Shown: positions 1 through 64,000 of the stretch, piece by piece
How the letters are laid out: every line of letters begins with the position of its first letter
Numbering within the stretch: the stretch's first letter is position 1
Source: Acanthopleura granulata
Lineage: Eukaryota > Mollusca > Polyplacophora > Chitonida > Chitonidae
Direction: 5' to 3'
NCBI GenBank assembly: GCA_016165875.1
Contig: JABBOT010000003.1
Span: 36,119,860-36,183,859 of the forward strand
DNA: 64,000 bases
Notes under the pieces: generated by a model
What the model was told of the DNA's origin: nothing
What the model saw: only the letters and a program-made list of their open reading frames with translations
Database searches by the model: none
Position numbers and translations under genes: made by a program

Positions 1-1064
1 AATAAAACCGCTTGGCACTGGATGTTCTTCTACCACTTATATCCGAACATGCTTGCATCATTTCAATCCAGGAAAAATTTTCGATCTATGTGCTGTTCAA
101 ACATATAAATGCTTGCACACCCGTAACTGATTCTTTCAGTAACGTGGTGATTAATGTGTGTATAGAGCTTTCACTTTTCACGACAAACCCATGCACGTAG
201 GCAGACGGACAAACACGGCCAAAAATAACCACAGAAGTTGTTCAAAATTTTTTTTACCTCGAATAATGATACGCGAATTATGCTTTTAAGAGCCATACCG
301 TCTGCGTTGGCGCGTTATGCATATATTTACGACTCAGGTTGTGGTTTGACGGTATTTTTAATGCAGGCATGATCAAGGCAGCACGTGACATTGCGGCCAG
401 ATATTGCTCTATTTCTGTGTCGCGAATTGTTATGAAGTATGCAATGTGGCGTATAAAGAGTCAGTGTAGCCTCAGGTCAGCTACAGCAAGGGGAGTAATC
501 CAAACAGACGCACTTTTGTGGCGAGCTGGGTGAACGCAGGCACGCGGAAAAGGACATCGTTTCTGCGGCTACGATTGGTCATAGCGAATCCAACCAGCAC
601 CTTTTCTAGTGATAATGGGTAGGATTATTGACCTTTACTGATTGATGAATTGATGCATATTGAGAACAGTTTTTAGAAAACATTTATAGCCATGTAGCTA
701 CATTGATCGGCTCAACAAGATGCAATATGTCAAAATTTCCGAAATGAATTTGTTTTGGTTGATTGATGTATTAATTAAATCCCTGACGTACAGCAAGGAA
801 AGGCCATTTACAGGCTTGTTGATTAAGTTATCCCTTGCTTGATTGTTTGAACGGTTTGTATATTTATAATGTATAAAAATATTTAGATATATTCGAGTAA
901 ACATGACAAAATTGTAATTTTTGAAGCACGGTAATTTGATGATCTGCTATCTACATGTATTGATTGCATATGATAGCTGTAGTATACTCTCTATATTTAC
1001 GTCCTGGCCAAATATGTATAATCTTCATAAAAACAGTGCCATCTATCATAAATGTAGTCATTCT
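1..1064. other. Intergenic DNA, nothing recognised
   Basis: AT-rich sequence with only short open frames in several frames. None shows splice-bounded exons, known motifs or similarity to the receptor family elsewhere in the window. Confidence 0.5.
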
Positions 1065-1211
1065 GGTTTCCTCTCCGGCCGTACATGGGAAAGTCCGTCA
1101 GCAACCAGCGGATGGTCGTAGGTTTCCACGGGGATCAACCCGGTTTCCTCGGTTAAATATCCTTGAGTGCGGTGTAAAACACCAATCAAATAAATAAATA
1201 AATAAATAAAT
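1065..1211 (+). mobile_element. tRNA-derived SINE, 5'-truncated
   Basis: This is the 3' half of the SINE family seen about fifteen times in the window. It has the CTCTCCGGCCGTACATGGGA body, the GTGCGGTGTAAAACACCAAT tail and a terminal (AAAT)n run. The tRNA-like head and the usual CATAATGCTGGCC stretch are missing, so it is an old partial copy. Confidence 0.85.
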
Positions 1212-3550
1212 ACATATGTAGCATCAAACATTCTTTGCAACAGTGTATATCCACATAAATTGTGTAGCCTATATTGGCTGGTATTATGGTACGACAAGAC
1301 CAAAAAATGAAAATGGTGTGTACATGTATGTGAGTATCCTGCTCCACATTATCGCTTAACAATTTATTACATGGGCAAACCGGTTGAGGATGCATATCAA
1401 AGTTTGCTGCTGCATACACACTGGGCGTATTTATTTGTCGACCTGAACCGCACATTTAATAACAGGGTAGTTATGAGAGTGATACATCTATCATCAAGAT
1501 GTCATGTGTAAAACGCTGGCCACCACGGTTATTACAAGACTGATGACTGGCCGTGAAGACGTCCTCTGTCTGATAAGCACTTAGTAAAGTTGCGAGAGCT
1601 CTGCTTCACTTTGTCCCCGAGAAATGAGATTTCTGTGTATTCAATGCTTAAGTAAGTGACCTATTTTTGATCTGAAGCTGGACTAATAGTTACACCAAAC
1701 ACCGAAAGATTTAAAAACCAAAACAGTAAATTTATTTACTTTATTGGTATACTCCAACGTTTTAATAATCTGACGACAGTGGGCTATATGAGCGGAGGAA
1801 AAAGAAAAGACACAGATGTATGTATGTGTGATCTTAAAATCATCAGTTTAAAAAGCTATTGTCGTTGAGCATATGGTATATGTAAACATAATGTGCAGAG
1901 CGAAGGGAATCTGTATGTATTATCGCCATTTTGGTTGCTATTGGCGAGTTGCAATTGATTTTATAGATTTAAAGTCGGTCTGATCCAACTTTAATTTCTG
2001 ATTGTAGGTTTACAATTCTTTGTAAAATCGTTTTGTGGGACAGACTATCGATTGTAACGTTAGGCTAAAAGTCCGATTTAAGCGATTTACAGTCAACTTA
2101 GCCTTACAACCATCCCGGAGCTACATTCTATCATGGGCATTACACGAGGCGCTAGTTACAACAGCTTTACAAAACTAGGTCCCAGACTCTGTAAGACGAG
2201 CCAGGTTATTAAGACATTATTTAAGCAAGATACCTAAATGTCAGTCAAAAACTATAGTCATGAAGCATTAATTAAACAAGACAGCCTGGGCATGAGAACA
2301 GCCAGGCTATCAAACCAATACTCGAATCAGGTTATCACGAAATTGGTCAACCCAGGGTCTGAAATATTGTTGAATCAGAAGGTTTCATTGAAAGGTCCTC
2401 AATCACCAGTAGAACTCGAGAGCCTCTCAAAGCAGTTAAATTCTCTCAAAACATCAATCGAGCTTTTCTCACAAAGCCTCAGTCAAGCCGTTCTCTCCAA
2501 GCATTAATCACATAATTAAGGATCTCCAGGTATCAGTCAGTTTTGGCTGACCCAAAAGCATTAGTTGTGCAATCAAAGCATCAATCAAGCTTTGTTTCAA
2601 GCGGTGTTAAAAATAAAAATAAAAATGTTCCCAATGTTTAGGTTTCCTGGTTTTACTTTACTTTATTAATTTTTCTTTCAGGGTATTTCAGCGAATCCCT
2701 TGAGCCCATGACTTTTGCCTCAATTCCATTATAATGTGTTAATTTATACATAGTTTACTCCTAGCTATTTTAACATGGTATTACTGTCTTGATATCGGAA
2801 CGAAGGACAAATATCCTCAATGTCTTGACGACAGTTGATCGATGGGGCTCGTGGAAGGAATTTGCGCACTCTTCACTCGTGGGAGACTATTTGTCATATC
2901 TGGTGAGAAATGTTTGTCAGTAACTCGCAAAACGTGGGTGGTTTAACCCCGGTACTGCCCGTTCCTTTCCCAGTGACACTCCCTGACATCGCAGACGTGA
3001 AAAATTCTTGAGTATGATGTTCATCAACAATGAAATAAATACTTAAGGATACATCGTAATGCCCTTCATAGATCATCCAAACTATCTGCACAGGCACGGT
3101 TACGAAAGTTTGACATCTAGTTAATCTGTAATATTTGCCCGGTATCTGGTAATGCCTAAACACGATGTAAAATCCGAAGAGCTGTCATAATTGGCAAGAA
3201 GTAGGCCATTTTAAGCCATGGCTGTGTGACAGGTATGGAGATCTCTCACATCATTTTAACACAATATGGGTCTTTGATGGTCTCCAAAAGATAAATTCAT
3301 CCACAGCGATGCAAAGTTTCGAACCGCTACTTCTGTGTCTTTGGCAAAGTAAGTATACCGTACAAAACTCTGGTTTACCGTGCATGTAATGTGTAATGGA
3401 CGATATTTGATAGGAGAAAAGTTGACAAGGCACTTACTATGTACATTTTCAGCTCCTGTGATTTGTTGTCTATAGGTTTACAAGACTGTCTATTACGATG
3501 AACATGTACATCCACATATGACATTTGCAATATTTTATTGGTACAGTTCT
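1212..3550. other. Intergenic DNA, nothing recognised
   Basis: No exon of the receptor family and no transposon could be identified. An 89-codon open frame at 2238-2507 is preceded by repeated AAGCATTAAT-like words but has no recognisable domain, so it is not called as a gene. Confidence 0.45.
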
Positions 3551-3551
3551 A

Positions 3552-4046
3552 TCAGTGAAGAGTCAACCAGTTTCAACGCCGAGTGATGTCCTGTCCGGCC
3601 GTCCTTGAGTGTATGATAACCAGGCCGTCAGCTGATGCGTCTCCTCTCGTCTGGACCCGTGATGTTGGACAGACCTTATGTGATGTTGGACAGACCTTAT
3701 GTTGGACAGACCTTATGTGCTGTAGTCCTCTCGTGAATGTACATCGCCGTCATCACCCGTCAGGTTATGGATAACCTGAGGCACAGATGATAGATCTGCT
3801 CTCTTCTGGATCCGTGATAATGGTCAGACCATATCCCGTATATACGCCTCCCAGGAGTGTACATCGTCAATACCAGTATCACCATCATCACCCACCGGGT
3901 TATCAGGGGGATGTCAACTCGTCAACGGTGAAGAAGTTTACACAGTGAACATAGAGAACGTGACACAGAGGAGACAGGCCAGGCCATATGATCATGTCAG
4001 TATGGGGGTAGAATCATGCAGAATATTACTCTAGATGTGAAAGGTA
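3552..4046 (+). pseudogene. Two partial D1 copies in one pseudo-exon
   Basis: A first D1 fragment runs to about 3770. A second then restarts at the sequence equivalent to GATAGATCTGCTCTC and continues to a donor-like AAAG|GTAAGG. The internal duplication resembles the paired D1 exons of gene C, but here the copies are fused and frameshifted. Confidence 0.75.
3660..3721 (+). repeat. 21-bp tandem repeat within pseudo-D1
   Basis: The unit GATGTTGGACAGACCTTATGT is present about 2.7 times. It expands the segment that reads GATATTGGTCAGACCATATC in the intact gene B exon, so it arose inside an Ig exon. Confidence 0.85.
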
Positions 4047-4426
4047 AGGTATCAGTATCTACCGGTAATGCCATATATAAGCCCACTCGGCATCTCACGT
4101 GTCTCAAAAGATCACGCTGAGGCGAGAGGCGGGACAAAGGGTAGGGGCGGGGGCTTACTCTCGCTAACAAAAGTAGCAGAAGACGGGATTATGCGGTGGT
4201 TGCACACGGGGCCTTCACTCGGAATCACCGTGGCCTCAAACACTGATGGCCGAGAGTGGCTTTATCCATTAAATTCCATAAGAGTCGACTTTATCCATTA
4301 AAGTAAAATTCCGCCTTTAGCCGTGTTAGTTTGCTAGACCACCAGCCTTTTCTGGCCTCAACCATCGCAAACACTTGAAGTTTATTATTTATATTTCACC
4401 TATTCCCAACCTTGTGACACTATATA

Positions 4427-4589
4427 TTTATTTATTTACTTATATGATTGGTGTTTTACGCCGTAGTCAAGAATATTTCACCTATACGACGGCGGCCAGC
4501 ATTATGGTGGGAGGAAACAGGGCAGGAGCCCGTGTGAAACCCACGACCGTCCGCAGGTTGCTGGCGGACCTTCCCATGTACGGCCGGAC
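4427..4589 (-). mobile_element. SINE fragment in the pseudogene D1-D2 intron
   Basis: Reverse-oriented SINE beginning with the TTTATT tail and GTTTTACGCCGTAGTCAAGA. It continues through CAGCATTATGGTGGGAGGAA and stops in the body at CGGCCGGA. The tRNA-like head is missing. Confidence 0.85.
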
Positions 4590-5094
4590 ACTATATATTC
4601 TGCATGCTCATTCTTATGTGTATACAATTTAAATACCGTGGCAAATCTGAGAGAGATATATTTTTTTACATATAAAAGTGAAACAAAGTATATTATATGT
4701 AAAGAAAGTTTCACACAAGTCTGAAAACATAAAACCTTCCCTTAATCGCTCCACTATATACATATGTGATACAAATGTAGCAAGTAAAAGAGACGAGCGA
4801 TTACTAAATACATGTATTTATCTTTGCTTTCCTCTAAGTGATGTTTCGCTGTCATTCCAGTTACAATGAGTACTGTAACCCTAACGAATCCTCCAGATGC
4901 GGTGTTAGCCGGTGAACCCACAACTTTTACCCGTGTGGCCTCGGCCAGTAAATCCCAGGCCTGCAGAAGAGGGGACATACGGGCTTCCGGGGGCTAGGCC
5001 CACCGGATGACTGTAACCAGGACTCCAGCTCGATACAGACGGCGGACACTGACATTTACAGCTAGTGCCGAGGAGGACGGTGCTGAACGGTACT

Positions 5095-5346
5095 TATTTA
5101 TTTATTTAGTTTTACGCCGTACTCAAGAATATTTCAATTATACGATGGCGGCCAGCATTATGGTGGGAGTAATCGGCACAGAGCCAGGGTGAAAACCCAC
5201 GACCATCCGCGTGTTGCTGGCAGAACTTCCCACGTACGGTTGGAGAGGGAGCCAGCACGAGCTGGACTTGAACTCACACCGACCGCATTGGTCAAAGGCA
5301 TTTGGGTCATTACGCCGCGCTGGCGAGCTAACCCTCTCGGCCTCGG
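5095..5346 (-). mobile_element. Near-full-length SINE inserted in the D2 pseudo-exon
   Basis: Reverse-oriented SINE with tail, body and most of the tRNA-like head (GACCGCATTGG, then GCGAGCTAACC). It interrupts the D2 sequence exactly where the intact genes read GAGCTGTACTGTAACGCC. Short degraded target duplications (GGTGCTGAACGGTACT and GGTGAGCTGTACT) flank it. Confidence 0.85.
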
Positions 5347-6669
5347 GTGAGCTGTACTACTTCGCCTCCAAGAATGTGACCTATCCCCCTGTACGCTCGC
5401 AAATCTACACATTGGTGGGGTACACTGTAAGTAAATTTTTTTTTTTTTTTGTGGTGGGTGGGGGGAATAGTTTTGTTTGATATGAAAATAGCTTCTCACA
5501 GGAAAGACATTCTCCACATTGGACAAACATTACAGCTGTAGGTTAAATATCTACGTAGAGAATATGTGTATCGTGGTAATATTGATTGTTTTCACTAAAT
5601 CCTGCATAGAGTGGCGTCCTCTTGTCAGGCTATCCTAACAACAAAGATGTGGGTGACCTTGACCTGTTAGGTGGGAAGAAGAATCCCCGAAAAGCACTGA
5701 ACTGACCATCAGGATGGGATGTGGTCAGGCAAATCCAGTCCCTTGTAACCATGAAAGTCAGCAGATCAGAACCAGTATAACAGTCAGTCCGTCCCAGAAC
5801 CATCAAGACGTGGGTGTGCAAGGGGAGTCAGGGTGGGGCGCTGACAAGATGGACCGGGGAGAAGTCTAGACGATTCACCGTTCTCTGTAGCCATATTTAA
5901 TATTTAATATATTTAACTCTTCTAATAACTCTAAATGACTGCTTTCTCTGTAGGTAGTTTTACACTGAATAATTCAATCTACTCGACAACTTACATTTAA
6001 CTATGTTGTAAACCAAGGCCTACGTATTCCTTCCAAATGACTATAATATTTTACATGTAACTATTATTTATCCCTCATAAACATTTATTTCGATCGTGCT
6101 AATCTGCTAAATGCTGAACATATATGCGTCTTTTGTAAGGTCACATTGCTCACAGTATACTATAATATTCTGAAGTAGTCCTACTTTTGTACTATTTCAA
6201 TCGGGTCTGACAACGTAAGACTCCGTCACAGAAAACAGCACGGTGACATTTACATGTACCAGTGCCGAGTCCCACACCGCTGCCGTCATCCCCTGGTACA
6301 ACAACAACAGTCCTATAGCATCAGGGGAGCCATTCTTTTCTAGTGGCATAATACAAGACGTCACTAATTCATGTGTGCTATTGAATACCTCCATCTCAGA
6401 TGTTCGTTGTGAAAAGCAGAAACTAACCACACGAGGATAGTGACGTAATTCATAGAAGCACTGAAAAAGATCGGCTCCGATAGCAACAGAAGGGGTAACA
6501 GACGAGAGTTCACAGCGAGGGCCCAGTCACGGGTAAGCCCTACCTAAACACACAGCGGTACACAGTGAGGGCTGATCGGAATTGTGACATCATTAGATGT
6601 GACTGAAAGGCCCGGTGCGATCAGTAAACGTGTGTCACGACACCTGAGGCTGGATATTGCGTGCAAGTC

Positions 6670-7640
6670 ATCATGCCCGGTACTATTATATAACGAATGC
6701 CTTGCTTTGTATTTTGAATACATCTCGCTTCTCTACAAATCGCGCTACGGGATAATGAAACTGTTTTAGACATAAGTCCCACTCAGTCTTAACGTCCAAA
6801 CAGTTTACTACGCTAAATTGGTGATAAATCTTTGAATTCCGTCGTCTTTTATGACAACATTGAAAAATAGCGTTTACGTTCAAATTTTGGGTCAGGAAAA
6901 ATGCCACAAGTTGAAGCTAAGTGTGATTCTAAGTTCGGGACATCTTTGTAATGTTTTCCCGAAGATCTGCCTTTCTTCCCTGCCGGCGGATTTTTGAAAA
7001 TAATTATTTCGCTGCAAATTTCGTTACAACTACAACTATTTGTGCACATGTATTCGTGCATTCTTCAACATGCTGTGTGAATATGCTTAGAGGCATCTGC
7101 GGTCAAATAAACAGAACACATGTATCAGTGATTACTTGAATTCTTAAATAAGAGATAACTCATGATGAATGGCAGTTTGTCTGCATTAGCGGCACCACCC
7201 CCAGCGTCTGATAGCGGAACTGTTCAAAAGTTTCGGGTACAAGGACAACAACAAATATCTGACCTCAGTGAACTCTGCTCCTTTTCTCTCCATATGACTT
7301 GCGCGCAAAACGGTTTATCTCTCGCGCCAATTTTCACGAAACACAATGCTTTATACCCATAACAGGAAGATGTCTTAGAGGAAGTCAAGCGGAGGGAAGC
7401 CAGCTAAATTTTATTTAGTTGAGATCGTCATTACCACATATATTTTTCCGAACAAGCTGGTACCTCCGCTTTTGTAACTTCTTTACCGACACAATAAACA
7501 ACATCAGCTTGGTGATGATTTGCTTTGTAACCGACACTTACATGCCTACTAATAATACGATCCAGATTCAGTGTTTTTTAACCTGTGGTTGGCTAGAACA
7601 TGAATCATGGTGATCTTTGGATTGAATCTTCTTCTCGTAT
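6670..7640. other. No supported gene
   Basis: Follows the D4 pseudo-exon. D5 and FN3 were expected here and were not found. A 66-codon frame at 7162-7362 has no recognisable features. Confidence 0.45.
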
Positions 7641-7641
7641 T

Positions 7642-7870
7642 TGGGGCCTCCGTGGCTCTATTGGTTAGCGCGCTAGCGCAGGGTAATGACCCAGAAGCCT
7701 CTCACCAATGCGGTCGCTGTGCGTTCAAGTCCAGTTCATGCTGGCTTTCTCTCCTGCCATATGTGGGAAGGTCTGCCAGCAACTTACGGATGGTCGTGGC
7801 TTTCTCCTGGACATTCCCACCATAATGCTGGCCGCCTTCGTATAAGTGAAATATACTTGAGAACGGCGTT
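7642..7870 (+). mobile_element. Full-length SINE
   Basis: The clearest head-to-tail copy: GGGGCCTCCGTGGCTC followed by GGTTAGCGCG (A-box region), then GTTCAAGTCC (B box), the family body and a mutated tail. It lies at the left end of a block that is duplicated near 31.4 kb. Confidence 0.9.
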
Positions 7871-7942
7871 AATTAATCTTAACGTATTTTATGTTACCCA
7901 CAGCTTTCTGTAAAGCACTACCGAATTTTATAGGGTAAATTT

Positions 7943-8131
7943 TTACAATAGGGGGTCTCCCCGACTGCAGCCATAATTACATGAAGGTTCTTTACCTGAA
8001 GTTCCCGGCTGTTTACAGCCCTGGTCCATGCCCCATACCCGCAGTCTGTACTTGGATCGTTCTCTATCCCCTCTACCGCGATAAGCTCCATGAACCTGGA
8101 CCTCCATGTCTGAATTGTGGATGTCTTCCAT
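7943..8131 (-). other. Conserved minus-strand open segment (MEDIHNSDME), unknown
   Basis: The segment begins MEDIHNSDMEVQVHGAYRG and has a counterpart at about 31590-31773 beginning MEDIHNSDMEVKVHGAYRG. In both, sequence of the form CAG|GTAAAG follows, which could be a splice donor. The downstream frames differ between copies, so it may be an old exon or just duplicated non-coding DNA. No function is recognised. Confidence 0.3.
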
Positions 8132-8764
8132 AGTAACCCACAGATAGCTAGGTAACGTAGCTGAAAGCTCCTATATCACTAGCAATGCCTCTTTCTCAAT
8201 AGCCCTAAACCTACAAACTTATGTAGGTTTAGGTGCATTGGACAGCGGGATAGGCTATATACACACAGTTATAAGAGAGAAAAGCCTTGGGGCGATTCAG
8301 GGCAGGAGTCGTTGTAGAAAAAGAGTGCAGAAATGTATAGTTCATTTTATAGGATTTCAATTTAGCACCTAGCACTTCACAGCTAACCGAAAGTAACTAA
8401 ACTCATGAAATATAACTCCCTACATAGCGATTTAGCCTATACTAAGTACGACTGTTTACACATTTACGATAAGCCCAGGAGCCAGGTACCATATCTGCTT
8501 TGTGCACTGCACCACAACACCCCAGTGACTGTCATAACAACAACAACGTAAACAAACACAAGAAACAAGGAACAGTAAAAAATATAACAGTTATCTATGA
8601 CTAGACAACTACCCACAGAGAGACAGTAACACCTGTATACATACATGAGACAAACGCAGACTAGGCAATTGCACCCGAAAATTTGTGAAATATTCCATGT
8701 GCAAACAATGCCGAGTTAACTGTAATCAAGGGCCGATAACCACCCCCCTCTTGAGTATAAATCA

Positions 8765-9110
8765 TTATACAACTACGACCAGCTCAGAAGTCCCGTGTTC
8801 CTGAGTGCCATGGCTATTGAGACGAAATCTACGACCAAACACGGCATTGCCAGGAGGTGCTGTAAGAACTGTGAGAGACCGCAAAAATGACTGGATGAAA
8901 GCCTGAACCCTTTTCCTCATACCATCTGTCAGCCTCCTGATACTCTGAAGGAGAAGTCGCTGCCATTCCTCGAGCAAGGGAGCTTCCAGTAGGACCAGAC
9001 CATGTACAGGTGGATCCCTTGCTTGAACACGACGACCAATCATGTCCCAGACATGGCCCAGAGGATAGAGATCGGAGACCATTGGAGGCCAAGGAATCAG
9101 AAGGCTGACA
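8765..9110 (-). mobile_element. Tc1/mariner-type transposase C-terminal fragment
   Basis: The minus strand encodes a stretch with the layout of the Tc1 transposase C-terminal region: a WP motif, then D-x-x-P-x-x-H-x-W (here DLYPLGHVWD), GRRV, LLEAPLLEEW and IRRLTDGMRKRVQAFI. This is where Tc1 proteins read SPIEHLWD. The N-terminal part and terminal inverted repeats were not found, so it is a dead fragment. Copy 2 lies at 32402-32735. Confidence 0.75.
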
Positions 9111-9419
9111 GGTGCTATGAGAAGAAGGGTTCAGGTCTCCAAATAACGTTTTCATGGAGTAATTTCAACCACTGCTTCAACCTGCATGCTCCAGAACCAT
9201 TCTTGTATAGCCATTGATCCACACCAAAACCATTAATGATAGTAATGCATGTGTGTTATCATTAAAACATATGAGTTCCAATCACGTTGTCGTATTTTCA
9301 TAAGCCATAAGGTTCACACGGTTCACAACCATTCACATTTTACATTCTTTTGATGCAGAAGAACATTCATCGCATGTGCACAAAAGGGGTCGACTTAATA
9401 AAGTTCCTTGTCTATATTA

Positions 9420-9548
9420 AACCTTCACCCTGAATATCCAGAACAACGCTTGAGATCTGTCGATCATATTGGCACACCCTTCTGCCCTCGCCGTTCGACT
9501 TCTTGACGTTCTCTATGGTCACTAAATTGGAACTCGCACCTTCCGCTG
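9420..9548 (-). pseudogene. 3' scrap of a D1 Ig exon
   Basis: The minus strand matches the end of a D1 exon: the region encoding a TIENV-like strand, the G-x-G-R-R-x-C-Q-Y core and the DIQG-like end. The sequence diverges abruptly after the equivalent of AGTGACCATAGAG, so the 5' half of the exon is missing. It belongs to the same duplicated block as the D1 at 32.9 kb. Confidence 0.75.
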
Positions 9549-9560
9549 ATAGTGGCAGCC

Positions 9561-10560
9561 ATCATATGAAAGTTGTATGCCTGCTTAAGTCATCTGTGAT
9601 GTTAGTAATTGTTTATAGCCTGGAAAGATGGGTGTAAGTAGACAGCTCTTTGGGGTAAAATGGAGTTTAAGTTTTCCATATCGGTACCGGAGTATTGACC
9701 ATACTCTGAGGGCAGTTATGTGTTGGAAACGTCATAACATAGGCGTCGAAACCGACAGTCGTGTACCAGCCGTGAAGCAAAATGAGCATTCCGGGACCAG
9801 TTTTTCAATGGTGAGAAAAGACGCAAGTAATGTACATGGCTGAAGAAAAAATTAGTATCCAAATCGTATACCATTTTAGTATATATCGTGTTATTAATCC
9901 AAAATGTATCTCAGGTGTGTTTTGATTGCAACTGTTCATTTATCCAACATGGCGATCATACTCAACACGATGAACATATGGCCCTAAAACCCACCTTTGG
10001 GTGTATGTACTCTGTGGAACAAAGGTTATTTGTAAACAGCTCTCCCTCGGACTGGGATTTCCATGAAAACATTTGTAAGGAATTCTTCTCTGTAGAAAGT
10101 GCCCTGGCCTGGTCATGTAATGGTATCAATCTGGCAACACCGTCAAACCAGAAACATCGTTAAGCTCTTTGCCAACCTGTAACGGTCTTAGACGACTTTA
10201 CTTTGGAAAAGTTTGGATTCTGACCGGTTTCTACATCAAATCTTTTTGTCCAGTTTATAAAGGCTATTGTAATTGATGACCGAAATAACATGACATCTTC
10301 CACTGATTTTTATTTGCATTTTCAAAATTGTGCGAACTCAGCATTTTCCACAGGTATTAAAATATGTCACTCTCAAGATGGCATTAACAGAACATCAATA
10401 ATTGGTAAAAGTTGAATCAAGTGTTGTGTGATCCAAACACACCTAATATAAAATGTAGTAATTCAACATATACACAGTTTTGCACCTCTATATGTGCATA
10501 TGTTCTTCTCCCTGCTTCAGCGCTTCAGACACTAGGTTGGCCTCTTAGCGATACTCGCTG
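9561..10560. other. No supported gene
   Basis: Includes a 91-codon plus-strand frame at 9888-10163 with several cysteines. It has no recognised motif and no visible paralogue in the window, so it is left uncalled. Confidence 0.4.
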
Positions 10561-11280
10561 ATGTGAAGCATGATTATCGTTATCTGACTCTCGTTCAATC
10601 AGAAGGGCGAGACGTTCAATCCAGAGAAGGTGGTTGTATGTCATTGAGTGGGTTTGCTATATACGGGCTGTTTACAACTAGCACATCAACTTTTCCTGTA
10701 GCATTCAGACGAGAACAGGTATATGTCTGTCAAAAATTTGACTACAGTACGTACCCATCGGTACAAAAAACATCAGCGAACCAAGGGAGAGTGTTTCGAT
10801 TTTTTCGGTTTGGCTCTAGCACAGAATTCCATCATTTCTGTCATGAGAATTTCTATTTCGAATTTGAATTCTGAGTTTCAAAGAGGACTGGCCAAATACT
10901 AGTCGGCGCATTGTCAGCATATTGTGATTTGAGAGAACTCATCATTTGTGCTGTCTTCGCATGATATTCCATTGACCCAGCATCACGTCTTTCTGGCAAT
11001 CAGACGACATCGTCAAATAATCTAAATGATGTGGAAAGCGACTATAACCTCGTGCTAAGCAAACGAACAAACATACTTGCTGAATTGAGCACTAAGAACA
11101 CTAAACACAAGTGTGTTGTCAATAAAGTCAAGATGGTAGTTTTGGTTACAGACAACAGGCCTTATTTCCCACACCTGGACTTCCCCTAAGACTGGTATAT
11201 GGAACTCGACGATGACTTCTCCTCACTGCCCAATTGTCCATACAGCGACGGGATTTCCTTATATATGATGCAAAACAGGA
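10560..11280 (-). repeat. Dispersed repeat, copy 1 (matches 60480-61150 inverted)
   Basis: Reverse complement matches 60480-61150 along most of its length: the ends (ATGGACAATTGGGCAGTGAG compared with ATGGACAGCTGAATAGCAGG) and a central conserved segment encoding a FGSSTEFHH-like string on one strand. The copies are diverged and interrupted, suggesting an old transposon of unknown class. Confidence 0.6.
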
Positions 11281-11594
11281 AAACACATAAAATGTGTGAT
11301 GCCAAGCAGGAAAACATAACACAGACACACTCATCTGTATGGAAGTTGGAATCATACCCATGGTGCGTGTATTTTCGAGTAGTTCTCATCACTGAGAACA
11401 ACACAATTAATGACAGGTTTGGTTATGACATGAAAAAAAAATTTGTAAAAGCTAAATCACGATTTGAAACAAAACGCAGAATTATGTCCATGATTTCGTG
11501 ATCTGGTATGATCAAGTGTTCTACAGTTTTAAAACCAATATGTTAACATAACAATCACCATAACAAACACCGTAACAAACAGTTCACAATATCA

Positions 11595-13141
11595 TCAGAG
11601 CACAGTGGAGTTCTCGTAGACCCTGTGGTCACCAGGTGTGGAGGACGTTGCTCTTCCTGACAACTCCTCGTAATGTGGGGCTGTTGAGGGAAAACACAAG
11701 TAAAGGTGTTATAGAACGTGAACAAAATGTACGAATCAGTTGGAGACATCCAAGGCAACAAGACAGCAGTGTTGAACAACTACACACGAGGTTGTTGCGT
11801 ATATTGTCTTTTTTCTGTTACGCTGTGCATGAAAAATAACCACTTCAACCTCAATGAATTTTTTTAAAGCCTTTACATCGACATTATGACGTTACAACTT
11901 AAAGAGCGTAATTTATGAAGAATTATTTACAACGTTTTCTGAACGTGGCCGGACACCTGTAAAGTCTCCGAATGATGAAAAATGAGTATAAACTTCTTGC
12001 AAGCAGCATCTCTCTGATCAAACTGTTAGTAAGAACAAAATATATTTTCATTACAGGGGAATTTGAGGGAGGGGGGAATGTTTACAATAATTTAAAATTA
12101 TATACAATATTTTTTTCAAAATATCATATTAAAGGACAAGAATATTGAATGCTTGAGATTGAATTATTTTACCTGAAGAAGGCCTTGGTGGCCGACGGGG
12201 TAGCTATGACCCCATGCCTCTCATCCAAGCGGTCGCTGTGAGTTCAAGTCCAGCTTATGCTGGCTTCCTCTCTGAATGTACGTGGGAGGGCCCGCCAGCC
12301 ACCTGCGGATGGTTGTGGGTTTCACCCGGGCTCTGCCTGGTTTATTCCAACCATAATGCTGGCCACCGTCGTATAAGTGAAATATTCTTGAGTACGGCGT
12401 AAAACACCAATCAAATAAATATAGAAATAATTTTACCTGGACTGGGTGCGGTGTCCAGATCCTCATAATGACCTACAACAAATAAAATGGCGGCACCATG
12501 TTACCGGAAGGGAAATTGGCGATGATATCAAATCAATAATTGATTGAATTTCCAAATACACTACCTTTTGTATGAAAAATGCTCGCAATACATTGATTTA
12601 TATTACACAATACTGATAATATTGAAGCGAAAAACGACATAAAGCTAAGTTTACCATGCGCAGAAGGTTCCAGGCCTGCCGTGCCCTCTGCAACTCTCCC
12701 TTCCATTTCCCTGTCTTCAGCAATACTGTAAATGTAACAATTATATACAAAGTTATTTTCCTTTATGTTTTTGTGTACCTCCTTGAAAACCGTTCTCACC
12801 AGCGCGTTCGCTGTGAGTGCAGGCTGAATTCCTCTTTGGCAGTGGGTGGACAGTTCTGCCAGCAATCTGCAGATCGACGTGGGTTTCCCTCAGGCTCTGC
12901 CCATTTTCCCCCCAAAATAATGCCGTATAAGTGAAACATTCTTTGAAAAGCGTAAAACTCCAATTAATGAAACAGATCAACTGAATCCCACACGCAAGAC
13001 GCAAAGTCTCCAGATGTGTTTGAGGACTTGGATTCAACTAGCTACAGCCACGAATACCTTGATAAAAGAACAACGGAAAACAGAGAGTGTAAAATTGATA
13101 CCTCATGACTTGACGTGTATCTTGTTTCTCCGACGCAAGTT
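11595..13141 (-). CDS. Gene A exons 7-10: cytoplasmic signalling tail
   Basis: Four mini-exons of 40, 71, 36 and 86 nt. Exon 9 encodes HYEDLDTAPSP. Exon 10 encodes PHYEELSGRA, ending VYENSTVL and a TGA at 11597-11595. Together these give two YxxL sites nine residues apart, a YxN site and a T-x-L C-terminus. Confidence 0.88.
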
Positions 13142-16100
13142 CTGACAACAAGAAAAGAAACAGAGAAATCCAAATCATATACGTTTTCGTACTTGTATGT
13201 ATTTTCTCCATTAGCCTACTATATAAAATATGATATATTCATTTTTCCTTCTGCTTTGATTTTATTTATCTGTCTGCTTGTTTTTATCTATAACATCAAT
13301 TTTACAGGAAATGATATACGCATTTAAATGAAATTTAGTCCTTGTCTCAAGCACCGATCCATACAATTGTGCCGGTAATTCTGACATGGTCCAGGGAATT
13401 CTTAACCATTCTTAAATGGCAGAAACTTTACAGGAAAGGTTTGTTGTACACAAATTTTCTTGCACTACTTGGTTTATGTTTGGCATCAAGCAGCTTAAAG
13501 TTTGATGGTCATCCGAATCTGGATCAGAATCTGGGAATATTTAAACCCTTCTTCACAGCACCGTTGTGGTAAAGAGGTCATGCGTGGATTTGGGTGAAAC
13601 TTTGAGCAACTCTTAGCACAAGCATCAAAGAGTTAATTATTTTGTTGTTATTCGAATCTATATCCGAATCCAATAATTCTTCTCCGTATAGCGAATGCGT
13701 GATACAACATAAATGCAGAGCATTGTCCCATTTCCTGTAGTGTGGATATTTGTACATTTATCTTTGGTGGTGATTTGCTCTCTTGGAGTCTCGTCCTATT
13801 TAAATCAGTGTACACCGACACCATATCAAAATCACCATCATGACAAAGACTCCAACAGATTACTACATCTCTTACCATTACACAAGGAAACCAGTGGTTA
13901 CAGTAACTCTGTAGTTAATTCCGTTATTAGCAGCTCACCTGTGTGCCCTGAGGATGGTGTTTTTCGCCGCAGCCAGCAAGTCACAGAGACACAAATGACG
14001 GTGACGACAGCAGCACCAACAACAACACCTACACCTAACATACCACCTTTACTCAGGCCGGCTTCTGGGACATCCCTGTGTCCTTGGAATGGCTGTGAAT
14101 CTGCAAAAGAGGATATCGAGCAGGGTGAAAAACATGGTGGCATAGAGCAGGAACCGTCATGACATTATCGAAATCGACTAATAAGGGGTTTAAACCATTC
14201 GTATACCAAATTACACAATGTCTGTTTATTATGTTAAATATTAAAATAAAACCCACCTTGAGTGGTGCAATTTGTTGTAACATATCCTGACAAAGCTATG
14301 TCCGAGTTAGGCTGAAGTCTGAACTGGTAGAACACTCCAGGCTGTAGATCTCTCAGTGTTTTCATCACGAGCTTGACCCTCCCTGGATTTCTGACCAGTT
14401 CTCTCTTCCAAAGTCCCTCTGTCCCTTTGTATTCCAGTTTGTAGTATTCCACCAGAGATTCGTCAAGCCCAGAGGCCCAGACAAGAGAAACTTCGGTGTG
14501 GGTACAGGAGATCAGCTCTAACTCCTTCGGTATAAACTGCCCCTCTAGCAAAGAAAAAGAAATAACTAGAACCTGAAGGTTTAAAATGGATCGGGCTATT
14601 GCGTATTATGTAATTTAAAGATCATACGGTGTACAATGGCATAAGGAGCTGACACAATTTTGTCATCATTGAATACAGGCGTCCGAAACTCGAGCTTATC
14701 TGTAACTACACCAGCTTATAGTCGGGTTCTGAATAGCTGTGGCTAATAAAATCTCTACTTAGTAACAGCAATATACAAGAAAACCGGACTCATTTTATTG
14801 TTGCCGTTAAATTGACGGCACTGTAAGATTTGAAAAGAAGTCAGGAAACCTGGCCAAATTCAAAATGGCTAAAAACGGCCACAATGTTTGAAAATTGACG
14901 GAGCGGCCCAAAGCACAATCTTCATCGGTAGGTCACCATGGTAAAGTAAGTCTTCTTCTGCACAAAGGTGGGGAGTAGGCGTAAGATGTCATATACGTGT
15001 GTTATGAGATAATGTAGATTGAGGAAAACTGATTTGTACATGTAAGTGCAGGCTTGTTTTTCCTTTTTTTTTTCTTGTCGTTTTTTTTTGTGTTACCTAC
15101 CATTTCAATAAAGCCATCACATCGCAGCACTTCCTCTTTCTGGTGGTAGTGGTGATAGCAATATTTTTCGTTCATCGAGGGACCGATTTACGATACGATT
15201 GCAGGAACAATGTTTTGGACTATCGAACAAAAAAAGTTACCTAGTGCATGTAATTGTTCAAGTTCTTAGATGTCCTTCCCATTACTGGCAACGGGGGTGA
15301 GATTTCAAAACAAATACCAAAACCCCAGCTGGTTCAGTGGGTCTCTATCAGGGAGGCTGAAAGCGAAAATATTGAATCCTTCATATGTACACTGGGAGGG
15401 AGTACAGTCCATACCGGATAACGGTACCCTGTGGAGCCTCATCAACGAAGTAAACTGGCAATAAAAGTTAACTTTTATCAGAGAAAAATTCTAAAATCAG
15501 CAGATTCGAAAGTCTTCCACGCTCATGTCTTAATGTCAAACACACAAAAGATACCGTAACTAGCTGGTCTTGTGCTTAAATAATGCGATAAATTTCACAC
15601 AGCCAGCTCGGAGACTCAGTTTAAATAATCAAGGATACGGTCATAGCAACGACCTTTCAGCCACCCTTTAAGCTACTCAGATTGTTTGTAAAAAACATAT
15701 ATGGAGAGAGAGCCCCGTGGGAAGACAAATCCTGCATTAGCCGAGTTGTGATTTGTTCATACCATTATCACATTAATATGATTCAATGTTAAACAATAAT
15801 GTATGTGGATATGGTCAGTCTAGGGTGGTTTTCACTGCCACAGTTTTTCTATTATTTCTTGAAAACTTTCATTTTTCCTAATTCAATACAATTATGATAT
15901 AGCCTTGGTTCAGTTCAAATGTATATGATCAACGTCTCACAATAATATCAGCTTGGAACAATATCAAATACCGTGAGCGCAATAAATTGTCACAGACTTG
16001 GCTGCGCGTTATATGATGTCTTTCGTTTGCAAGCCATGTGACCTTACAGTGCGTGGTGCAATAGGGGTTAACGTGTAACTAACTGGTCGAGCTGGCTGTA

Positions 16101-19100
16101 GGAACTGCACTCCTCTCCCATCTGTATATATATGCAGAAACCATTTCTTTTCGAGCCATTATGGTGTCCCCTGTGTGTGACGGGTCGCACAAGCTATATT
16201 GAAACTTCAAAAGCCGCCCAGAGCTGCCCAGAAATTTGCTTACCAATACATTTCGCCTTCTGTTTATATTTTAACACTCAGTCCGCTGTGGTTCTCCTCC
16301 AGCCCCATGACCTCCCTTCCCCCAAACTACACATAATGAACGCTATGCTTAGATCATTAAGTCCAACCCTGACAAGGTCAGGAGAATGTGACGAGCGTGT
16401 GTACTGCATGAACAAGGCTTTTCTTCTTGCTCCAACGAGAGTAAACCCGCAAAGCTAAGCCTAATTTCGGTAATTTGGAGCAATGCAGTGGGTTGTGTTC
16501 CGGAATGTTTGACTGATGGAAAAGGGAAAAATCTTCAGAGTATCTAGAGAGTGGATCGAGTTACCCGCAACAAACATTCTATTTAATAATCGCCTGACCG
16601 AGTTACTGGAAATGCCGATATATTGTATCATAGAGCAAAAGAGTGCCAGCAGACATGAAACAAATGGTATTGCTAAAAAGTGATTTGAGCCGTATCGCAT
16701 CACTGAGTTACGTTGTGCTACACAATGACAATAATCTTAAGGGGCTTAAATGCCCAATTAGAAGTTAGCATGCCAGGGATGCCAAAACAGGCCGCAGCAG
16801 TACACCCTAAACCTGGAACTACTTCGGTAAATCGGTGACAATTTTCACCACCTCCTAAATGCCCTCAAAGGACTCTCTCCGCTTCACTTCCAGGTCCCCA
16901 AAATACATTTGCTAACAAGGGGTTTCAAGACAGAATTTGTGGTTTATGACGTTAATTCAGTTTAACGAAGTACATCTCCTTGTGACGTAAATATTTTACA
17001 CTGATATATTTCTTCAATTTCCCTTGCGTCATTCGCAAAGGAGATACATGTACCATCGAATACGGATTCTTCCCGGTTTGTTAACACTGATCGTTAGGCT
17101 TGAGAAGATCACATGCCATATTACTAAATGGCGAGCGTTTCCAACTTTTATCCCAGGAAGACCACTTGAGCAAACCGGGTGTATTAAGGCTATGTACAAC
17201 TGCAGTTAAAATTTCAGTGTATTGCCTTCAGTCCTGGAGAGAATGAATGAATGAATGAATGCTTATTGTTTAACGCCCTACTCAAGAATATTTCACTTAT
17301 ACGAAGGCGGTGTCTCCTTGGTGCAGGAGGGATTTCCACCGTATCTTTTATCTGGTGCTGCCTCACCGAGACGACTTGCCGAAGACACCCAACAAGGCCC
17401 CTCACCCAGTCACATTATACTGACACCGGGCCGGCCAGTCCACCCTCGATCCTCTTATTGCTGGGCGCCTAGCGAGGAAGCAGGATGTACCATTTTTTGG
17501 TCTTTGGTATGACCCGACCCAGGTTTGAACCCAGATCTCCCCGTCCGAAAGCTGACGTCCTGGAGAGAAATATATTTTCATTTTACACAAAATCCATATG
17601 GACCTCAAGTCACGTCACAAAATCAGCGTTAATGTTACGGCCTAAAACACCGCAGTGTGGAGAGTAACACCAGCAGAGTGATGCCGATGAAATCCGACCT
17701 TAGGAGATGCGTAACTTCAAGTTCTTCGTTAAAGGATTAGCGCCCAGGTTTTCCTACGGTTCCTAATTATATAGATTCAACCTGTTTTCACAGTATAATA
17801 CCGACAGAGCTTCTCAAAATTGTAATAATGACTTTACGTCCGCCAAAAACTTACGTCAAAGACCGCCAACCCAACATGAGTGAGATAAATAGCCTGAGAA
17901 TTCGTATCAAAATGACATCATTTTTCAGATGGATTCTAGCTGCACAGAAGCAGATATACTGCTGTAACAATTTCATCTCTTAGTCGATGACGATGAAGTT
18001 CGAATTTATGACACTGACATCTCCGGCCAGGCTTCGGATTCTGAGTTTTCAGACAATGAATTTGATCTTTGTGAAGGTATTTGCAATTCTACTGGCAATC
18101 GGGATTGGTGAGCTTTAGCTTTATCGTGTGTCACATTGTATATTTCGTGTGTTTATCCAAAATTCAATACTTATTTACTATTTTTTCCGTCTGTGCTATT
18201 CACCGTAAATATTATTCTACTCCACGGAGCTGTAAAATGACGATAGCAGATAGGCTGTTTTGGCTGGGTACAAAAATACTTCCGTCCTCTACCGTAAATG
18301 CACGCCTTCCTCATATTCTGGAAACTTGCAAAAAAAAAACTAACTCCTGGGTTCTTCGACGATCTGTTTTCACAACCCTATGCAGAATATCAAACCATTT
18401 CGTGGAGAAATTCGATATGCTTGTTGTCACTCTTGTAGCTTCCTAAACATTAGACTAAATGGTATAGCTCTGACTGTTTGTGAAGGTTGGACTTGGAAAA
18501 TGAAATTCGAGGGAGATGTCGGAGGAAAAAATGCACAAAACCAGCCTCATTGTCTAGTGATTTTATATGCTATACTACACAGGTTAATGTACGTTTTTCA
18601 AATACGTTTTTTTAGTCCTAATATAACAATATATGCAGGGGAAGATAATTATGAACAAACACTAAATCTCGACACTAATCATTTCAGTTTTCATTTTTTG
18701 GCTTAGCGCTTTCGCTAGGAATACACCACAAATTTCTCACGAATAATAATCATTTTTGCAAATACAACAGAGTTTCTAGCAGAAGAATGAACTCGTAATT
18801 ATTTCTATGTTAGAGATTTTCCCATCAAGCTAACTCAAACTGTAAGCAAATATATATTCATATCTCTTGCCGAGGAAATATTAGTAACTTTATAACAGGT
18901 TTAATCAATTGATGTACTTACCTATCACTGTTATTTTTATTTCCGCTGTTGATGATCCAATGCTGTTGGTGGCCTCGATCTGATACACACCAGAAAGCCT
19001 CGCTTCCGCCGACTCAAACTCCACTGACGATATAGTGACGTCACGCCGAGTTGGACCTCGAAGGTTTGTTGTCAAAGCGTTATCAATTCGATTGCCACCT

Positions 19101-21480
19101 TTAGACCAGTGGATAACCACGTCGTCTTTGGATGTTACATCACACGAGGTTTTCAATCTCTGGCCTTCAAACACTGTCACCTGAGTTGAGTTACATGTTA
19201 TTTCTGGTGCATCTATTAAAAAGGGAGCGGAAGATGACATGAACAACACTGGCTCCAGATCCCTCATTACTGGGCCTATCCACACAAATTTCTTTCCCCA
19301 ACAGCACGAGTCAGATGTATCTGGTCTAACTTTAATTTACATGTACATCCAACGTCAGATAAGCTTTCTAATACACAGTAACTATCTGAAGAGTTCTCTG
19401 CCTTTAGCAACTCTTTTGTTATGTATGAACTTCAAGTGATAGGGTGGTTGTAGTACTGACAACAGACAGTGATTGTTTCCCAATTTTCCTGTGTCTAGGC
19501 CACCTTAACACGACTTCTTTGGGAACTTCTTTTTGGACGACGCTAAGAAAGCACTTTATGATCTCGTGTAGGGGGCGACATTCTCGGTGTCTTCGGCATG
19601 ACATTTTTATGAGGCACCACTGTACATATATGTGCTAGTGGAAGAAGACACCCTCATAAAGTTAAGATGGGCTAAAAATGGTGATTTGATATAAACCCCA
19701 CGCTAGTGTGCAAATCCTGTCACAACTAAAAGAGAAATAAGTACGCCTCTCTTGTTAGTAAATACGGACGGAGTTGTTTAAATGGCACACGATTTGGATA
19801 TTGATTTCATTTATTCGCCTAGAACATTCATTGCCACTTTTCCTCATCATTGCAAACTGTTCACTGTTTCTCTATGCATGAAGCCATCCTAATCTTTAAA
19901 TTTTATAAATTTTTCTACTTCTTTCGTGATTTGTGTTCTTTGTTGTCTTTCGAAACTGATCTTGCGATTATTTACCCGGAACGCTCATTTTAGCAGACGG
20001 CTGGTATACGAATGACGGTTTCCAAGCCCAGGTTTATAGCCAGTTAAATTTCATTATCATATATAATGGCAATGGTGGATAATGTCTGTTTCTAAACATT
20101 TTTCACTTCACTCTTAATTTGTAAATTCTCTTGAAATCTAAAGTTAATCTTCAAGACTGTTTAATTAAAACATTCATTTAGCACATATTTATTCAACACA
20201 CCCTGTCATTATCTGACGCCAGGTTACAATTGCACGACATCATACCTACACTGTACAAAGAGTGTGTAGACTTGTGAGCGTAGAGGAGGATCAGTCACAC
20301 TGTTGGAAGCGTTACAGTACAGCTCAGCTCCGTCCTCCTCGACACTAGCTGTAAACGTCAGTGTCCGGGTTGTGGTCTGTACCAAGCTGGAGTCCTGGTT
20401 ACAATCAGCCGGCGGGTCAAGCTCCCGGACACTACCGGAATGCCGTATGTACCACCGTATACAGGCCTGTGGCTTACTGGCCGAGGTCACACAGGTAAAG
20501 GAGCTGGGTTCACCGGCAAAGACTGCATCTGGAGGGTTCGCCAAGCTCACGCGGGTTACCATTACTGAAATGAAACGACTCTGTCGTTACCATTGTCATT
20601 TTAATTTACCTACAAATATGAAGGACACGAAGATGTTAGTTTTCCGACTAAATATATGCAGTATAGTCCACAGTAAGATTGTATTAGCTTGTTGGATGAG
20701 CAAACAGCATAGAAATGAAACACAAAAAAACTATTAGAAAATCAAGATGCAGTGTTGTAATACATTTACTCTTAACGTCCAAAATAATATCTTTAAATCC
20801 TGTGTGTACTTTGGTACTTGAAAGCGTCTTTCATGACATGAGGAGTACATAGAATAGCAAACAGATAATACACGTTGCTGAGGAAAAATAAGCTACAAGC
20901 CCTACAACTATGTTCTACCTTTAACATCCAGGGTAACCTGGTCGGTCTGTCCTGCATACAGACATCTCCAGATGCCTCGACCCGTGTCTTCTGTGACGTT
21001 ATCTATGGTCAGTGTGTAAACCCCTTCACCGTTGACGCGTTGACATCCCCCTGACACCCCGGCTGGTGCTGTTACCGCTAAGGGTATTGACGCGTTACAA
21101 AACCTGGACAGGTATATCAGGGATGTGCTTGCAGCAACATAATCCCAGCGCACACGATTAAGGTCACCTGTGGGTCTGGTTATCTTACACTCCAGGGTAA
21201 ATGGACGACCCGTCACGACATCACCTGGTTCTGTGATTGACTGACTGAAGACAAATAATACTGAAATAAAACAGAACAGGCCTAGGTTTTAGGTTAAAAT
21301 GTAAAACGCTTGAAACATAAGCTGTAAACATTAACGACGACTAAAGCAGACGTCGCTGCTGCTACACTATGTATGTAGATGTAGATAGGGAATCATTCAA
21401 TCCGTGGGATTTTCTTTGTTCTTGCAAAGGTTATACTTACCTTGCCATAAGCTGAAAAATACCGTTGATAAGCTTTTCAT
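11595..21480 (-). CDS. Gene A: three-Ig plus FN3 transmembrane receptor
   Basis: Ten exons join in frame to 556 codons: 21480-21441 (signal), 21260-20919 (D1), 20564-20250 (D2), 19212-18922 (D5), 14544-14257 (FN3), 14100-13939 (TM), and tail exons 13141-13102, 12725-12655, 12472-12437 and 11680-11595. All junctions have GT and AG. The protein is predicted to be a type I surface receptor with a V-like D1 holding four cysteines, two further Ig domains and one FN3. The TM segment is GMLGVGVVVGAAVVTVICV, followed by WLRRK. The tail carries YEDL, nine residues, YEEL, then YENS and the C-terminus TVL. D3 and D4 of gene B are absent from the 1-kb D2-D5 intron. The signal exon was chosen because it is exactly 40 nt, ends CAAG|GTAAGT and matches the first exons of genes B and C. 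Ligand and function are unknown. Confidence 0.88.
12181..12423 (+). mobile_element. SINE in gene A tail intron
   Basis: Nearly complete copy with a shortened tRNA-like head (CCTTGGTGGCCGACGGGGTA), B box GAGTTCAAGTCC and an intact tail GTACGGCGTAAAACACCAAT. It lies in the intron between exons 9 and 10, only 14 bp from exon 9, and on the strand opposite to the gene. Confidence 0.9.
12797..12966 (+). mobile_element. Degenerate SINE in gene A tail intron
   Basis: Old copy recognised by CGTTCGCTGTGAGTGCAGG, CCAGCAATCTGCAGATCG, GTGGGTTTCCCTCAGGCTCT and a decayed GAAACATTCTT tail. It lies between tail exons 7 and 8. Confidence 0.75.
13939..14100 (-). CDS. Gene A exon 6: transmembrane segment
   Basis: 162 nt, the same length as in gene B. 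Encodes a juxtamembrane stalk, GLSKGG, then about 22 hydrophobic residues with a G-x-x-x-G spacing (GVGVVVG), and a CWLRRK stop-transfer. There is no charged residue within the membrane. Confidence 0.9.
14257..14544 (-). CDS. Gene A exon 5: fibronectin type III domain
   Basis: 288 nt, phase 1 to 1. Shows VSLVWASGLDESLVEYYKLE and the GVFYQFRLQPNSD stretch typical of FN3 (B-strand Trp and F-strand Y-x-F-R-L). Cysteines near each end (ISC and TNC) are shared with genes B and C. Confidence 0.9.
14545..18921 (-). other. Gene A FN3-D5 intron, 4.4 kb
   Basis: Apart from the type-B SINE, no exon of the family was found. A plus-strand stretch at 17933-18110 reads as an acidic segment (EVRIYDTDISG, SDSEFSDNEFDL) interrupted by a stop. 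It could be a relic of a transposase-like protein but is too short to name. Confidence 0.4.
17241..17565 (-). mobile_element. Second SINE family (type B), most complete copy
   Basis: The minus strand carries a perfect B box GGTTCAAACC, a unique body (TGGACTGGCCGGCCCGGTGT, GGGTGTCTTCGGCAAGTCGT) and a 3' tail CGTATAAGTGAAATATTCTT shared with the main SINE family. It ends in GAATGAATGAATGAATG on the plus strand. It lies in the long FN3-D5 intron of gene A. Confidence 0.8.
18922..19212 (-). CDS. Gene A exon 4: D5 Ig domain lacking the F-strand Cys
   Basis: 291 nt, phase 1 to 1. I-set-like, with VFEGQRLKTSCDV, the core Trp in VIHWSKGG and SGVYQIEATNSIGSS. The F-strand position is isoleucine where canonical domains have cysteine. 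An extra cysteine occurs near the N-terminus (EITCN). Confidence 0.9.
20250..20564 (-). CDS. Gene A exon 3: D2 Ig domain
   Basis: 315 nt, phase 1 to 1. It has the B-strand Cys in SFTCVTSASKP, the core Trp in CIRWYI and the F-strand Cys in AELYCNASNSV. A second cysteine pair (QACI and ADCN) is conserved with gene B. Confidence 0.9.
20919..21260 (-). CDS. Gene A exon 2: D1, V-like Ig domain
   Basis: 342 nt, phase 1 to 1. It contains RPFTLECKITRPTGD (B strand Cys), the core tryptophan in VRWDY, an extra pair of cysteines (RFCN and GGCQ) and the F-strand Cys in WRCLY. A sequon NVT lies in the E-F region. Confidence 0.9.
21441..21480 (-). CDS. Gene A exon 1: signal peptide
   Basis: Encodes MKSLSTVFFSLWQ, a short basic start followed by a hydrophobic core. 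It ends in phase 1 at a GTAAGT donor. The length of 40 nt equals that of the other two intact first exons. Confidence 0.8.
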
Positions 21481-22020
21481 TATATTTCGAGCACTCGTTA
21501 GCCTCTTTAAGGACATGCTGTTGACGCGACTGAAAACGTATTTTGAGGCACAAGGCCTAGTTTTACCCGTGGGGACATCTCAACATAACATGATAGTCAT
21601 TAAACCAGGGTATATAACACACCGTCAGTCCTGAATTGAAAACAGTCCCTGTGTTGAGCAGAGACCACAGCTAACCCACATAGGACCGGGGCTCTTCAAT
21701 TGTCACCTTTACATGACAAAGCTCAACCTGTACTTCTTTGAATCTTTGCATGGTATGTAAAAAGGTTAGTTTTACAGGTGTAGGAAACGCCAAGGCCGAA
21801 CTGTGAAGCCTCCGAACGGTGGCGGTGTGTAGTAAACCACTTTGAGTTCATCCATCACCATATTTTAGTAAGTTCCTTGCCGCAAGATCTAACGGGGAGA
21901 GTCTAAAATATAAAGCTCATCTAAAACCACTCAACCACACAAATGGGTCAATGTACACTTGCCGGGCGAGTAGTGTAAATGTGACCAAGAGGATATCTTC
22001 TTACAGACATTGTATGGTTA

Positions 22021-22141
22021 GCACATTTCTCTTATATGATGGAGGCCAGCATTATGGTGGGAGAAGAAAGACGAAGTCGTAGAAGTGAAATACCGTCGAG
22101 TGCGGCGTAAAACACCAATCCAGTAGATAAATAAATAAAAA
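22021..22141. mobile_element. Inverted SINE tail pair
   Basis: A reverse-oriented tail fragment (TTATATGATGGAGGCCAGCA) is followed by a forward tail (GTAGAAGTGAAATACCGTCG, then GTAAAACACCAATCCAG and an AAATAAAT run). The two partial copies form a small inverted arrangement. Confidence 0.7.
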
Positions 22142-23517
22142 AAAATTTACTAAATAAATATATAGCTGTAATGCTACCCACATAAAACGACAAACCCCTA
22201 AAAGAGACTATATATATACAAAATATTTAACCTAGTTAACCAATCCGCACTGTCACTGCTCGCTCTGTCTTGGTGACAAAAAGTAGTCCACGCCGTTGTG
22301 TACGGTTTCCGCCGTCGTTCGTTGAAGACCCAGGCCATTTCTATGTCACTTATGGAACAGATCCCCACTAACTTGCCCAAGAATGATTGCTCATACAAGG
22401 AACTCCGGGTTTCTTCACCCTTATAATTGGATAACTTCGTAGGAGCAAAAAATTTCTTCAGTGTTACATTTGGTGACAATCAAATACATGCCTATTGGTC
22501 GATTGAGTGGAGTTTCTAACCTTACAGATGCGAGTTGGAGCAGAAATTTTCAAGATACGCACATACTGAAACAAACAGCACTCCTTCCCTTTAATAACCG
22601 CGCCATAATTATATGCACTTTGTACAGGGAAACATAATCACAGGAACACAATATCCATTGTCATTTACAGACTAAGACATTGCGGAAAAAAAAGTTTGGA
22701 GTGGACTAATGCTATATTTTCTTTTCTATTTGGGTTTTGCATCATACGGGTGACAAGGTTAATGGTTGCACTGGAATCGTCATGAGCAGGGGCTCAGATG
22801 TCGGAGGTCAAAATATCCAGCAGATGGATGTTTAAATACTGGTTATGTCATTACGAACAATCTCACAACATAGGCTAACACCAAAGTGAAGTATACATAG
22901 CTTTAGGTCATTCTAATTCATTCACCAAGTGCATCAAAGACACCACTCGGCTACGTCTAATTTGGCTTTTGTCGTTGACTAGATGTCGAGCAGTCATTTT
23001 GTTAGTGCTTGTCGATCTTCTGTCCTCTCTTTCATACATTTATTACGTCAATACAAAATACTAGTCTGCTATAAATGATTTTTTTTACCACAGAACGAAC
23101 TATGTGGAGCAATATTGGATACTGTAGATGATGTTTTTATTTGGGGGACAGGGAAAGAACGATCAATTAAACCTTACTGGAGTCATCCTGAGTCAGGAAT
23201 GGTAGACTCAGATATAATACCAGCCAATAAGAAACCTTCGTTATTCACATTCCACCCATCCTGCTGTGCTTTTACATTGGATAAGAATTATGTGTAATAC
23301 AGTCCTCCACAAATGTATTCTTTATTACAACTGATTTACCCCTCATACTTCGGGTAATAAGTTTCGCTTGCTCTGGAACAATGTCGGTTCAACTTACGGT
23401 CTAGCGCCTGTGGCTTTATCTAGCAAGGTTTGAAGGTGTCTGCTAAAAGGGCCTGATTCCTCGCGCCCATCGGCGGTTTCTTGCACTTGTACAACATGTA
23501 AATGAAATATCCTTTAA

Positions 23518-23712
23518 TAGGGGGACCTCCCGTGGGCCGAGTGCGGCATTATGACCCCCGAGTCTGTCACCAATGCGGTCGCTGTGAACTCAAGCCCAGG
23601 TCCTCTCCGGCCATACGTGGAAAGGTACTCCAGCAACCTGTAAATGGCCGTGGGTTTCCCCCACGCTCTGCCCTGTATCTTTCCACCATAATGCTGACCG
23701 CCGACGTATAAA
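23518..23712 (+). mobile_element. SINE lacking its 3' tail
   Basis: Head GGGGGACCTCCCGTGGGCCG, B-box region GTGAACTCAAGCC, body and CCACCATAATGCTGACCG are present. The copy stops at GTATAAATGAGTGA, before the usual tail. Confidence 0.85.
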
Positions 23713-25322
23713 TGAGTGACACGGTGACGACACTTGACATCAATCTACATCAATCTACAGTCTACTGACACCACATCGACCAGTACTGTGCCTGTTTTCT
23801 GCTCAGCTATACATGTGCACGTGTAGGATTTAGGTATAAACAGACACAATACTTCATCCGGACTTCTCCACTACATGTAGAAGGCGAAAGGTTAAAAATT
23901 CCCGAAATCCCGATACGGTAATTTAATAGTGAATTGTCTTGCAAACACGAAGTTTCCATAAAGCACTTTTTCTCAAAAGAAACTACATTCAGTGTACTCC
24001 AGTTTTCCAACGAGTTGTAACTGGCCGAAGAAGGTATTGATCTTGCAAATCGAGACGAAAATACGTACAAAACGCTCAGCATTTGTGGCTTAACCATTCG
24101 ACATGCATCACACTTGGAAGTTTGAAGTAAATCCCATCATATCTAGTATAAATGCAAGTTCCCTCGCTGACCAAGACAACTGATGAATTTTGTTGGAAGT
24201 TCACCAGCCCTTGGCCATTTATACTCCTTGTTCAGCTCCAGCACTTGTAGATTTAAGTTACTTCGACCCTTGGGGATTTACACTACAAGGTATCTCTGCT
24301 ACATGACAAAAGGAGGTAGTTTTCATCAGATTCGGAAAGGGTAGATCTACATATAAACCCAATGATCTGGACAAGTCACGGGCCACATTATCTACTGCAG
24401 AGGAATCAACCCAAAAATTTACACGCAGCAACATAAAATTTTAGCAATTATTTATTCTCCGTAAGTAAGAGATCCTGGTTCGATATATAATTAGTTGAGT
24501 GGGAAGTAAAACTTCTGGTACTTCTGAGTACGAGTTCGAGAAACAATAATTGGCGCCATATAGGTATATTTTTGGAAGGTGTGCATCCAAACCTGAAATG
24601 ACCGGTTCCTGAAAATGACCTTGATATATGTATCAGCTTGGGTTACTCATCCATCGGTAATGGAAATTCAACCATGGTTAGTGGTCAGTTTTATATTTCG
24701 GCCAATACCTTCTCCTATGCTCTTAGTCATCCGTGCATTAATTTGAGATTTTTATGTTTTTTAGTCATCAGTTCAATCATGTCAGAATTTGCTTGTATAT
24801 GATGTCTAATAACCAAAAGGGTAAACTCCTGTGCAACACAAAATAGGAAAGCCAAATATAGCAAACACACACACAAATCAACGCGGAAATCATACATTTA
24901 GGCAATGAATACCACAGCGAGATTTCTGGATCACCCCGACTTAAAACTTACAAATATTTTTACGTCCCTCCTCACTGGAGTTCGGTAAAAATCTACTAAC
25001 GGTTAAGACATAGCATGTCCTTAATATTTAACATTTATCTGACTGATGTTTTCCCTCGTACTCAAAAATACATGTCTCTTATAAGTAAGAGTAATTATGA
25101 CATTTTTATGCACAACAACACAATTACATGTTACATATTAAAGTCAAAGCATGGAGTTTTCAGAGATTATACACATATGTACAACAATGTTTCATTTATG
25201 TTTCTCCCCACATTTTCTCCCAACATCACAAAAACTTTTGTCCTAACACCATTTCAAATTTAGCGGATCGTCAGATTTATTGTGCAGACGAGCGCACACT
25301 ATTAAATCGGTACACTGTAGCA

Positions 25323-27770
25323 TTAGAATACAGAGGCGTTCTCGTAGATCCTGTGGTGACCAGGCGTGGAGGATGATGCTCTCCCTGACAGCTCCTCGTA
25401 ATGTGGACCTGAACAGTGAGTGAAAAACACACGTAAATAACACGTAAAAGCAAAGTAAACTTGTTACAGAACATGACAAAAATGTGCGAGGAACTTCTAA
25501 ACATATTCACTAATCACATAGCAATACCAGACAGTCAGGTAGCACATCTATTATTCGATGGGCCCGTTGAGCATATAACATAGAATATGATTTCCACAAT
25601 CACTTTAAGGCGACATTAGGGCGTTGTCAATTTTAAGAAAACATCATTCACGAACGAAAAGTCGTTTACAATGTCATCACAAAATGGTTCAACAGTGACT
25701 CAGTCAACAAATGGTAAAAATGTAGATAAACTTCTTGCAGCGAAGACTCCAATTTAATACATAATACACGGTAATACAAATCGGTGGCAATTTATGTAAT
25801 TATATTTTTAATATTCCTTATACTTAAGGTGTGTTAAACAGCATTATAACGGACCCCACTATAATGAATTTATGAGCCGGAAAATCATCATTACACATGT
25901 ATCTGAAAATACCTTCCCTGCTTTTTTTCAGATTTTTTCATCAAATTAATTGTAGTCAAATGTTTTGATTGAACGGTGGGTTTTGAGGCCCATATTGGTG
26001 ATGTGTGTCAACAGTGAGGTTGCGACGAAATTTCTCTGGCCCTAAAGAAGAACTTTCGTGTCATACTAGCTCCTCCATACGGAGGCACACACTACAGGAG
26101 TATGGTTAGTAAGAACTTTATTCAGAGCTGAACATTATGTTGGACACAAAACTTTGTGACGTCATAATTGACGCACATTTATTAATATGGTCAAGAAAAC
26201 CTGTGCTGTGCTAAAAATCATTGGAGGTATTTTTACGTTCAGCTTTTAAAGATCTTTGAACTACATTTTCCGGGATCTTTCTCTTTAAAGCAGACCATGA
26301 ATACTGAGTATTTCAGATGAAAGTATCTTACCTGTACTAGGCGTAGTGTCCAGATCCTAGTAGTGACCTACAACAAAGAAAATGGCGTCATCCTCCCAAG
26401 TTTGTTAAAATTAATTAACATTTCAAATTTCAGTTTGAAATGAGATTTTTCAAGTTGACACCATTGTAGAGAAAACACTTTACGAATCTGGCAACGGACA
26501 CCTGTGCACAGTTTCGCCGATTGCTTTCGCAAAAGAAACAAATTCCTGTTTTGAGGATGTTCCCAATGTTAATATAAAGAAAAGACTTAAATTTACCATG
26601 TGGAGAGGGTTCTATGTCAGTCGTGTGTTCTTCAGTTCTGTCTCCTATTCCCCTGTCTTGAACTACGCTGTAAATATCAGCATGCTTGCTTTATATTCAT
26701 GAAAACCGCTTTGGTGCGTTTTCAAGTACAAACTGGCGACAGGATCGAGAACTTGCTCAAAATTAGTATGGAGAAATAAAGGCATGAAAACATTATCAAA
26801 TCGCAGTTTGTTGACGGATAGATAGTGTTAGATATATACCTGATGGCTTGTTCTGTACTCCTCTGGTCTGACCCAGAGTCTGACAACAGGAAAAGAAACA
26901 CTCGAATATAAATGTTATACATTTAAATACGTACTCGCAACAAATAGCCTGCTACTTAACGATACATTATCATAATAGATTTTACCATAAGAGATTATGG
27001 TCTTTTCCACGCTTATTTGCATTTCTATGTCTGTATCTTTGCCTGTCAGTCTGTCCGTAGCTTTACGGAAAAAAGTTAGTGACTCAAAAATTGAAATCCA
27101 AATTGGTTCAAGCAACAATGCACACGATTCTGGGAGTAATTCAGTCCTGAAACTGGAATCAGGAAAGTTTTGAAGCGATCCTTCACCATTGTTAATTGTT
27201 AACAACGCATTGCGGCCTTGGATCAAGCACGCATCCACACGATTCTGAAAGTCATCTGGTTCTGAATGTGGAATCATTAAAGGATTCTTCAGTACTGTTA
27301 ATTGTCAACAAGGCATTCTGAGCTTGGTTCAGACGAGAATCCGCACGATTTTGGAAGTGACCTGGTTTTGAATTTGGAGCCAGAGGTTTTAATTGATTCC
27401 CCATCATTGTTGATTGTAAAAAACACATTGCTTTGGGATAAGTAATAATCAGTTTTGTTTAGTTGGTTTGTATATTTTGTAAACAGTTGTCAACCTGTCG
27501 TGATACTACACAAATGCATAGTGTCGTCCCTTTCTCTGTAATGAGAATATGTGATCACGAGTGAGAGGCTCCTGGGCTATTACAACGCACCAGCTTGCTA
27601 ACCCCCAGCATAACAAGATAATAGGTAGGTTTGAGAAAGACCTAACCTTTGCGCCCTGTAGACGGTGTTTTCACCAATGATGGTAACCTACACCTAACCT
27701 ACATCTAACATACCACCTTCACTCAGACCGGCTTCTGGGAAATAATTTAGTCCTCAGCATGGCTGTGAAT
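25323..27770 (-). pseudogene. Pseudogene 2: tail and TM remnants
   Basis: Four tail exons equivalent to those of gene A are present with splice sites: 26879-26840, 26667-26597, 26367-26332 and 25408-25323 (40, 71, 36 and 86 nt, identical lengths to gene A). The last keeps YEELSGRA and IYENASVF. The third has a TAG (26359-26357) at the glutamate of YEDL. The TM exon remnant (27770 to about 27661) has a TGA after DSQPC, a deletion of most of the membrane segment and no donor. No D2, D5 or FN3 was found. Its D1 end appears to be at 32.9-33.5 kb, with a retroelement between. Confidence 0.85.
27120..27432 (+). repeat. Three-copy tandem repeat, about 106-115 bp
   Basis: Units begin CACACGATTCTGGGAGT (27121), CACACGATTCTGAAAGT (27236) and CGCACGATTTTGGAAGT (27342). 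All contain a CATTGTTAATTGT-like core followed by AACAAGGCATT. It lies between two remnant exons of pseudogene 2. Confidence 0.8.
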
Positions 27771-28414
27771 CTGTAACAGAGGATATTGAGAAGAGTGAAA
27801 AACATACTGGCAAAGCATTGTGGTTCAACGACTGGGACCTGATAGGATCCAATGGCAGTATTTTTGGCTTGTTCAGAATCTGTTCGAGTGTATTTGAGTT
27901 GTATCTAATGCATGTGTTACTCTCAGAGCCCATTTAAATATGGAAAAGTAGCAGCAAGATTCTTACTCGGGTATGGTCTTACCGAAAACATATATCAATG
28001 ACATTTTCATGCACATAAGAAACTGTTCTCGTATTTCCGGCGAATCATCCCGCGTTAGAAACATAGCTGCACAGGTAACAGTAGTCCTAGCAAAGTTTAC
28101 CATTGTTCTAGATAATGCACAGTCTGTTCAAAAAACTTACGAGGTTTGCATCAGTATCTAATTACGAAAGACGAGATAGACGAGAAATGCAAAAACTGTC
28201 AAAACTAACATTTTTTAGACAATCTATAACGCTTAAGGAGATACAAATTTGAAAAAAAGGACTGCGTATTTTCACATTTGTAGCTACCTAACACAACTAT
28301 CTCTAACCGAAGACTTCGTTATATTCAATATCTTTTTTGCAACTTAGAATGGGTTCCAATTTGACACCTCTTGATTAGATATTTGTGGGAAAGAAATGTT
28401 TTTATATAGGATGG

Positions 28415-31400
28415 TTGTAGTATTTCAGAAAAGGACAAACACATAGAGGGTGCAGATGAGGCAAGATGTATTCTGGTTATCAGTACAAGTCTACGTGCAC
28501 ATCCATCACTGTTGCCAAGCATGCCGGTGACCCTTCACTCGTACCTTACTTATTTGTACATTTACAACGTGCACATTGTGTAAGACACTACATTTTCCCC
28601 CATCTACAGAAGAGTTTCCGTTATAAAACAGGAGACAATAATTGTAATTGTCCTTAAGGCTGAATTAAGAGAGAGCACATATTATAGTCATAACCAACAG
28701 AACTCGAACAATTTTGCCTTTTTTTAAAACGCTACTTGTTAAAAACAATCAAAGGCATATAAACTACCATGTTACAATGCTGAACAAGTGAAAAAGAAAA
28801 TATTCTCAATTTCTGACATAATCTTGCATCCAGGCAGCCTGATTTCTGGTCCGGCTTGGTCTATTACAATTAGTTACTGCCTGTTGTGCTACACCAGATT
28901 CACAAAAATCAAATGATTAACATGATGATTTGGAGAAGTAATGGAAGAGCCTGATAACTGGTAAAACTACGCAAGTGTTTGGTCCAACTTTCCTGTATGG
29001 GAAAATTTACTTTCACCCTTTAGAACATGTCCAGATCTTTTTACTCTAACTAAATCACCTGGTTTGAAGGTTTGTGATTTTGCACCTTTGCGTTTGTTGG
29101 TGTATGTAGTGCTTTTTTCTTGTTTGGATTCTACACGTTTGCTCACCATCCTCTCTTCGTTAAAAATAGAAGACTTAGTTGCATGGACAATGTCTAACTT
29201 AGTTTTCATGTGGCAACTATGGAGTAAAACAGAAGTTTCAACTCCAGTTATGAGATGGAGTGTGCATCTGTACACAGCTAAAAAGACTCTGACTGACTTT
29301 TAGACTGGTCGTCCTAGAATCTTAGCAGTTTGAACAGCTTCATTGAGAATTTTATTAAAGCGTTCAATTTCTCCAGTTCCTTCGGAATGATAAAGGGCAG
29401 AATGAGCGTGTTTGATGTTTCTATCTTTAAGAAACGTATCAAATTTATACGAATCAAACTGTGGTCCGTGGTCGGTAACAATTTCCTCTGGGAATCCCTC
29501 ACGAGAAAATACAGACGTTAGAAAGTTAATTACTGATTCTGTTGTGGAAATTTGTGCAGAGTAAACTTCTGGCCATTTACTGTAATAATCTATCAATGTA
29601 ATGTCAAACCTATTATCGTGAGAATGATATGGTCATACGATGTCTATCCCTAGTTTTAACCAAGGACTAGTCGGTAATGGCACAGGTTGCATCGGACCGT
29701 TGTGACAAATACCAGTCATCTGAAAAACAGAACAATTTCTGACAGCATCACGGACTTGTATGTCCATCTTAGGCCACCAAAACAACTGACGTAAACGCTG
29801 TTTTGTGCGCACAACTCTTTGGTGTTCGGAATGACCTAATTCAATAACTGGCGGTTAGAGATTTAAGTACCATAACACACTCGTTTCGATATACCACGTT
29901 ATTTATCACGGATAACTCATTGCGTAGAGAGAAGAATAGTTTTGCATCGCTTTCAACGAATTTTGCTTTGCTAGGCCATCCATTTTCGGTATAGCCTTTA
30001 ACCAGACCGCAAGACTTGTCTACAGCTTTGGCTTCAATCAATTCAGGTTTCGTGATACTGGTGTCTCTAATTCAGACGGCATTGTACAGCCTGTGGCAGA
30101 GGGAATTTTGTTAGTGACAGTGTGTGGAGTATGTGTTATAGCACTTGACCTACTTTCTGTGCTTTGATCAGCTGAATGAGTAGGCATGAGGCATGGTTTG
30201 TGTGGGCCCTGACATTATGAGCAGCAAAACATGACAACGTTTTACCCTGAATGTTAATGCCTATTGCGTGAATTAAATCTTTACCCAGGAGTGTAGAGCC
30301 TTGTTTAACAACATACCAGATAGCAGTAGCGCATTGTCCTTTGTACAGAACATTACATTCAAAACACCCAACTATTTCAATGTTATCTGAGGTGTAGGAT
30401 CTGAATGGTTCTTTGCATGGTTTAAAGCATCATGCAGAAAGTACTTTGGTTAGAGGTTTCTATTCATCGAAGCAGAGTCAACTACCACAGTCATACTGAC
30501 ATTATTTACTTGTATGTCATACATAATTTTTTTGGACAGGTGCAGCTTTGTGCACGCCTAACACATCGAACGGGATGTCGTCACAGTCAACTTCTTGTAC
30601 AACGTGTGCTGTTTTACTTCCACAGACTGCAGGGTAATGTCAGATTTTCTGACAAATAGCACGTGTTACCTTTGGCTGGGCAGTCTTCATCATTGGCAAG
30701 ATGGCTTGAAGATGTACACCTGTTTGTTCTTCTGTCTTGATTGTCCACGTTTCCTTTACTTCTTTCCAGCTGGACGGGGCTAGACTTTGACATTTTTAAC
30801 AGAATTTGGCGATCTGGAATCCGCTCTGAAGATCTGTGCCTCTTTGATAGCAGTTTCAACACGACGGGCGAGCTCAATGGCGCGATTAAGTGTAAGGCCG
30901 GGCTCCATGAGAAGACGTTCCCTGGTACGAGCGCCCAGTTTTCGCCACCTGTTGATCGCGTATCATCTCATCTCCCATATTATCAAATTCACATGTGACA
31001 GCTAGTTCACGTAATGCCGAAATATATGTATCGACGGACTCACCGAGATGTTGATCTCTCAGAAGGAAACGATGGCGCACAGCAGCCACGTTGACAACAG
31101 ATTGAAACCTATTTTGTAAAGTTGCCAGGGCTCGAATGTAGACGTCGTTCTCGTCGGGTTAACCTCCGGAAGGGTATAAAATACCCGATGTCCCTCAGCT
31201 CCTATGTAGTGTAGCAGTATAGCTCGTTTGCTTTCAGCTGATGCTTCTTGTAGACCCGCAGCGAACATGTCGAACAGCCGCCTCCATTGGATCCACGGCA
31301 GGCATGGTCTTCCTGGTGTAGGCAGGAAAGTCACCGGCGTTGAAAAATCTGCGGTCGCCATGATCCCAATAATGTACCAGGTGGGCAAAGTTTATCCTCG

Positions 31401-31434
31401 GCGCCACTTGTAGTATTTCAGAAAAGGACAAAAA
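28415..31434 (-). mobile_element. Gypsy-type LTR retroelement, internally deleted
   Basis: On the minus strand: a gag-like region (31388-30886), a CCHC-like nucleocapsid segment (CTSSSHLANDEDCPAKGNTC, near 30.7 kb), an aspartic protease with VVDSA and LLGKDLI (about 30500-30230), then an integrase with a zinc-binding-like H-x3-H (29.8 kb) and core motifs VTDHGPQFDS and GEIERFN (29596-29300). Reverse transcriptase and RNase H are missing between protease and integrase. The string TGTAGTATTTCAGAAAAGGA occurs at both ends (28414 and 31408), probably the shared ends of the two LTRs. TGGCGCCGAGGATAAAC beside the right one could be the primer-binding site. Confidence 0.85.
29300..29850 (-). pseudogene. 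Integrase portion of the retroelement
   Basis: Reads GHSEHQRVVRTKQRL, FWWPKMDIQVRDAV, then IDYYSKWPEVYSA, VTDHGPQFDSYKF and TGEIERFNKIL. The second cysteine of the zinc motif is replaced (CSVF). The frame breaks near 29600-29630, so it is inactive. Confidence 0.85.
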
Positions 31435-31440
31435 AAGGAC

Positions 31441-31508
31441 TATGCCCCGTTTTCTCCCACCATAATGCTGGCCGTCGTCGTAAAAGTGAAATATTCTTGA
31501 GTACGGAG
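31441..31508 (+). mobile_element. SINE tail, 5'-truncated at the retroelement edge
   Basis: Only the last part of the SINE remains, from CCCCGTTTTCTCCCACCATA to GAGTACGGAGTTAATTAATC. The duplicate at 7642-7870 is full length, so this copy was cut at the junction with the LTR remnant. Confidence 0.85.
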
Positions 31509-33230
31509 TTAATTAATCTTAACGTATTTTATGTTACCCACAGCTTTCTGTAAAGTACTGCCGAATTTTATAGGGTAAATTTATACAATAGGGGATCTCC
31601 CCGACTGAAGCCATAATTACATGAAGGTTCTTTACCTGATGTTTCCGGCTATTTACAGCCCTGGCCCTTGTCCCAAACTCGCAGTCTGTACTCTTGGAGC
31701 GATATCTATCCCCTTTACCGCGATAAGCTCCATGAACCTTTACCTCCATGTCTGAATTGTGGATGTCTTCCATAGTAACCCACAGATAGCTAGGTAACGT
31801 AGCTGAAAGCTCCTATATCACTGGCAATGCCTATTTCTCAATAGCCATGAGCCTACAACCTTATAAGTTAGGCGTACTGGACAGCTGGATAGGCTATATA
31901 CACACAGTTATAAGAGAGAAAAGTCTTGGGGGGATCCAGGGCAGGAGCCCTTGTAAAAAAAAGAGTGCAGAAATGTACAATTCGTTTTATAGGATTTGAA
32001 CTTAGCATTTCGCAGCTAACCAAAATTAATTAAACTAATGAAATATGACTCCCTACAAAGTGATTTAGTCTATGCTAAGTAGGGCTACTTACGCATTTAC
32101 GATAAGCCCAGAGTCCAGACACCCGATCTGCTTTGTGCACTGCACCACAACACCCCAATGACTGTCATAACAACAACAACGTAAACAAACACAAGAAACA
32201 AGGAATAGTCGAAAACAGTAATCTATGACAAGACAACTACCTACAGAGAGACAGTAACACCTATATATATGCATGAGACAAAGCCAGACTAGGCAATTGC
32301 ATCCGAAAATTTGTGAAATATTCCATGTGCAAAAAATGCCGAGTTAACTGTAATGAAGGGCCGATAACCCCCCTTGAGTATAAATCATTATACAACTACA
32401 ACTAGCTCAGCAGTTCCGTGTTCCTGGGTGCTATAGCTATTGTGCACTTGAGAGCAAATGGACGACCACACACGGCATTGCCAGGAGCTGTTATAGACAG
32501 ACCCGGGGGAGACCGCAAAAAGGACTGGATGACAGCCTGAACTCTTTTCCTCACACAACCTGTCAGCCTCCTGATACCGTGAAGGGGAAGTCGCTGCCAT
32601 TCCTCGTTCAAGGGAGCTTCCAGTAGGACCAGACCAAGTACAGGTGGATTCCTTACTTGCACACGACGATCAATCATGTCCCAAACATGCCCCAAAAGGT
32701 TGAGATCGGAGCTCATTGCAGACCAAGGAATCAGAAGGCCGACAGATGGTATGAGAAGAAGGGTTCACGTTTTCATCCAGATGCTCAGCGGATACACCCG
32801 ATGTGGGCATAAAGTTCCAATCACGTTGTCGTATTTTCATAAGCCATAAGGTTCACACGGTTCACAACCATTCACATTTTATATTCTTTTGATGCAGACT
32901 AACATTCATCGCATGTGTACAAAAGGGGGCGACTTAATAAAGTTCCTTGTATATATTACACCTTCACCCTGAATATCCAGAATAACGCTTGAGACCTGTC
33001 GGTCATATTGGCACACCCTTCTGCCCTCGCCGTTCGACTTCATGATGTTCTCCGTGGTCAGTGTGTAAACCTCTTCACCACGGACGAGTTGAAATCCCCC
33101 GGATCTGCGAGACACAAGTACTGGCGATATACACTCGAGAATTAGATTCGGGATTCGTTTTCTCCAACAGTATAACTCCAGAATAGACCAGTTCTGACAC
33201 TTGTGGGTCTGTAACATGACCAACGTCCAA
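31509..33230. repeat. Segmental duplication, copy 2
   Basis: Co-linear with 7871-9560, including the MEDIHNSDME segment (about 31590-31773), CACCCCAATGACTGTCATAA, the Tc1-like fragment and the D1 exon end. It extends further into D1 than copy 1. Confidence 0.85.
32402..32735 (-). mobile_element. Tc1/mariner-type transposase fragment, copy 2
   Basis: Same region as at 8765-9110: DLNLLGHVWDMIDRRVQVRN, LLEAPLNEEW and IRRLTGCVRKRVQAVIQSF. It preserves the LN of the canonical D-x-N-P motif better than copy 1 does. Confidence 0.75.
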
Positions 33231-33480
33231 CGCCTTTAATGTGTGATTAAACTTCAAACAAACATGTTCAATAAATATACACATATAATTAAGCATTAAA
33301 TATAAGTGTCTAAAACACAGGGCTAAACTACAATGCTATAATTTCCAAGTGCTTAATATCTGATGCATGAAAGTGGTTTTAAGTTAAACATCTAAATTTA
33401 TAGTGTACACTCCAGAGATGTTGGATTGCCGCCACAATATCACCTGGCGTTATGATCGAGAGACTGCATACGGATAGAGC
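32940..33480 (-). pseudogene. Pseudogene 2: degraded D1 exon
   Basis: The 3' half reads RGEEVYTLTTENI, then CQYDRQVSSVILDIQG and a GTGAAGG donor region. Near 33470-33430 the 5' part reads SLSIITPGDIVAA. The middle is replaced by unrelated sequence (about 33150-33410) that includes TATAAGTGTCTAAAACA, also found at 58980. The exon cannot be translated through. Confidence 0.75.
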
Positions 33481-33615
33481 TACATTCTACTTGAAACAAA
33501 AACCTAAAACCTAGAGTTTACAATGGGCAATGTGAAAATGCAAAGAACGCGCACGCTACACAGAATACTGGTAACCCAAATTATGTCTCACCCCATATCT
33601 GCTCTATTTGTGGAT

Positions 33616-33660
33616 ATACTTACCTTTGTGAACTAGTGGCCCATGCAAAAAGTCCTATCC
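33616..33660 (-). pseudogene. Possible decayed first exon of pseudogene 2
   Basis: The minus strand shows an ATG followed by a short frame and an AAAG|GTAAGT donor upstream of the D1 remnant, at the distance expected for the signal exon. It has an in-frame TAG, so it is a relic at best. Confidence 0.35.
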
Positions 33661-34384
33661 CAGATACATGTGGAGCAACATTCCGGTAATGGGATACAAA
33701 AGTGGTCACGTGATACAGTACAAAGATCACCTGTATAATGGTGTAATCCTGTATATTAGCCTGACAGAGTTTGGAATAATTGCAGAGTATGAAGGCCTAC
33801 AGATACCAGAGCAGCGGCTACAGTATAATACTTTGTCACACTTGAGTTCCGGTGTTTTGTATATTTACCTTCCCTAGGGTTTTACTCTGATGATTCACCT
33901 AAATATCATATACATTTAGTCGTATCCCAGCATGTACAGACTTTTAATCTGAGCAACGTATTTTAATACCAGGCAAGAGCTGTACTCCAATGCTTAACAC
34001 ATTTAAAACAAACAAAAATACTGCAACGGTACCCGAAGTGGGCTGACCATTAAAGACAGATATACATAACCTCAAAATATCCTCGGCGAAATTTTGCGCG
34101 GAAAGAACGTCACGTGTTGTAAGAAAACATGAAGTATTTGAGGACAGTGCGAAGGCAATAATTTACATATACGTCGGTTTACATGGAAGAAGTAAACCAC
34201 AGACAGCTTTAAAACGTTTGCTACTCAACAATGATATAATATATGTGTTACACACTGTAAAGGGAATTTTCAGCTGTTGATCTCATTAGATAGCAGGTGA
34301 AAAAATAGGTAAGGTGAAAACTATTGTTGGGACTTGAAGGACAATATCAGGGTACAACGCAGTTGTGTAATAAATAGGGTGAGA

Positions 34385-34673
34385 AGCTAGAATGATCAAA
34401 TATCACATACAACCCGTTAACAGTTATCTAGGGCAAGCCCTGATTGTGGCCTCCTTTTTTTTAGGAGACATTTTACTTCCGGGTTGAATGTACTCATGAC
34501 AGAGGCAAAGGTGTGTAAGCTTTGGTAAAGACAGTGCTAAGAACGTACGAGTACACAGGCATGTGGACACTTAACTTAATGGGACCTAATGACGGAGAAT
34601 TATTCTGAATGTAGTGCACTTTGCCAAACGTCATGTCAGATAGCCGTTAACTTTGATTTAATCACTGAAAATA
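34385..34673 (+). promoter_or_regulatory. Gene B 5' flank, conserved with orphan exon at 47774
   Basis: Blocks CTAGAATGATCAAATATCAC, AACGTCATGTCAGATAGC and TTTAATCACTGAAAATAATG recur before the orphan first exon at 47.5-47.77 kb. No clear TATA box was identified. The flank lies between two divergently arranged paralogues. Confidence 0.5.
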
Positions 34674-34713
34674 ATGAGTGCTTTAGTTCTTCTTCTAGCC
34701 GCATCAGTACAAG
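34674..34713 (+). CDS. Gene B exon 1: signal peptide
   Basis: ATG in context GAAAATAATGAGTG. Encodes MSALVLLLAASVQ and ends CAAG|GTAAGT in phase 1. Downstream ATGs in the D1 frame lie in the intron. Confidence 0.88.
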
Positions 34714-37700
34714 GTAAGTAAATGAACTAATGTGCTTGCCCCTCGTCCACGAATGCATGTGAAATTCACTTTGTCTACATCAATCGTTATATATGCATAT
34801 GCAACTTACGTGTCTTTCTCAACCTTTGGTTTAGTGTTACTACTGGTGTCCAGTCAATCAATCACAGCACCAGATGATGTCGTGGCTGGTCGTCCGTTTA
34901 CCCTGGAGTGCAAGATAACCAGAGTCACAGGTGATAGATCTGCTCTCTCCTGGCGGCGAGATATTGGTCAGACCATATCCCGTATATACGCCTCCCGTGT
35001 ATGTAACACGTCAGTACCAGTATCACCATTACTAACGACCGGGTTATCAGGGGGATGTCAACACGTCAACGGTGAAGAGGTTTACACAGTCACCATAGAG
35101 AACGTCACAGAAGACACCGGCCGCGGCAGATGGGTATGTCAGTATGGAGTACCGGCGGACACAGTTACCCTGGATGTTAAAGGTACGATTTAATCCCAAT
35201 TTCGTGTTAACGCATTTAGGTTTTGTAGAATGATATCCTTTTTATAGAAATGTGAAAATTGTCTGTCCTTAAATATTCTTTGAAAATATTGAAGTCAGAA
35301 AGATCTGTAAGCCAGTAAGTGTTTGGGGCAATTCATGTTATGTGGCGTCTTTTCATGTTCGTGGATTTTACATATACATAGAGGAACATTCGGAAGTATT
35401 AGTTTACACTAGTGCATGGTGCGCTTCAGTCATTTGTGTCCGATACTGGCTTATTGTCACTAAGCCCTGAAGAAGACTTTTTTTAAGTGTAGGACTTGTG
35501 ACGTTTGTGACGCCACCAATATGTAAGCTATTGCCCTTACATCCTTTACTGTGCAATTTCTTACACTTTCAGAAAAAGAATTTAACTGCAAGAACGTTAT
35601 ATTCATTTGCATTCCATAATTTCTCGTTCTTAATTCTCTGTGCATATCTTTAGGATTTTTATGAAAAGAAATGTACTGTAATATTTTATTTACTATAATT
35701 CATTTATCTCGAATAGTGTTTCAAATATCTTAAATCCGAAAAATGCTTTCTGTAAACTAACTCTAATTGCAGGTATGACACAAAGGTTTTAGTGGATGAT
35801 GAATCAGTAACGTCGACATTAATTACGCTTTTGGAGTTCATGTTAGGTAGGTTTTGGTCTGATTCCAGTAATGGTATCGAGAATAACCCTGACGAGCCCT
35901 CCAGATGCAGTGCTAGCCGGTGATCCCGCCAGCTTTACCTGTGTGACCTCGGCCAGTAAGCCCCTTGCCTGTGTAAGAGGATACATACAGAGTTCCGGTA
36001 ATGTCCGGGAGCTTGACCCGCCAGCTGATTGTAACCAGGACGCCAGCTTGGTACAGACCACAAACCGGACACTCACGTTTATAGCTACAGCCGAGGAGGA
36101 CGGAGCTGAGCTGTACTGTAACGCCTCCAACAGTGTGACTGATCCTCCTGTACGCTCACAACTCCACATACTCAATGTACAGTGTAAGTATGGGGTCTTG
36201 AGATCAACAGGTCCTATTTGACGAGAAAATGGCTTGTTTTGTATGTAGAACATCGTAGAATATATAGACACGCACTAGCCCATTATAATTTAAACCGAGA
36301 TATTTGACCCCAGTACGACAGTGTAGTTAAAGCGTCTAAATAGAATCATGTTGAGGTCATAAAAAGAATAACGCCAGTACATCAAGTTATATATATGCGC
36401 ACAAAGTGTCAAATGGGATTGGAGACCATATTTCAATCCCGGCTCGGGTCATATCACAGACTTTCAAAATGTCACTTGTTACGGCCTCGCTTGGCGCTCA
36501 GCAGTAGGAGCTTATAGCAAGGAAGACGACCCGGTATCAGTATAATGTGTCTGGGTGGAGTGTCATGACTGATGTCTACGGCATGATGTTCCAGTGGCGG
36601 CAGCACTTTGGCGGTTTGCACTCACCCTGCCAGAAGAAGACACAGTAGATATTCATTTTAAGGACTTTTCATTGTCATATAACTGAAAAATAGTGGAGTA
36701 CGACGTAAAACCCAAGCATGCACATATTCGATTATTATTTATTTATTTAAAAATGGGGCCTCCGTGGGCAAGGGGGTTAGCGCGCCAGTGCGGCGTAATG
36801 ACCCAGTGCCTCTAACCCATATGGTCGCTGTGAATTTCAAGCTCATGCTGGCTTCTCCTCAGGACGTACATGGGAAGGTCCGCGAGCAACCTGCCAATGG
36901 TCGTGGATTTCCCACGGGCTCAGCCTGGTTTCCTCCCACTATAATGCTAGTAGTCGTCCTATAAGTGAAACATTCTTGAGTACGGCGTAAAACACGAATC
37001 AAATAAATAAATAAACAAAAATAATATTTCTTTAAGTATGTTATAACGTGATCCGTTTGCACTGCTTTCATATAAATGTCCATTCAATGTGACACTGGCA
37101 CAGTATTTTGAGTTACTCCCGAGAAGCTACGCTTTAGAAAGTGAAGATAACACCAATGTATTAATTTATTTACCTAAATTGAGCTGAAATCATGCATGGT
37201 GCATGGTGGGGTGTACGTTACTACGATTTAAAAATGAAAGTTTGTCTTTTGCATAAAATGCCCTAGGTATGTATAAGGAAGACGGGCCCTCCAACTGTTT
37301 GTTTGACGATGCCGTGTTCTCAAAATTTAGGAAAACAAGTCAACACAAGGATAATTATATTTATTTTTGGAGTGCTAAGGTAAAGAAGCTGTATCCCCGT
37401 TAACTTCGTCATGTTGTACCAGTTCAGCGTTTTCCTGATGGATCACATCATTGTAAGCTCACCAGGGGACACAGGCTATCATAAAACACATGGTATTTTT
37501 GGAACTCTCCTACATGAAAGCTTGAGACTTCATCCCGTTTCTCTCAACCTGATACACGGAATAGTTCCCAAGACGGCGCGTAATATTGGTTACTTCGTGA
37601 ACTTTGACATGAAACTCGATATGTTGTCTATTGATGGGATCCAGTTTGACTACTTCGTTTGTGTTTTTATTTTGACAGACAAACGATATGTTTGAAAACT

Positions 37701-40700
37701 ACCTGTTCAACTTTAATTATTAAAACGCGTACATTGGTGTCACATGGAACGTTGTTTAGGTTACCGAGTGCAAGAGATATTTGCATACATCCTTCGTTTG
37801 TTAAATATGCTGGCCTAGGCTTCATGGGTTAAACATTTCTCTAATGTGTTAGAATTAAACATTTATATTAACAGCCATAATATAACCCCTGCTATGTCTT
37901 TCGTAGTCGGCTATGATGTATGTTGTTCTAACGTGACATCATAAAGGTCCTGGTTCTCAGAAACTAGAGACCCCAGTTTCCCATGCAAAAAATGATTTAT
38001 TTAATCTCATAGCTACGTACGTTTTGGCATACTGTAGTATGTTAAGGTCGAGTTCACATGTAGCTTCTATTAAAAGACAGTTATTCTCTTGTCAGATCCA
38101 CCAAAGAGTGGCATCCTCCTGTCAGGTTATGTTAACAACACAGCCGTGGAGTCTGGAGAAATACTGACCATGAAGTGTCAGGTGAGAAAGGGGAATCCCC
38201 GACCAGCACTCTCCTTGTCATCGGGGTGTGGCCAGCCAAACACGGTCGCTGGTAACGATGAAAGTCAGCAGATTAGTATCGGTATAACCGTCACTCCGTC
38301 CCTGAACCAGAAGACGTGTGTGTGTAAGGGAAATCAGGACGGGGCGTTGACAGGATGGGCGGAGGAGAAGAGCAGAACATTCAATGTCACGTGTAAGCAT
38401 ATTTTAAACACCTATTTCTGCTAAGAAATGCTTTACTGAAATTGACTTTTCATTGAAATAATTTTTTCATTGAGGAATGCTGCCTTGAAGAATGGAAGAG
38501 CCTGAAAACTTATTTTCGTCTTGAAGAAAATTGTTCCAAGCTGTGCAGTCTTTTGTTCCTTCGTTTTAGTCAGTTTTTTTGGTGTATGTGTACCCTCAAA
38601 ATATTTAGGTAGTGCACAAGCACTGCAACGCTGCAACCGAAAAGATATGCGTTTTGAACTGCAGTGTGGATCACTTTGTACATCCCGTCAATGCTCTGCC
38701 TTTAAAATAACCGAAATGAAATGTAAACAGATTTTATTTCGACTCATTAATGTGGGTTACCACTATTTTATCGGTGAATACCAACCTGTAGCAGCCGTGA
38801 AATTTCTTGTATTAGACTCATTTGCAGTTTGGGTAGAAGTTATCAGGAGAATTTCTGTGACTTATTACGTCGTTACCTTTATCACCAAAATACCACAAAT
38901 TCACAATGCAGCTTGCTGAATACATAATCTAATCAGGTAGTATTAAACTAGTAAAGCGGAAAAAATGGCGCTCGATGTGTTAAAATTTTTTTGATTGCAC
39001 CACGCATGTGTGCTGACAGAAACGAGAATATGTAAACTAAATGTATGTATGCATGTATGTATACATGTATGCTTGGGTTTTACATTGAACTTCACAATTT
39101 TGCATCCATCTGACGACGAGGAGTTAATATAATGTATATACTGTGTCTTTTTGAGGCAGGACGAGTCCTTGGCGCCATTGTGCTGCCGCTGCTGGTATAT
39201 CATGTCGAAGACACCTGTCATGACACCCCGCCTAGCCAATTTATACTGACACCGGGCCGACCAGTCCTGTTTCCTTGCTAGAAGCTATCAGTGCTGAGCG
39301 CCAAGTGCCACGCGAGGCAGTAGTTACAAGTATACCATTTTTAAAGCCTTATGTATGATCCAACCAGGGGCTGATCCCGGATTTCTAGACCTCTAAACAA
39401 AGCTGCAGCTGATATCAGGTTTAACAATGTACTAATGTACCGAGCTCCTGGTCGTTATGACACATGTGCTTCTCACCAATGCGGTCGCTGTGAGTGCGAT
39501 CACGGCCAGTTCATGCTGGCTTCCTCTCCGGCCGAACGTGGGAAGGTCTGCCAGAAACCTTCTGATGGTCGTGGGTTTCCTCCCGGCTCAGCCCGGTTTC
39601 TTCACACCATAATGCTGGTCGTATAAGTGAAATATTCTTGAGTATGTCGTAAAACGAATGAAATAAAATATTTCACTCACTCCTGGTTTCATTCAGGATA
39701 AGCTCGCAGTTCCACAGCATCTGTGGTCATTAAATTGTAAATAAACCCTGACATGTATATATTTACGCATCGATAACAGAGAGATTACGCATGCATATAA
39801 AAGCGACATTAGTTTTATGTTTCGATCAAGAGGTAGAGTAAATCCTGTGTGTTTTAACAAAATTGTTTTCCCTTTCCTGTAATTCCACCATTTTTATACT
39901 CTAAGTTTCGCGTTATAAACATTGTTTTCTATTACTTGGAGCGGTGGCGCTGTCGCATATCCAGACAGCTGTTGACGTTTCCAGTCAGGCAATTCATATC
40001 TGTGTAATATTTAATTCGCCGAGTAGAACATCCATCATGTTTTACTCGTGTGTCTCTGGTACACTTTCCACAGACGAGTATTGTTTTCTGACCGTTTTCT
40101 GATTCCCTCCCACCAAAACGCCATATTGAGCGCCACCGTAAAAATAAGAAAAATCTTTAATTATCAGGTTTTGTGTACAGTTATTCACTGTATGGTTACT
40201 GATGCATTCTTTCAGTTCGGCCTGGCAGCGTACAGCTCCGGGCAGATTCCGGACAATCGGGAAACACAGTCACGGTCACAGAAAACAGCACACTGAGATT
40301 TACATGTACCAGTGGTGAGTCCAATCCTGCTGCCGTCCTCTCCTGGTACAACAACAGCAGTCCTATAGCAGCGGCGGAGATATCAGACGTCAGCTCACAG
40401 CGAGGTCTCAATCACGGGTACCTGACCTCACAGCGGTATACAGTGAAGGTTGATCGATATCAGGATGGTGACGTCATCAGATGTGAGGCTCAGAGACCGG
40501 GCAATGGAAACAGTAAACGCGTATCACCCAACCTCACACTTAGTGTCACGTGTAAGTCAAAATCCATGGAATTTTCCTATCGTATTATATGCTTTTTTCT
40601 TTCAATCTAAGGTCTGATCAGAGTCACCTTCGCATGTTTCATGCAGCTGATTTCGCCACTGTAGTTCGGGGCTGACTGATTTAAGTCTTTTCTTGAAGAA

Positions 40701-43700
40701 TTCAGTAGTCATACCAGTCTAGCGTTTGTATACTCTTTGTACAAGTCTCGCAATGTACTTGCAGCAACCTAGAAAAGATGGTATGAAAAGCTTAATATGA
40801 GATGTAATTGTCAAGAAATTACAGGTAATTTTGCAAAATAAATGTTCACATTACCTTGGCACCTAAATTTTGGAATATAGTGTTTGGGGCATTGGTGCTC
40901 CCAATCGTGGGAATAAAATATACTGGTACAGAGTGTCTTCAGTCAAATGAATACAGTACATTGTGTTGTGGCCCCTGAACATCTTAATCACTGCTCAACC
41001 ATACTTCTCGTTCAAGAAGTAAAACATGAAATATGACGGCACAAGGTGTAAAATTCTACTTTTATCTGTGAAGAAAATAGCATTATGTCAGCATAGCATA
41101 GAGCACAACTTTCCTTTGAAAAATACCTTGATAAATTTTGATATGTTTTTACTAATTTTATTTGCAACAAACTTAATTTTTTTCTAAAAACACATGCATG
41201 TATCTATTTCAGATATGCCTCGGGTGGTTTGCAGCAGAACTGATCTAAAGGTGTTTGAGGGTCAGCGGATCGAGCTTTCCTGTGACGTCATGTCTAAGCC
41301 AGAGGCCACTGTGACGTGGTTTAAAGATGGCGGACAAGTTGACGGAGTTTCATCGAGAACATCAGAGCAGCGTGACTTCATCGTAGCTACTCTTCAAGTC
41401 GACGTGCATCACGACGCATCGTCTGGCAAATACGAGCTAGTCGCTACCAATGCTATCGGAACCACTAACGAGACAATACGGATAACCAAGAAAGGTACTG
41501 CGTTACCTGCTTTTCCGATGTCGATATTTTAAAATATACATGTTAGATCTGTGACTTTTTTTAAAATATACATGTAAGATCTGTGACTTTTTAAGTGTCG
41601 GTTTGCCTTGCCTTATTTTCTAGTTGAATGCAAGTGGGTCTGAAAACAGTTGCATCATATCTCTAACTCCGTCATGCTTGTATCCCGCAGTGAGTGTCTG
41701 AACAGTAATGTTGGTGAGAATAAAGATTAGCAAGGGGAGACTACATTAAACCTTTCCTTCAACTACAACATTCAGTAAAATTTCTATTTGTAGAGAAATG
41801 AACAGAAAAGGCTGTTGTTGCTATGATGTAAATGAGGCGAGTTTATCTTTGCAGAAGGTCAGCCTCTACCAGAACAAATTTACCTGGATTCGAACTCCTG
41901 TATTAACAACCAGGCTACTCTGCTCTGGGCTTCTGGTATTGACGACTCTGCAATGACATACTACAAGCTGGAGTACAAAGGAAATCAGGACGTTTGGCAA
42001 GGAGAGCTCGTCAGAAATCCAGGAAGAGGGAAACTTGTGCGGAAAAACGTAAGCGGTCTACAGTCTGGAGTGTTCTACCAGTTCAGACTTCGACCTGTCT
42101 TAGACTTTCTCGTGCCACTCTTCACGACAAGAAATTGCACCGTGAAAGGTGAGTTACTTTTTAATACCTTGTTTTCTTCTTTTTGATTTATTTATCACAT
42201 ATACAACTTAAATTGTCGTGTATGTTTGCTCTGTAAAATCACTTCCAGTCACTAAACAAGATTGCCTTCAGCTAGTGACGCGTAACACAACAAGCTCTAC
42301 ACAAAGTTATATTAGGCGTTCATATATTATTGTCAGGAAATGCTGTTAGAGCACCATTTCTCACTTATAACGTTATAACGTTAACTCCATCAGATTGTTT
42401 TCGGGGCCAAAACGTTATTTGTCTCGAGTGGCGTGTTTGTTACTAAAACCGGTAACTTCCTGGTTAATCATGTTTGGAATTGATTTAAAGTTTTGGTGTA
42501 GTGTAAAGTTAATAAATGTGCGTTATTTTGTCTCTTGTAGCTTAATCATCTAAAAAGGGTGTCAGCATAACATATAGCAAAAATTTCCTCTGAAATATAC
42601 CTTGGGTTTAGATTTTAATGTTAGGAACTTCTGTTATCAAAAAACAATGTCGCCTACTACTTGACATGCAGTAGTAGTGTGGGCTTTGTGCTGTTTACAC
42701 AAATCAAATAAGCACATAAAAACTGGGCGGATAAAAATTTGCATAAGGATTTGGTGTTTGTAGGTTTTCAGTCATGTGACAAACGGACGGCTGAGAGGGA
42801 GATAGGCCTAAGTAAACCCGGAATGCTAGGAGTGGGAATTGCTGTGGGAGTTTGCCTCGTCGCTTTATTTGGAGCAGTGGTCATATGCTTACTTCTCCAC
42901 ACACGAAAATTAACTTGGACAAAACGTAAGAATGATGATGTACATGAGCGTGTGTTGTACCATGCATTGTATATCAGAACTTTAAGTTTATTTTGTACAG
43001 TTGCAATACTTTTCAAAGAATAAATATTAGCGAGTAGCAAAGTGGTCCTAATAATTAAATTTATGAATTTGTACGTGAGGGAGACCACGCGTGAGATATT
43101 TTATGGGTAATTACGAATCTACATGTAATTCTCCTCGATCATCTTTCAGGAGATTGTGAAAAGTACAGAAACCAGACGTAAGTAATAAAAGAAGTGTTCA
43201 AAATACCCGTTGAAGCCTTCAACCAGTGAAATTTCCATAGACCAGCTTCATTAAAAAATAAAATTAACATCCCAATTTTAGATATCTAAAAGTAGAAAAT
43301 GGGCAGCATGCAGTTTCCAAAAACATATCTACATGTATGTACTTGTATTATTCAATGCGTTAACCCCAGATAAACGTAAAATCACCACTAAACACACCAT
43401 CTGGTTTCTAAATAAGAACAAAGCCCGGTTTCATGAAGCATACTTAGTGCTAAGTAGCCTTTAGGTAAGTGCACTTCCTAACTCTACAACATACGTTGTC
43501 ATGGAAGTTAAGCGAATACTTAGCTAAGTGTGCTGCATGAAACCCGGTCCTGGTGATATTATACCTGCATCTGCCAAGTTTATGCAGAACCCATCGTAAT
43601 ATTTTCGTAACAAAATGATGGGCCTAAAACTTAAATAAATGGACCAAAACTTAAAAACGTGGAAATAGTTTTTCGAATTTGTCTTCAGGTGCTCTCCAAT

Positions 43701-44430
43701 ATTCGTTTAGGAAGTTAAATATACTTTCCCAAGATTTTTGTTAGTAAATGTTCTGAAGATCTGTGTTGACTTTTAACGGTTTTCTATTCCCCGGTCACCG
43801 ATGTATGACTTTGCAAGTTTTCTATTTTTAGAGCTGACACCACCGGAAACAGCTCAGAAGATCCACCGCTAGGTAACTTCAGATTTTGTTCGCTTATTTT
43901 TTCCGTGGAACCACAAATACATATATTTTGTACTTATTCCTGACGAAAGTGTAGCATTTTCCCTTTAACTTTAAACGGATGAAAAAAATAATGTCTATAA
44001 TTTTTTATATTTTAATTAATTTAGCCGATTCGCAACTATTTTCAAATCTGTTCACCGGTATTGTTTTAGGTCCATATGAAGATTTGAATACCAGGCCAAT
44101 CTCAAGTAAGGTTTGTGTAAAACTTCCTAAACACATTCCTAAAATTCTAAGACATAAATACATAATTAGTGTTTGTTATTTTCATGCAAAAGTGGAAACA
44201 GGTTGTGAAAAACAGCAGTATCTATGCAGCAACGATTTTTGCATGTGTAGTGCATTCTTTCCATGTATAGCTGAAAGTAATGAAATTTTAACCAATTTAC
44301 ATCCATAAACATGTACATAATATCTGTGCACTGTCCGGTTTCAGGTGCCAAGTACGAGGAACTCTCTGTCAGACCAGCATTACCTGCATCTGCTGAACAG
44401 GCAGTGTACGTCAATCCTACTGTGATGTGA
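34674..44430 (+). CDS. Gene B: five-Ig plus FN3 transmembrane receptor
   Basis: Twelve exons join in frame to 754 codons: 34674-34713 (signal), 34835-35182 (D1), 35869-36183 (D2), 38096-38392 (D3), 40216-40551 (D4), 41213-41494 (D5), 41855-42148 (FN3), 42764-42925 (TM) and tail exons 43150-43177, 43832-43872, 44070-44105 and 44345-44430. All introns are GT-AG, and every exon up to TM starts and ends in phase 1. The predicted product is a type I receptor with a hydrophobic signal (LVLLLAASVQ), five Ig-like domains, one FN3, a single membrane span with GVGIAVG, and a tail holding YEDL-x9-YEEL, YVNP and C-terminal TVM. It is the fullest member of the cluster. The ectodomain plan recalls Ig-superfamily recognition receptors, but no specific orthologue can be named. 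Confidence 0.9.
34835..35182 (+). CDS. Gene B exon 2: D1, V-like Ig domain
   Basis: 348 nt. Starts VLLLVSSQSITAPDD, then RPFTLECKI, the core Trp in ALSWRRD, RVCN and GGCQHV (extra cysteine pair), and GRGRWVCQY. Sequons NTS and NVT are present. Close copies occur in gene C. Confidence 0.92.
35869..36183 (+). CDS. Gene B exon 3: D2 Ig domain
   Basis: 315 nt. SFTCVTSASKP, a second cysteine pair (LACV and ADCN) and GAELYCNASNSV. The core tryptophan found in gene A (IRWYI) is glycine here (VRGYI). Confidence 0.92.
36425..36720 (+). mobile_element. Type-B SINE in gene B intron
   Basis: Shares TTTCAATCCCGGCTCGGGTC, TTGGCGCTCAGCAGTAG, GACGACCCGGTATCAGTATA and GTACGACGTAAAACCCAAGC with the copies at 17.2 and 39.2 kb. 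The main-family SINE follows directly after its AT tail. Confidence 0.7.
36755..37019 (+). mobile_element. Full-length SINE in gene B D2-D3 intron
   Basis: GGGGCCTCCGTGGGCAAGGG head, B-box region, body, CACTATAATGCTAGTAG and a full tail GTACGGCGTAAAACACGAAT plus (AAAT)n. It is placed just after a type-B copy. Confidence 0.9.
38096..38392 (+). CDS. Gene B exon 4: D3 Ig-like domain
   Basis: 297 nt. ESGEILTMKCQVRKGNPRP is a typical Ig B-strand region. CVCKGNQDGALTGW gives the F-strand Cys. The exon ends with NVTC. The core Trp is not obvious (ALSLSSGCG). It is found only here and as a relic at 5606-5880. Confidence 0.88.
39150..39420 (-). mobile_element. Type-B SINE fragment without tail
   Basis: The minus strand shares the body words GTGTCAGTATAAATTGG, GGCGCTCAGCACTG and CATGACAGGTGTCTTCG with the other type-B copies. 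The tail is replaced by unrelated sequence. Confidence 0.7.
39437..39669 (+). mobile_element. SINE in gene B D3-D4 intron
   Basis: Head partly lost (ACCGAGCTCCTGGTCGTTAT). Body with CAATGCGGTCGCTGTGAGTG, CACACCATAATGCTGG and tail GAAATATTCTTGAGTATGTC are present. Confidence 0.88.
40216..40551 (+). CDS. Gene B exon 5: D4 Ig domain
   Basis: 336 nt. ENSTLRFTCTSGESNP, the core Trp in AVLSWYNN and the F-strand Cys in DVIRCEAQR, ending LTLSVTC. Resembles Ig C2/I-set domains of cell-adhesion receptors. The frame was set by the flanking splice phases. Confidence 0.9.
41213..41494 (+). CDS. Gene B exon 6: D5 Ig domain lacking the F-strand Cys
   Basis: 282 nt. FEGQRIELSCDVMSKPEATV, then the core Trp in VTWFKDGG and GKYELVATNAIGTT. 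Leucine stands where cysteine is normal. The extra N-terminal cysteine (VVC) is conserved with genes A and C. Confidence 0.92.
41855..42148 (+). CDS. Gene B exon 7: fibronectin type III domain
   Basis: 294 nt. NNQATLLWASGIDDSAMTYY, LEYKG, ELVRNPGRGKL and GVFYQFRLRPV define the FN3 fold. Cysteines SC and NC lie near the two ends. Confidence 0.92.
42764..42925 (+). CDS. Gene B exon 8: transmembrane segment
   Basis: 162 nt. GLSKPGMLGVGIAVGVCLVA begins a span of about 24 hydrophobic residues that ends LLLHTRK. The glycine pattern matches gene A. Confidence 0.92.
43150..44430 (+). CDS. Gene B exons 9-12: cytoplasmic signalling tail
   Basis: Mini-exons of 28, 41, 36 and 86 nt. Exon 11 encodes GPYEDLNTRPIS and exon 12 SAKYEELSVRP, ending VYVNPTVM before TGA at 44428-44430. 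Exons 9 and 10 are shorter than in gene A and diverge freely. Exons 11 and 12 keep the length exactly. Confidence 0.9.
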
Positions 44431-44870
44431 ACAAATAGCTGCCCTTTAGTCGGATGTGGAACCTTTACACAGCGTACACTGGCAGCCGTGATGTAAAACA
44501 AATAGCCACTCTGCCGTCTGAGCTGAAGAATTCATACACCGGCAGCCATGATATTAGGAAATAGTTACTCTGCCCTCAGCTGAATGGTTCGTACATGGAA
44601 CTCTGACAGCCATTATGTAAGCGAACAGTTTATAATGGAACATTGGCATCTGTGATGTGAAATAAATAGCCACTCTGCCGTCAGATTGAATAGTTTATAC
44701 ATGTAACACTGAGAGCCTTGACGTGAAGAAATGGCCACTTTTCAGCTAATACCTGAAAAGTTTATACATGACAGACGGGATGTGGACAAATGTCTCTTGC
44801 ACCTAACTGATGAAAAGAACACTCCCGGTTGTGATGTGAACAAATAACCACTCGTCTTTTCCAACCTGAG
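44420..44870 (+). repeat. Degenerate minisatellite starting at the gene B stop codon
   Basis: About eight copies of a 54-67 bp unit built on GTGATGTGAACAAATAGCCA (starts near 44421, 44488, 44547, 44610, 44650, 44716, 44778 and 44832). The first unit overlaps the codons for the last residues and the TGA. Confidence 0.75.
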
Positions 44871-45386
44871 GGGTTTCTACTAACAAATCTTAACCGTAAA
44901 CACGCATATATACAGGAATCTCAAACACGACTTGATTTAAGTGGTCGAAGCAACCCCTGCCCCACAATGAACCAAAACGATATATGAAAACAATGATAGA
45001 CTTCTTTCAAATGTGTTTGCAACGCGATGCTTTCCAATACAGTTTGTGAACTCGATTTAATAATTTATTAAACGAAAGGTATATTTCAGGAACTCATTTG
45101 TTGTATGTGAACTGGTTTTTGCTTTTTGGCTGAACGTTTGGGCTGCTCATAAAACAGTTTATTCTAATCTGACACTTCTATATGTATACGGTATTGTACT
45201 TGTTGTAAGCCCAAGCAAAACGTGTAATACTTCATAAATGAATTTCTGTTATCGTCTTTGTTTCTTTGTAATGTATGTCATTCATTTTCGGAACCGTGTA
45301 AACAGCAGACGTAAGGATATTGATATTTAAAGTTTTCTTATTGTTTCAATGTCATTAGTTTTTGACGAATCTTATCAGGCTACTCA

Positions 45387-45392
45387 AATAAA
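45387..45392 (+). terminator. Candidate polyadenylation signal of gene B
   Basis: AATAAA about 960 bp after the stop. It is the first convincing hexamer on the sense strand, but use is not shown. Confidence 0.35.
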
Positions 45393-45399
45393 AAAATGA

Positions 45400-47500
45400 T
45401 GATGAATAATGATAAAAACTGTATTTCTGTTCTTGTACTTCTTTCCTGTTTAAACAGATTTAGAAACAGAACAAGTAAACGGTTATTAACGCAGATAAGT
45501 TATTTAGTACTTTTACTCCATCAGTGAGTGAGTGGTTGAGGAGGTGGGCGTGTAGAATAATTTGAATGGCCGTGCACACGCTTCTGGACAGGTAGGGTTT
45601 TGTGGCATTCTGACAATATTGTATAGGTAATCTAAGCGTGAATTGCGACATTCCTATACTACCCTTATATTCCTATACAAGACGAACACGAAGGGTCGTT
45701 CCAAGTCCATCTTAGCACGATGCAATGGGAAACTCGGGAAACTCCGTCCAGCCTTTAACAAAGCTGTCCAAAGCCGTTTGCTCGTTTGTTCTTTCTTGGA
45801 TTATGTCAAACTTCTAGGTGTATGTGTGCTCAGAAAACACTTTTTAGGTAGAACATAAAACACCGCAACCTCACAGCAGAAAATGATGCGTTTGGACCCT
45901 TTTTGGGTAGCCCGTCAGAGTCTCCCATTCCATAACATCTTAAAAAACAAAAGGATGTCAGAGAAATAGAATATAAATAGTAAATAAAACGGGTAGCATA
46001 TAAGAAATAAGGGGTCATCAGTTTTCACTGAAGCATGGCTCTCATTTCAAATTTTAAGTTTTTTGTTCTTGTTTAAATTCCAGATTGTATACAAATATAG
46101 GAGTTTCTGTCGCGCTTTGATTGCAACTACGCATAAAGCCAGTTCAAGAATTAAAGAATATTGTTCTTTACATATAGGATGGTGATTAGAACCAAGGCGT
46201 CGAATTCGACATTTGTTTGCCAGCCGTCAGTCAAACTGGGTATTCGAAGTCAAATGATCGCATTTTCCAGAAATCGCAAATAACACAAACCGGCATTTTA
46301 TCTTCGCATGAATTGGAAACAAACCAAATTCTTGGCTCACTTGCACGAAGCCATCTTAGCGTTACGAATACCTAGTTGCCATTGGAACGTAACGCCTACA
46401 GAGTTGGTTGCCATAGTAGTAAGAGGGCTTTACGCAAGTGGGTTCAGAAGTGTCCAAAAATTGTAATCCCTAGAGTTTTAAAAGAGGTGTAAGTATCCCA
46501 AATGGAAGTATTGAAATGTCTCCCTACAAACGAGAGTACTCCTGCGGCGTAACTAACGTGAACTCGAGGATATAGGAGTTATAGATGGTACCAAGCATGG
46601 AACGCTGTCGTTTAAAAACTCCCTTGCTTTTGCAAGAAAACACTTTTCTTTGATTGATGAAAATATGAAAACGAGATTGTGGAAACGCGAAAAGAAAAAC
46701 ATGAGTCATTATAAAGATATACATCCGCGGGGTTTTATTATGGACAATCTATATAGCGTACTTGCTAAGATGTACGTACTGCACTTAAATTCATATACAT
46801 TACAGATGCCTGCCCCGTACGCAATACAAACATAACATTACATAACATGTCGTAACAAGTACGAAACCTTACACACGTTTCTAATGGTAGGTTAGAAAAT
46901 CATGTGACACGTATGTGAACTCGCACACGTGTATTCCATGAAGCTCATGCGATTCACATGCTTGCAACGTTTGCCTGTGTAGGATGACAAATTTTCCTAG
47001 ACCTCGTTTTCTCTGATAAGCCTAGAATGTATTTATCTGTATGGACTATTAATCTTAATGAGTAATTACGTTTGTCATGTAGTATAAGAACTAAACTGGA
47101 TGATCAGAAGATTTAACACAAACATTTAAAACTGGGTTGACTCAAATTTCACATGACAACGCACACTGGTCAAAAACTACTGGTTATTTGAATGCAGGGC
47201 TGGGGGAAAACAACCACACTAATAGCTCACACTAATGAGAAAAATCATGTTTTTGTTTTTGTTTCTTTTGTTCGCCAGAATTACTAGGTTGCTAACAAAT
47301 ATATCAATATACATACATACACTAATCACAGCTACCTGTTATTCAGCCATGAAATACCTCGCCTGAGAAATACTTTATACAGGATTTTCAGATTTTGAAC
47401 GTTATTTGCCGGTGAGTAATAAAGATAAGACAGTGAAAATTTATTGTTGATACTTGACTTCAAAATACCAGGATAACATTTCGTTGTGTTGCAAATAGAG
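45400..47500. other. Spacer between gene B and the orphan first exon
   Basis: No exon, tRNA or transposon recognised. Open frames here are short and unsupported. Confidence 0.45.
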
Positions 47501-47830
47501 TTCGAAACTAGAATGATAAAATATCACAGGTACAATCAGAAATCATTATTTTCGTTGATATTTTAATTCAGGGCTGAATAAGTTTATGGCGGAGGTATGG
47601 GTGTGGTGTACATGCCTGGGAAAAGAAGACGTCAACAGGTAACTAAAAGACTTGACACTAGAAAATTGTTCGGAATAAAGCCCACAGTGTGGAACGTTAT
47701 GTCAGATAGCTTTGACATATATCGTTGACTTTCGCAATCTAAGGATCGCTTTTTTGTTTAATCACTGAAAATAATGGGTGCTATAATTTTCCTATACTAT
47801 CAATTTCTGTTGAGTCAATACAGTAGGGTT
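47500..47830 (+). pseudogene. Orphan promoter and first exon of a receptor paralogue
   Basis: Repeats the 5' flank of gene B (CTAGAATGATAAAATATCAC, ATGTCAGATAGC, TTTAATCACTGAAAATAATG), then an ATG at 47774 followed by a hydrophobic stretch MGAIIFLYYQFLLSQYS. The donor is lost (CAATACAGTAGG instead of CAAG|GTAAG). No D1 exon follows before gene C begins on the other strand. Confidence 0.7.
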
Positions 47831-47945
47831 TTTCTTACCTTTAGCGATAAACGAGTTAGAACTCCCGTATTCTTTAAGAATATAACAGCTTTACGCGTAT
47901 CCGTTATATGCCCTAGTAAAACAAATACAACTGTTCATATAACAT

Positions 47946-48168
47946 TTTATTTATTCATTGGATTGGTGTTTTACGCCGTACTCAAGAATATTTCACTTAT
48001 ACGACGGTGGCCAGCATTATGGTGGGAGGAAACCGGACAGAGAAGGGGGGAAAATCACCACCATGCGCTGATTGCTGCCAGAGTTGAACTCAAAGCGACC
48101 GCATTGGTGGGAGGCTTCTGGGTCATTCCAGTGTGCTAGCACGCTAACCGACTGAGCCACGGAGGCCC
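47946..48168 (-). mobile_element. SINE with complete tRNA-like head
   Basis: Reverse copy: the tail GTTTTACGCCGTACTCAAGA is followed by the body and GCTAACCGACTGAGCCACGG, which ends in AGGCCC. It is absent from the duplicate block at 59.9 kb, so it inserted after the duplication. Confidence 0.92.
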
Positions 48169-48494
48169 TTGTTCATATAACATATACAACTGTTAATGTA
48201 ATTAACAGATATTTTTTATAATATTTGCACAGTAAATATTTTTATAACATTTGTACAGCTTAATATTAGAAATATAAAAACAATTCACAAGGTTATAAGG
48301 AACAAAAATTTGTTAAACTTGATTCTGTGAAAATATTTAGCTATAGACAAATACAATCACTGGGTGGTAATTCTACATGTTGTGTTAATAAATCAAATTC
48401 ATTTTGATCAAACCCTGTTTTCTATTTCTTAAAGCTTTGCTTACTGATTAAATGTTAATATTTTTAGAGCAATGTTATTGTAGTGTAGATATTC

Positions 48495-48622
48495 CACCAG
48501 CCTGCACATGGTCGTCGGTTTCCCCGTTTTATCCTGTTTTCTCCCCCCCTAATTTGACCGGCGGGGTAGGAGCGAAATATTCTTGACTACTGCGAAAAAC
48601 ACCCATAAAATAAACAAATAAA
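48495..48622 (+). mobile_element. Degenerate SINE within duplicated block
   Basis: CCAGCCTGCACATGGTCGTC, TAATTTGACCGGCGGGGTA and GAAATATTCTTGACTACTGC. The counterpart lies at 60247-60344, so this insertion predates the duplication. Confidence 0.75.
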
Positions 48623-49149
48623 AGCGTTTAAGTTAAACTTAATTTAAATTAAGTTTTAACTTGAAAACAGTTTATTGCGCCGAAATTGGGGCTCGCCTTA
48701 AGGACTTTTTTTTTCAAAACTGAAGGGTTTTCGTGGATCTTCATGACAAAACTGAAAATTAGCAGTTGAATTCAAATTAATGTCCAGCAAAAACACCAGA
48801 AGTTAAAGCAAAATCTGACTTAAGTATAAGACATCTTCTTGATCCTGGGTCTACAAGTTTGAGCAAACATGTAGCAGCCTTCTTCTCGCCAACAGTTTGC
48901 TTTCGGAGTGGACAGGTCTGTACAAGCTACATTACCCTCATTTAATTAATGCATATAAATTATGTCGGACAACGGATTTCAAAATGTTATTTGTATATGT
49001 TCTTTAAATATCACCTTGAATATCAAGTCCACCTTGTATGTGTATATTTAGTGGGAGTTTTCTTGGAAATAAAAGGCAAGGTTATCATTACACATCATCA
49101 TTCGAACAACACATTTTATGTAAACATGGATTGGCTATATTAAAGACAC

Positions 49150-49865
49150 TGGGACTCTTTCCCCGAAAATATATCTTTGTCCCTACATGAACAAACCCGA
49201 AACAGGACACTGTGTCCTCATATGAGAATATAACAAACAGAACACTGTGTTCTTACATGAACAAATAGCAAACAGGACACTGTGTTATTTCTTAGGAAAA
49301 CAGCAGGCAGAATCTGTGAATTTTTAGAATCAGATACACAACTAGGATACACAAGGTCGAACAAGATGCAATACTCTGTGAGACTACATCAGCAAAGAGC
49401 AACCCTTAAGCATACACCCTGTGTTTGTGACAACAGAACAACAACACATTGGGCCTTCAAGGGAACAGATAAAAAGCAGCGCACTGGGACTTGACATGAG
49501 CAAATAACGATCAGTAAGCATACACTATGTATCCACAGGAGCAGATCAGTTCTACACTGTGACTTCACATGAGCAGATAACAAACGATAGAACCAACAGT
49601 GTATTCGTAGGGACAGATAACAAGCGGGCACACTTTGACTTAACATGAGCAAATAACAAACAGTAGGCCTGACAGTGTCCACAGGATCAGACAACAATCA
49701 ACACACTGTGACTGGATCTGAGGAAATAACAAACAGTAAGCATACACTGTCTGTTCGCAGAAGCAGACCAACAGCGCATTTTGTGTCTTCAAAGGAACAT
49801 ATAACACAACACTGTGACTTGACATGAGCAAATACCAAACAGTGGCCCTAACAGAAGCGGTGCAG
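49150..49865. repeat. Degenerate tandem repeat beside gene C 3' end
   Basis: About 18-20 irregular units, roughly 35 bp, of the type ACATGAGCAAATAACAAACA followed by GGACACTGTG. It ends about 10 bp beyond the gene C stop codon. Long frames on the minus strand here come only from the repeat. Confidence 0.8.
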
Positions 49866-49872
49866 AGATTCT

Positions 49873-51368
49873 TTATAACGCTGTGGCATTTTCATATGCG
49901 CTGTTTCCAGGAGGTTCCGATGGGGATGATATCCTATCTGTGAGAACTTCGTAATGTGGACCTGATGAAACAAACAGATTTGTAATACATGGGTGTCACT
50001 CGTGACACATCAAAGAGTAAGTGGCAGGGGCTCGGTGTATACAAATTAACTTATTGACAAAAGAGAAATATTACAAATATGTCCATGTTATACTGCTGAA
50101 ATATAAAACAACAAGAGTTCTGAAAAATGGCAGCTGGATGAATTATTAGAAGCAAGCAAAGTAGTAGTGGCGGTTTTACTATAAACAGATATGAAAACTA
50201 TATTATATGGGGTTCTTCTGTTTCTCCCCAAGGTGGGAATTTGAAGTACATGTACGTATTATAGGTGCATGTCGTTGTATACACAATTGTCTTTTCCAAA
50301 TATCAAACATGAATGTACAAATGTCAGATATAAGTGCGTTTAACGGAAAAGTAATACCTGGATTAGCTGAAGTGTCCAAATCTTCATAGTGACCTAAGAA
50401 GAAAAGCACATCATATTCATCCAGTTGCTTCTGTGAAGATGAAAACTAATCTCAAAACAGACATTCAGTGATAGACAGAAAGATCGGATGAAGATCTTTG
50501 ATACAACCTGGATTTTGTGTTACAGTTTGACACAGTCAAAGGTCTGTTTTGTCCACAAAGGTATTGGTTTTCTAAATAAAAATGTAACATAAACTTTACC
50601 AGTTGGAGGTAGTTCGGTGTCAGTCATTTGTCCTTCAACCCTGGCATGAGCGACCCTACGGAAGGACAAAAAACACACACTAACGTCATTGAGTGTCTTA
50701 TTGAACGGTTGTTTACGTAGTCTCTCGAACAACAATATGATGCGCCTGTCCATGATCTATGCAACTGCAACAAAAATCTCAACATCCCCATTGGAGTTTC
50801 CGAGGTGAAAAGCTTGGCGCTATAGACGACTAATCCGTGGATTTGCAGTGCAGGCTCGGTGAACTTAATATATTCACATTGTTTGAAGCACATTTCTCTT
50901 GTGACGTTTAATGTGTAGAAGATATATTTTTACGGTTCTCCTACTTGAACTGAATTGAATGCTGTTATAAAGTTACTGTGTAACAGTTATAGGTAATAAT
51001 AGTTTTAAGGGTCTACGTAAAACTATATTTAATGTCATTTTCAAATTTCATCCGCTTTTTCGGCGTCTGTTTCTTATTTGTTTTGATTTTAGATGTAGTC
51101 ATTCTCTTGTTAAAATACACTGCAACTGTTTCGTATAATTCCAACGTGTTCTCGGCACGTTATGTTGCTGAGATACTGTCAATGTTGTACTAAGCACTAA
51201 TTATTTATTCATTCATTTCGATCACGAGGTTGACTAAATGAAAAAGATGGCACAACCAAAAGCTACATTTATAAATCTAAGATAACCTGAGATTTGGTAC
51301 ACAAAGACTCTTGATACACACTCACCTCATGCCTACATCTGTAGTCTGCTGGTTTTCCACACTGTCAT
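49873..51368 (-). CDS. Gene C exons 7-10: tail
   Basis: Mini-exons of 43, 56, 36 and 89 nt. Exon 9 reads HYEDLDTSANP. Exon 10 reads PHYEVLTDRI, ending AYENATAL before TAA at 49875-49873. The order and phases match genes A and B. Confidence 0.85.
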
Positions 51369-54300
51369 CTGAAAGTGAAACACAAACAAACCAATGTAAT
51401 GTTTTCGAAGCATAAATAAACACATAACTCTCAAACCACGCATTATCGCTATGGTAAAACGTTAAAAAAAGACGTGGTGTCAAAGTTTTAAGAGTAATTG
51501 CTTAATGTTTCAATAGACACTATGCATGAAGTGGTGAGCAAATTGCTTGTCAAAATACAGGTAAGGGAATTAATAAACAGCAGGGCAACTGTACAAAAAA
51601 CATTTACCCTTGTTGGATTTTGGCGGTGTTGCTTTTCTCCGAAGCCAAAAAATTAAAAGAAAAAAAATTAAAAAAAAGTTCGATGTTTACTTCACAAACA
51701 CTTTTCTGCACTAGACATTAAACCCTTGGTGTTTATAGCATTACAGTATACGGCCTGTATACATATTTGAGACATTTGTGTATAATACCTAAATATATGT
51801 GCATATTTATTAATCACTCTTGTTTGAAGTTTAATCTCATGTTAAACACCGTTGGCGTTGGTCATTATAGAGTGTACCGACGATGTTGATATGTTTATCT
51901 CTCCGGAACTGCGCATGTATTTCAACTTGAAATCCAGTAAAAATAAGAACGGGACGCCGGCTTCATGAATCACCAAAGCCTAAAGAAACTCAACTCACTT
52001 TCAACGGTGCACTCAGCCGTGGCATATTCCGATAATGCAATGTCCGAATTCGGTTGAAGCCTGAATTGGTATAACACTCCAGACTGTAGATCGGTCAATG
52101 TAGTTTCCACTAACTTGACTTTCCCTGGATTTCTGACAAGTTCTCCCTCCCAAACTTTTCCGCTTCCTTTGTACTCAATCTTGTAGTATTCCACCAGAGA
52201 GTCGTCAAGTCCAGACGACCAGACAAGGGTGGCCTGGTTGTTAGAGCAGAACGTTACCTTCATATTCTTCGGGATATATTGCTCTTCTGAGTTGGAAAAT
52301 ATGAAAAAATATAGGTAATATTGCCTGACTTAGATTGACATGTTTGGTTGAGGAATCAAAGAAGTATAAATACAAGTATAATCAACAGCCGAAAAATTAA
52401 AACCTAAACTGAAAACATCACGAAAGCTAAAAATGAATCTGAACAATAAATTTTCAAGCGTAAAGAAACAATGAAGTATTAGCCAGCGAAAGGCTTCAAA
52501 ACCTAAAATTAGAAATCACCTAAGGCAACTACGGATTTTAACACCTATAAAAAACATGATATAAAATATGACATAAATAACTAGTACCTATCACACTGAT
52601 TTGAACTTCCGTTCTTGAAGACCCAGCACGATTCGTTGCCTCGACGTGATACACACCAGAAGAGGTTTTCTGTGTTTCAAACTCGGAGGTCGATAAAGTT
52701 GTGTCACGCCGATTAGGATCTCGCGTGGTTGTGAAGGTGTGGTTTATTCCGTGCCCATTGTCAACCCAGGATACGCGTGCAACAGGATTGGCTGTGACGT
52801 CACACACGATTTTCACGCGCTGACCCTGGAAGACTGTCAATGGACTTTGGTGACAGGTGATCCTTGGTGTATCTGATGAGTAAAATAATGCCACAAGACG
52901 CTTTATACTGGATTTCAAATCACAGCGATATCCTGAGCAGTTTATGACCAAAATACAAATAATTGATTCTTTTTCCGTTTTTTCAATCTCTTTTCTTTAA
53001 TTGCCACCTGATTCCAGGCGAAGAAAAACACGAGAGCCCTAAATCGAATGATGTAGAATTTGTAAAACACACACTGAAATACTGAAAACAGAGAACTTTA
53101 GCTCACATATCCACACGTTGTGTAATAACGATCAGCCTGTCTTCCAACGCTCTGAAGATAATGAATCATTGGAAGAGGAATTGGACTGTAGAAGCCAAAG
53201 AGCTTTCTCGCGCACGAAGCCTAATAAGTTTAAAATCATTGGCGTTTATCTTTGATAGTGTTATACAAAGAAAAGAATTATATCAGTTGTTAGTATATTT
53301 TTGCTGCTCTATGTTTCAAACTGCTAATAAATTATTGGCGCTTTCTATATTCCTTTTACTATGGAGATAATTACTCCTAAAGTATCAGCAACAGATGCTC
53401 TACTTGCTCCAGGACTTAAATTTATTTATTTATTTATTTGATTGGTGTTTTACGCCGTACTCAAGAATATTTCACTTATTCGACGGCGGCCAGCATTATG
53501 GTGGGAGGAAACCGGAGAAACCCACGGCCATCCGCAGGTTGGTGGCAGACTTTCCCACGTACGGCCGGATAGGAAGCCAGCATGAGCTGGTCTTGAACTC
53601 ACAGCGACCGCATTGGTGGGAGGTCATTGTGCTGCGATGGCGCGCTAACCGACTGATCCACGGGGGCCCCCCAGGACCTAAAGGCATTCATCTTTTATTT
53701 AACTGCGGTTAACATAGGTGAGTATATTTATTTACTTATTTATTGGATTGATGTTTTCGGATGTACTCAAGAATATTTCACTTATACGATGGCGGCCAGC
53801 ATTATGGTGGGAGAAAAGTGGGCGTGGGGAATCCCACGACCATCCGCAGGTTGTTGCCAGACCTTCCCACGTACGACCGGATAAGAAGCCAGCATGAGCG
53901 GGACTTGAACTCACAGCGTCGGCATCGGTAGGGGGCTTCGGGTCATTGTGCTGCGCCAGCGCGCTAACCGACTTGATTGACGATAAAATGGCACCCAAAC
54001 ATTGGTCATTTCAGATATAAACATAACCCGAAAACTTTACTAAGAACAATACTTACACTGTACATTGAGAGTGTAGACTTGAGAGCGCACAGGGGGATCC
54101 GTCACACTGTTGGAGGCGTTACAGTACAGCTCAGCTCCGTTCTCCTCGGCACTAGCTGTAAACGTCAGTGTCCGGGTTGTGCCCTGTAACAAGCTAGGGT
54201 CTTGGTAACAGCCATTCGGGTCTAGTTCCCGGACATTACCGAATGTCCGTATGTACCCCGATATACATGGCGGGGGCTTACTGGCCGAGGTTACACAGGT

Positions 54301-56403
54301 AAAAGTGGTGGGAGCACCTTCTAACACTGTATCTGGAGGATTCCTTAAGGTTATTTGGGTTACCATAACTGTGAATACAAAGCATATTTATTGCCACTCA
54401 ATATATAAACAGTAAATAGTGCTGACAATGTGCAGGATAGAAGCTGTCATCAGTTATTGATGTGGCAGGAAAGTGGCAGTCTAGGGGTAACATCCATATC
54501 AAACTTCAAACTCGTAGTCCCCGAGTAAGTCACATGGAGGTAAAATACAAATATGTCACTCTCGGTCTTCCTTTGATTGAACCTTTTCGAAAACACACGA
54601 TGCTGGTGGAGGAAACAGGGATATTTACTCTACAAGGCGGAGTGACGACCAGGTAAAGCGGAGAGATATACAGCTGTAACAGCCACATGTATGTAACAGA
54701 CAGCCAAAGCTCCTGAACGCTCTGTCCATATTTGGTAACTAAGTGTGTTCAATGTACAGTAGCTATTAAAAACATTTAGAGTGAAGTCGTTTGACAGGAC
54801 TTTTCAGATACTTACACAGCCTTTTCCCTGTGATTACAAGATATCAGTTTTAGGTTGTTAACCGCACACTCTGTGTCAATAAGCAGTAAACCAGTTCTAA
54901 ATCAACGTTGACAGTAATCAGTAAATCAATTTTCTAAAACAACATTGATAGTAATCGATAAACAATTGTTGTAAAACAATCTTGACACCAATCAATAAAC
55001 CAGTGTTCTAAAACAACGTAGAAAACCAGTATTCCAAGAGTTGAGAAAACAAATGATGGAACATTGAACCTAAATTCAGGAAGCCAGAAATTTCCACAGA
55101 GATCTCTCTTTAGCTGAACCTTTCAAATCAAAACTTATATTCTGTATTCGCCAGTAATTATACCTTTGATATTCAGTGTTATATGCAAACTTCGTCCTCC
55201 ATACTGACATAACCATCTGCCCCGGCCCGTGTCTTCTGTGACGTTCTTTATGGTCACTGTGTAAACCTCTTCACCATTGACGTGTTGACATCCCCCTGAT
55301 AACCCGGCTGGTGATGATGGTGATACTGGTATTGACACGTTACACACACGGGTGGCGTATATACGGGATCTGTCCTGACCATCATCACCATCACGGATCC
55401 AGAAGAGAAATTTATTATCTGTCGGTCTGGTTATCTTACACTCCAGTGTAAACGGACGACCGGCCACGACACCATCTGGTGCAGTGACTGACAGGCCACC
55501 AACAGACAATACTGAAACGTACATAAGTTAAGGCTTTACAAAACAGATATGAATTAAACGAGTGAAGCAAAAGTAAAACAATGCCTTCTTACTACATTTA
55601 TCTCTTTTTGGTAAGATATATATTCTGCTTACACAGACTTAATGCGTCACATTTGAAAAGGGAAGTCAAGCCAAGCATAGGGTGTCTGGAACTTAGACCA
55701 TTTCAAGATGTCAGACAGACATTAAATGGCATGTTGACTGTAATAATATTCCCAATATAATAATTTCAGTTTATGTCTACCCTTGCACAAAAACAGAATC
55801 TTGCATACCCTGTATATGCAGAGTAATAGCGGTAGCCTGTCCTCCATACTGACATATCCATCTGCCCCGGCCCATTGCTTCTGTGGCGTTCTCTATGGTC
55901 ACTGTGTAAACCTCTTCACCGTTGACGAGTTGACATCCCCCTGATAACCCTGTGGGTGATGATGGTGATACTGGTATTGACACGTTACACACACGGGAGG
56001 CGTATATACGGGATATGGTCTGACCATCATCACGGCGCCAGAAGACATATCCTACATCTACTGGTCTGGTTATCTTGCATCCCAAGGTAAATGGGCGACC
56101 AGTAAAAACATCCACCGGTGGTGTAATTGAGAGACAGGATGATAACACCACTGGAACAGAGACGTTACCTCAAGTGTAAGCATTACTTGGATTTGACTAT
56201 TCCGAAGTTTTTCATCCGCTACATGATTTATGTATGTATTGAAAGTGTAGATGGCAATAACAAATACTACAGACTTTACAAGTCGCTAACCAGTTTTACC
56301 GCACTCTACTTCGCGCCTAAGCGATGATGCAGCTATTGATAAGCTTATGTAAGTAGTACGTACCTTGCCACATACAAACAAGCACAGTCAAAGATCCACG
56401 CAT
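49873..56403 (-). CDS. Gene C: paired-D1 Ig/FN3 receptor, possibly secreted
   Basis: Exons 56403-56364 (signal), 56150-55809 (D1a), 55511-55164 (D1b), 54368-54057 (D2), 52872-52588 (D5), 52286-51999 (FN3) and tail exons 51368-51326, 50655-50600, 50393-50358 and 49961-49873 join in frame to 612 codons. No intact TM exon was found. Around 51608-51690 only the end of it survives (FWLRRKATPPKSNK), behind an AT-rich tract with an in-frame TAA and no usable acceptor. Because the FN3 and tail exons are phase-compatible, skipping this exon keeps the frame and would give a soluble protein that retains the tail motifs YEDL-x9-YEVL and YENA and the C-terminus TAL. Alternatively it is a recently damaged receptor gene. 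Two adjacent D1 exons distinguish it from genes A and B. Confidence 0.82.
51608..51690 (-). pseudogene. Remnant of the gene C transmembrane exon
   Basis: The 3' end matches the membrane-exit region (WLRRK) with a GTAAAT donor. Upstream sequence is a run of T and A that reads FFLIFFLLIFW and is closed by TAA. The GLSK-x-GMLGVG part is absent. It could be a degenerate span or a destroyed exon. Confidence 0.6.
51999..52286 (-). CDS. Gene C exon 6: fibronectin type III domain
   Basis: 288 nt. NNQATLVWSSGLDDSLVEYY and GVLYQFRLQPNSDIALSEYA. Very close to the gene A domain, with a few loop changes. Confidence 0.9.
52588..52872 (-). CDS. Gene C exon 5: D5 Ig domain lacking the F-strand Cys
   Basis: 285 nt. 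PRITCHQSPLTVFQGQRVKI, the core Trp in VSWVDNG and SGVYHVEATNRAGSS. Valine replaces the F-strand cysteine, as in the other two genes. Confidence 0.9.
53421..53670 (-). mobile_element. SINE with target-site duplication
   Basis: Full-length reverse copy in the D2-D5 intron of gene C. It is flanked by CCAGGACTTAAA (53409-53420) and CCAGGACCTAAA (53671-53682), a 12-bp duplication with one difference that marks a genuine retroposition. Confidence 0.93.
53725..53975 (-). mobile_element. Second SINE in the same intron
   Basis: Reverse copy starting TTTATTTACTTATTTATTGG and ending GCGCTAACCGACTTGATTGA. It lies 40 bp from the previous one in the same orientation, with its own sequence differences, so it is a separate insertion. 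Confidence 0.9.
54057..54368 (-). CDS. Gene C exon 4: D2 Ig domain
   Basis: 312 nt. TFTCVTSASKPPPC, NGCYQD and GAELYCNASNSV. One residue shorter than in genes A and B, in the loop before the second cysteine pair. Confidence 0.9.
55164..55511 (-). CDS. Gene C exon 3: second D1 domain
   Basis: 348 nt. RPFTLECKITRPTDNKFLFW, a loop expanded by DGDD, RVCN, GGCQHV and GRGRWLCQY. Tandem duplication of the D1 exon is the simplest origin. Confidence 0.9.
55809..56150 (-). CDS. Gene C exon 2: first D1 domain
   Basis: 342 nt. RPFTLGCKITRPVDVGYVFW, RVCN and GGCQLV, then GRGRWICQY. It is closer to D1b in the region after the second cysteine than in the loop before the core Trp. Confidence 0.9.
56364..56403 (-). 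CDS. Gene C exon 1: signal peptide
   Basis: Encodes MRGSLTVLVCMWQ in 40 nt, ending CAAG|GTACGT in phase 1. It is the same length and phase as in the other members. Confidence 0.85.
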
Positions 56404-58080
56404 TATTTTCGCTCGCCCAATTGCTCTGGCTTTGTGCTCCGTGTCAACCCCTCGGAGTCTCCAGAAACTGAACATAAATGTGTAACTTGTACGTGTCATG
56501 GTGCTTGACCTACTTATCCTTTCTTTGTTTCATTCAGTAAGAATGCTTGCCTAAGTATGAAAACATAAAGGTTGGATTGAATACGACCCTATAGGTAACC
56601 TCGATTTAAAGTAATTCTGTGTCTGCTCTTCTCTGATAAACGACATATGTTTGTCGCATGTAAACTGCTGAACCTTGAACGAACGCCCAAATGCCTGTAT
56701 ATAATATAGCACGACAGTATTACTCGAATTCCGGAGGAGTACTATTACGTGCCTATTCACTATGCAATATGTACACTGTAGACATACGTCAACTATGGAA
56801 TCTACCTATTACTGATATAGTGGACTTAAGCATAACATCATACTGCATAGAAATGTCTTCATTTTGCACATAAAGACGACAGACTTGTCAGATGAGAAGG
56901 CCCACGTGCATTTCGACAGCAAAGTACCTTACCGCGCTACAGACCTGCCGTTGTGTACATAGACATCAGATTGAATGGATTAATGGAGCGAAATTACTTG
57001 AGCTGCGAGTAGAGGATATTACACGCCTTAGACTTCTCCTGTGCGTGACAGCCCTTGTACATGTAAGACGACAATGAAGGCCTATTTCCACTGCATGAAC
57101 ATAATGCGAAAATACCACTATCGGAGAGGAAAGATGATAAACAAATGGCTTGTTTAACTCTCAAACAGCGACAGCCCTTACACAAGATCAAACAAAGAAA
57201 CACGAAGACGCTCGAATAAGTTCAATACATATATCTAAAGAAAATAGGTAAATAGTACAATTGACAATAATATACAAGAACGTTACAGATAATTAGAAAA
57301 AAATTTGTAGTTTCCTACTAATGATAGCGTACACATGCTGGTGGAATATTCAGGCTTCCAAAGAAGAGTCAGTCCACGTAGATACAAATTCCACATCTCT
57401 TGGGAATTATCGAATCGAAGCATGACAGTCCGGTAAGTGACAAATATTAGGGAACGGCACGCCGATGTTGGTCTGTATCCAATTATCAATCAAGGTGGAC
57501 GGACGGATTGATTGTCGTGCTGGTGATGTCGAGCTGGCCATAGATGTTTGATCCATCTGAAATATACACAAACTCACTTTCAGGGTCCACTGTTATGAAA
57601 TATACGTAATCGAACAAAGAGACAATGAGCGATACAAGCTCCAAAATAACGTCTCAGGGAAAAACAACTGGCGAAACACAAGCTCACAAAGGGCCGTGTA
57701 CAGAAAAATGGAGTACAAAGTGACAAATGTCGATTGGCGTGAAAGCCGATATCTCCATACCCAGCAAAAAAGTGGACGAAAGTAAATATGACTGCTTTCA
57801 AGTGGACATGACTAAACCCACTTCACCACTTCGTCAATTATATTTATAGACTATCGTGAAGAAAATTCTTGATGGTCTGATCACGTATCCGGTTAGCGAC
57901 AAAGGAAATAAAAAAAATATAATACAATATTTTGAAAACAGGGTTCATAACACTCCTTCTCCCACCCCTAAAGCAAAGATAACTCTTCAGAAGCAAGTTG
58001 ATCTTCACAATCATTGAATCATTGTAAAAATATTTACACTGGTGAAATTGATGTTACAGGAAATATATGGAGATATACAA
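56404..58080. other. Spacer upstream of gene C
   Basis: Holds the 5' flank of gene C. No further receptor exon is recognised. A short splice-bounded frame at 57560-57411 (minus) was seen but has no similarity to anything in the window. Confidence 0.4.
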
Positions 58081-58960
58081 AGATATATACATATAGAAGT
58101 GTCAAATAAGCTCTGGATAGCGTGTCAGCCACAATATTATCCTTACCAGTATGGATCAGGTGTGCTAATGATGTAGCTAACATGGTTAACTTTTCTCACC
58201 ACCTTATATGGTCCACTAAACTTTGCTTTATGTGGTTCCTGAAGTAAAGGCAACAAAACTAGAATCTGATTTCCAGGAGAAAAACTTCTTGGTTTAACCT
58301 TCCTCTCATAGTACAGTTTCATTTTCTCTTGAGGATCCTCAGATTAGCTCGAGCTATGTCCCAGGCTTTACATAACCTGTCACGAAAGAGGGAAACATAC
58401 GCTCGTTTGTCAAAACTAATGGGTTCTAAGCTCATGACCACTTACCAAATCAAGTGGACTATAACCAGCTGAACTCATTAGGAGTATCCATAGTAGCAAA
58501 CAATACAAATGGAATGCCTTTGTCTCAGCCTTCTGGCCATTGCAAGCAATAAGCTTGGAGATTGACGGAGATTGACGGTGGTAAGGTGTGGGCTCAAGTT
58601 GCTTAACCCCAGCGGATACATAACTTCGTGACATAATTCTGACATAAAATTTGACCCCTGGTCAGGTTGTATTTCCTTACGTAAACCATACCTGGTAAAA
58701 ACTGTAACAGATTATGAACTATCTGAGGAGTAGTCATCTACTTCAGTGGGATAGCTTCAGGAAAACTAGTAGTTGTATCCATAAGAGTGAAAAGATACTT
58801 GTAACCTGACTTAGTTCTGGGTAATTGACCAACTCAGTCAATAAGTACCTTACTAAAAGACTCACCAAAAGCAGGAATATTCTATGGGACATCAGCTATT
58901 TCCTCCACAGAGCAAACTTACTTTATTCCCTTTATCAATGATCTGACGTTGTGTTTAATA
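58080..58960 (-). mobile_element. Rearranged gypsy-type pol fragments
   Basis: On the minus strand: a piece reading DQGSNFMSEL, then SPLDLVSGHEL, PRSFSPGNQILVLLPL and AKFSGPYKVV (integrase core to GPY/F-type C-terminus). This is followed by TGKDNIVADTLSRA, which belongs to an RNase H end and should precede integrase. Frames are broken. It is not the same copy as the element at 28-31 kb. Confidence 0.7.
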
Positions 58961-58969
58961 AATATACAC

Positions 58970-59110
58970 ATATCTTTAAGTATAAGTGTCTAAAACATGT
59001 GTATAGGCCTACACTATATTGCTATGATCTCCAAGTGTATAATATCTGAAGCATAAAAGTGTTAGAAGTTAAACATCGAATTTTACAATTGTAAAATTTT
59101 TTACAATTTT
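58970..59110. repeat. AT-rich block shared with 33150-33410
   Basis: AATAAATATACACATAT, TATAAGTGTCTAAAACA, CCAAGTGTATAATATCTGA and GAAGTTAAACATCGAATTTT have close counterparts in the insertion inside the D1 of pseudogene 2. This indicates a small dispersed repeat. Confidence 0.65.
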
Positions 59111-59249
59111 TAATTGTTTGGGTTAAGGTCATCACATCATGCTTCACATGACAAGATTTTTTCATGTACTAGTATATAGAATTTCTCAGAAATACTTAGC
59201 ACTACACTTTGAATTTATTACACCATGATTTGAACCTAGAAAAATTTTT

Positions 59250-59370
59250 ATTTATTTTATTGGTGTTTTACGCCGTACTCAAGAATATTTCACTTATATG
59301 ACGGTGGCCAGCATTATGGTGGGAGGAAACCGGGCCGAGCCCGGCGGAAGCCCACGACCATCCGCAGGTT
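59250..59370 (-). mobile_element. SINE 3' part
   Basis: Tail and body from GTTTTACGCCGTACTCAAGA to CATCCGCAGGTTG. The head is missing. Confidence 0.88.
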
Positions 59371-59869
59371 GAACGTAGATAAAGGTGGTGGTCAATACAT
59401 CATTGCCATTAAAGGGGGTAAACGGAATCATTTCAAAGGCATAGTGAGATTAAACATAATCGTACACATATATTATTTCAAAGTACCCTTTAGTGGATTT
59501 CTGCTCATGCGGCTAATTATTTATGCAATGACCCCTTTGCACTAGTAAAATGTAGTTCGTACATTGTACCACTGTTTCACCCATAATGTTGAATTTATTT
59601 AAGAGTGTGGTCCGAAGTGAAATCGAGTCTTTGGTCCAATGAGCTAACACGATATACTAAATCGATGATATACTATTGTTCCCGAATATATTTGCAACAG
59701 GATGTTTTTTTCAGATCAAAGAATCGCGTAAGAGTTAGTTTAGTCGACTTAGGAAGTCATGAAAGGTAAAGAACATTTTAAGAATCCGTATGTGGAACAC
59801 GAATTGGATTTTACTTTCTTTATTGGGTGTTTGTATCAGTGGGATGGTTAAATCAATTCTTCGTGTATA

Positions 59870-60344
59870 TAAGAGCTTTACACGTAACCGTTATATGCCC
59901 AGTAAAACATGTACAATTGTTAATATAACACATACAACTGTTATAATATAACTTATGTTATAATATAAATAAAAATGACTATTTTAAACCAAATATTTTT
60001 TTTATAATATTTGCACAGCTTAATCACAAATATGAAAACAATTCACAGGGCTATGAGGAATTGCAGATTGTTAAACTTGCTTCTGCGAAAATGTATACTT
60101 AGCCATATACACATACAATGATTCGATGACAATTCTCCACATCTCCTTAATAAATCAGATTTATTTTGATGAAGTCGTGTTTTCTGTTTCTTAAAACTGT
60201 GCTTCCTGGTAAAATGTAAAATGTTAATATATTATTGCAGTGTAGAAGTTCCACCAGTCTGCGCATGGTTGTCGGTTTTCCCCGGTCTCTGTCCCGTTTT
60301 CTCCCATCATAATTCTGACCGACGTGGTAGAAGCGAAATATACT
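59870..60344 (+). repeat. Duplicated spacer block, copy 2
   Basis: Counterpart of 47870-48600 without the SINE at 47946. Shared words include CGTAACCGTTATATGCCC and TAATATTTGCACAGCTTAAT. Confidence 0.8.
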
Positions 60345-60470
60345 TTACGCCGCACTCAAGAATATTTCACTTCTACGACAGCAGTCAGCATTATTGCGGG
60401 AGGAAACAGGGCAGAGGCCGGGGAAAACCCACGACCATCCGCTGGCTGCTGGTGGACCTTCCTACTTACG
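60247..60470. mobile_element. Tail-to-tail inverted SINE pair
   Basis: A forward copy ends at GTAGAAGCGAAATATACT (60344) and a reverse copy starts at TTACGCCGCACTCAAGAATA. The arms (about 100 nt each) could pair as a hairpin around CTTCTACGAC and GTAGAAG. Confidence 0.8.
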
Positions 60471-60479
60471 ATCAAAACT

Positions 60480-61150
60480 CGCATCATCTGTAAGGAAATG
60501 CTATCGTTGTATGGACAGCTGAATAGCAGGAAGAAGTCATAATCGACCAGCATATTCCGATCCCAGAGGAAGTCAAGCTATGGGAAATAAAACCTACCGT
60601 CTTTCACCAAAACCATCATCTTGGCTTTGCTGACAACACACTTCTGCCCCGAGTCCTTCATGCCCAATTCAGCAACTATTTTTTCGTTTTGCTTAACTGG
60701 AGTTTATCTGGCTTTCCAAGTCGCTTGGGTTATTTAACGACGTCGTCTCACCACCGTAAAGACCTCCTCATGCAGACATGTTTATAACTGATGCCGGTTT
60801 AATGGAACATTTGGTAGAAACCAGCAGAAAGGATCAGTTATTCAAATTGAAGAACAATAGAATTTCACGTGCTTTATTGTTGGTATTTAAAAAGTAAACA
60901 TCACAATTCCGTCACACAATGATGGAATTCTGTGCTTGAACCAAAGTTGAAAAATCCAAACATTCTCCTTCGGTTGGATGGTTTTTGTACCGATGGGTGC
61001 GACATGTGCCCAACTTTTGGCAGACATATACCTGTCGTATACAAGCAGAAATTATTAAAGAGTACTCTGCACCAGGTTCGATCACCTGGCCAAAAAGTAT
61101 ATTTGCTAGAGGTAAACACTCCGTATATGGCAAACTCAGTCAATGACAGA
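60480..61150 (+). repeat. Dispersed repeat, copy 2
   Basis: Inverted counterpart of 10560-11280, matching through TATGGACAGCTGAATAGC, AGGAAGTCAAGCTATGGGAA and ATCATCTTGGCTTTGCTGAC. It has many differences. It is followed by a reverse-transcriptase-associated segment. Confidence 0.6.
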
Positions 61151-61458
61151 TGTCCATCTTCACCGGATTTAAAGGAAACTACAGACTCTCACGGTACTCT
61201 GCATGGTACCTGGACTTACTTCTGAACAAAGACCACAATGCTGTCCCATCACGCCAACTTTACGACAAGAGAGAGACTTTCGCTGTTGATATAGTGAATT
61301 GTCCCTACCTGGATAGCAATATATCGACGGGCCTTACGTATGGCGTGTACATATCTTGGTATTTCCCGCCAAGACATTTTATTACTGGTTTGGGTGCAAA
61401 ACTGGAAAAGACGCACCCGGCTTCCATGGATACAGGTAGAAGAACTCTAAACTGCTGA
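61150..61458 (+). mobile_element. Retroelement protein fragment (post-RT region)
   Basis: Encodes AWYLDLLLNKDHNAV, RQLYDKRETFAVDIVNCPYL and SNISTGLTYGVYISWYF. The pattern LYDKR-x8-NxPYLDSNI-x3-xYGVYIS is common in reverse-transcriptase-containing repeats of invertebrates, just after the polymerase domain. The RT palm itself is not visible and the class is uncertain. Confidence 0.55.
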
Positions 61459-61459
61459 T

Positions 61460-62551
61460 TTTGTACTTTGCGTTTATTTGGGAATCCTGATATTTTGATG
61501 ATGTTAGCCTTGTCTCAGAAGGCCTGGCTTATACACACATGCGTACCCTGATCTGACGGGTTACGTGTGGCCTCAACCCACACCGGATTTTTACTTCCCG
61601 ATCGGCACGGGCTCGCATGTAGGTCGGGTTATTCTTATTGGGTTGAGGTTTCCACAGGCAGATGTAGGCCATTTCACTCACAACAGTTTAAGTGTTTTAC
61701 CGACCAGGGTAAGGTGGAATTGAATCTTCAGTATTTTTTACGAAACAAAAGATTCTATATTCTGAAATGTATGCCCCTTGAGCACATGTCCCACCGTGCT
61801 GAGGCTGGTAGAAACAATGAACGGCTTACTGACGGTATTTAACGTCTTTTTGAAAAGTAAATGTAATGTGTGTATGCGTGAGCTGCACCTAGGCAATGAC
61901 ATGTGGCTACAGCTACTTTGTACATTGTTACGTGCCAAGTGTCGTTTTATATTCATATAAAATGTTCCCGTTACCTTGAGAGTTACGTGTACTCGCACAA
62001 TAGTTTTGAAAGTCTATTTTGGACACACCTTTACATGCATGTTTTGTTTTTATATTGCATGGATTGTGTACGTATGTTAAAATTGGATTCATGGGTAAAG
62101 CAGATGTAGACAGATGTACCACTGGATTCACACGTTTTGTGGGTTCTTTTGTGTACGTGTGCTAAACAGCCACAGTATTTTACATACTGGTGCCCGGCAG
62201 GGCCTGGTTCAATGCCCAATCTGGCCATACCACAGAATATAAAATGTACAGTCCTAGCGATTTCTGGTTTGATGTTAAATTTATAACGGGTTGGTCGGTC
62301 CCCCATGCCTGGTGTCTTCATTGGAACAGGTCTAATTATCTTCTCCATCTAATGATCTTTTCCAGTGATCTACCACCAATAATACCCTGACATCGGAACC
62401 TGTAGCAGCATTTCGACACCTTAGAAGTCGTGTAATGGCCACTACAATCTACTGCAAAGAGCGGTTCTAAAATAATTGAGGAAATGCATAAAACAAACTG
62501 TGCTGTGATCAGTTGTATTTATAAATCGGATGTACTCTCCCGTTGTTATGT
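61460..62551. other. No supported gene
   Basis: Spacer before the D1 exon. Several overlapping frames on both strands lack motifs. Confidence 0.4.
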
Positions 62552-62890
62552 TCCAGTACGGACTGTCATGAGTGTGTTAATGTCAGCACCGGATGATGCC
62601 GCGGCCATTCGTCCATTTACCATGGCGTGTAGGATAACCAGATCGACAGGTGAAAGATCTGCTCTCATCTGGACACGTGATGTTGGTCAGACTACATCCC
62701 GTATATACGCCTCCCGTGTCAATACCATTATCACCGTCATCACCAACTGGGTTACCTGGGGTATGTCAACATGTCAAGGGTGAATATATGTACACAGCGA
62801 CAATAGAGAACGTCACAGGAAACATGGGCCGGGGCAGATGGACATGTCAGTATAGTGGACACACCGGAAGTGTTACTCCGGATGTACAAG
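62552..62890 (+). pseudogene. Isolated D1 Ig exon with frameshift
   Basis: Acceptor TTCCAG, then MSVLMSAPDD, RPFTMACRITRSTGERSAL and IYASRV. About 10 nt that encode the RVCN cysteine in gene B are missing, shifting the frame. In another frame it continues with VKGEYMYTATIENVT, GRGRWTCQY and a donor CAAG|GTAAAT. No signal exon or D2 was found nearby. Confidence 0.8.
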
Positions 62891-63444
62891 GTAAATATAT
62901 CATAACATAATTTTCGAACCATACAAAAAACCACCCTGTGAATAAGATAGATTTCCTGAAAAATTGTCATTCAATTTGTATATGCATGTCTCTCATCCCC
63001 TATATGCCCTTGAGCACATTTACTGCTCACACAAACATGTAATAGTTTGGTTTGGTTGTGGATTAGCCATGCGCACGCGCGCTAAGCCCCCGGTTTTAAA
63101 TGAAAAGCGTAGGTGTAAAAGTGAGTGAATGGTGTTTAACGTCGGCAGGTGTAAGAGATGACTGCAAAACTATACATGTATGCTGTGAATTGCTCGCTAT
63201 GATGTGCAGGCTATGTATTAAACAATGAACTAAAGGTGAACTCACATCTGTTGTTTTGCTAATAGCCCAGCATGTGTTCCACAATGGAGAGTTCAATCCC
63301 ATGTCCAGGTAGAACCGAAGAGATAAATACTGGCTATCTTTTTCATACTTCTTAGTGGTTTGACGATCAACCTCACAGGATAGCCCTTGTATTGGTGGGT
63401 GGTATTCAGCATACTGTGACTGAGTGGTTTTTCATGCCTGATGT

Positions 63445-64000
63445 GTGGCCATTCTCTGTCTCTACATGAGCAAATGGGAAACAGGACACTGTGTTCTTAC
63501 GTGAGCAAAAAACAAACAGGACACTGTGTTCTTACATTAGGAAATAACTAAGAGGGCACCATGTTATTTCATGAGAAAATAGAAAGCAAAATCTATCAAT
63601 TAACAAGTAACAAGCAGTATTCTGAGACATCCCATTAGCAAATAACTAACGACACTAACCACACAACAGCACTCTGTGCCTTTAATCGAACGGGCAACAA
63701 TCAGTTCACTGTGACTTCACATGAGCAAATAACAAGCAGTAGGCCCAACAAAGTGTCCGTAGGGGCTGATAACAATCAATACACTATACCGACCTGAGCA
63801 AGTACCAAGCTGTAAGTCTAAACAGAGTGTCCCCAGGGGTAGATAACAATCAATACACTCTGACTTCACAAGAGCAAGTAGCGAAGGGTAAGCGTACACT
63901 GTCTAATCGCAGCAGCAGATCAACAGTATATTTTGTGTCTTCAAAGGAACACATAACACTACACTCTGACTTGACATGAGCAAAGAGTAAACAGTGGCCC
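63445..64000. repeat. Degenerate tandem repeat at the right edge
   Basis: Same repeat as 49150-49865, in the same orientation. The last 100 bases (CAGCAGATCAACAG, TTTTGTGTCTTCAAAGGAAC, CTTGACATGAGCAAAG) match 49750-49850 closely. Confidence 0.85.

What the first reader, a model, noticed from the sequence alone, without database searches (positions are those of the whole stretch)
11595..50393. Conserved tail code: YEDL-x9-YE[E/V]L, YxN, PDZ-type C-terminus
Gene A, gene B and gene C encode two YxxL/V-type sites always separated by nine residues, although the residues between differ (for example NTRPISSAK compared with DTSANPGPH). A third tyrosine 14-15 residues later is always YxN (YVNP, YENS, YENA). 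The last residues are TVM, TVL and TAL, and SVF in pseudogene 2. ITAMs use paired YxxL/I, pYxN is the Grb2 SH2 consensus, and S/T-x-hydrophobic at the end is a class I PDZ ligand. All three together on one Ig receptor would be an unusual signalling tail.
Basis: partly seen in the sequence, partly recalled or inferred. Interest (0 to 1): 0.9.

Follow-up and report, generated by a model that had tools for sequence, protein, structure and literature searches.

The report
Chiton Ig receptors with ITAM-like tails
This stretch of an assembly that is probably a chiton's holds part of a tandem family of predicted Ig-domain cell-surface receptors whose inner tails share two tyrosine sites at a nearly fixed distance, a third tyrosine site and a fixed end motif, kept by selection while the rest drifts, which would likely let them signal like vertebrate immune receptors.

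Summary
Genes A, B and C in the window encode YEDL-x9-YE[E/V]L, then YxN 14-15 residues on, then TVL, TVM or TAL. They belong to a tandem array with 16 places bearing the last tail exon, on contig C3 of an assembly whose size and contig count fit the chiton Acanthopleura granulata. The spacer is nine residues in 14 of 14 sets with both exons. Seven of 17 Liolophura sinensis entries seen carry the tail.

The motif is constrained: synonymous sites are near saturation (pS 0.66), yet the eight motif codons show pN 0.079 against 0.378 for the other tail codons (permutation p 0.0006).

Corrections: two Liolophura entries have ten residues, and one gene seems to make both nine and ten. Gene C has lost most of its transmembrane exon. 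The combination is less unusual than claimed: shrimp Dscam tails have predicted ITAM, SH2-binding and PDZ motifs, and Neph1 binds Grb2.

Syk-type SH2 exons and Grb2-like exons lie in the same genome, so ITAM-like signalling is the likely mechanism; no binding was tested. Some members instead end in a short basic tail conserved between genera.

The parts
11595..21260 (-). Gene A: IgN 20919-21260, Ig2 20250-20564, Ig5 18922-19212, FN3 14257-14544, TM 13939-14100, cytoplasmic exons cy1 13102-13141, cy2 12655-12710, cy3, cy4
   Evidence: phase-consistent splice model; signal-peptide exon not located
12437..12472 (-). Gene A cy3: GHYEDLDTAPSP, first YxxL, 36 nt, phase 1-1
11595..11680 (-). Gene A cy4: second YxxL, YENS, ends TVL-stop
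34835..44430 (+). Gene B: five Ig exons, FN3, TM 42764-42925, cy1 43150-43177, cy2 43832-43872, cy3, cy4
44070..44105 (+). Gene B cy3: GPYEDLNTRPIS
44345..44430 (+). Gene B cy4: AKYEELSVRPALPASAEQAVYVNPTVM-stop
49873..56150 (-). Gene C: IgN x2, Ig2, Ig5, FN3 51999-52286, cy1 51326-51368, cy2 50600-50655, cy3, cy4; no intact TM exon found
51606..51690 (-). Remnant of gene C TM exon: 3' part kept, acceptor and most of the membrane span missing relative to C'
   Evidence: alignment with C'; in-frame stop
50358..50393 (-). Gene C cy3: GHYEDLDTSANP
49873..49961 (-). Gene C cy4: PHYEVLTDRISSPSEPPGNSAYENATAL-stop
25323..27771 (-). Pseudogene 2 tail: TM remnant 27697-27771, cy1 26840-26879, cy2 26597-26652, cy3 26332-26367 with stop, cy4 25323-25408 ending SVF
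3559..6603 (+). Pseudogene 1: Ig exons with stops and frame breaks, no tail exons found

Best explanation
The window holds part of a tandem gene array, in an assembly that is probably the chiton Acanthopleura granulata, whose genes encode predicted single-pass Ig/FN3 receptors with a tail of YxxL-x9-YxxL, YxN and C-terminal [ST]-x-[LMF] that is conserved by selection and likely signals like an ITAM receptor. Shown: exons, array, conservation, matching tails in predicted Liolophura proteins, and Syk-type SH2 exons and Grb2-like exons in the same genome. Inferred: ligand binding clusters the receptor; a Src-family kinase phosphorylates the YxxL pair; Syk docks through both SH2 domains; the third tyrosine (pYxN) recruits Grb2 towards ERK or actin; and the last residues hold the receptor on a PDZ scaffold. 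The first YxxL sits alone on a 36-nt exon with symmetric phases, so skipping it would leave a frame-true tail with one YxxL (inferred). Short-tailed paralogues would bind ligands without signalling (inferred).
For: Gene models with consistent phases. 16 places with the last tail exon found in the genome, all on C3 36.13-36.64 Mb (the tool calls its counts lower bounds). Across A, B, D and G, motif codons pN 0.079 versus 0.378 for the others, pS 0.66, 3 of 5,000 random codon sets as low (p 0.0006); 0 of 20,000 neutral simulations keep the motif in four tips. Motif columns are better conserved across 10 two-genus sequences, 0.875 versus 0.631, p 0.0037. Tail of P0010 predicted disordered (pLDDT under 50 from residue 468), with a helix at 443-467 in the TM place at low confidence. 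Chiton SH2 exons at C7:857-863.6 kb match SYK and ZAP-70 at 1e-40 to 2e-37, the next family at 3e-12. Collinear Grb2-like exons on C2. ITIM consensus [ILVS]xYxx[ILV] is absent at site 1 (Gly at -2) in 10 of 10 and present at site 2 in only 1 of 10 (read from the alignment).
Against: No expression, phosphorylation or binding data. Spacer 9-10 is at or beyond the ITAM range of 6-9 given in PMC4034164 (passage). P0012 has F at the second site. A distant paralogue outside the array (C3 30.8 Mb) keeps YEDL and YEN, but its reading frame ends CDTH, no PDZ-type end. YxxL with L, M or V also fits endocytic YxxPhi. Ectodomain folds look like adhesion proteins (SYG-2, DIP, nectin). Of the chiton Syk-type gene only N-SH2, linker and the start of C-SH2 were seen; its kinase exons were not looked for.
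Confidence: 0.55

Rival explanations
1. Adhesion receptor of nephrin/Neph type: the tail mainly links cell contacts to actin and junction scaffolds through pYxN-Grb2 and a PDZ ligand, and the YxxL sites bind other SH2 proteins one at a time, not Syk.
For: Top Foldseek match is a chain of the SYG-1/SYG-2 complex, then DIP and nectin ectodomains; NCBI names nephrin-like and syg-2-like for Liolophura relatives; Neph1 binds Grb2 when phosphorylated (PMC3135133, passages).
Against: Fold matches among many-Ig proteins are unspecific (query TM-scores 0.35-0.40); the paired YxxL at fixed distance is not a nephrin feature (recalled); an array with many broken copies is not typical of structural adhesion genes (recalled).
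Confidence: 0.25
2. The YxxL sites are endocytic YxxPhi signals for AP-2 and the tail code is about trafficking.
For: Every +3 residue is L, M or V, which suits YxxPhi.
Against: E at +1 and D/E at +2 of the first site is fixed in 10 of 10, which AP-2 does not need and kinases and SH2 domains favour (recalled); YxN and the C-terminus are conserved too.
Confidence: 0.12
3. Shared ancestry and gene conversion alone keep the tails alike.
For: Copies such as A/A' and B/B' are mostly 85-95% identical blocks.
Against: A, B, D and G are near saturation at synonymous sites (dS about 1.6) yet keep the motif.
Confidence: 0.05

Closest known systems
Oyster CgIgIT2 (Crassostrea gigas), five Ig domains, TM, ITAM (PMC11999971, section 3.2.3 read)
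   Same: molluscan multi-Ig receptor with an ITAM-type tail; reported there to signal through ERK phosphorylation
   Different: no tandem array, YxN or PDZ end described in the section read; sequence not compared here
Arthropod Dscam tails (PMC6851185, passages)
   Same: Ig receptor with predicted ITAM, SH2-binding and PDZ motifs, tail exons optional
   Different: one large alternatively spliced gene; there the ITAM is given as a YxxL; here many genes with a fixed compact triple code
Hydractinia Alr and Botryllus FcoR receptors (PMC12065747, passages)
   Same: recognition-locus receptors with ITAM/ITIM or hemITAM tails; pathway genes present
   Different: unrelated ectodomains (recalled); no allorecognition known to me in chitons
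Nephrin/Neph1 (Kirrel), SYG-1/SYG-2
   Same: Ig receptors; Neph1 recruits Grb2 and a cited title gives Neph C-termini as ZO-1 PDZ ligands (PMC3135133, passages and reference list); similar fold
   Different: no paired YxxL known and not tandem arrays (recalled)
Vertebrate ITAM receptors (CD79, CD3, Fc receptors) and Drosophila Draper/Shark (listing and recall)
   Same: paired YxxL for tandem-SH2 kinases; CD79a has a further docking tyrosine (PMC4034164, passages)
   Different: spacer mostly 6-9; no PDZ end (recalled)

Membership tests
ITAM | two YxxL/I | tested here: met
   A, B, C, D, A', B', C', D', A'', E' and G in A. granulata; Liolophura 6 of 7 tail-bearing entries, P0012 has YEDM and FETV
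ITAM | spacer 6-8 (6-9 in PMC4034164) | tested here: inconclusive
   9 in 14 of 14 A. granulata sets and 5 of 7 Liolophura entries; 10 in P0003 and P0010
ITAM | binds Syk-family tandem SH2 when doubly phosphorylated | not testable with these tools
   candidate Syk SH2 exons present
ITIM | [ILVS]xYxx[ILV] | tested here: not met
   site 1 0 of 10, site 2 1 of 10 (G) in the alignment
Grb2 SH2 ligand | YxN | tested here: met
   10 of 10
Grb2 SH2 ligand | phospho-dependent Grb2 binding | not testable with these tools
   Grb2-like exons present
Class I PDZ ligand | [ST]-x-hydrophobic at the C-terminus | tested here: met
   10 of 10; last residue L, M or F; not kept in the distant paralogue at C3 30.8 Mb
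Class I PDZ ligand | PDZ binding | not testable with these tools
   none
Nephrin/Neph/Kirrel family | orthologous ectodomain | tested here: inconclusive
   fold similarity only, 17% identity, query TM-score 0.35
Endocytic YxxPhi | Tyr and hydrophobic +3 | tested here: met
   (second Tyr F in P0012); no use in uptake tested

The most novel reading that the evidence does not exclude
Chitons run a paired-receptor recognition complex: a tandem array whose distal Ig domains are swapped and diversified by recombination, with long-tailed members that fire a combined Syk, Grb2 and PDZ tail and short-tailed members (RRRAKKKL[AG]LN) that bind without firing, a molluscan counterpart of the Hydractinia and Botryllus recognition loci.
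Probability: 0.25. Interest if true: 0.8.

Novelty: new variant of a known kind. Interest (0 to 1): 0.55.

Why it matters
ITAM-type Ig receptors are best known from vertebrate immunity. A constrained ITAM-like, YxN and PDZ-type code on a receptor array with many broken copies in chitons, with Syk-type SH2 exons in the same genome, gives a testable molluscan case of immune-receptor-type signalling outside vertebrates. It also offers a natural series of intact, broken and short-tailed copies.

Tried and rejected
A protein search with only the TM and tail of P0003 as scored region found nothing but itself, and missed even the related P0005, so reach beyond chitons was not tested; absence elsewhere is not claimed. 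A tyrosine-loss contrast between lesioned and lesion-free copies gave Fisher p 0.059 (18 of 22 kept versus 21 of 21) or 0.015 (9 of 13) depending on which lesioned copies count. The classes were set by hand, A'' was left out, and C', counted as lesion-free, has a partial IgN exon, so I treat this as weak. For gene C no other TM exon was found among phase 1-1 candidates with usual donors between 51300 and 52010. The tail of one + strand copy could not be read because of a masked stretch. Gene C as a normal receptor: rejected. ITIM reading: rejected on the -2 residues.
Full report
Source. The window is C3:36119860-36183859 of an assembly with 606,523,666 bases in 87 contigs. The published Acanthopleura granulata genome is 606.9 Mb in 87 scaffolds (PMC7850002, passages), and the best 14 of 23 protein matches are all from the chiton Liolophura sinensis. 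The species is therefore an inference from assembly statistics and relatives.

Observation. Exons of genes A (-), B (+) and C (-) were mapped by tblastn and splice sites and joined into models in which every phase fits. Each has phase 1-1 Ig and FN3 exons (A and B also a TM exon), then cytoplasmic exons cy1 (1-2), cy2 (2-1), cy3 (36 nt, 1-1) and cy4 (1-stop). Pfam finds Ig domains in A and B and a sub-threshold FN3 (C was not scanned). The reported tail code is present exactly as written. All three parts together arise 0 times in 300,000 shuffles of each tail.

Array. Last-exon searches of the whole genome give 16 places, all on C3 between 36.13 and 36.64 Mb; four are in the window; the tool calls such counts lower bounds. 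I read the contiguous 264 kb from the window start (13,547 letters read N) plus the two outlying places. With copy names of mine, cy3 and cy4 were extracted for 14 sets: A, ps2, B, C, D, E, A', B', C', D', F, E', A'' and G (one search ended with a file-writing error after printing all results). For ps2' and H only cy4 was found. The spacer is nine in 14 of 14. Ends are TVL, TVM, TAL, TGL, TEM, SVF or TVF; E has a frame break before the end, and the last residue of H was not read. The FN3 exon of D has 38 matches genome-wide, 13 of them in the array, the others at most 55% identical.

Constraint. For A, B, D and G, cy3+cy4 has pS 0.66 and pN 0.315. The eight motif codons (three Y, two +3 residues, N, T and the last residue) have pN 0.079 against 0.378 for the other 32; 3 of 5,000 random sets of eight codons are as low. 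A neutral star-tree simulation kept the motif in all four tips in 0 of 20,000 runs. In ten tails from two genera (A, B, D, C', G, P0001, P0003, P0005, P0012, P0013; C, P0010 and P0025 not included) the motif columns average 0.875 identity against 0.631 for 32 others, p 0.0037. The code is thus under purifying selection; spacing alone is less well tested, since indels are few.

Results against the strict reading. P0005 and P0010 are identical over all 553 shared residues; P0010 lacks one 89-residue Ig block and has one extra Ala at the place that corresponds to the cy3-cy4 junction, so one gene probably uses two acceptors three bases apart and makes spacers of nine and ten (Liolophura DNA not seen). 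P0003 also has ten. P0012 reads YEDM...FETV. P0002 and P0004 have the same kind of TM but their models end before the code. Of 17 Liolophura entries seen (P0001-P0014, P0024-P0026), 7 carry the tail. A distant paralogue at C3 30.8 Mb keeps YEDL and YEN but not the end. Copies with other damage have lost tyrosines: Y1 in E and F, Y2 in ps2', Y3 in E by a frame break; statistically this is weak.

Gene C. Compared with paralogue C', gene C has lost the acceptor and most of the membrane span of its TM exon (in-frame stop), while the stretches on either side align at 91.6% and 85.8%. FN3 could splice in frame to cy1, so gene C is either decaying or makes a soluble protein (inferred). It should not be counted as an independent working receptor.

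Short tails. Two + strand copies (array positions 109 kb and 257 kb) run from the TM into LRRRAKKKLGLN and a stop (read from the DNA). Liolophura P0024 ends LRRRAKKKLALN. The 109 kb copy has a stop in FN3; the 257 kb copy shows none in the exons mapped. A short basic tail is therefore conserved between genera.

Ectodomain. Between B and B', IgN and Ig2 have dS 0.22-0.28 while Ig5 and FN3 have 0.015-0.03 and the 5' flank differs by 3%, which looks like exchange of the distal Ig cassette with another paralogue. Distal IgN exons show dN/dS 0.45-1.5 in four pairs (five exons). AlphaFold2 of P0010 with 13 sequences gives Ig/FN3 domains, a helix at 443-467 where the TM lies (low confidence) and a disordered tail (mean pLDDT 71.7, pTM 0.45). 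Foldseek's first matches are SYG-1/SYG-2, DIP and titin chains, with nectins giving the highest TM-scores in the list (0.40 by query); such matches among multi-Ig proteins are unspecific.

Machinery. Three collinear exons on C7 (857.0-863.6 kb) encode an N-SH2, linker and start of C-SH2 that, joined, match SYK and ZAP-70 at 1e-40 to 2e-37, with the next family at 3e-12. Collinear SH3-SH2-SH3 matches on C2 fit GRB2 at 55-65% identity; three of the four matches run over stop codons, probably intron ends, and were not read.

Mechanism. The best-supported reading is an ITAM-like receptor: phosphorylated YxxL pair for Syk, pYxN for Grb2, C-terminus for a PDZ scaffold. The ITIM consensus is not met. 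Adhesion-receptor signalling of Neph type is the main rival, and the two are not exclusive. No step of signalling is shown here.

Known. ITAM-type tails on molluscan Ig receptors are reported (oyster CgIgIT2, PMC11999971 section read), Dscam tails with ITAM, SH2-binding and PDZ motifs (PMC6851185, passages), and ITAM/ITIM-type receptors in Hydractinia and Botryllus (PMC12065747, passages). Listings of the paper searches on ITAM in molluscs, ITAM/ITIM in invertebrates and chiton receptor expansions showed no paper on this family. The finding is a new variant: a compact triple code, nearly fixed and selected, on a chiton tandem array with conserved short-tailed partners.

Noticed in passing
array positions 257014-257121 and 109313-109420 (+), C3 36.38 and 36.23 Mb; P0024: Short-tailed members ending LRRRAKKKL[AG]LN, conserved between the window's genome and Liolophura.
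   Followed up: partly
34835-36183 (gene B) versus B' at C3 36.27 Mb: Distal Ig exons of B and B' are far more diverged than the rest of the gene and its 5' flank, as if a cassette had been exchanged.
   Followed up: partly
51606-51690: Gene C has lost most of its TM exon while its other mapped exons stay open.
   Followed up: yes
cy3 exons, e.g. 12437-12472: The YEDL exon is 36 nt with symmetric phases, so it could be skipped in frame; copies A' and E' have lost AG at its acceptor.
   Followed up: partly
TM exons of D, C', D' (array 65.9, 166, 175.8 kb) and P0025: An Asp lies inside the predicted membrane span in this subgroup, absent in A and B.
   Followed up: no
28965-31391 (-): Fragments resembling a Ty3/gypsy-type retroelement (gag- and integrase-like frames; label recalled) upstream of pseudogene 2's tail, between it and Ig remnants.
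   Followed up: no
e.g. 12280-12430, 53400-53550, 4444-4570: A dispersed short repeat occurs several times in the window, probably a SINE (recalled label).
   Followed up: no
P0009, P0011: Related Liolophura receptors carry other tyrosine codes, with repeated YAEV or YENV motifs.
   Followed up: no
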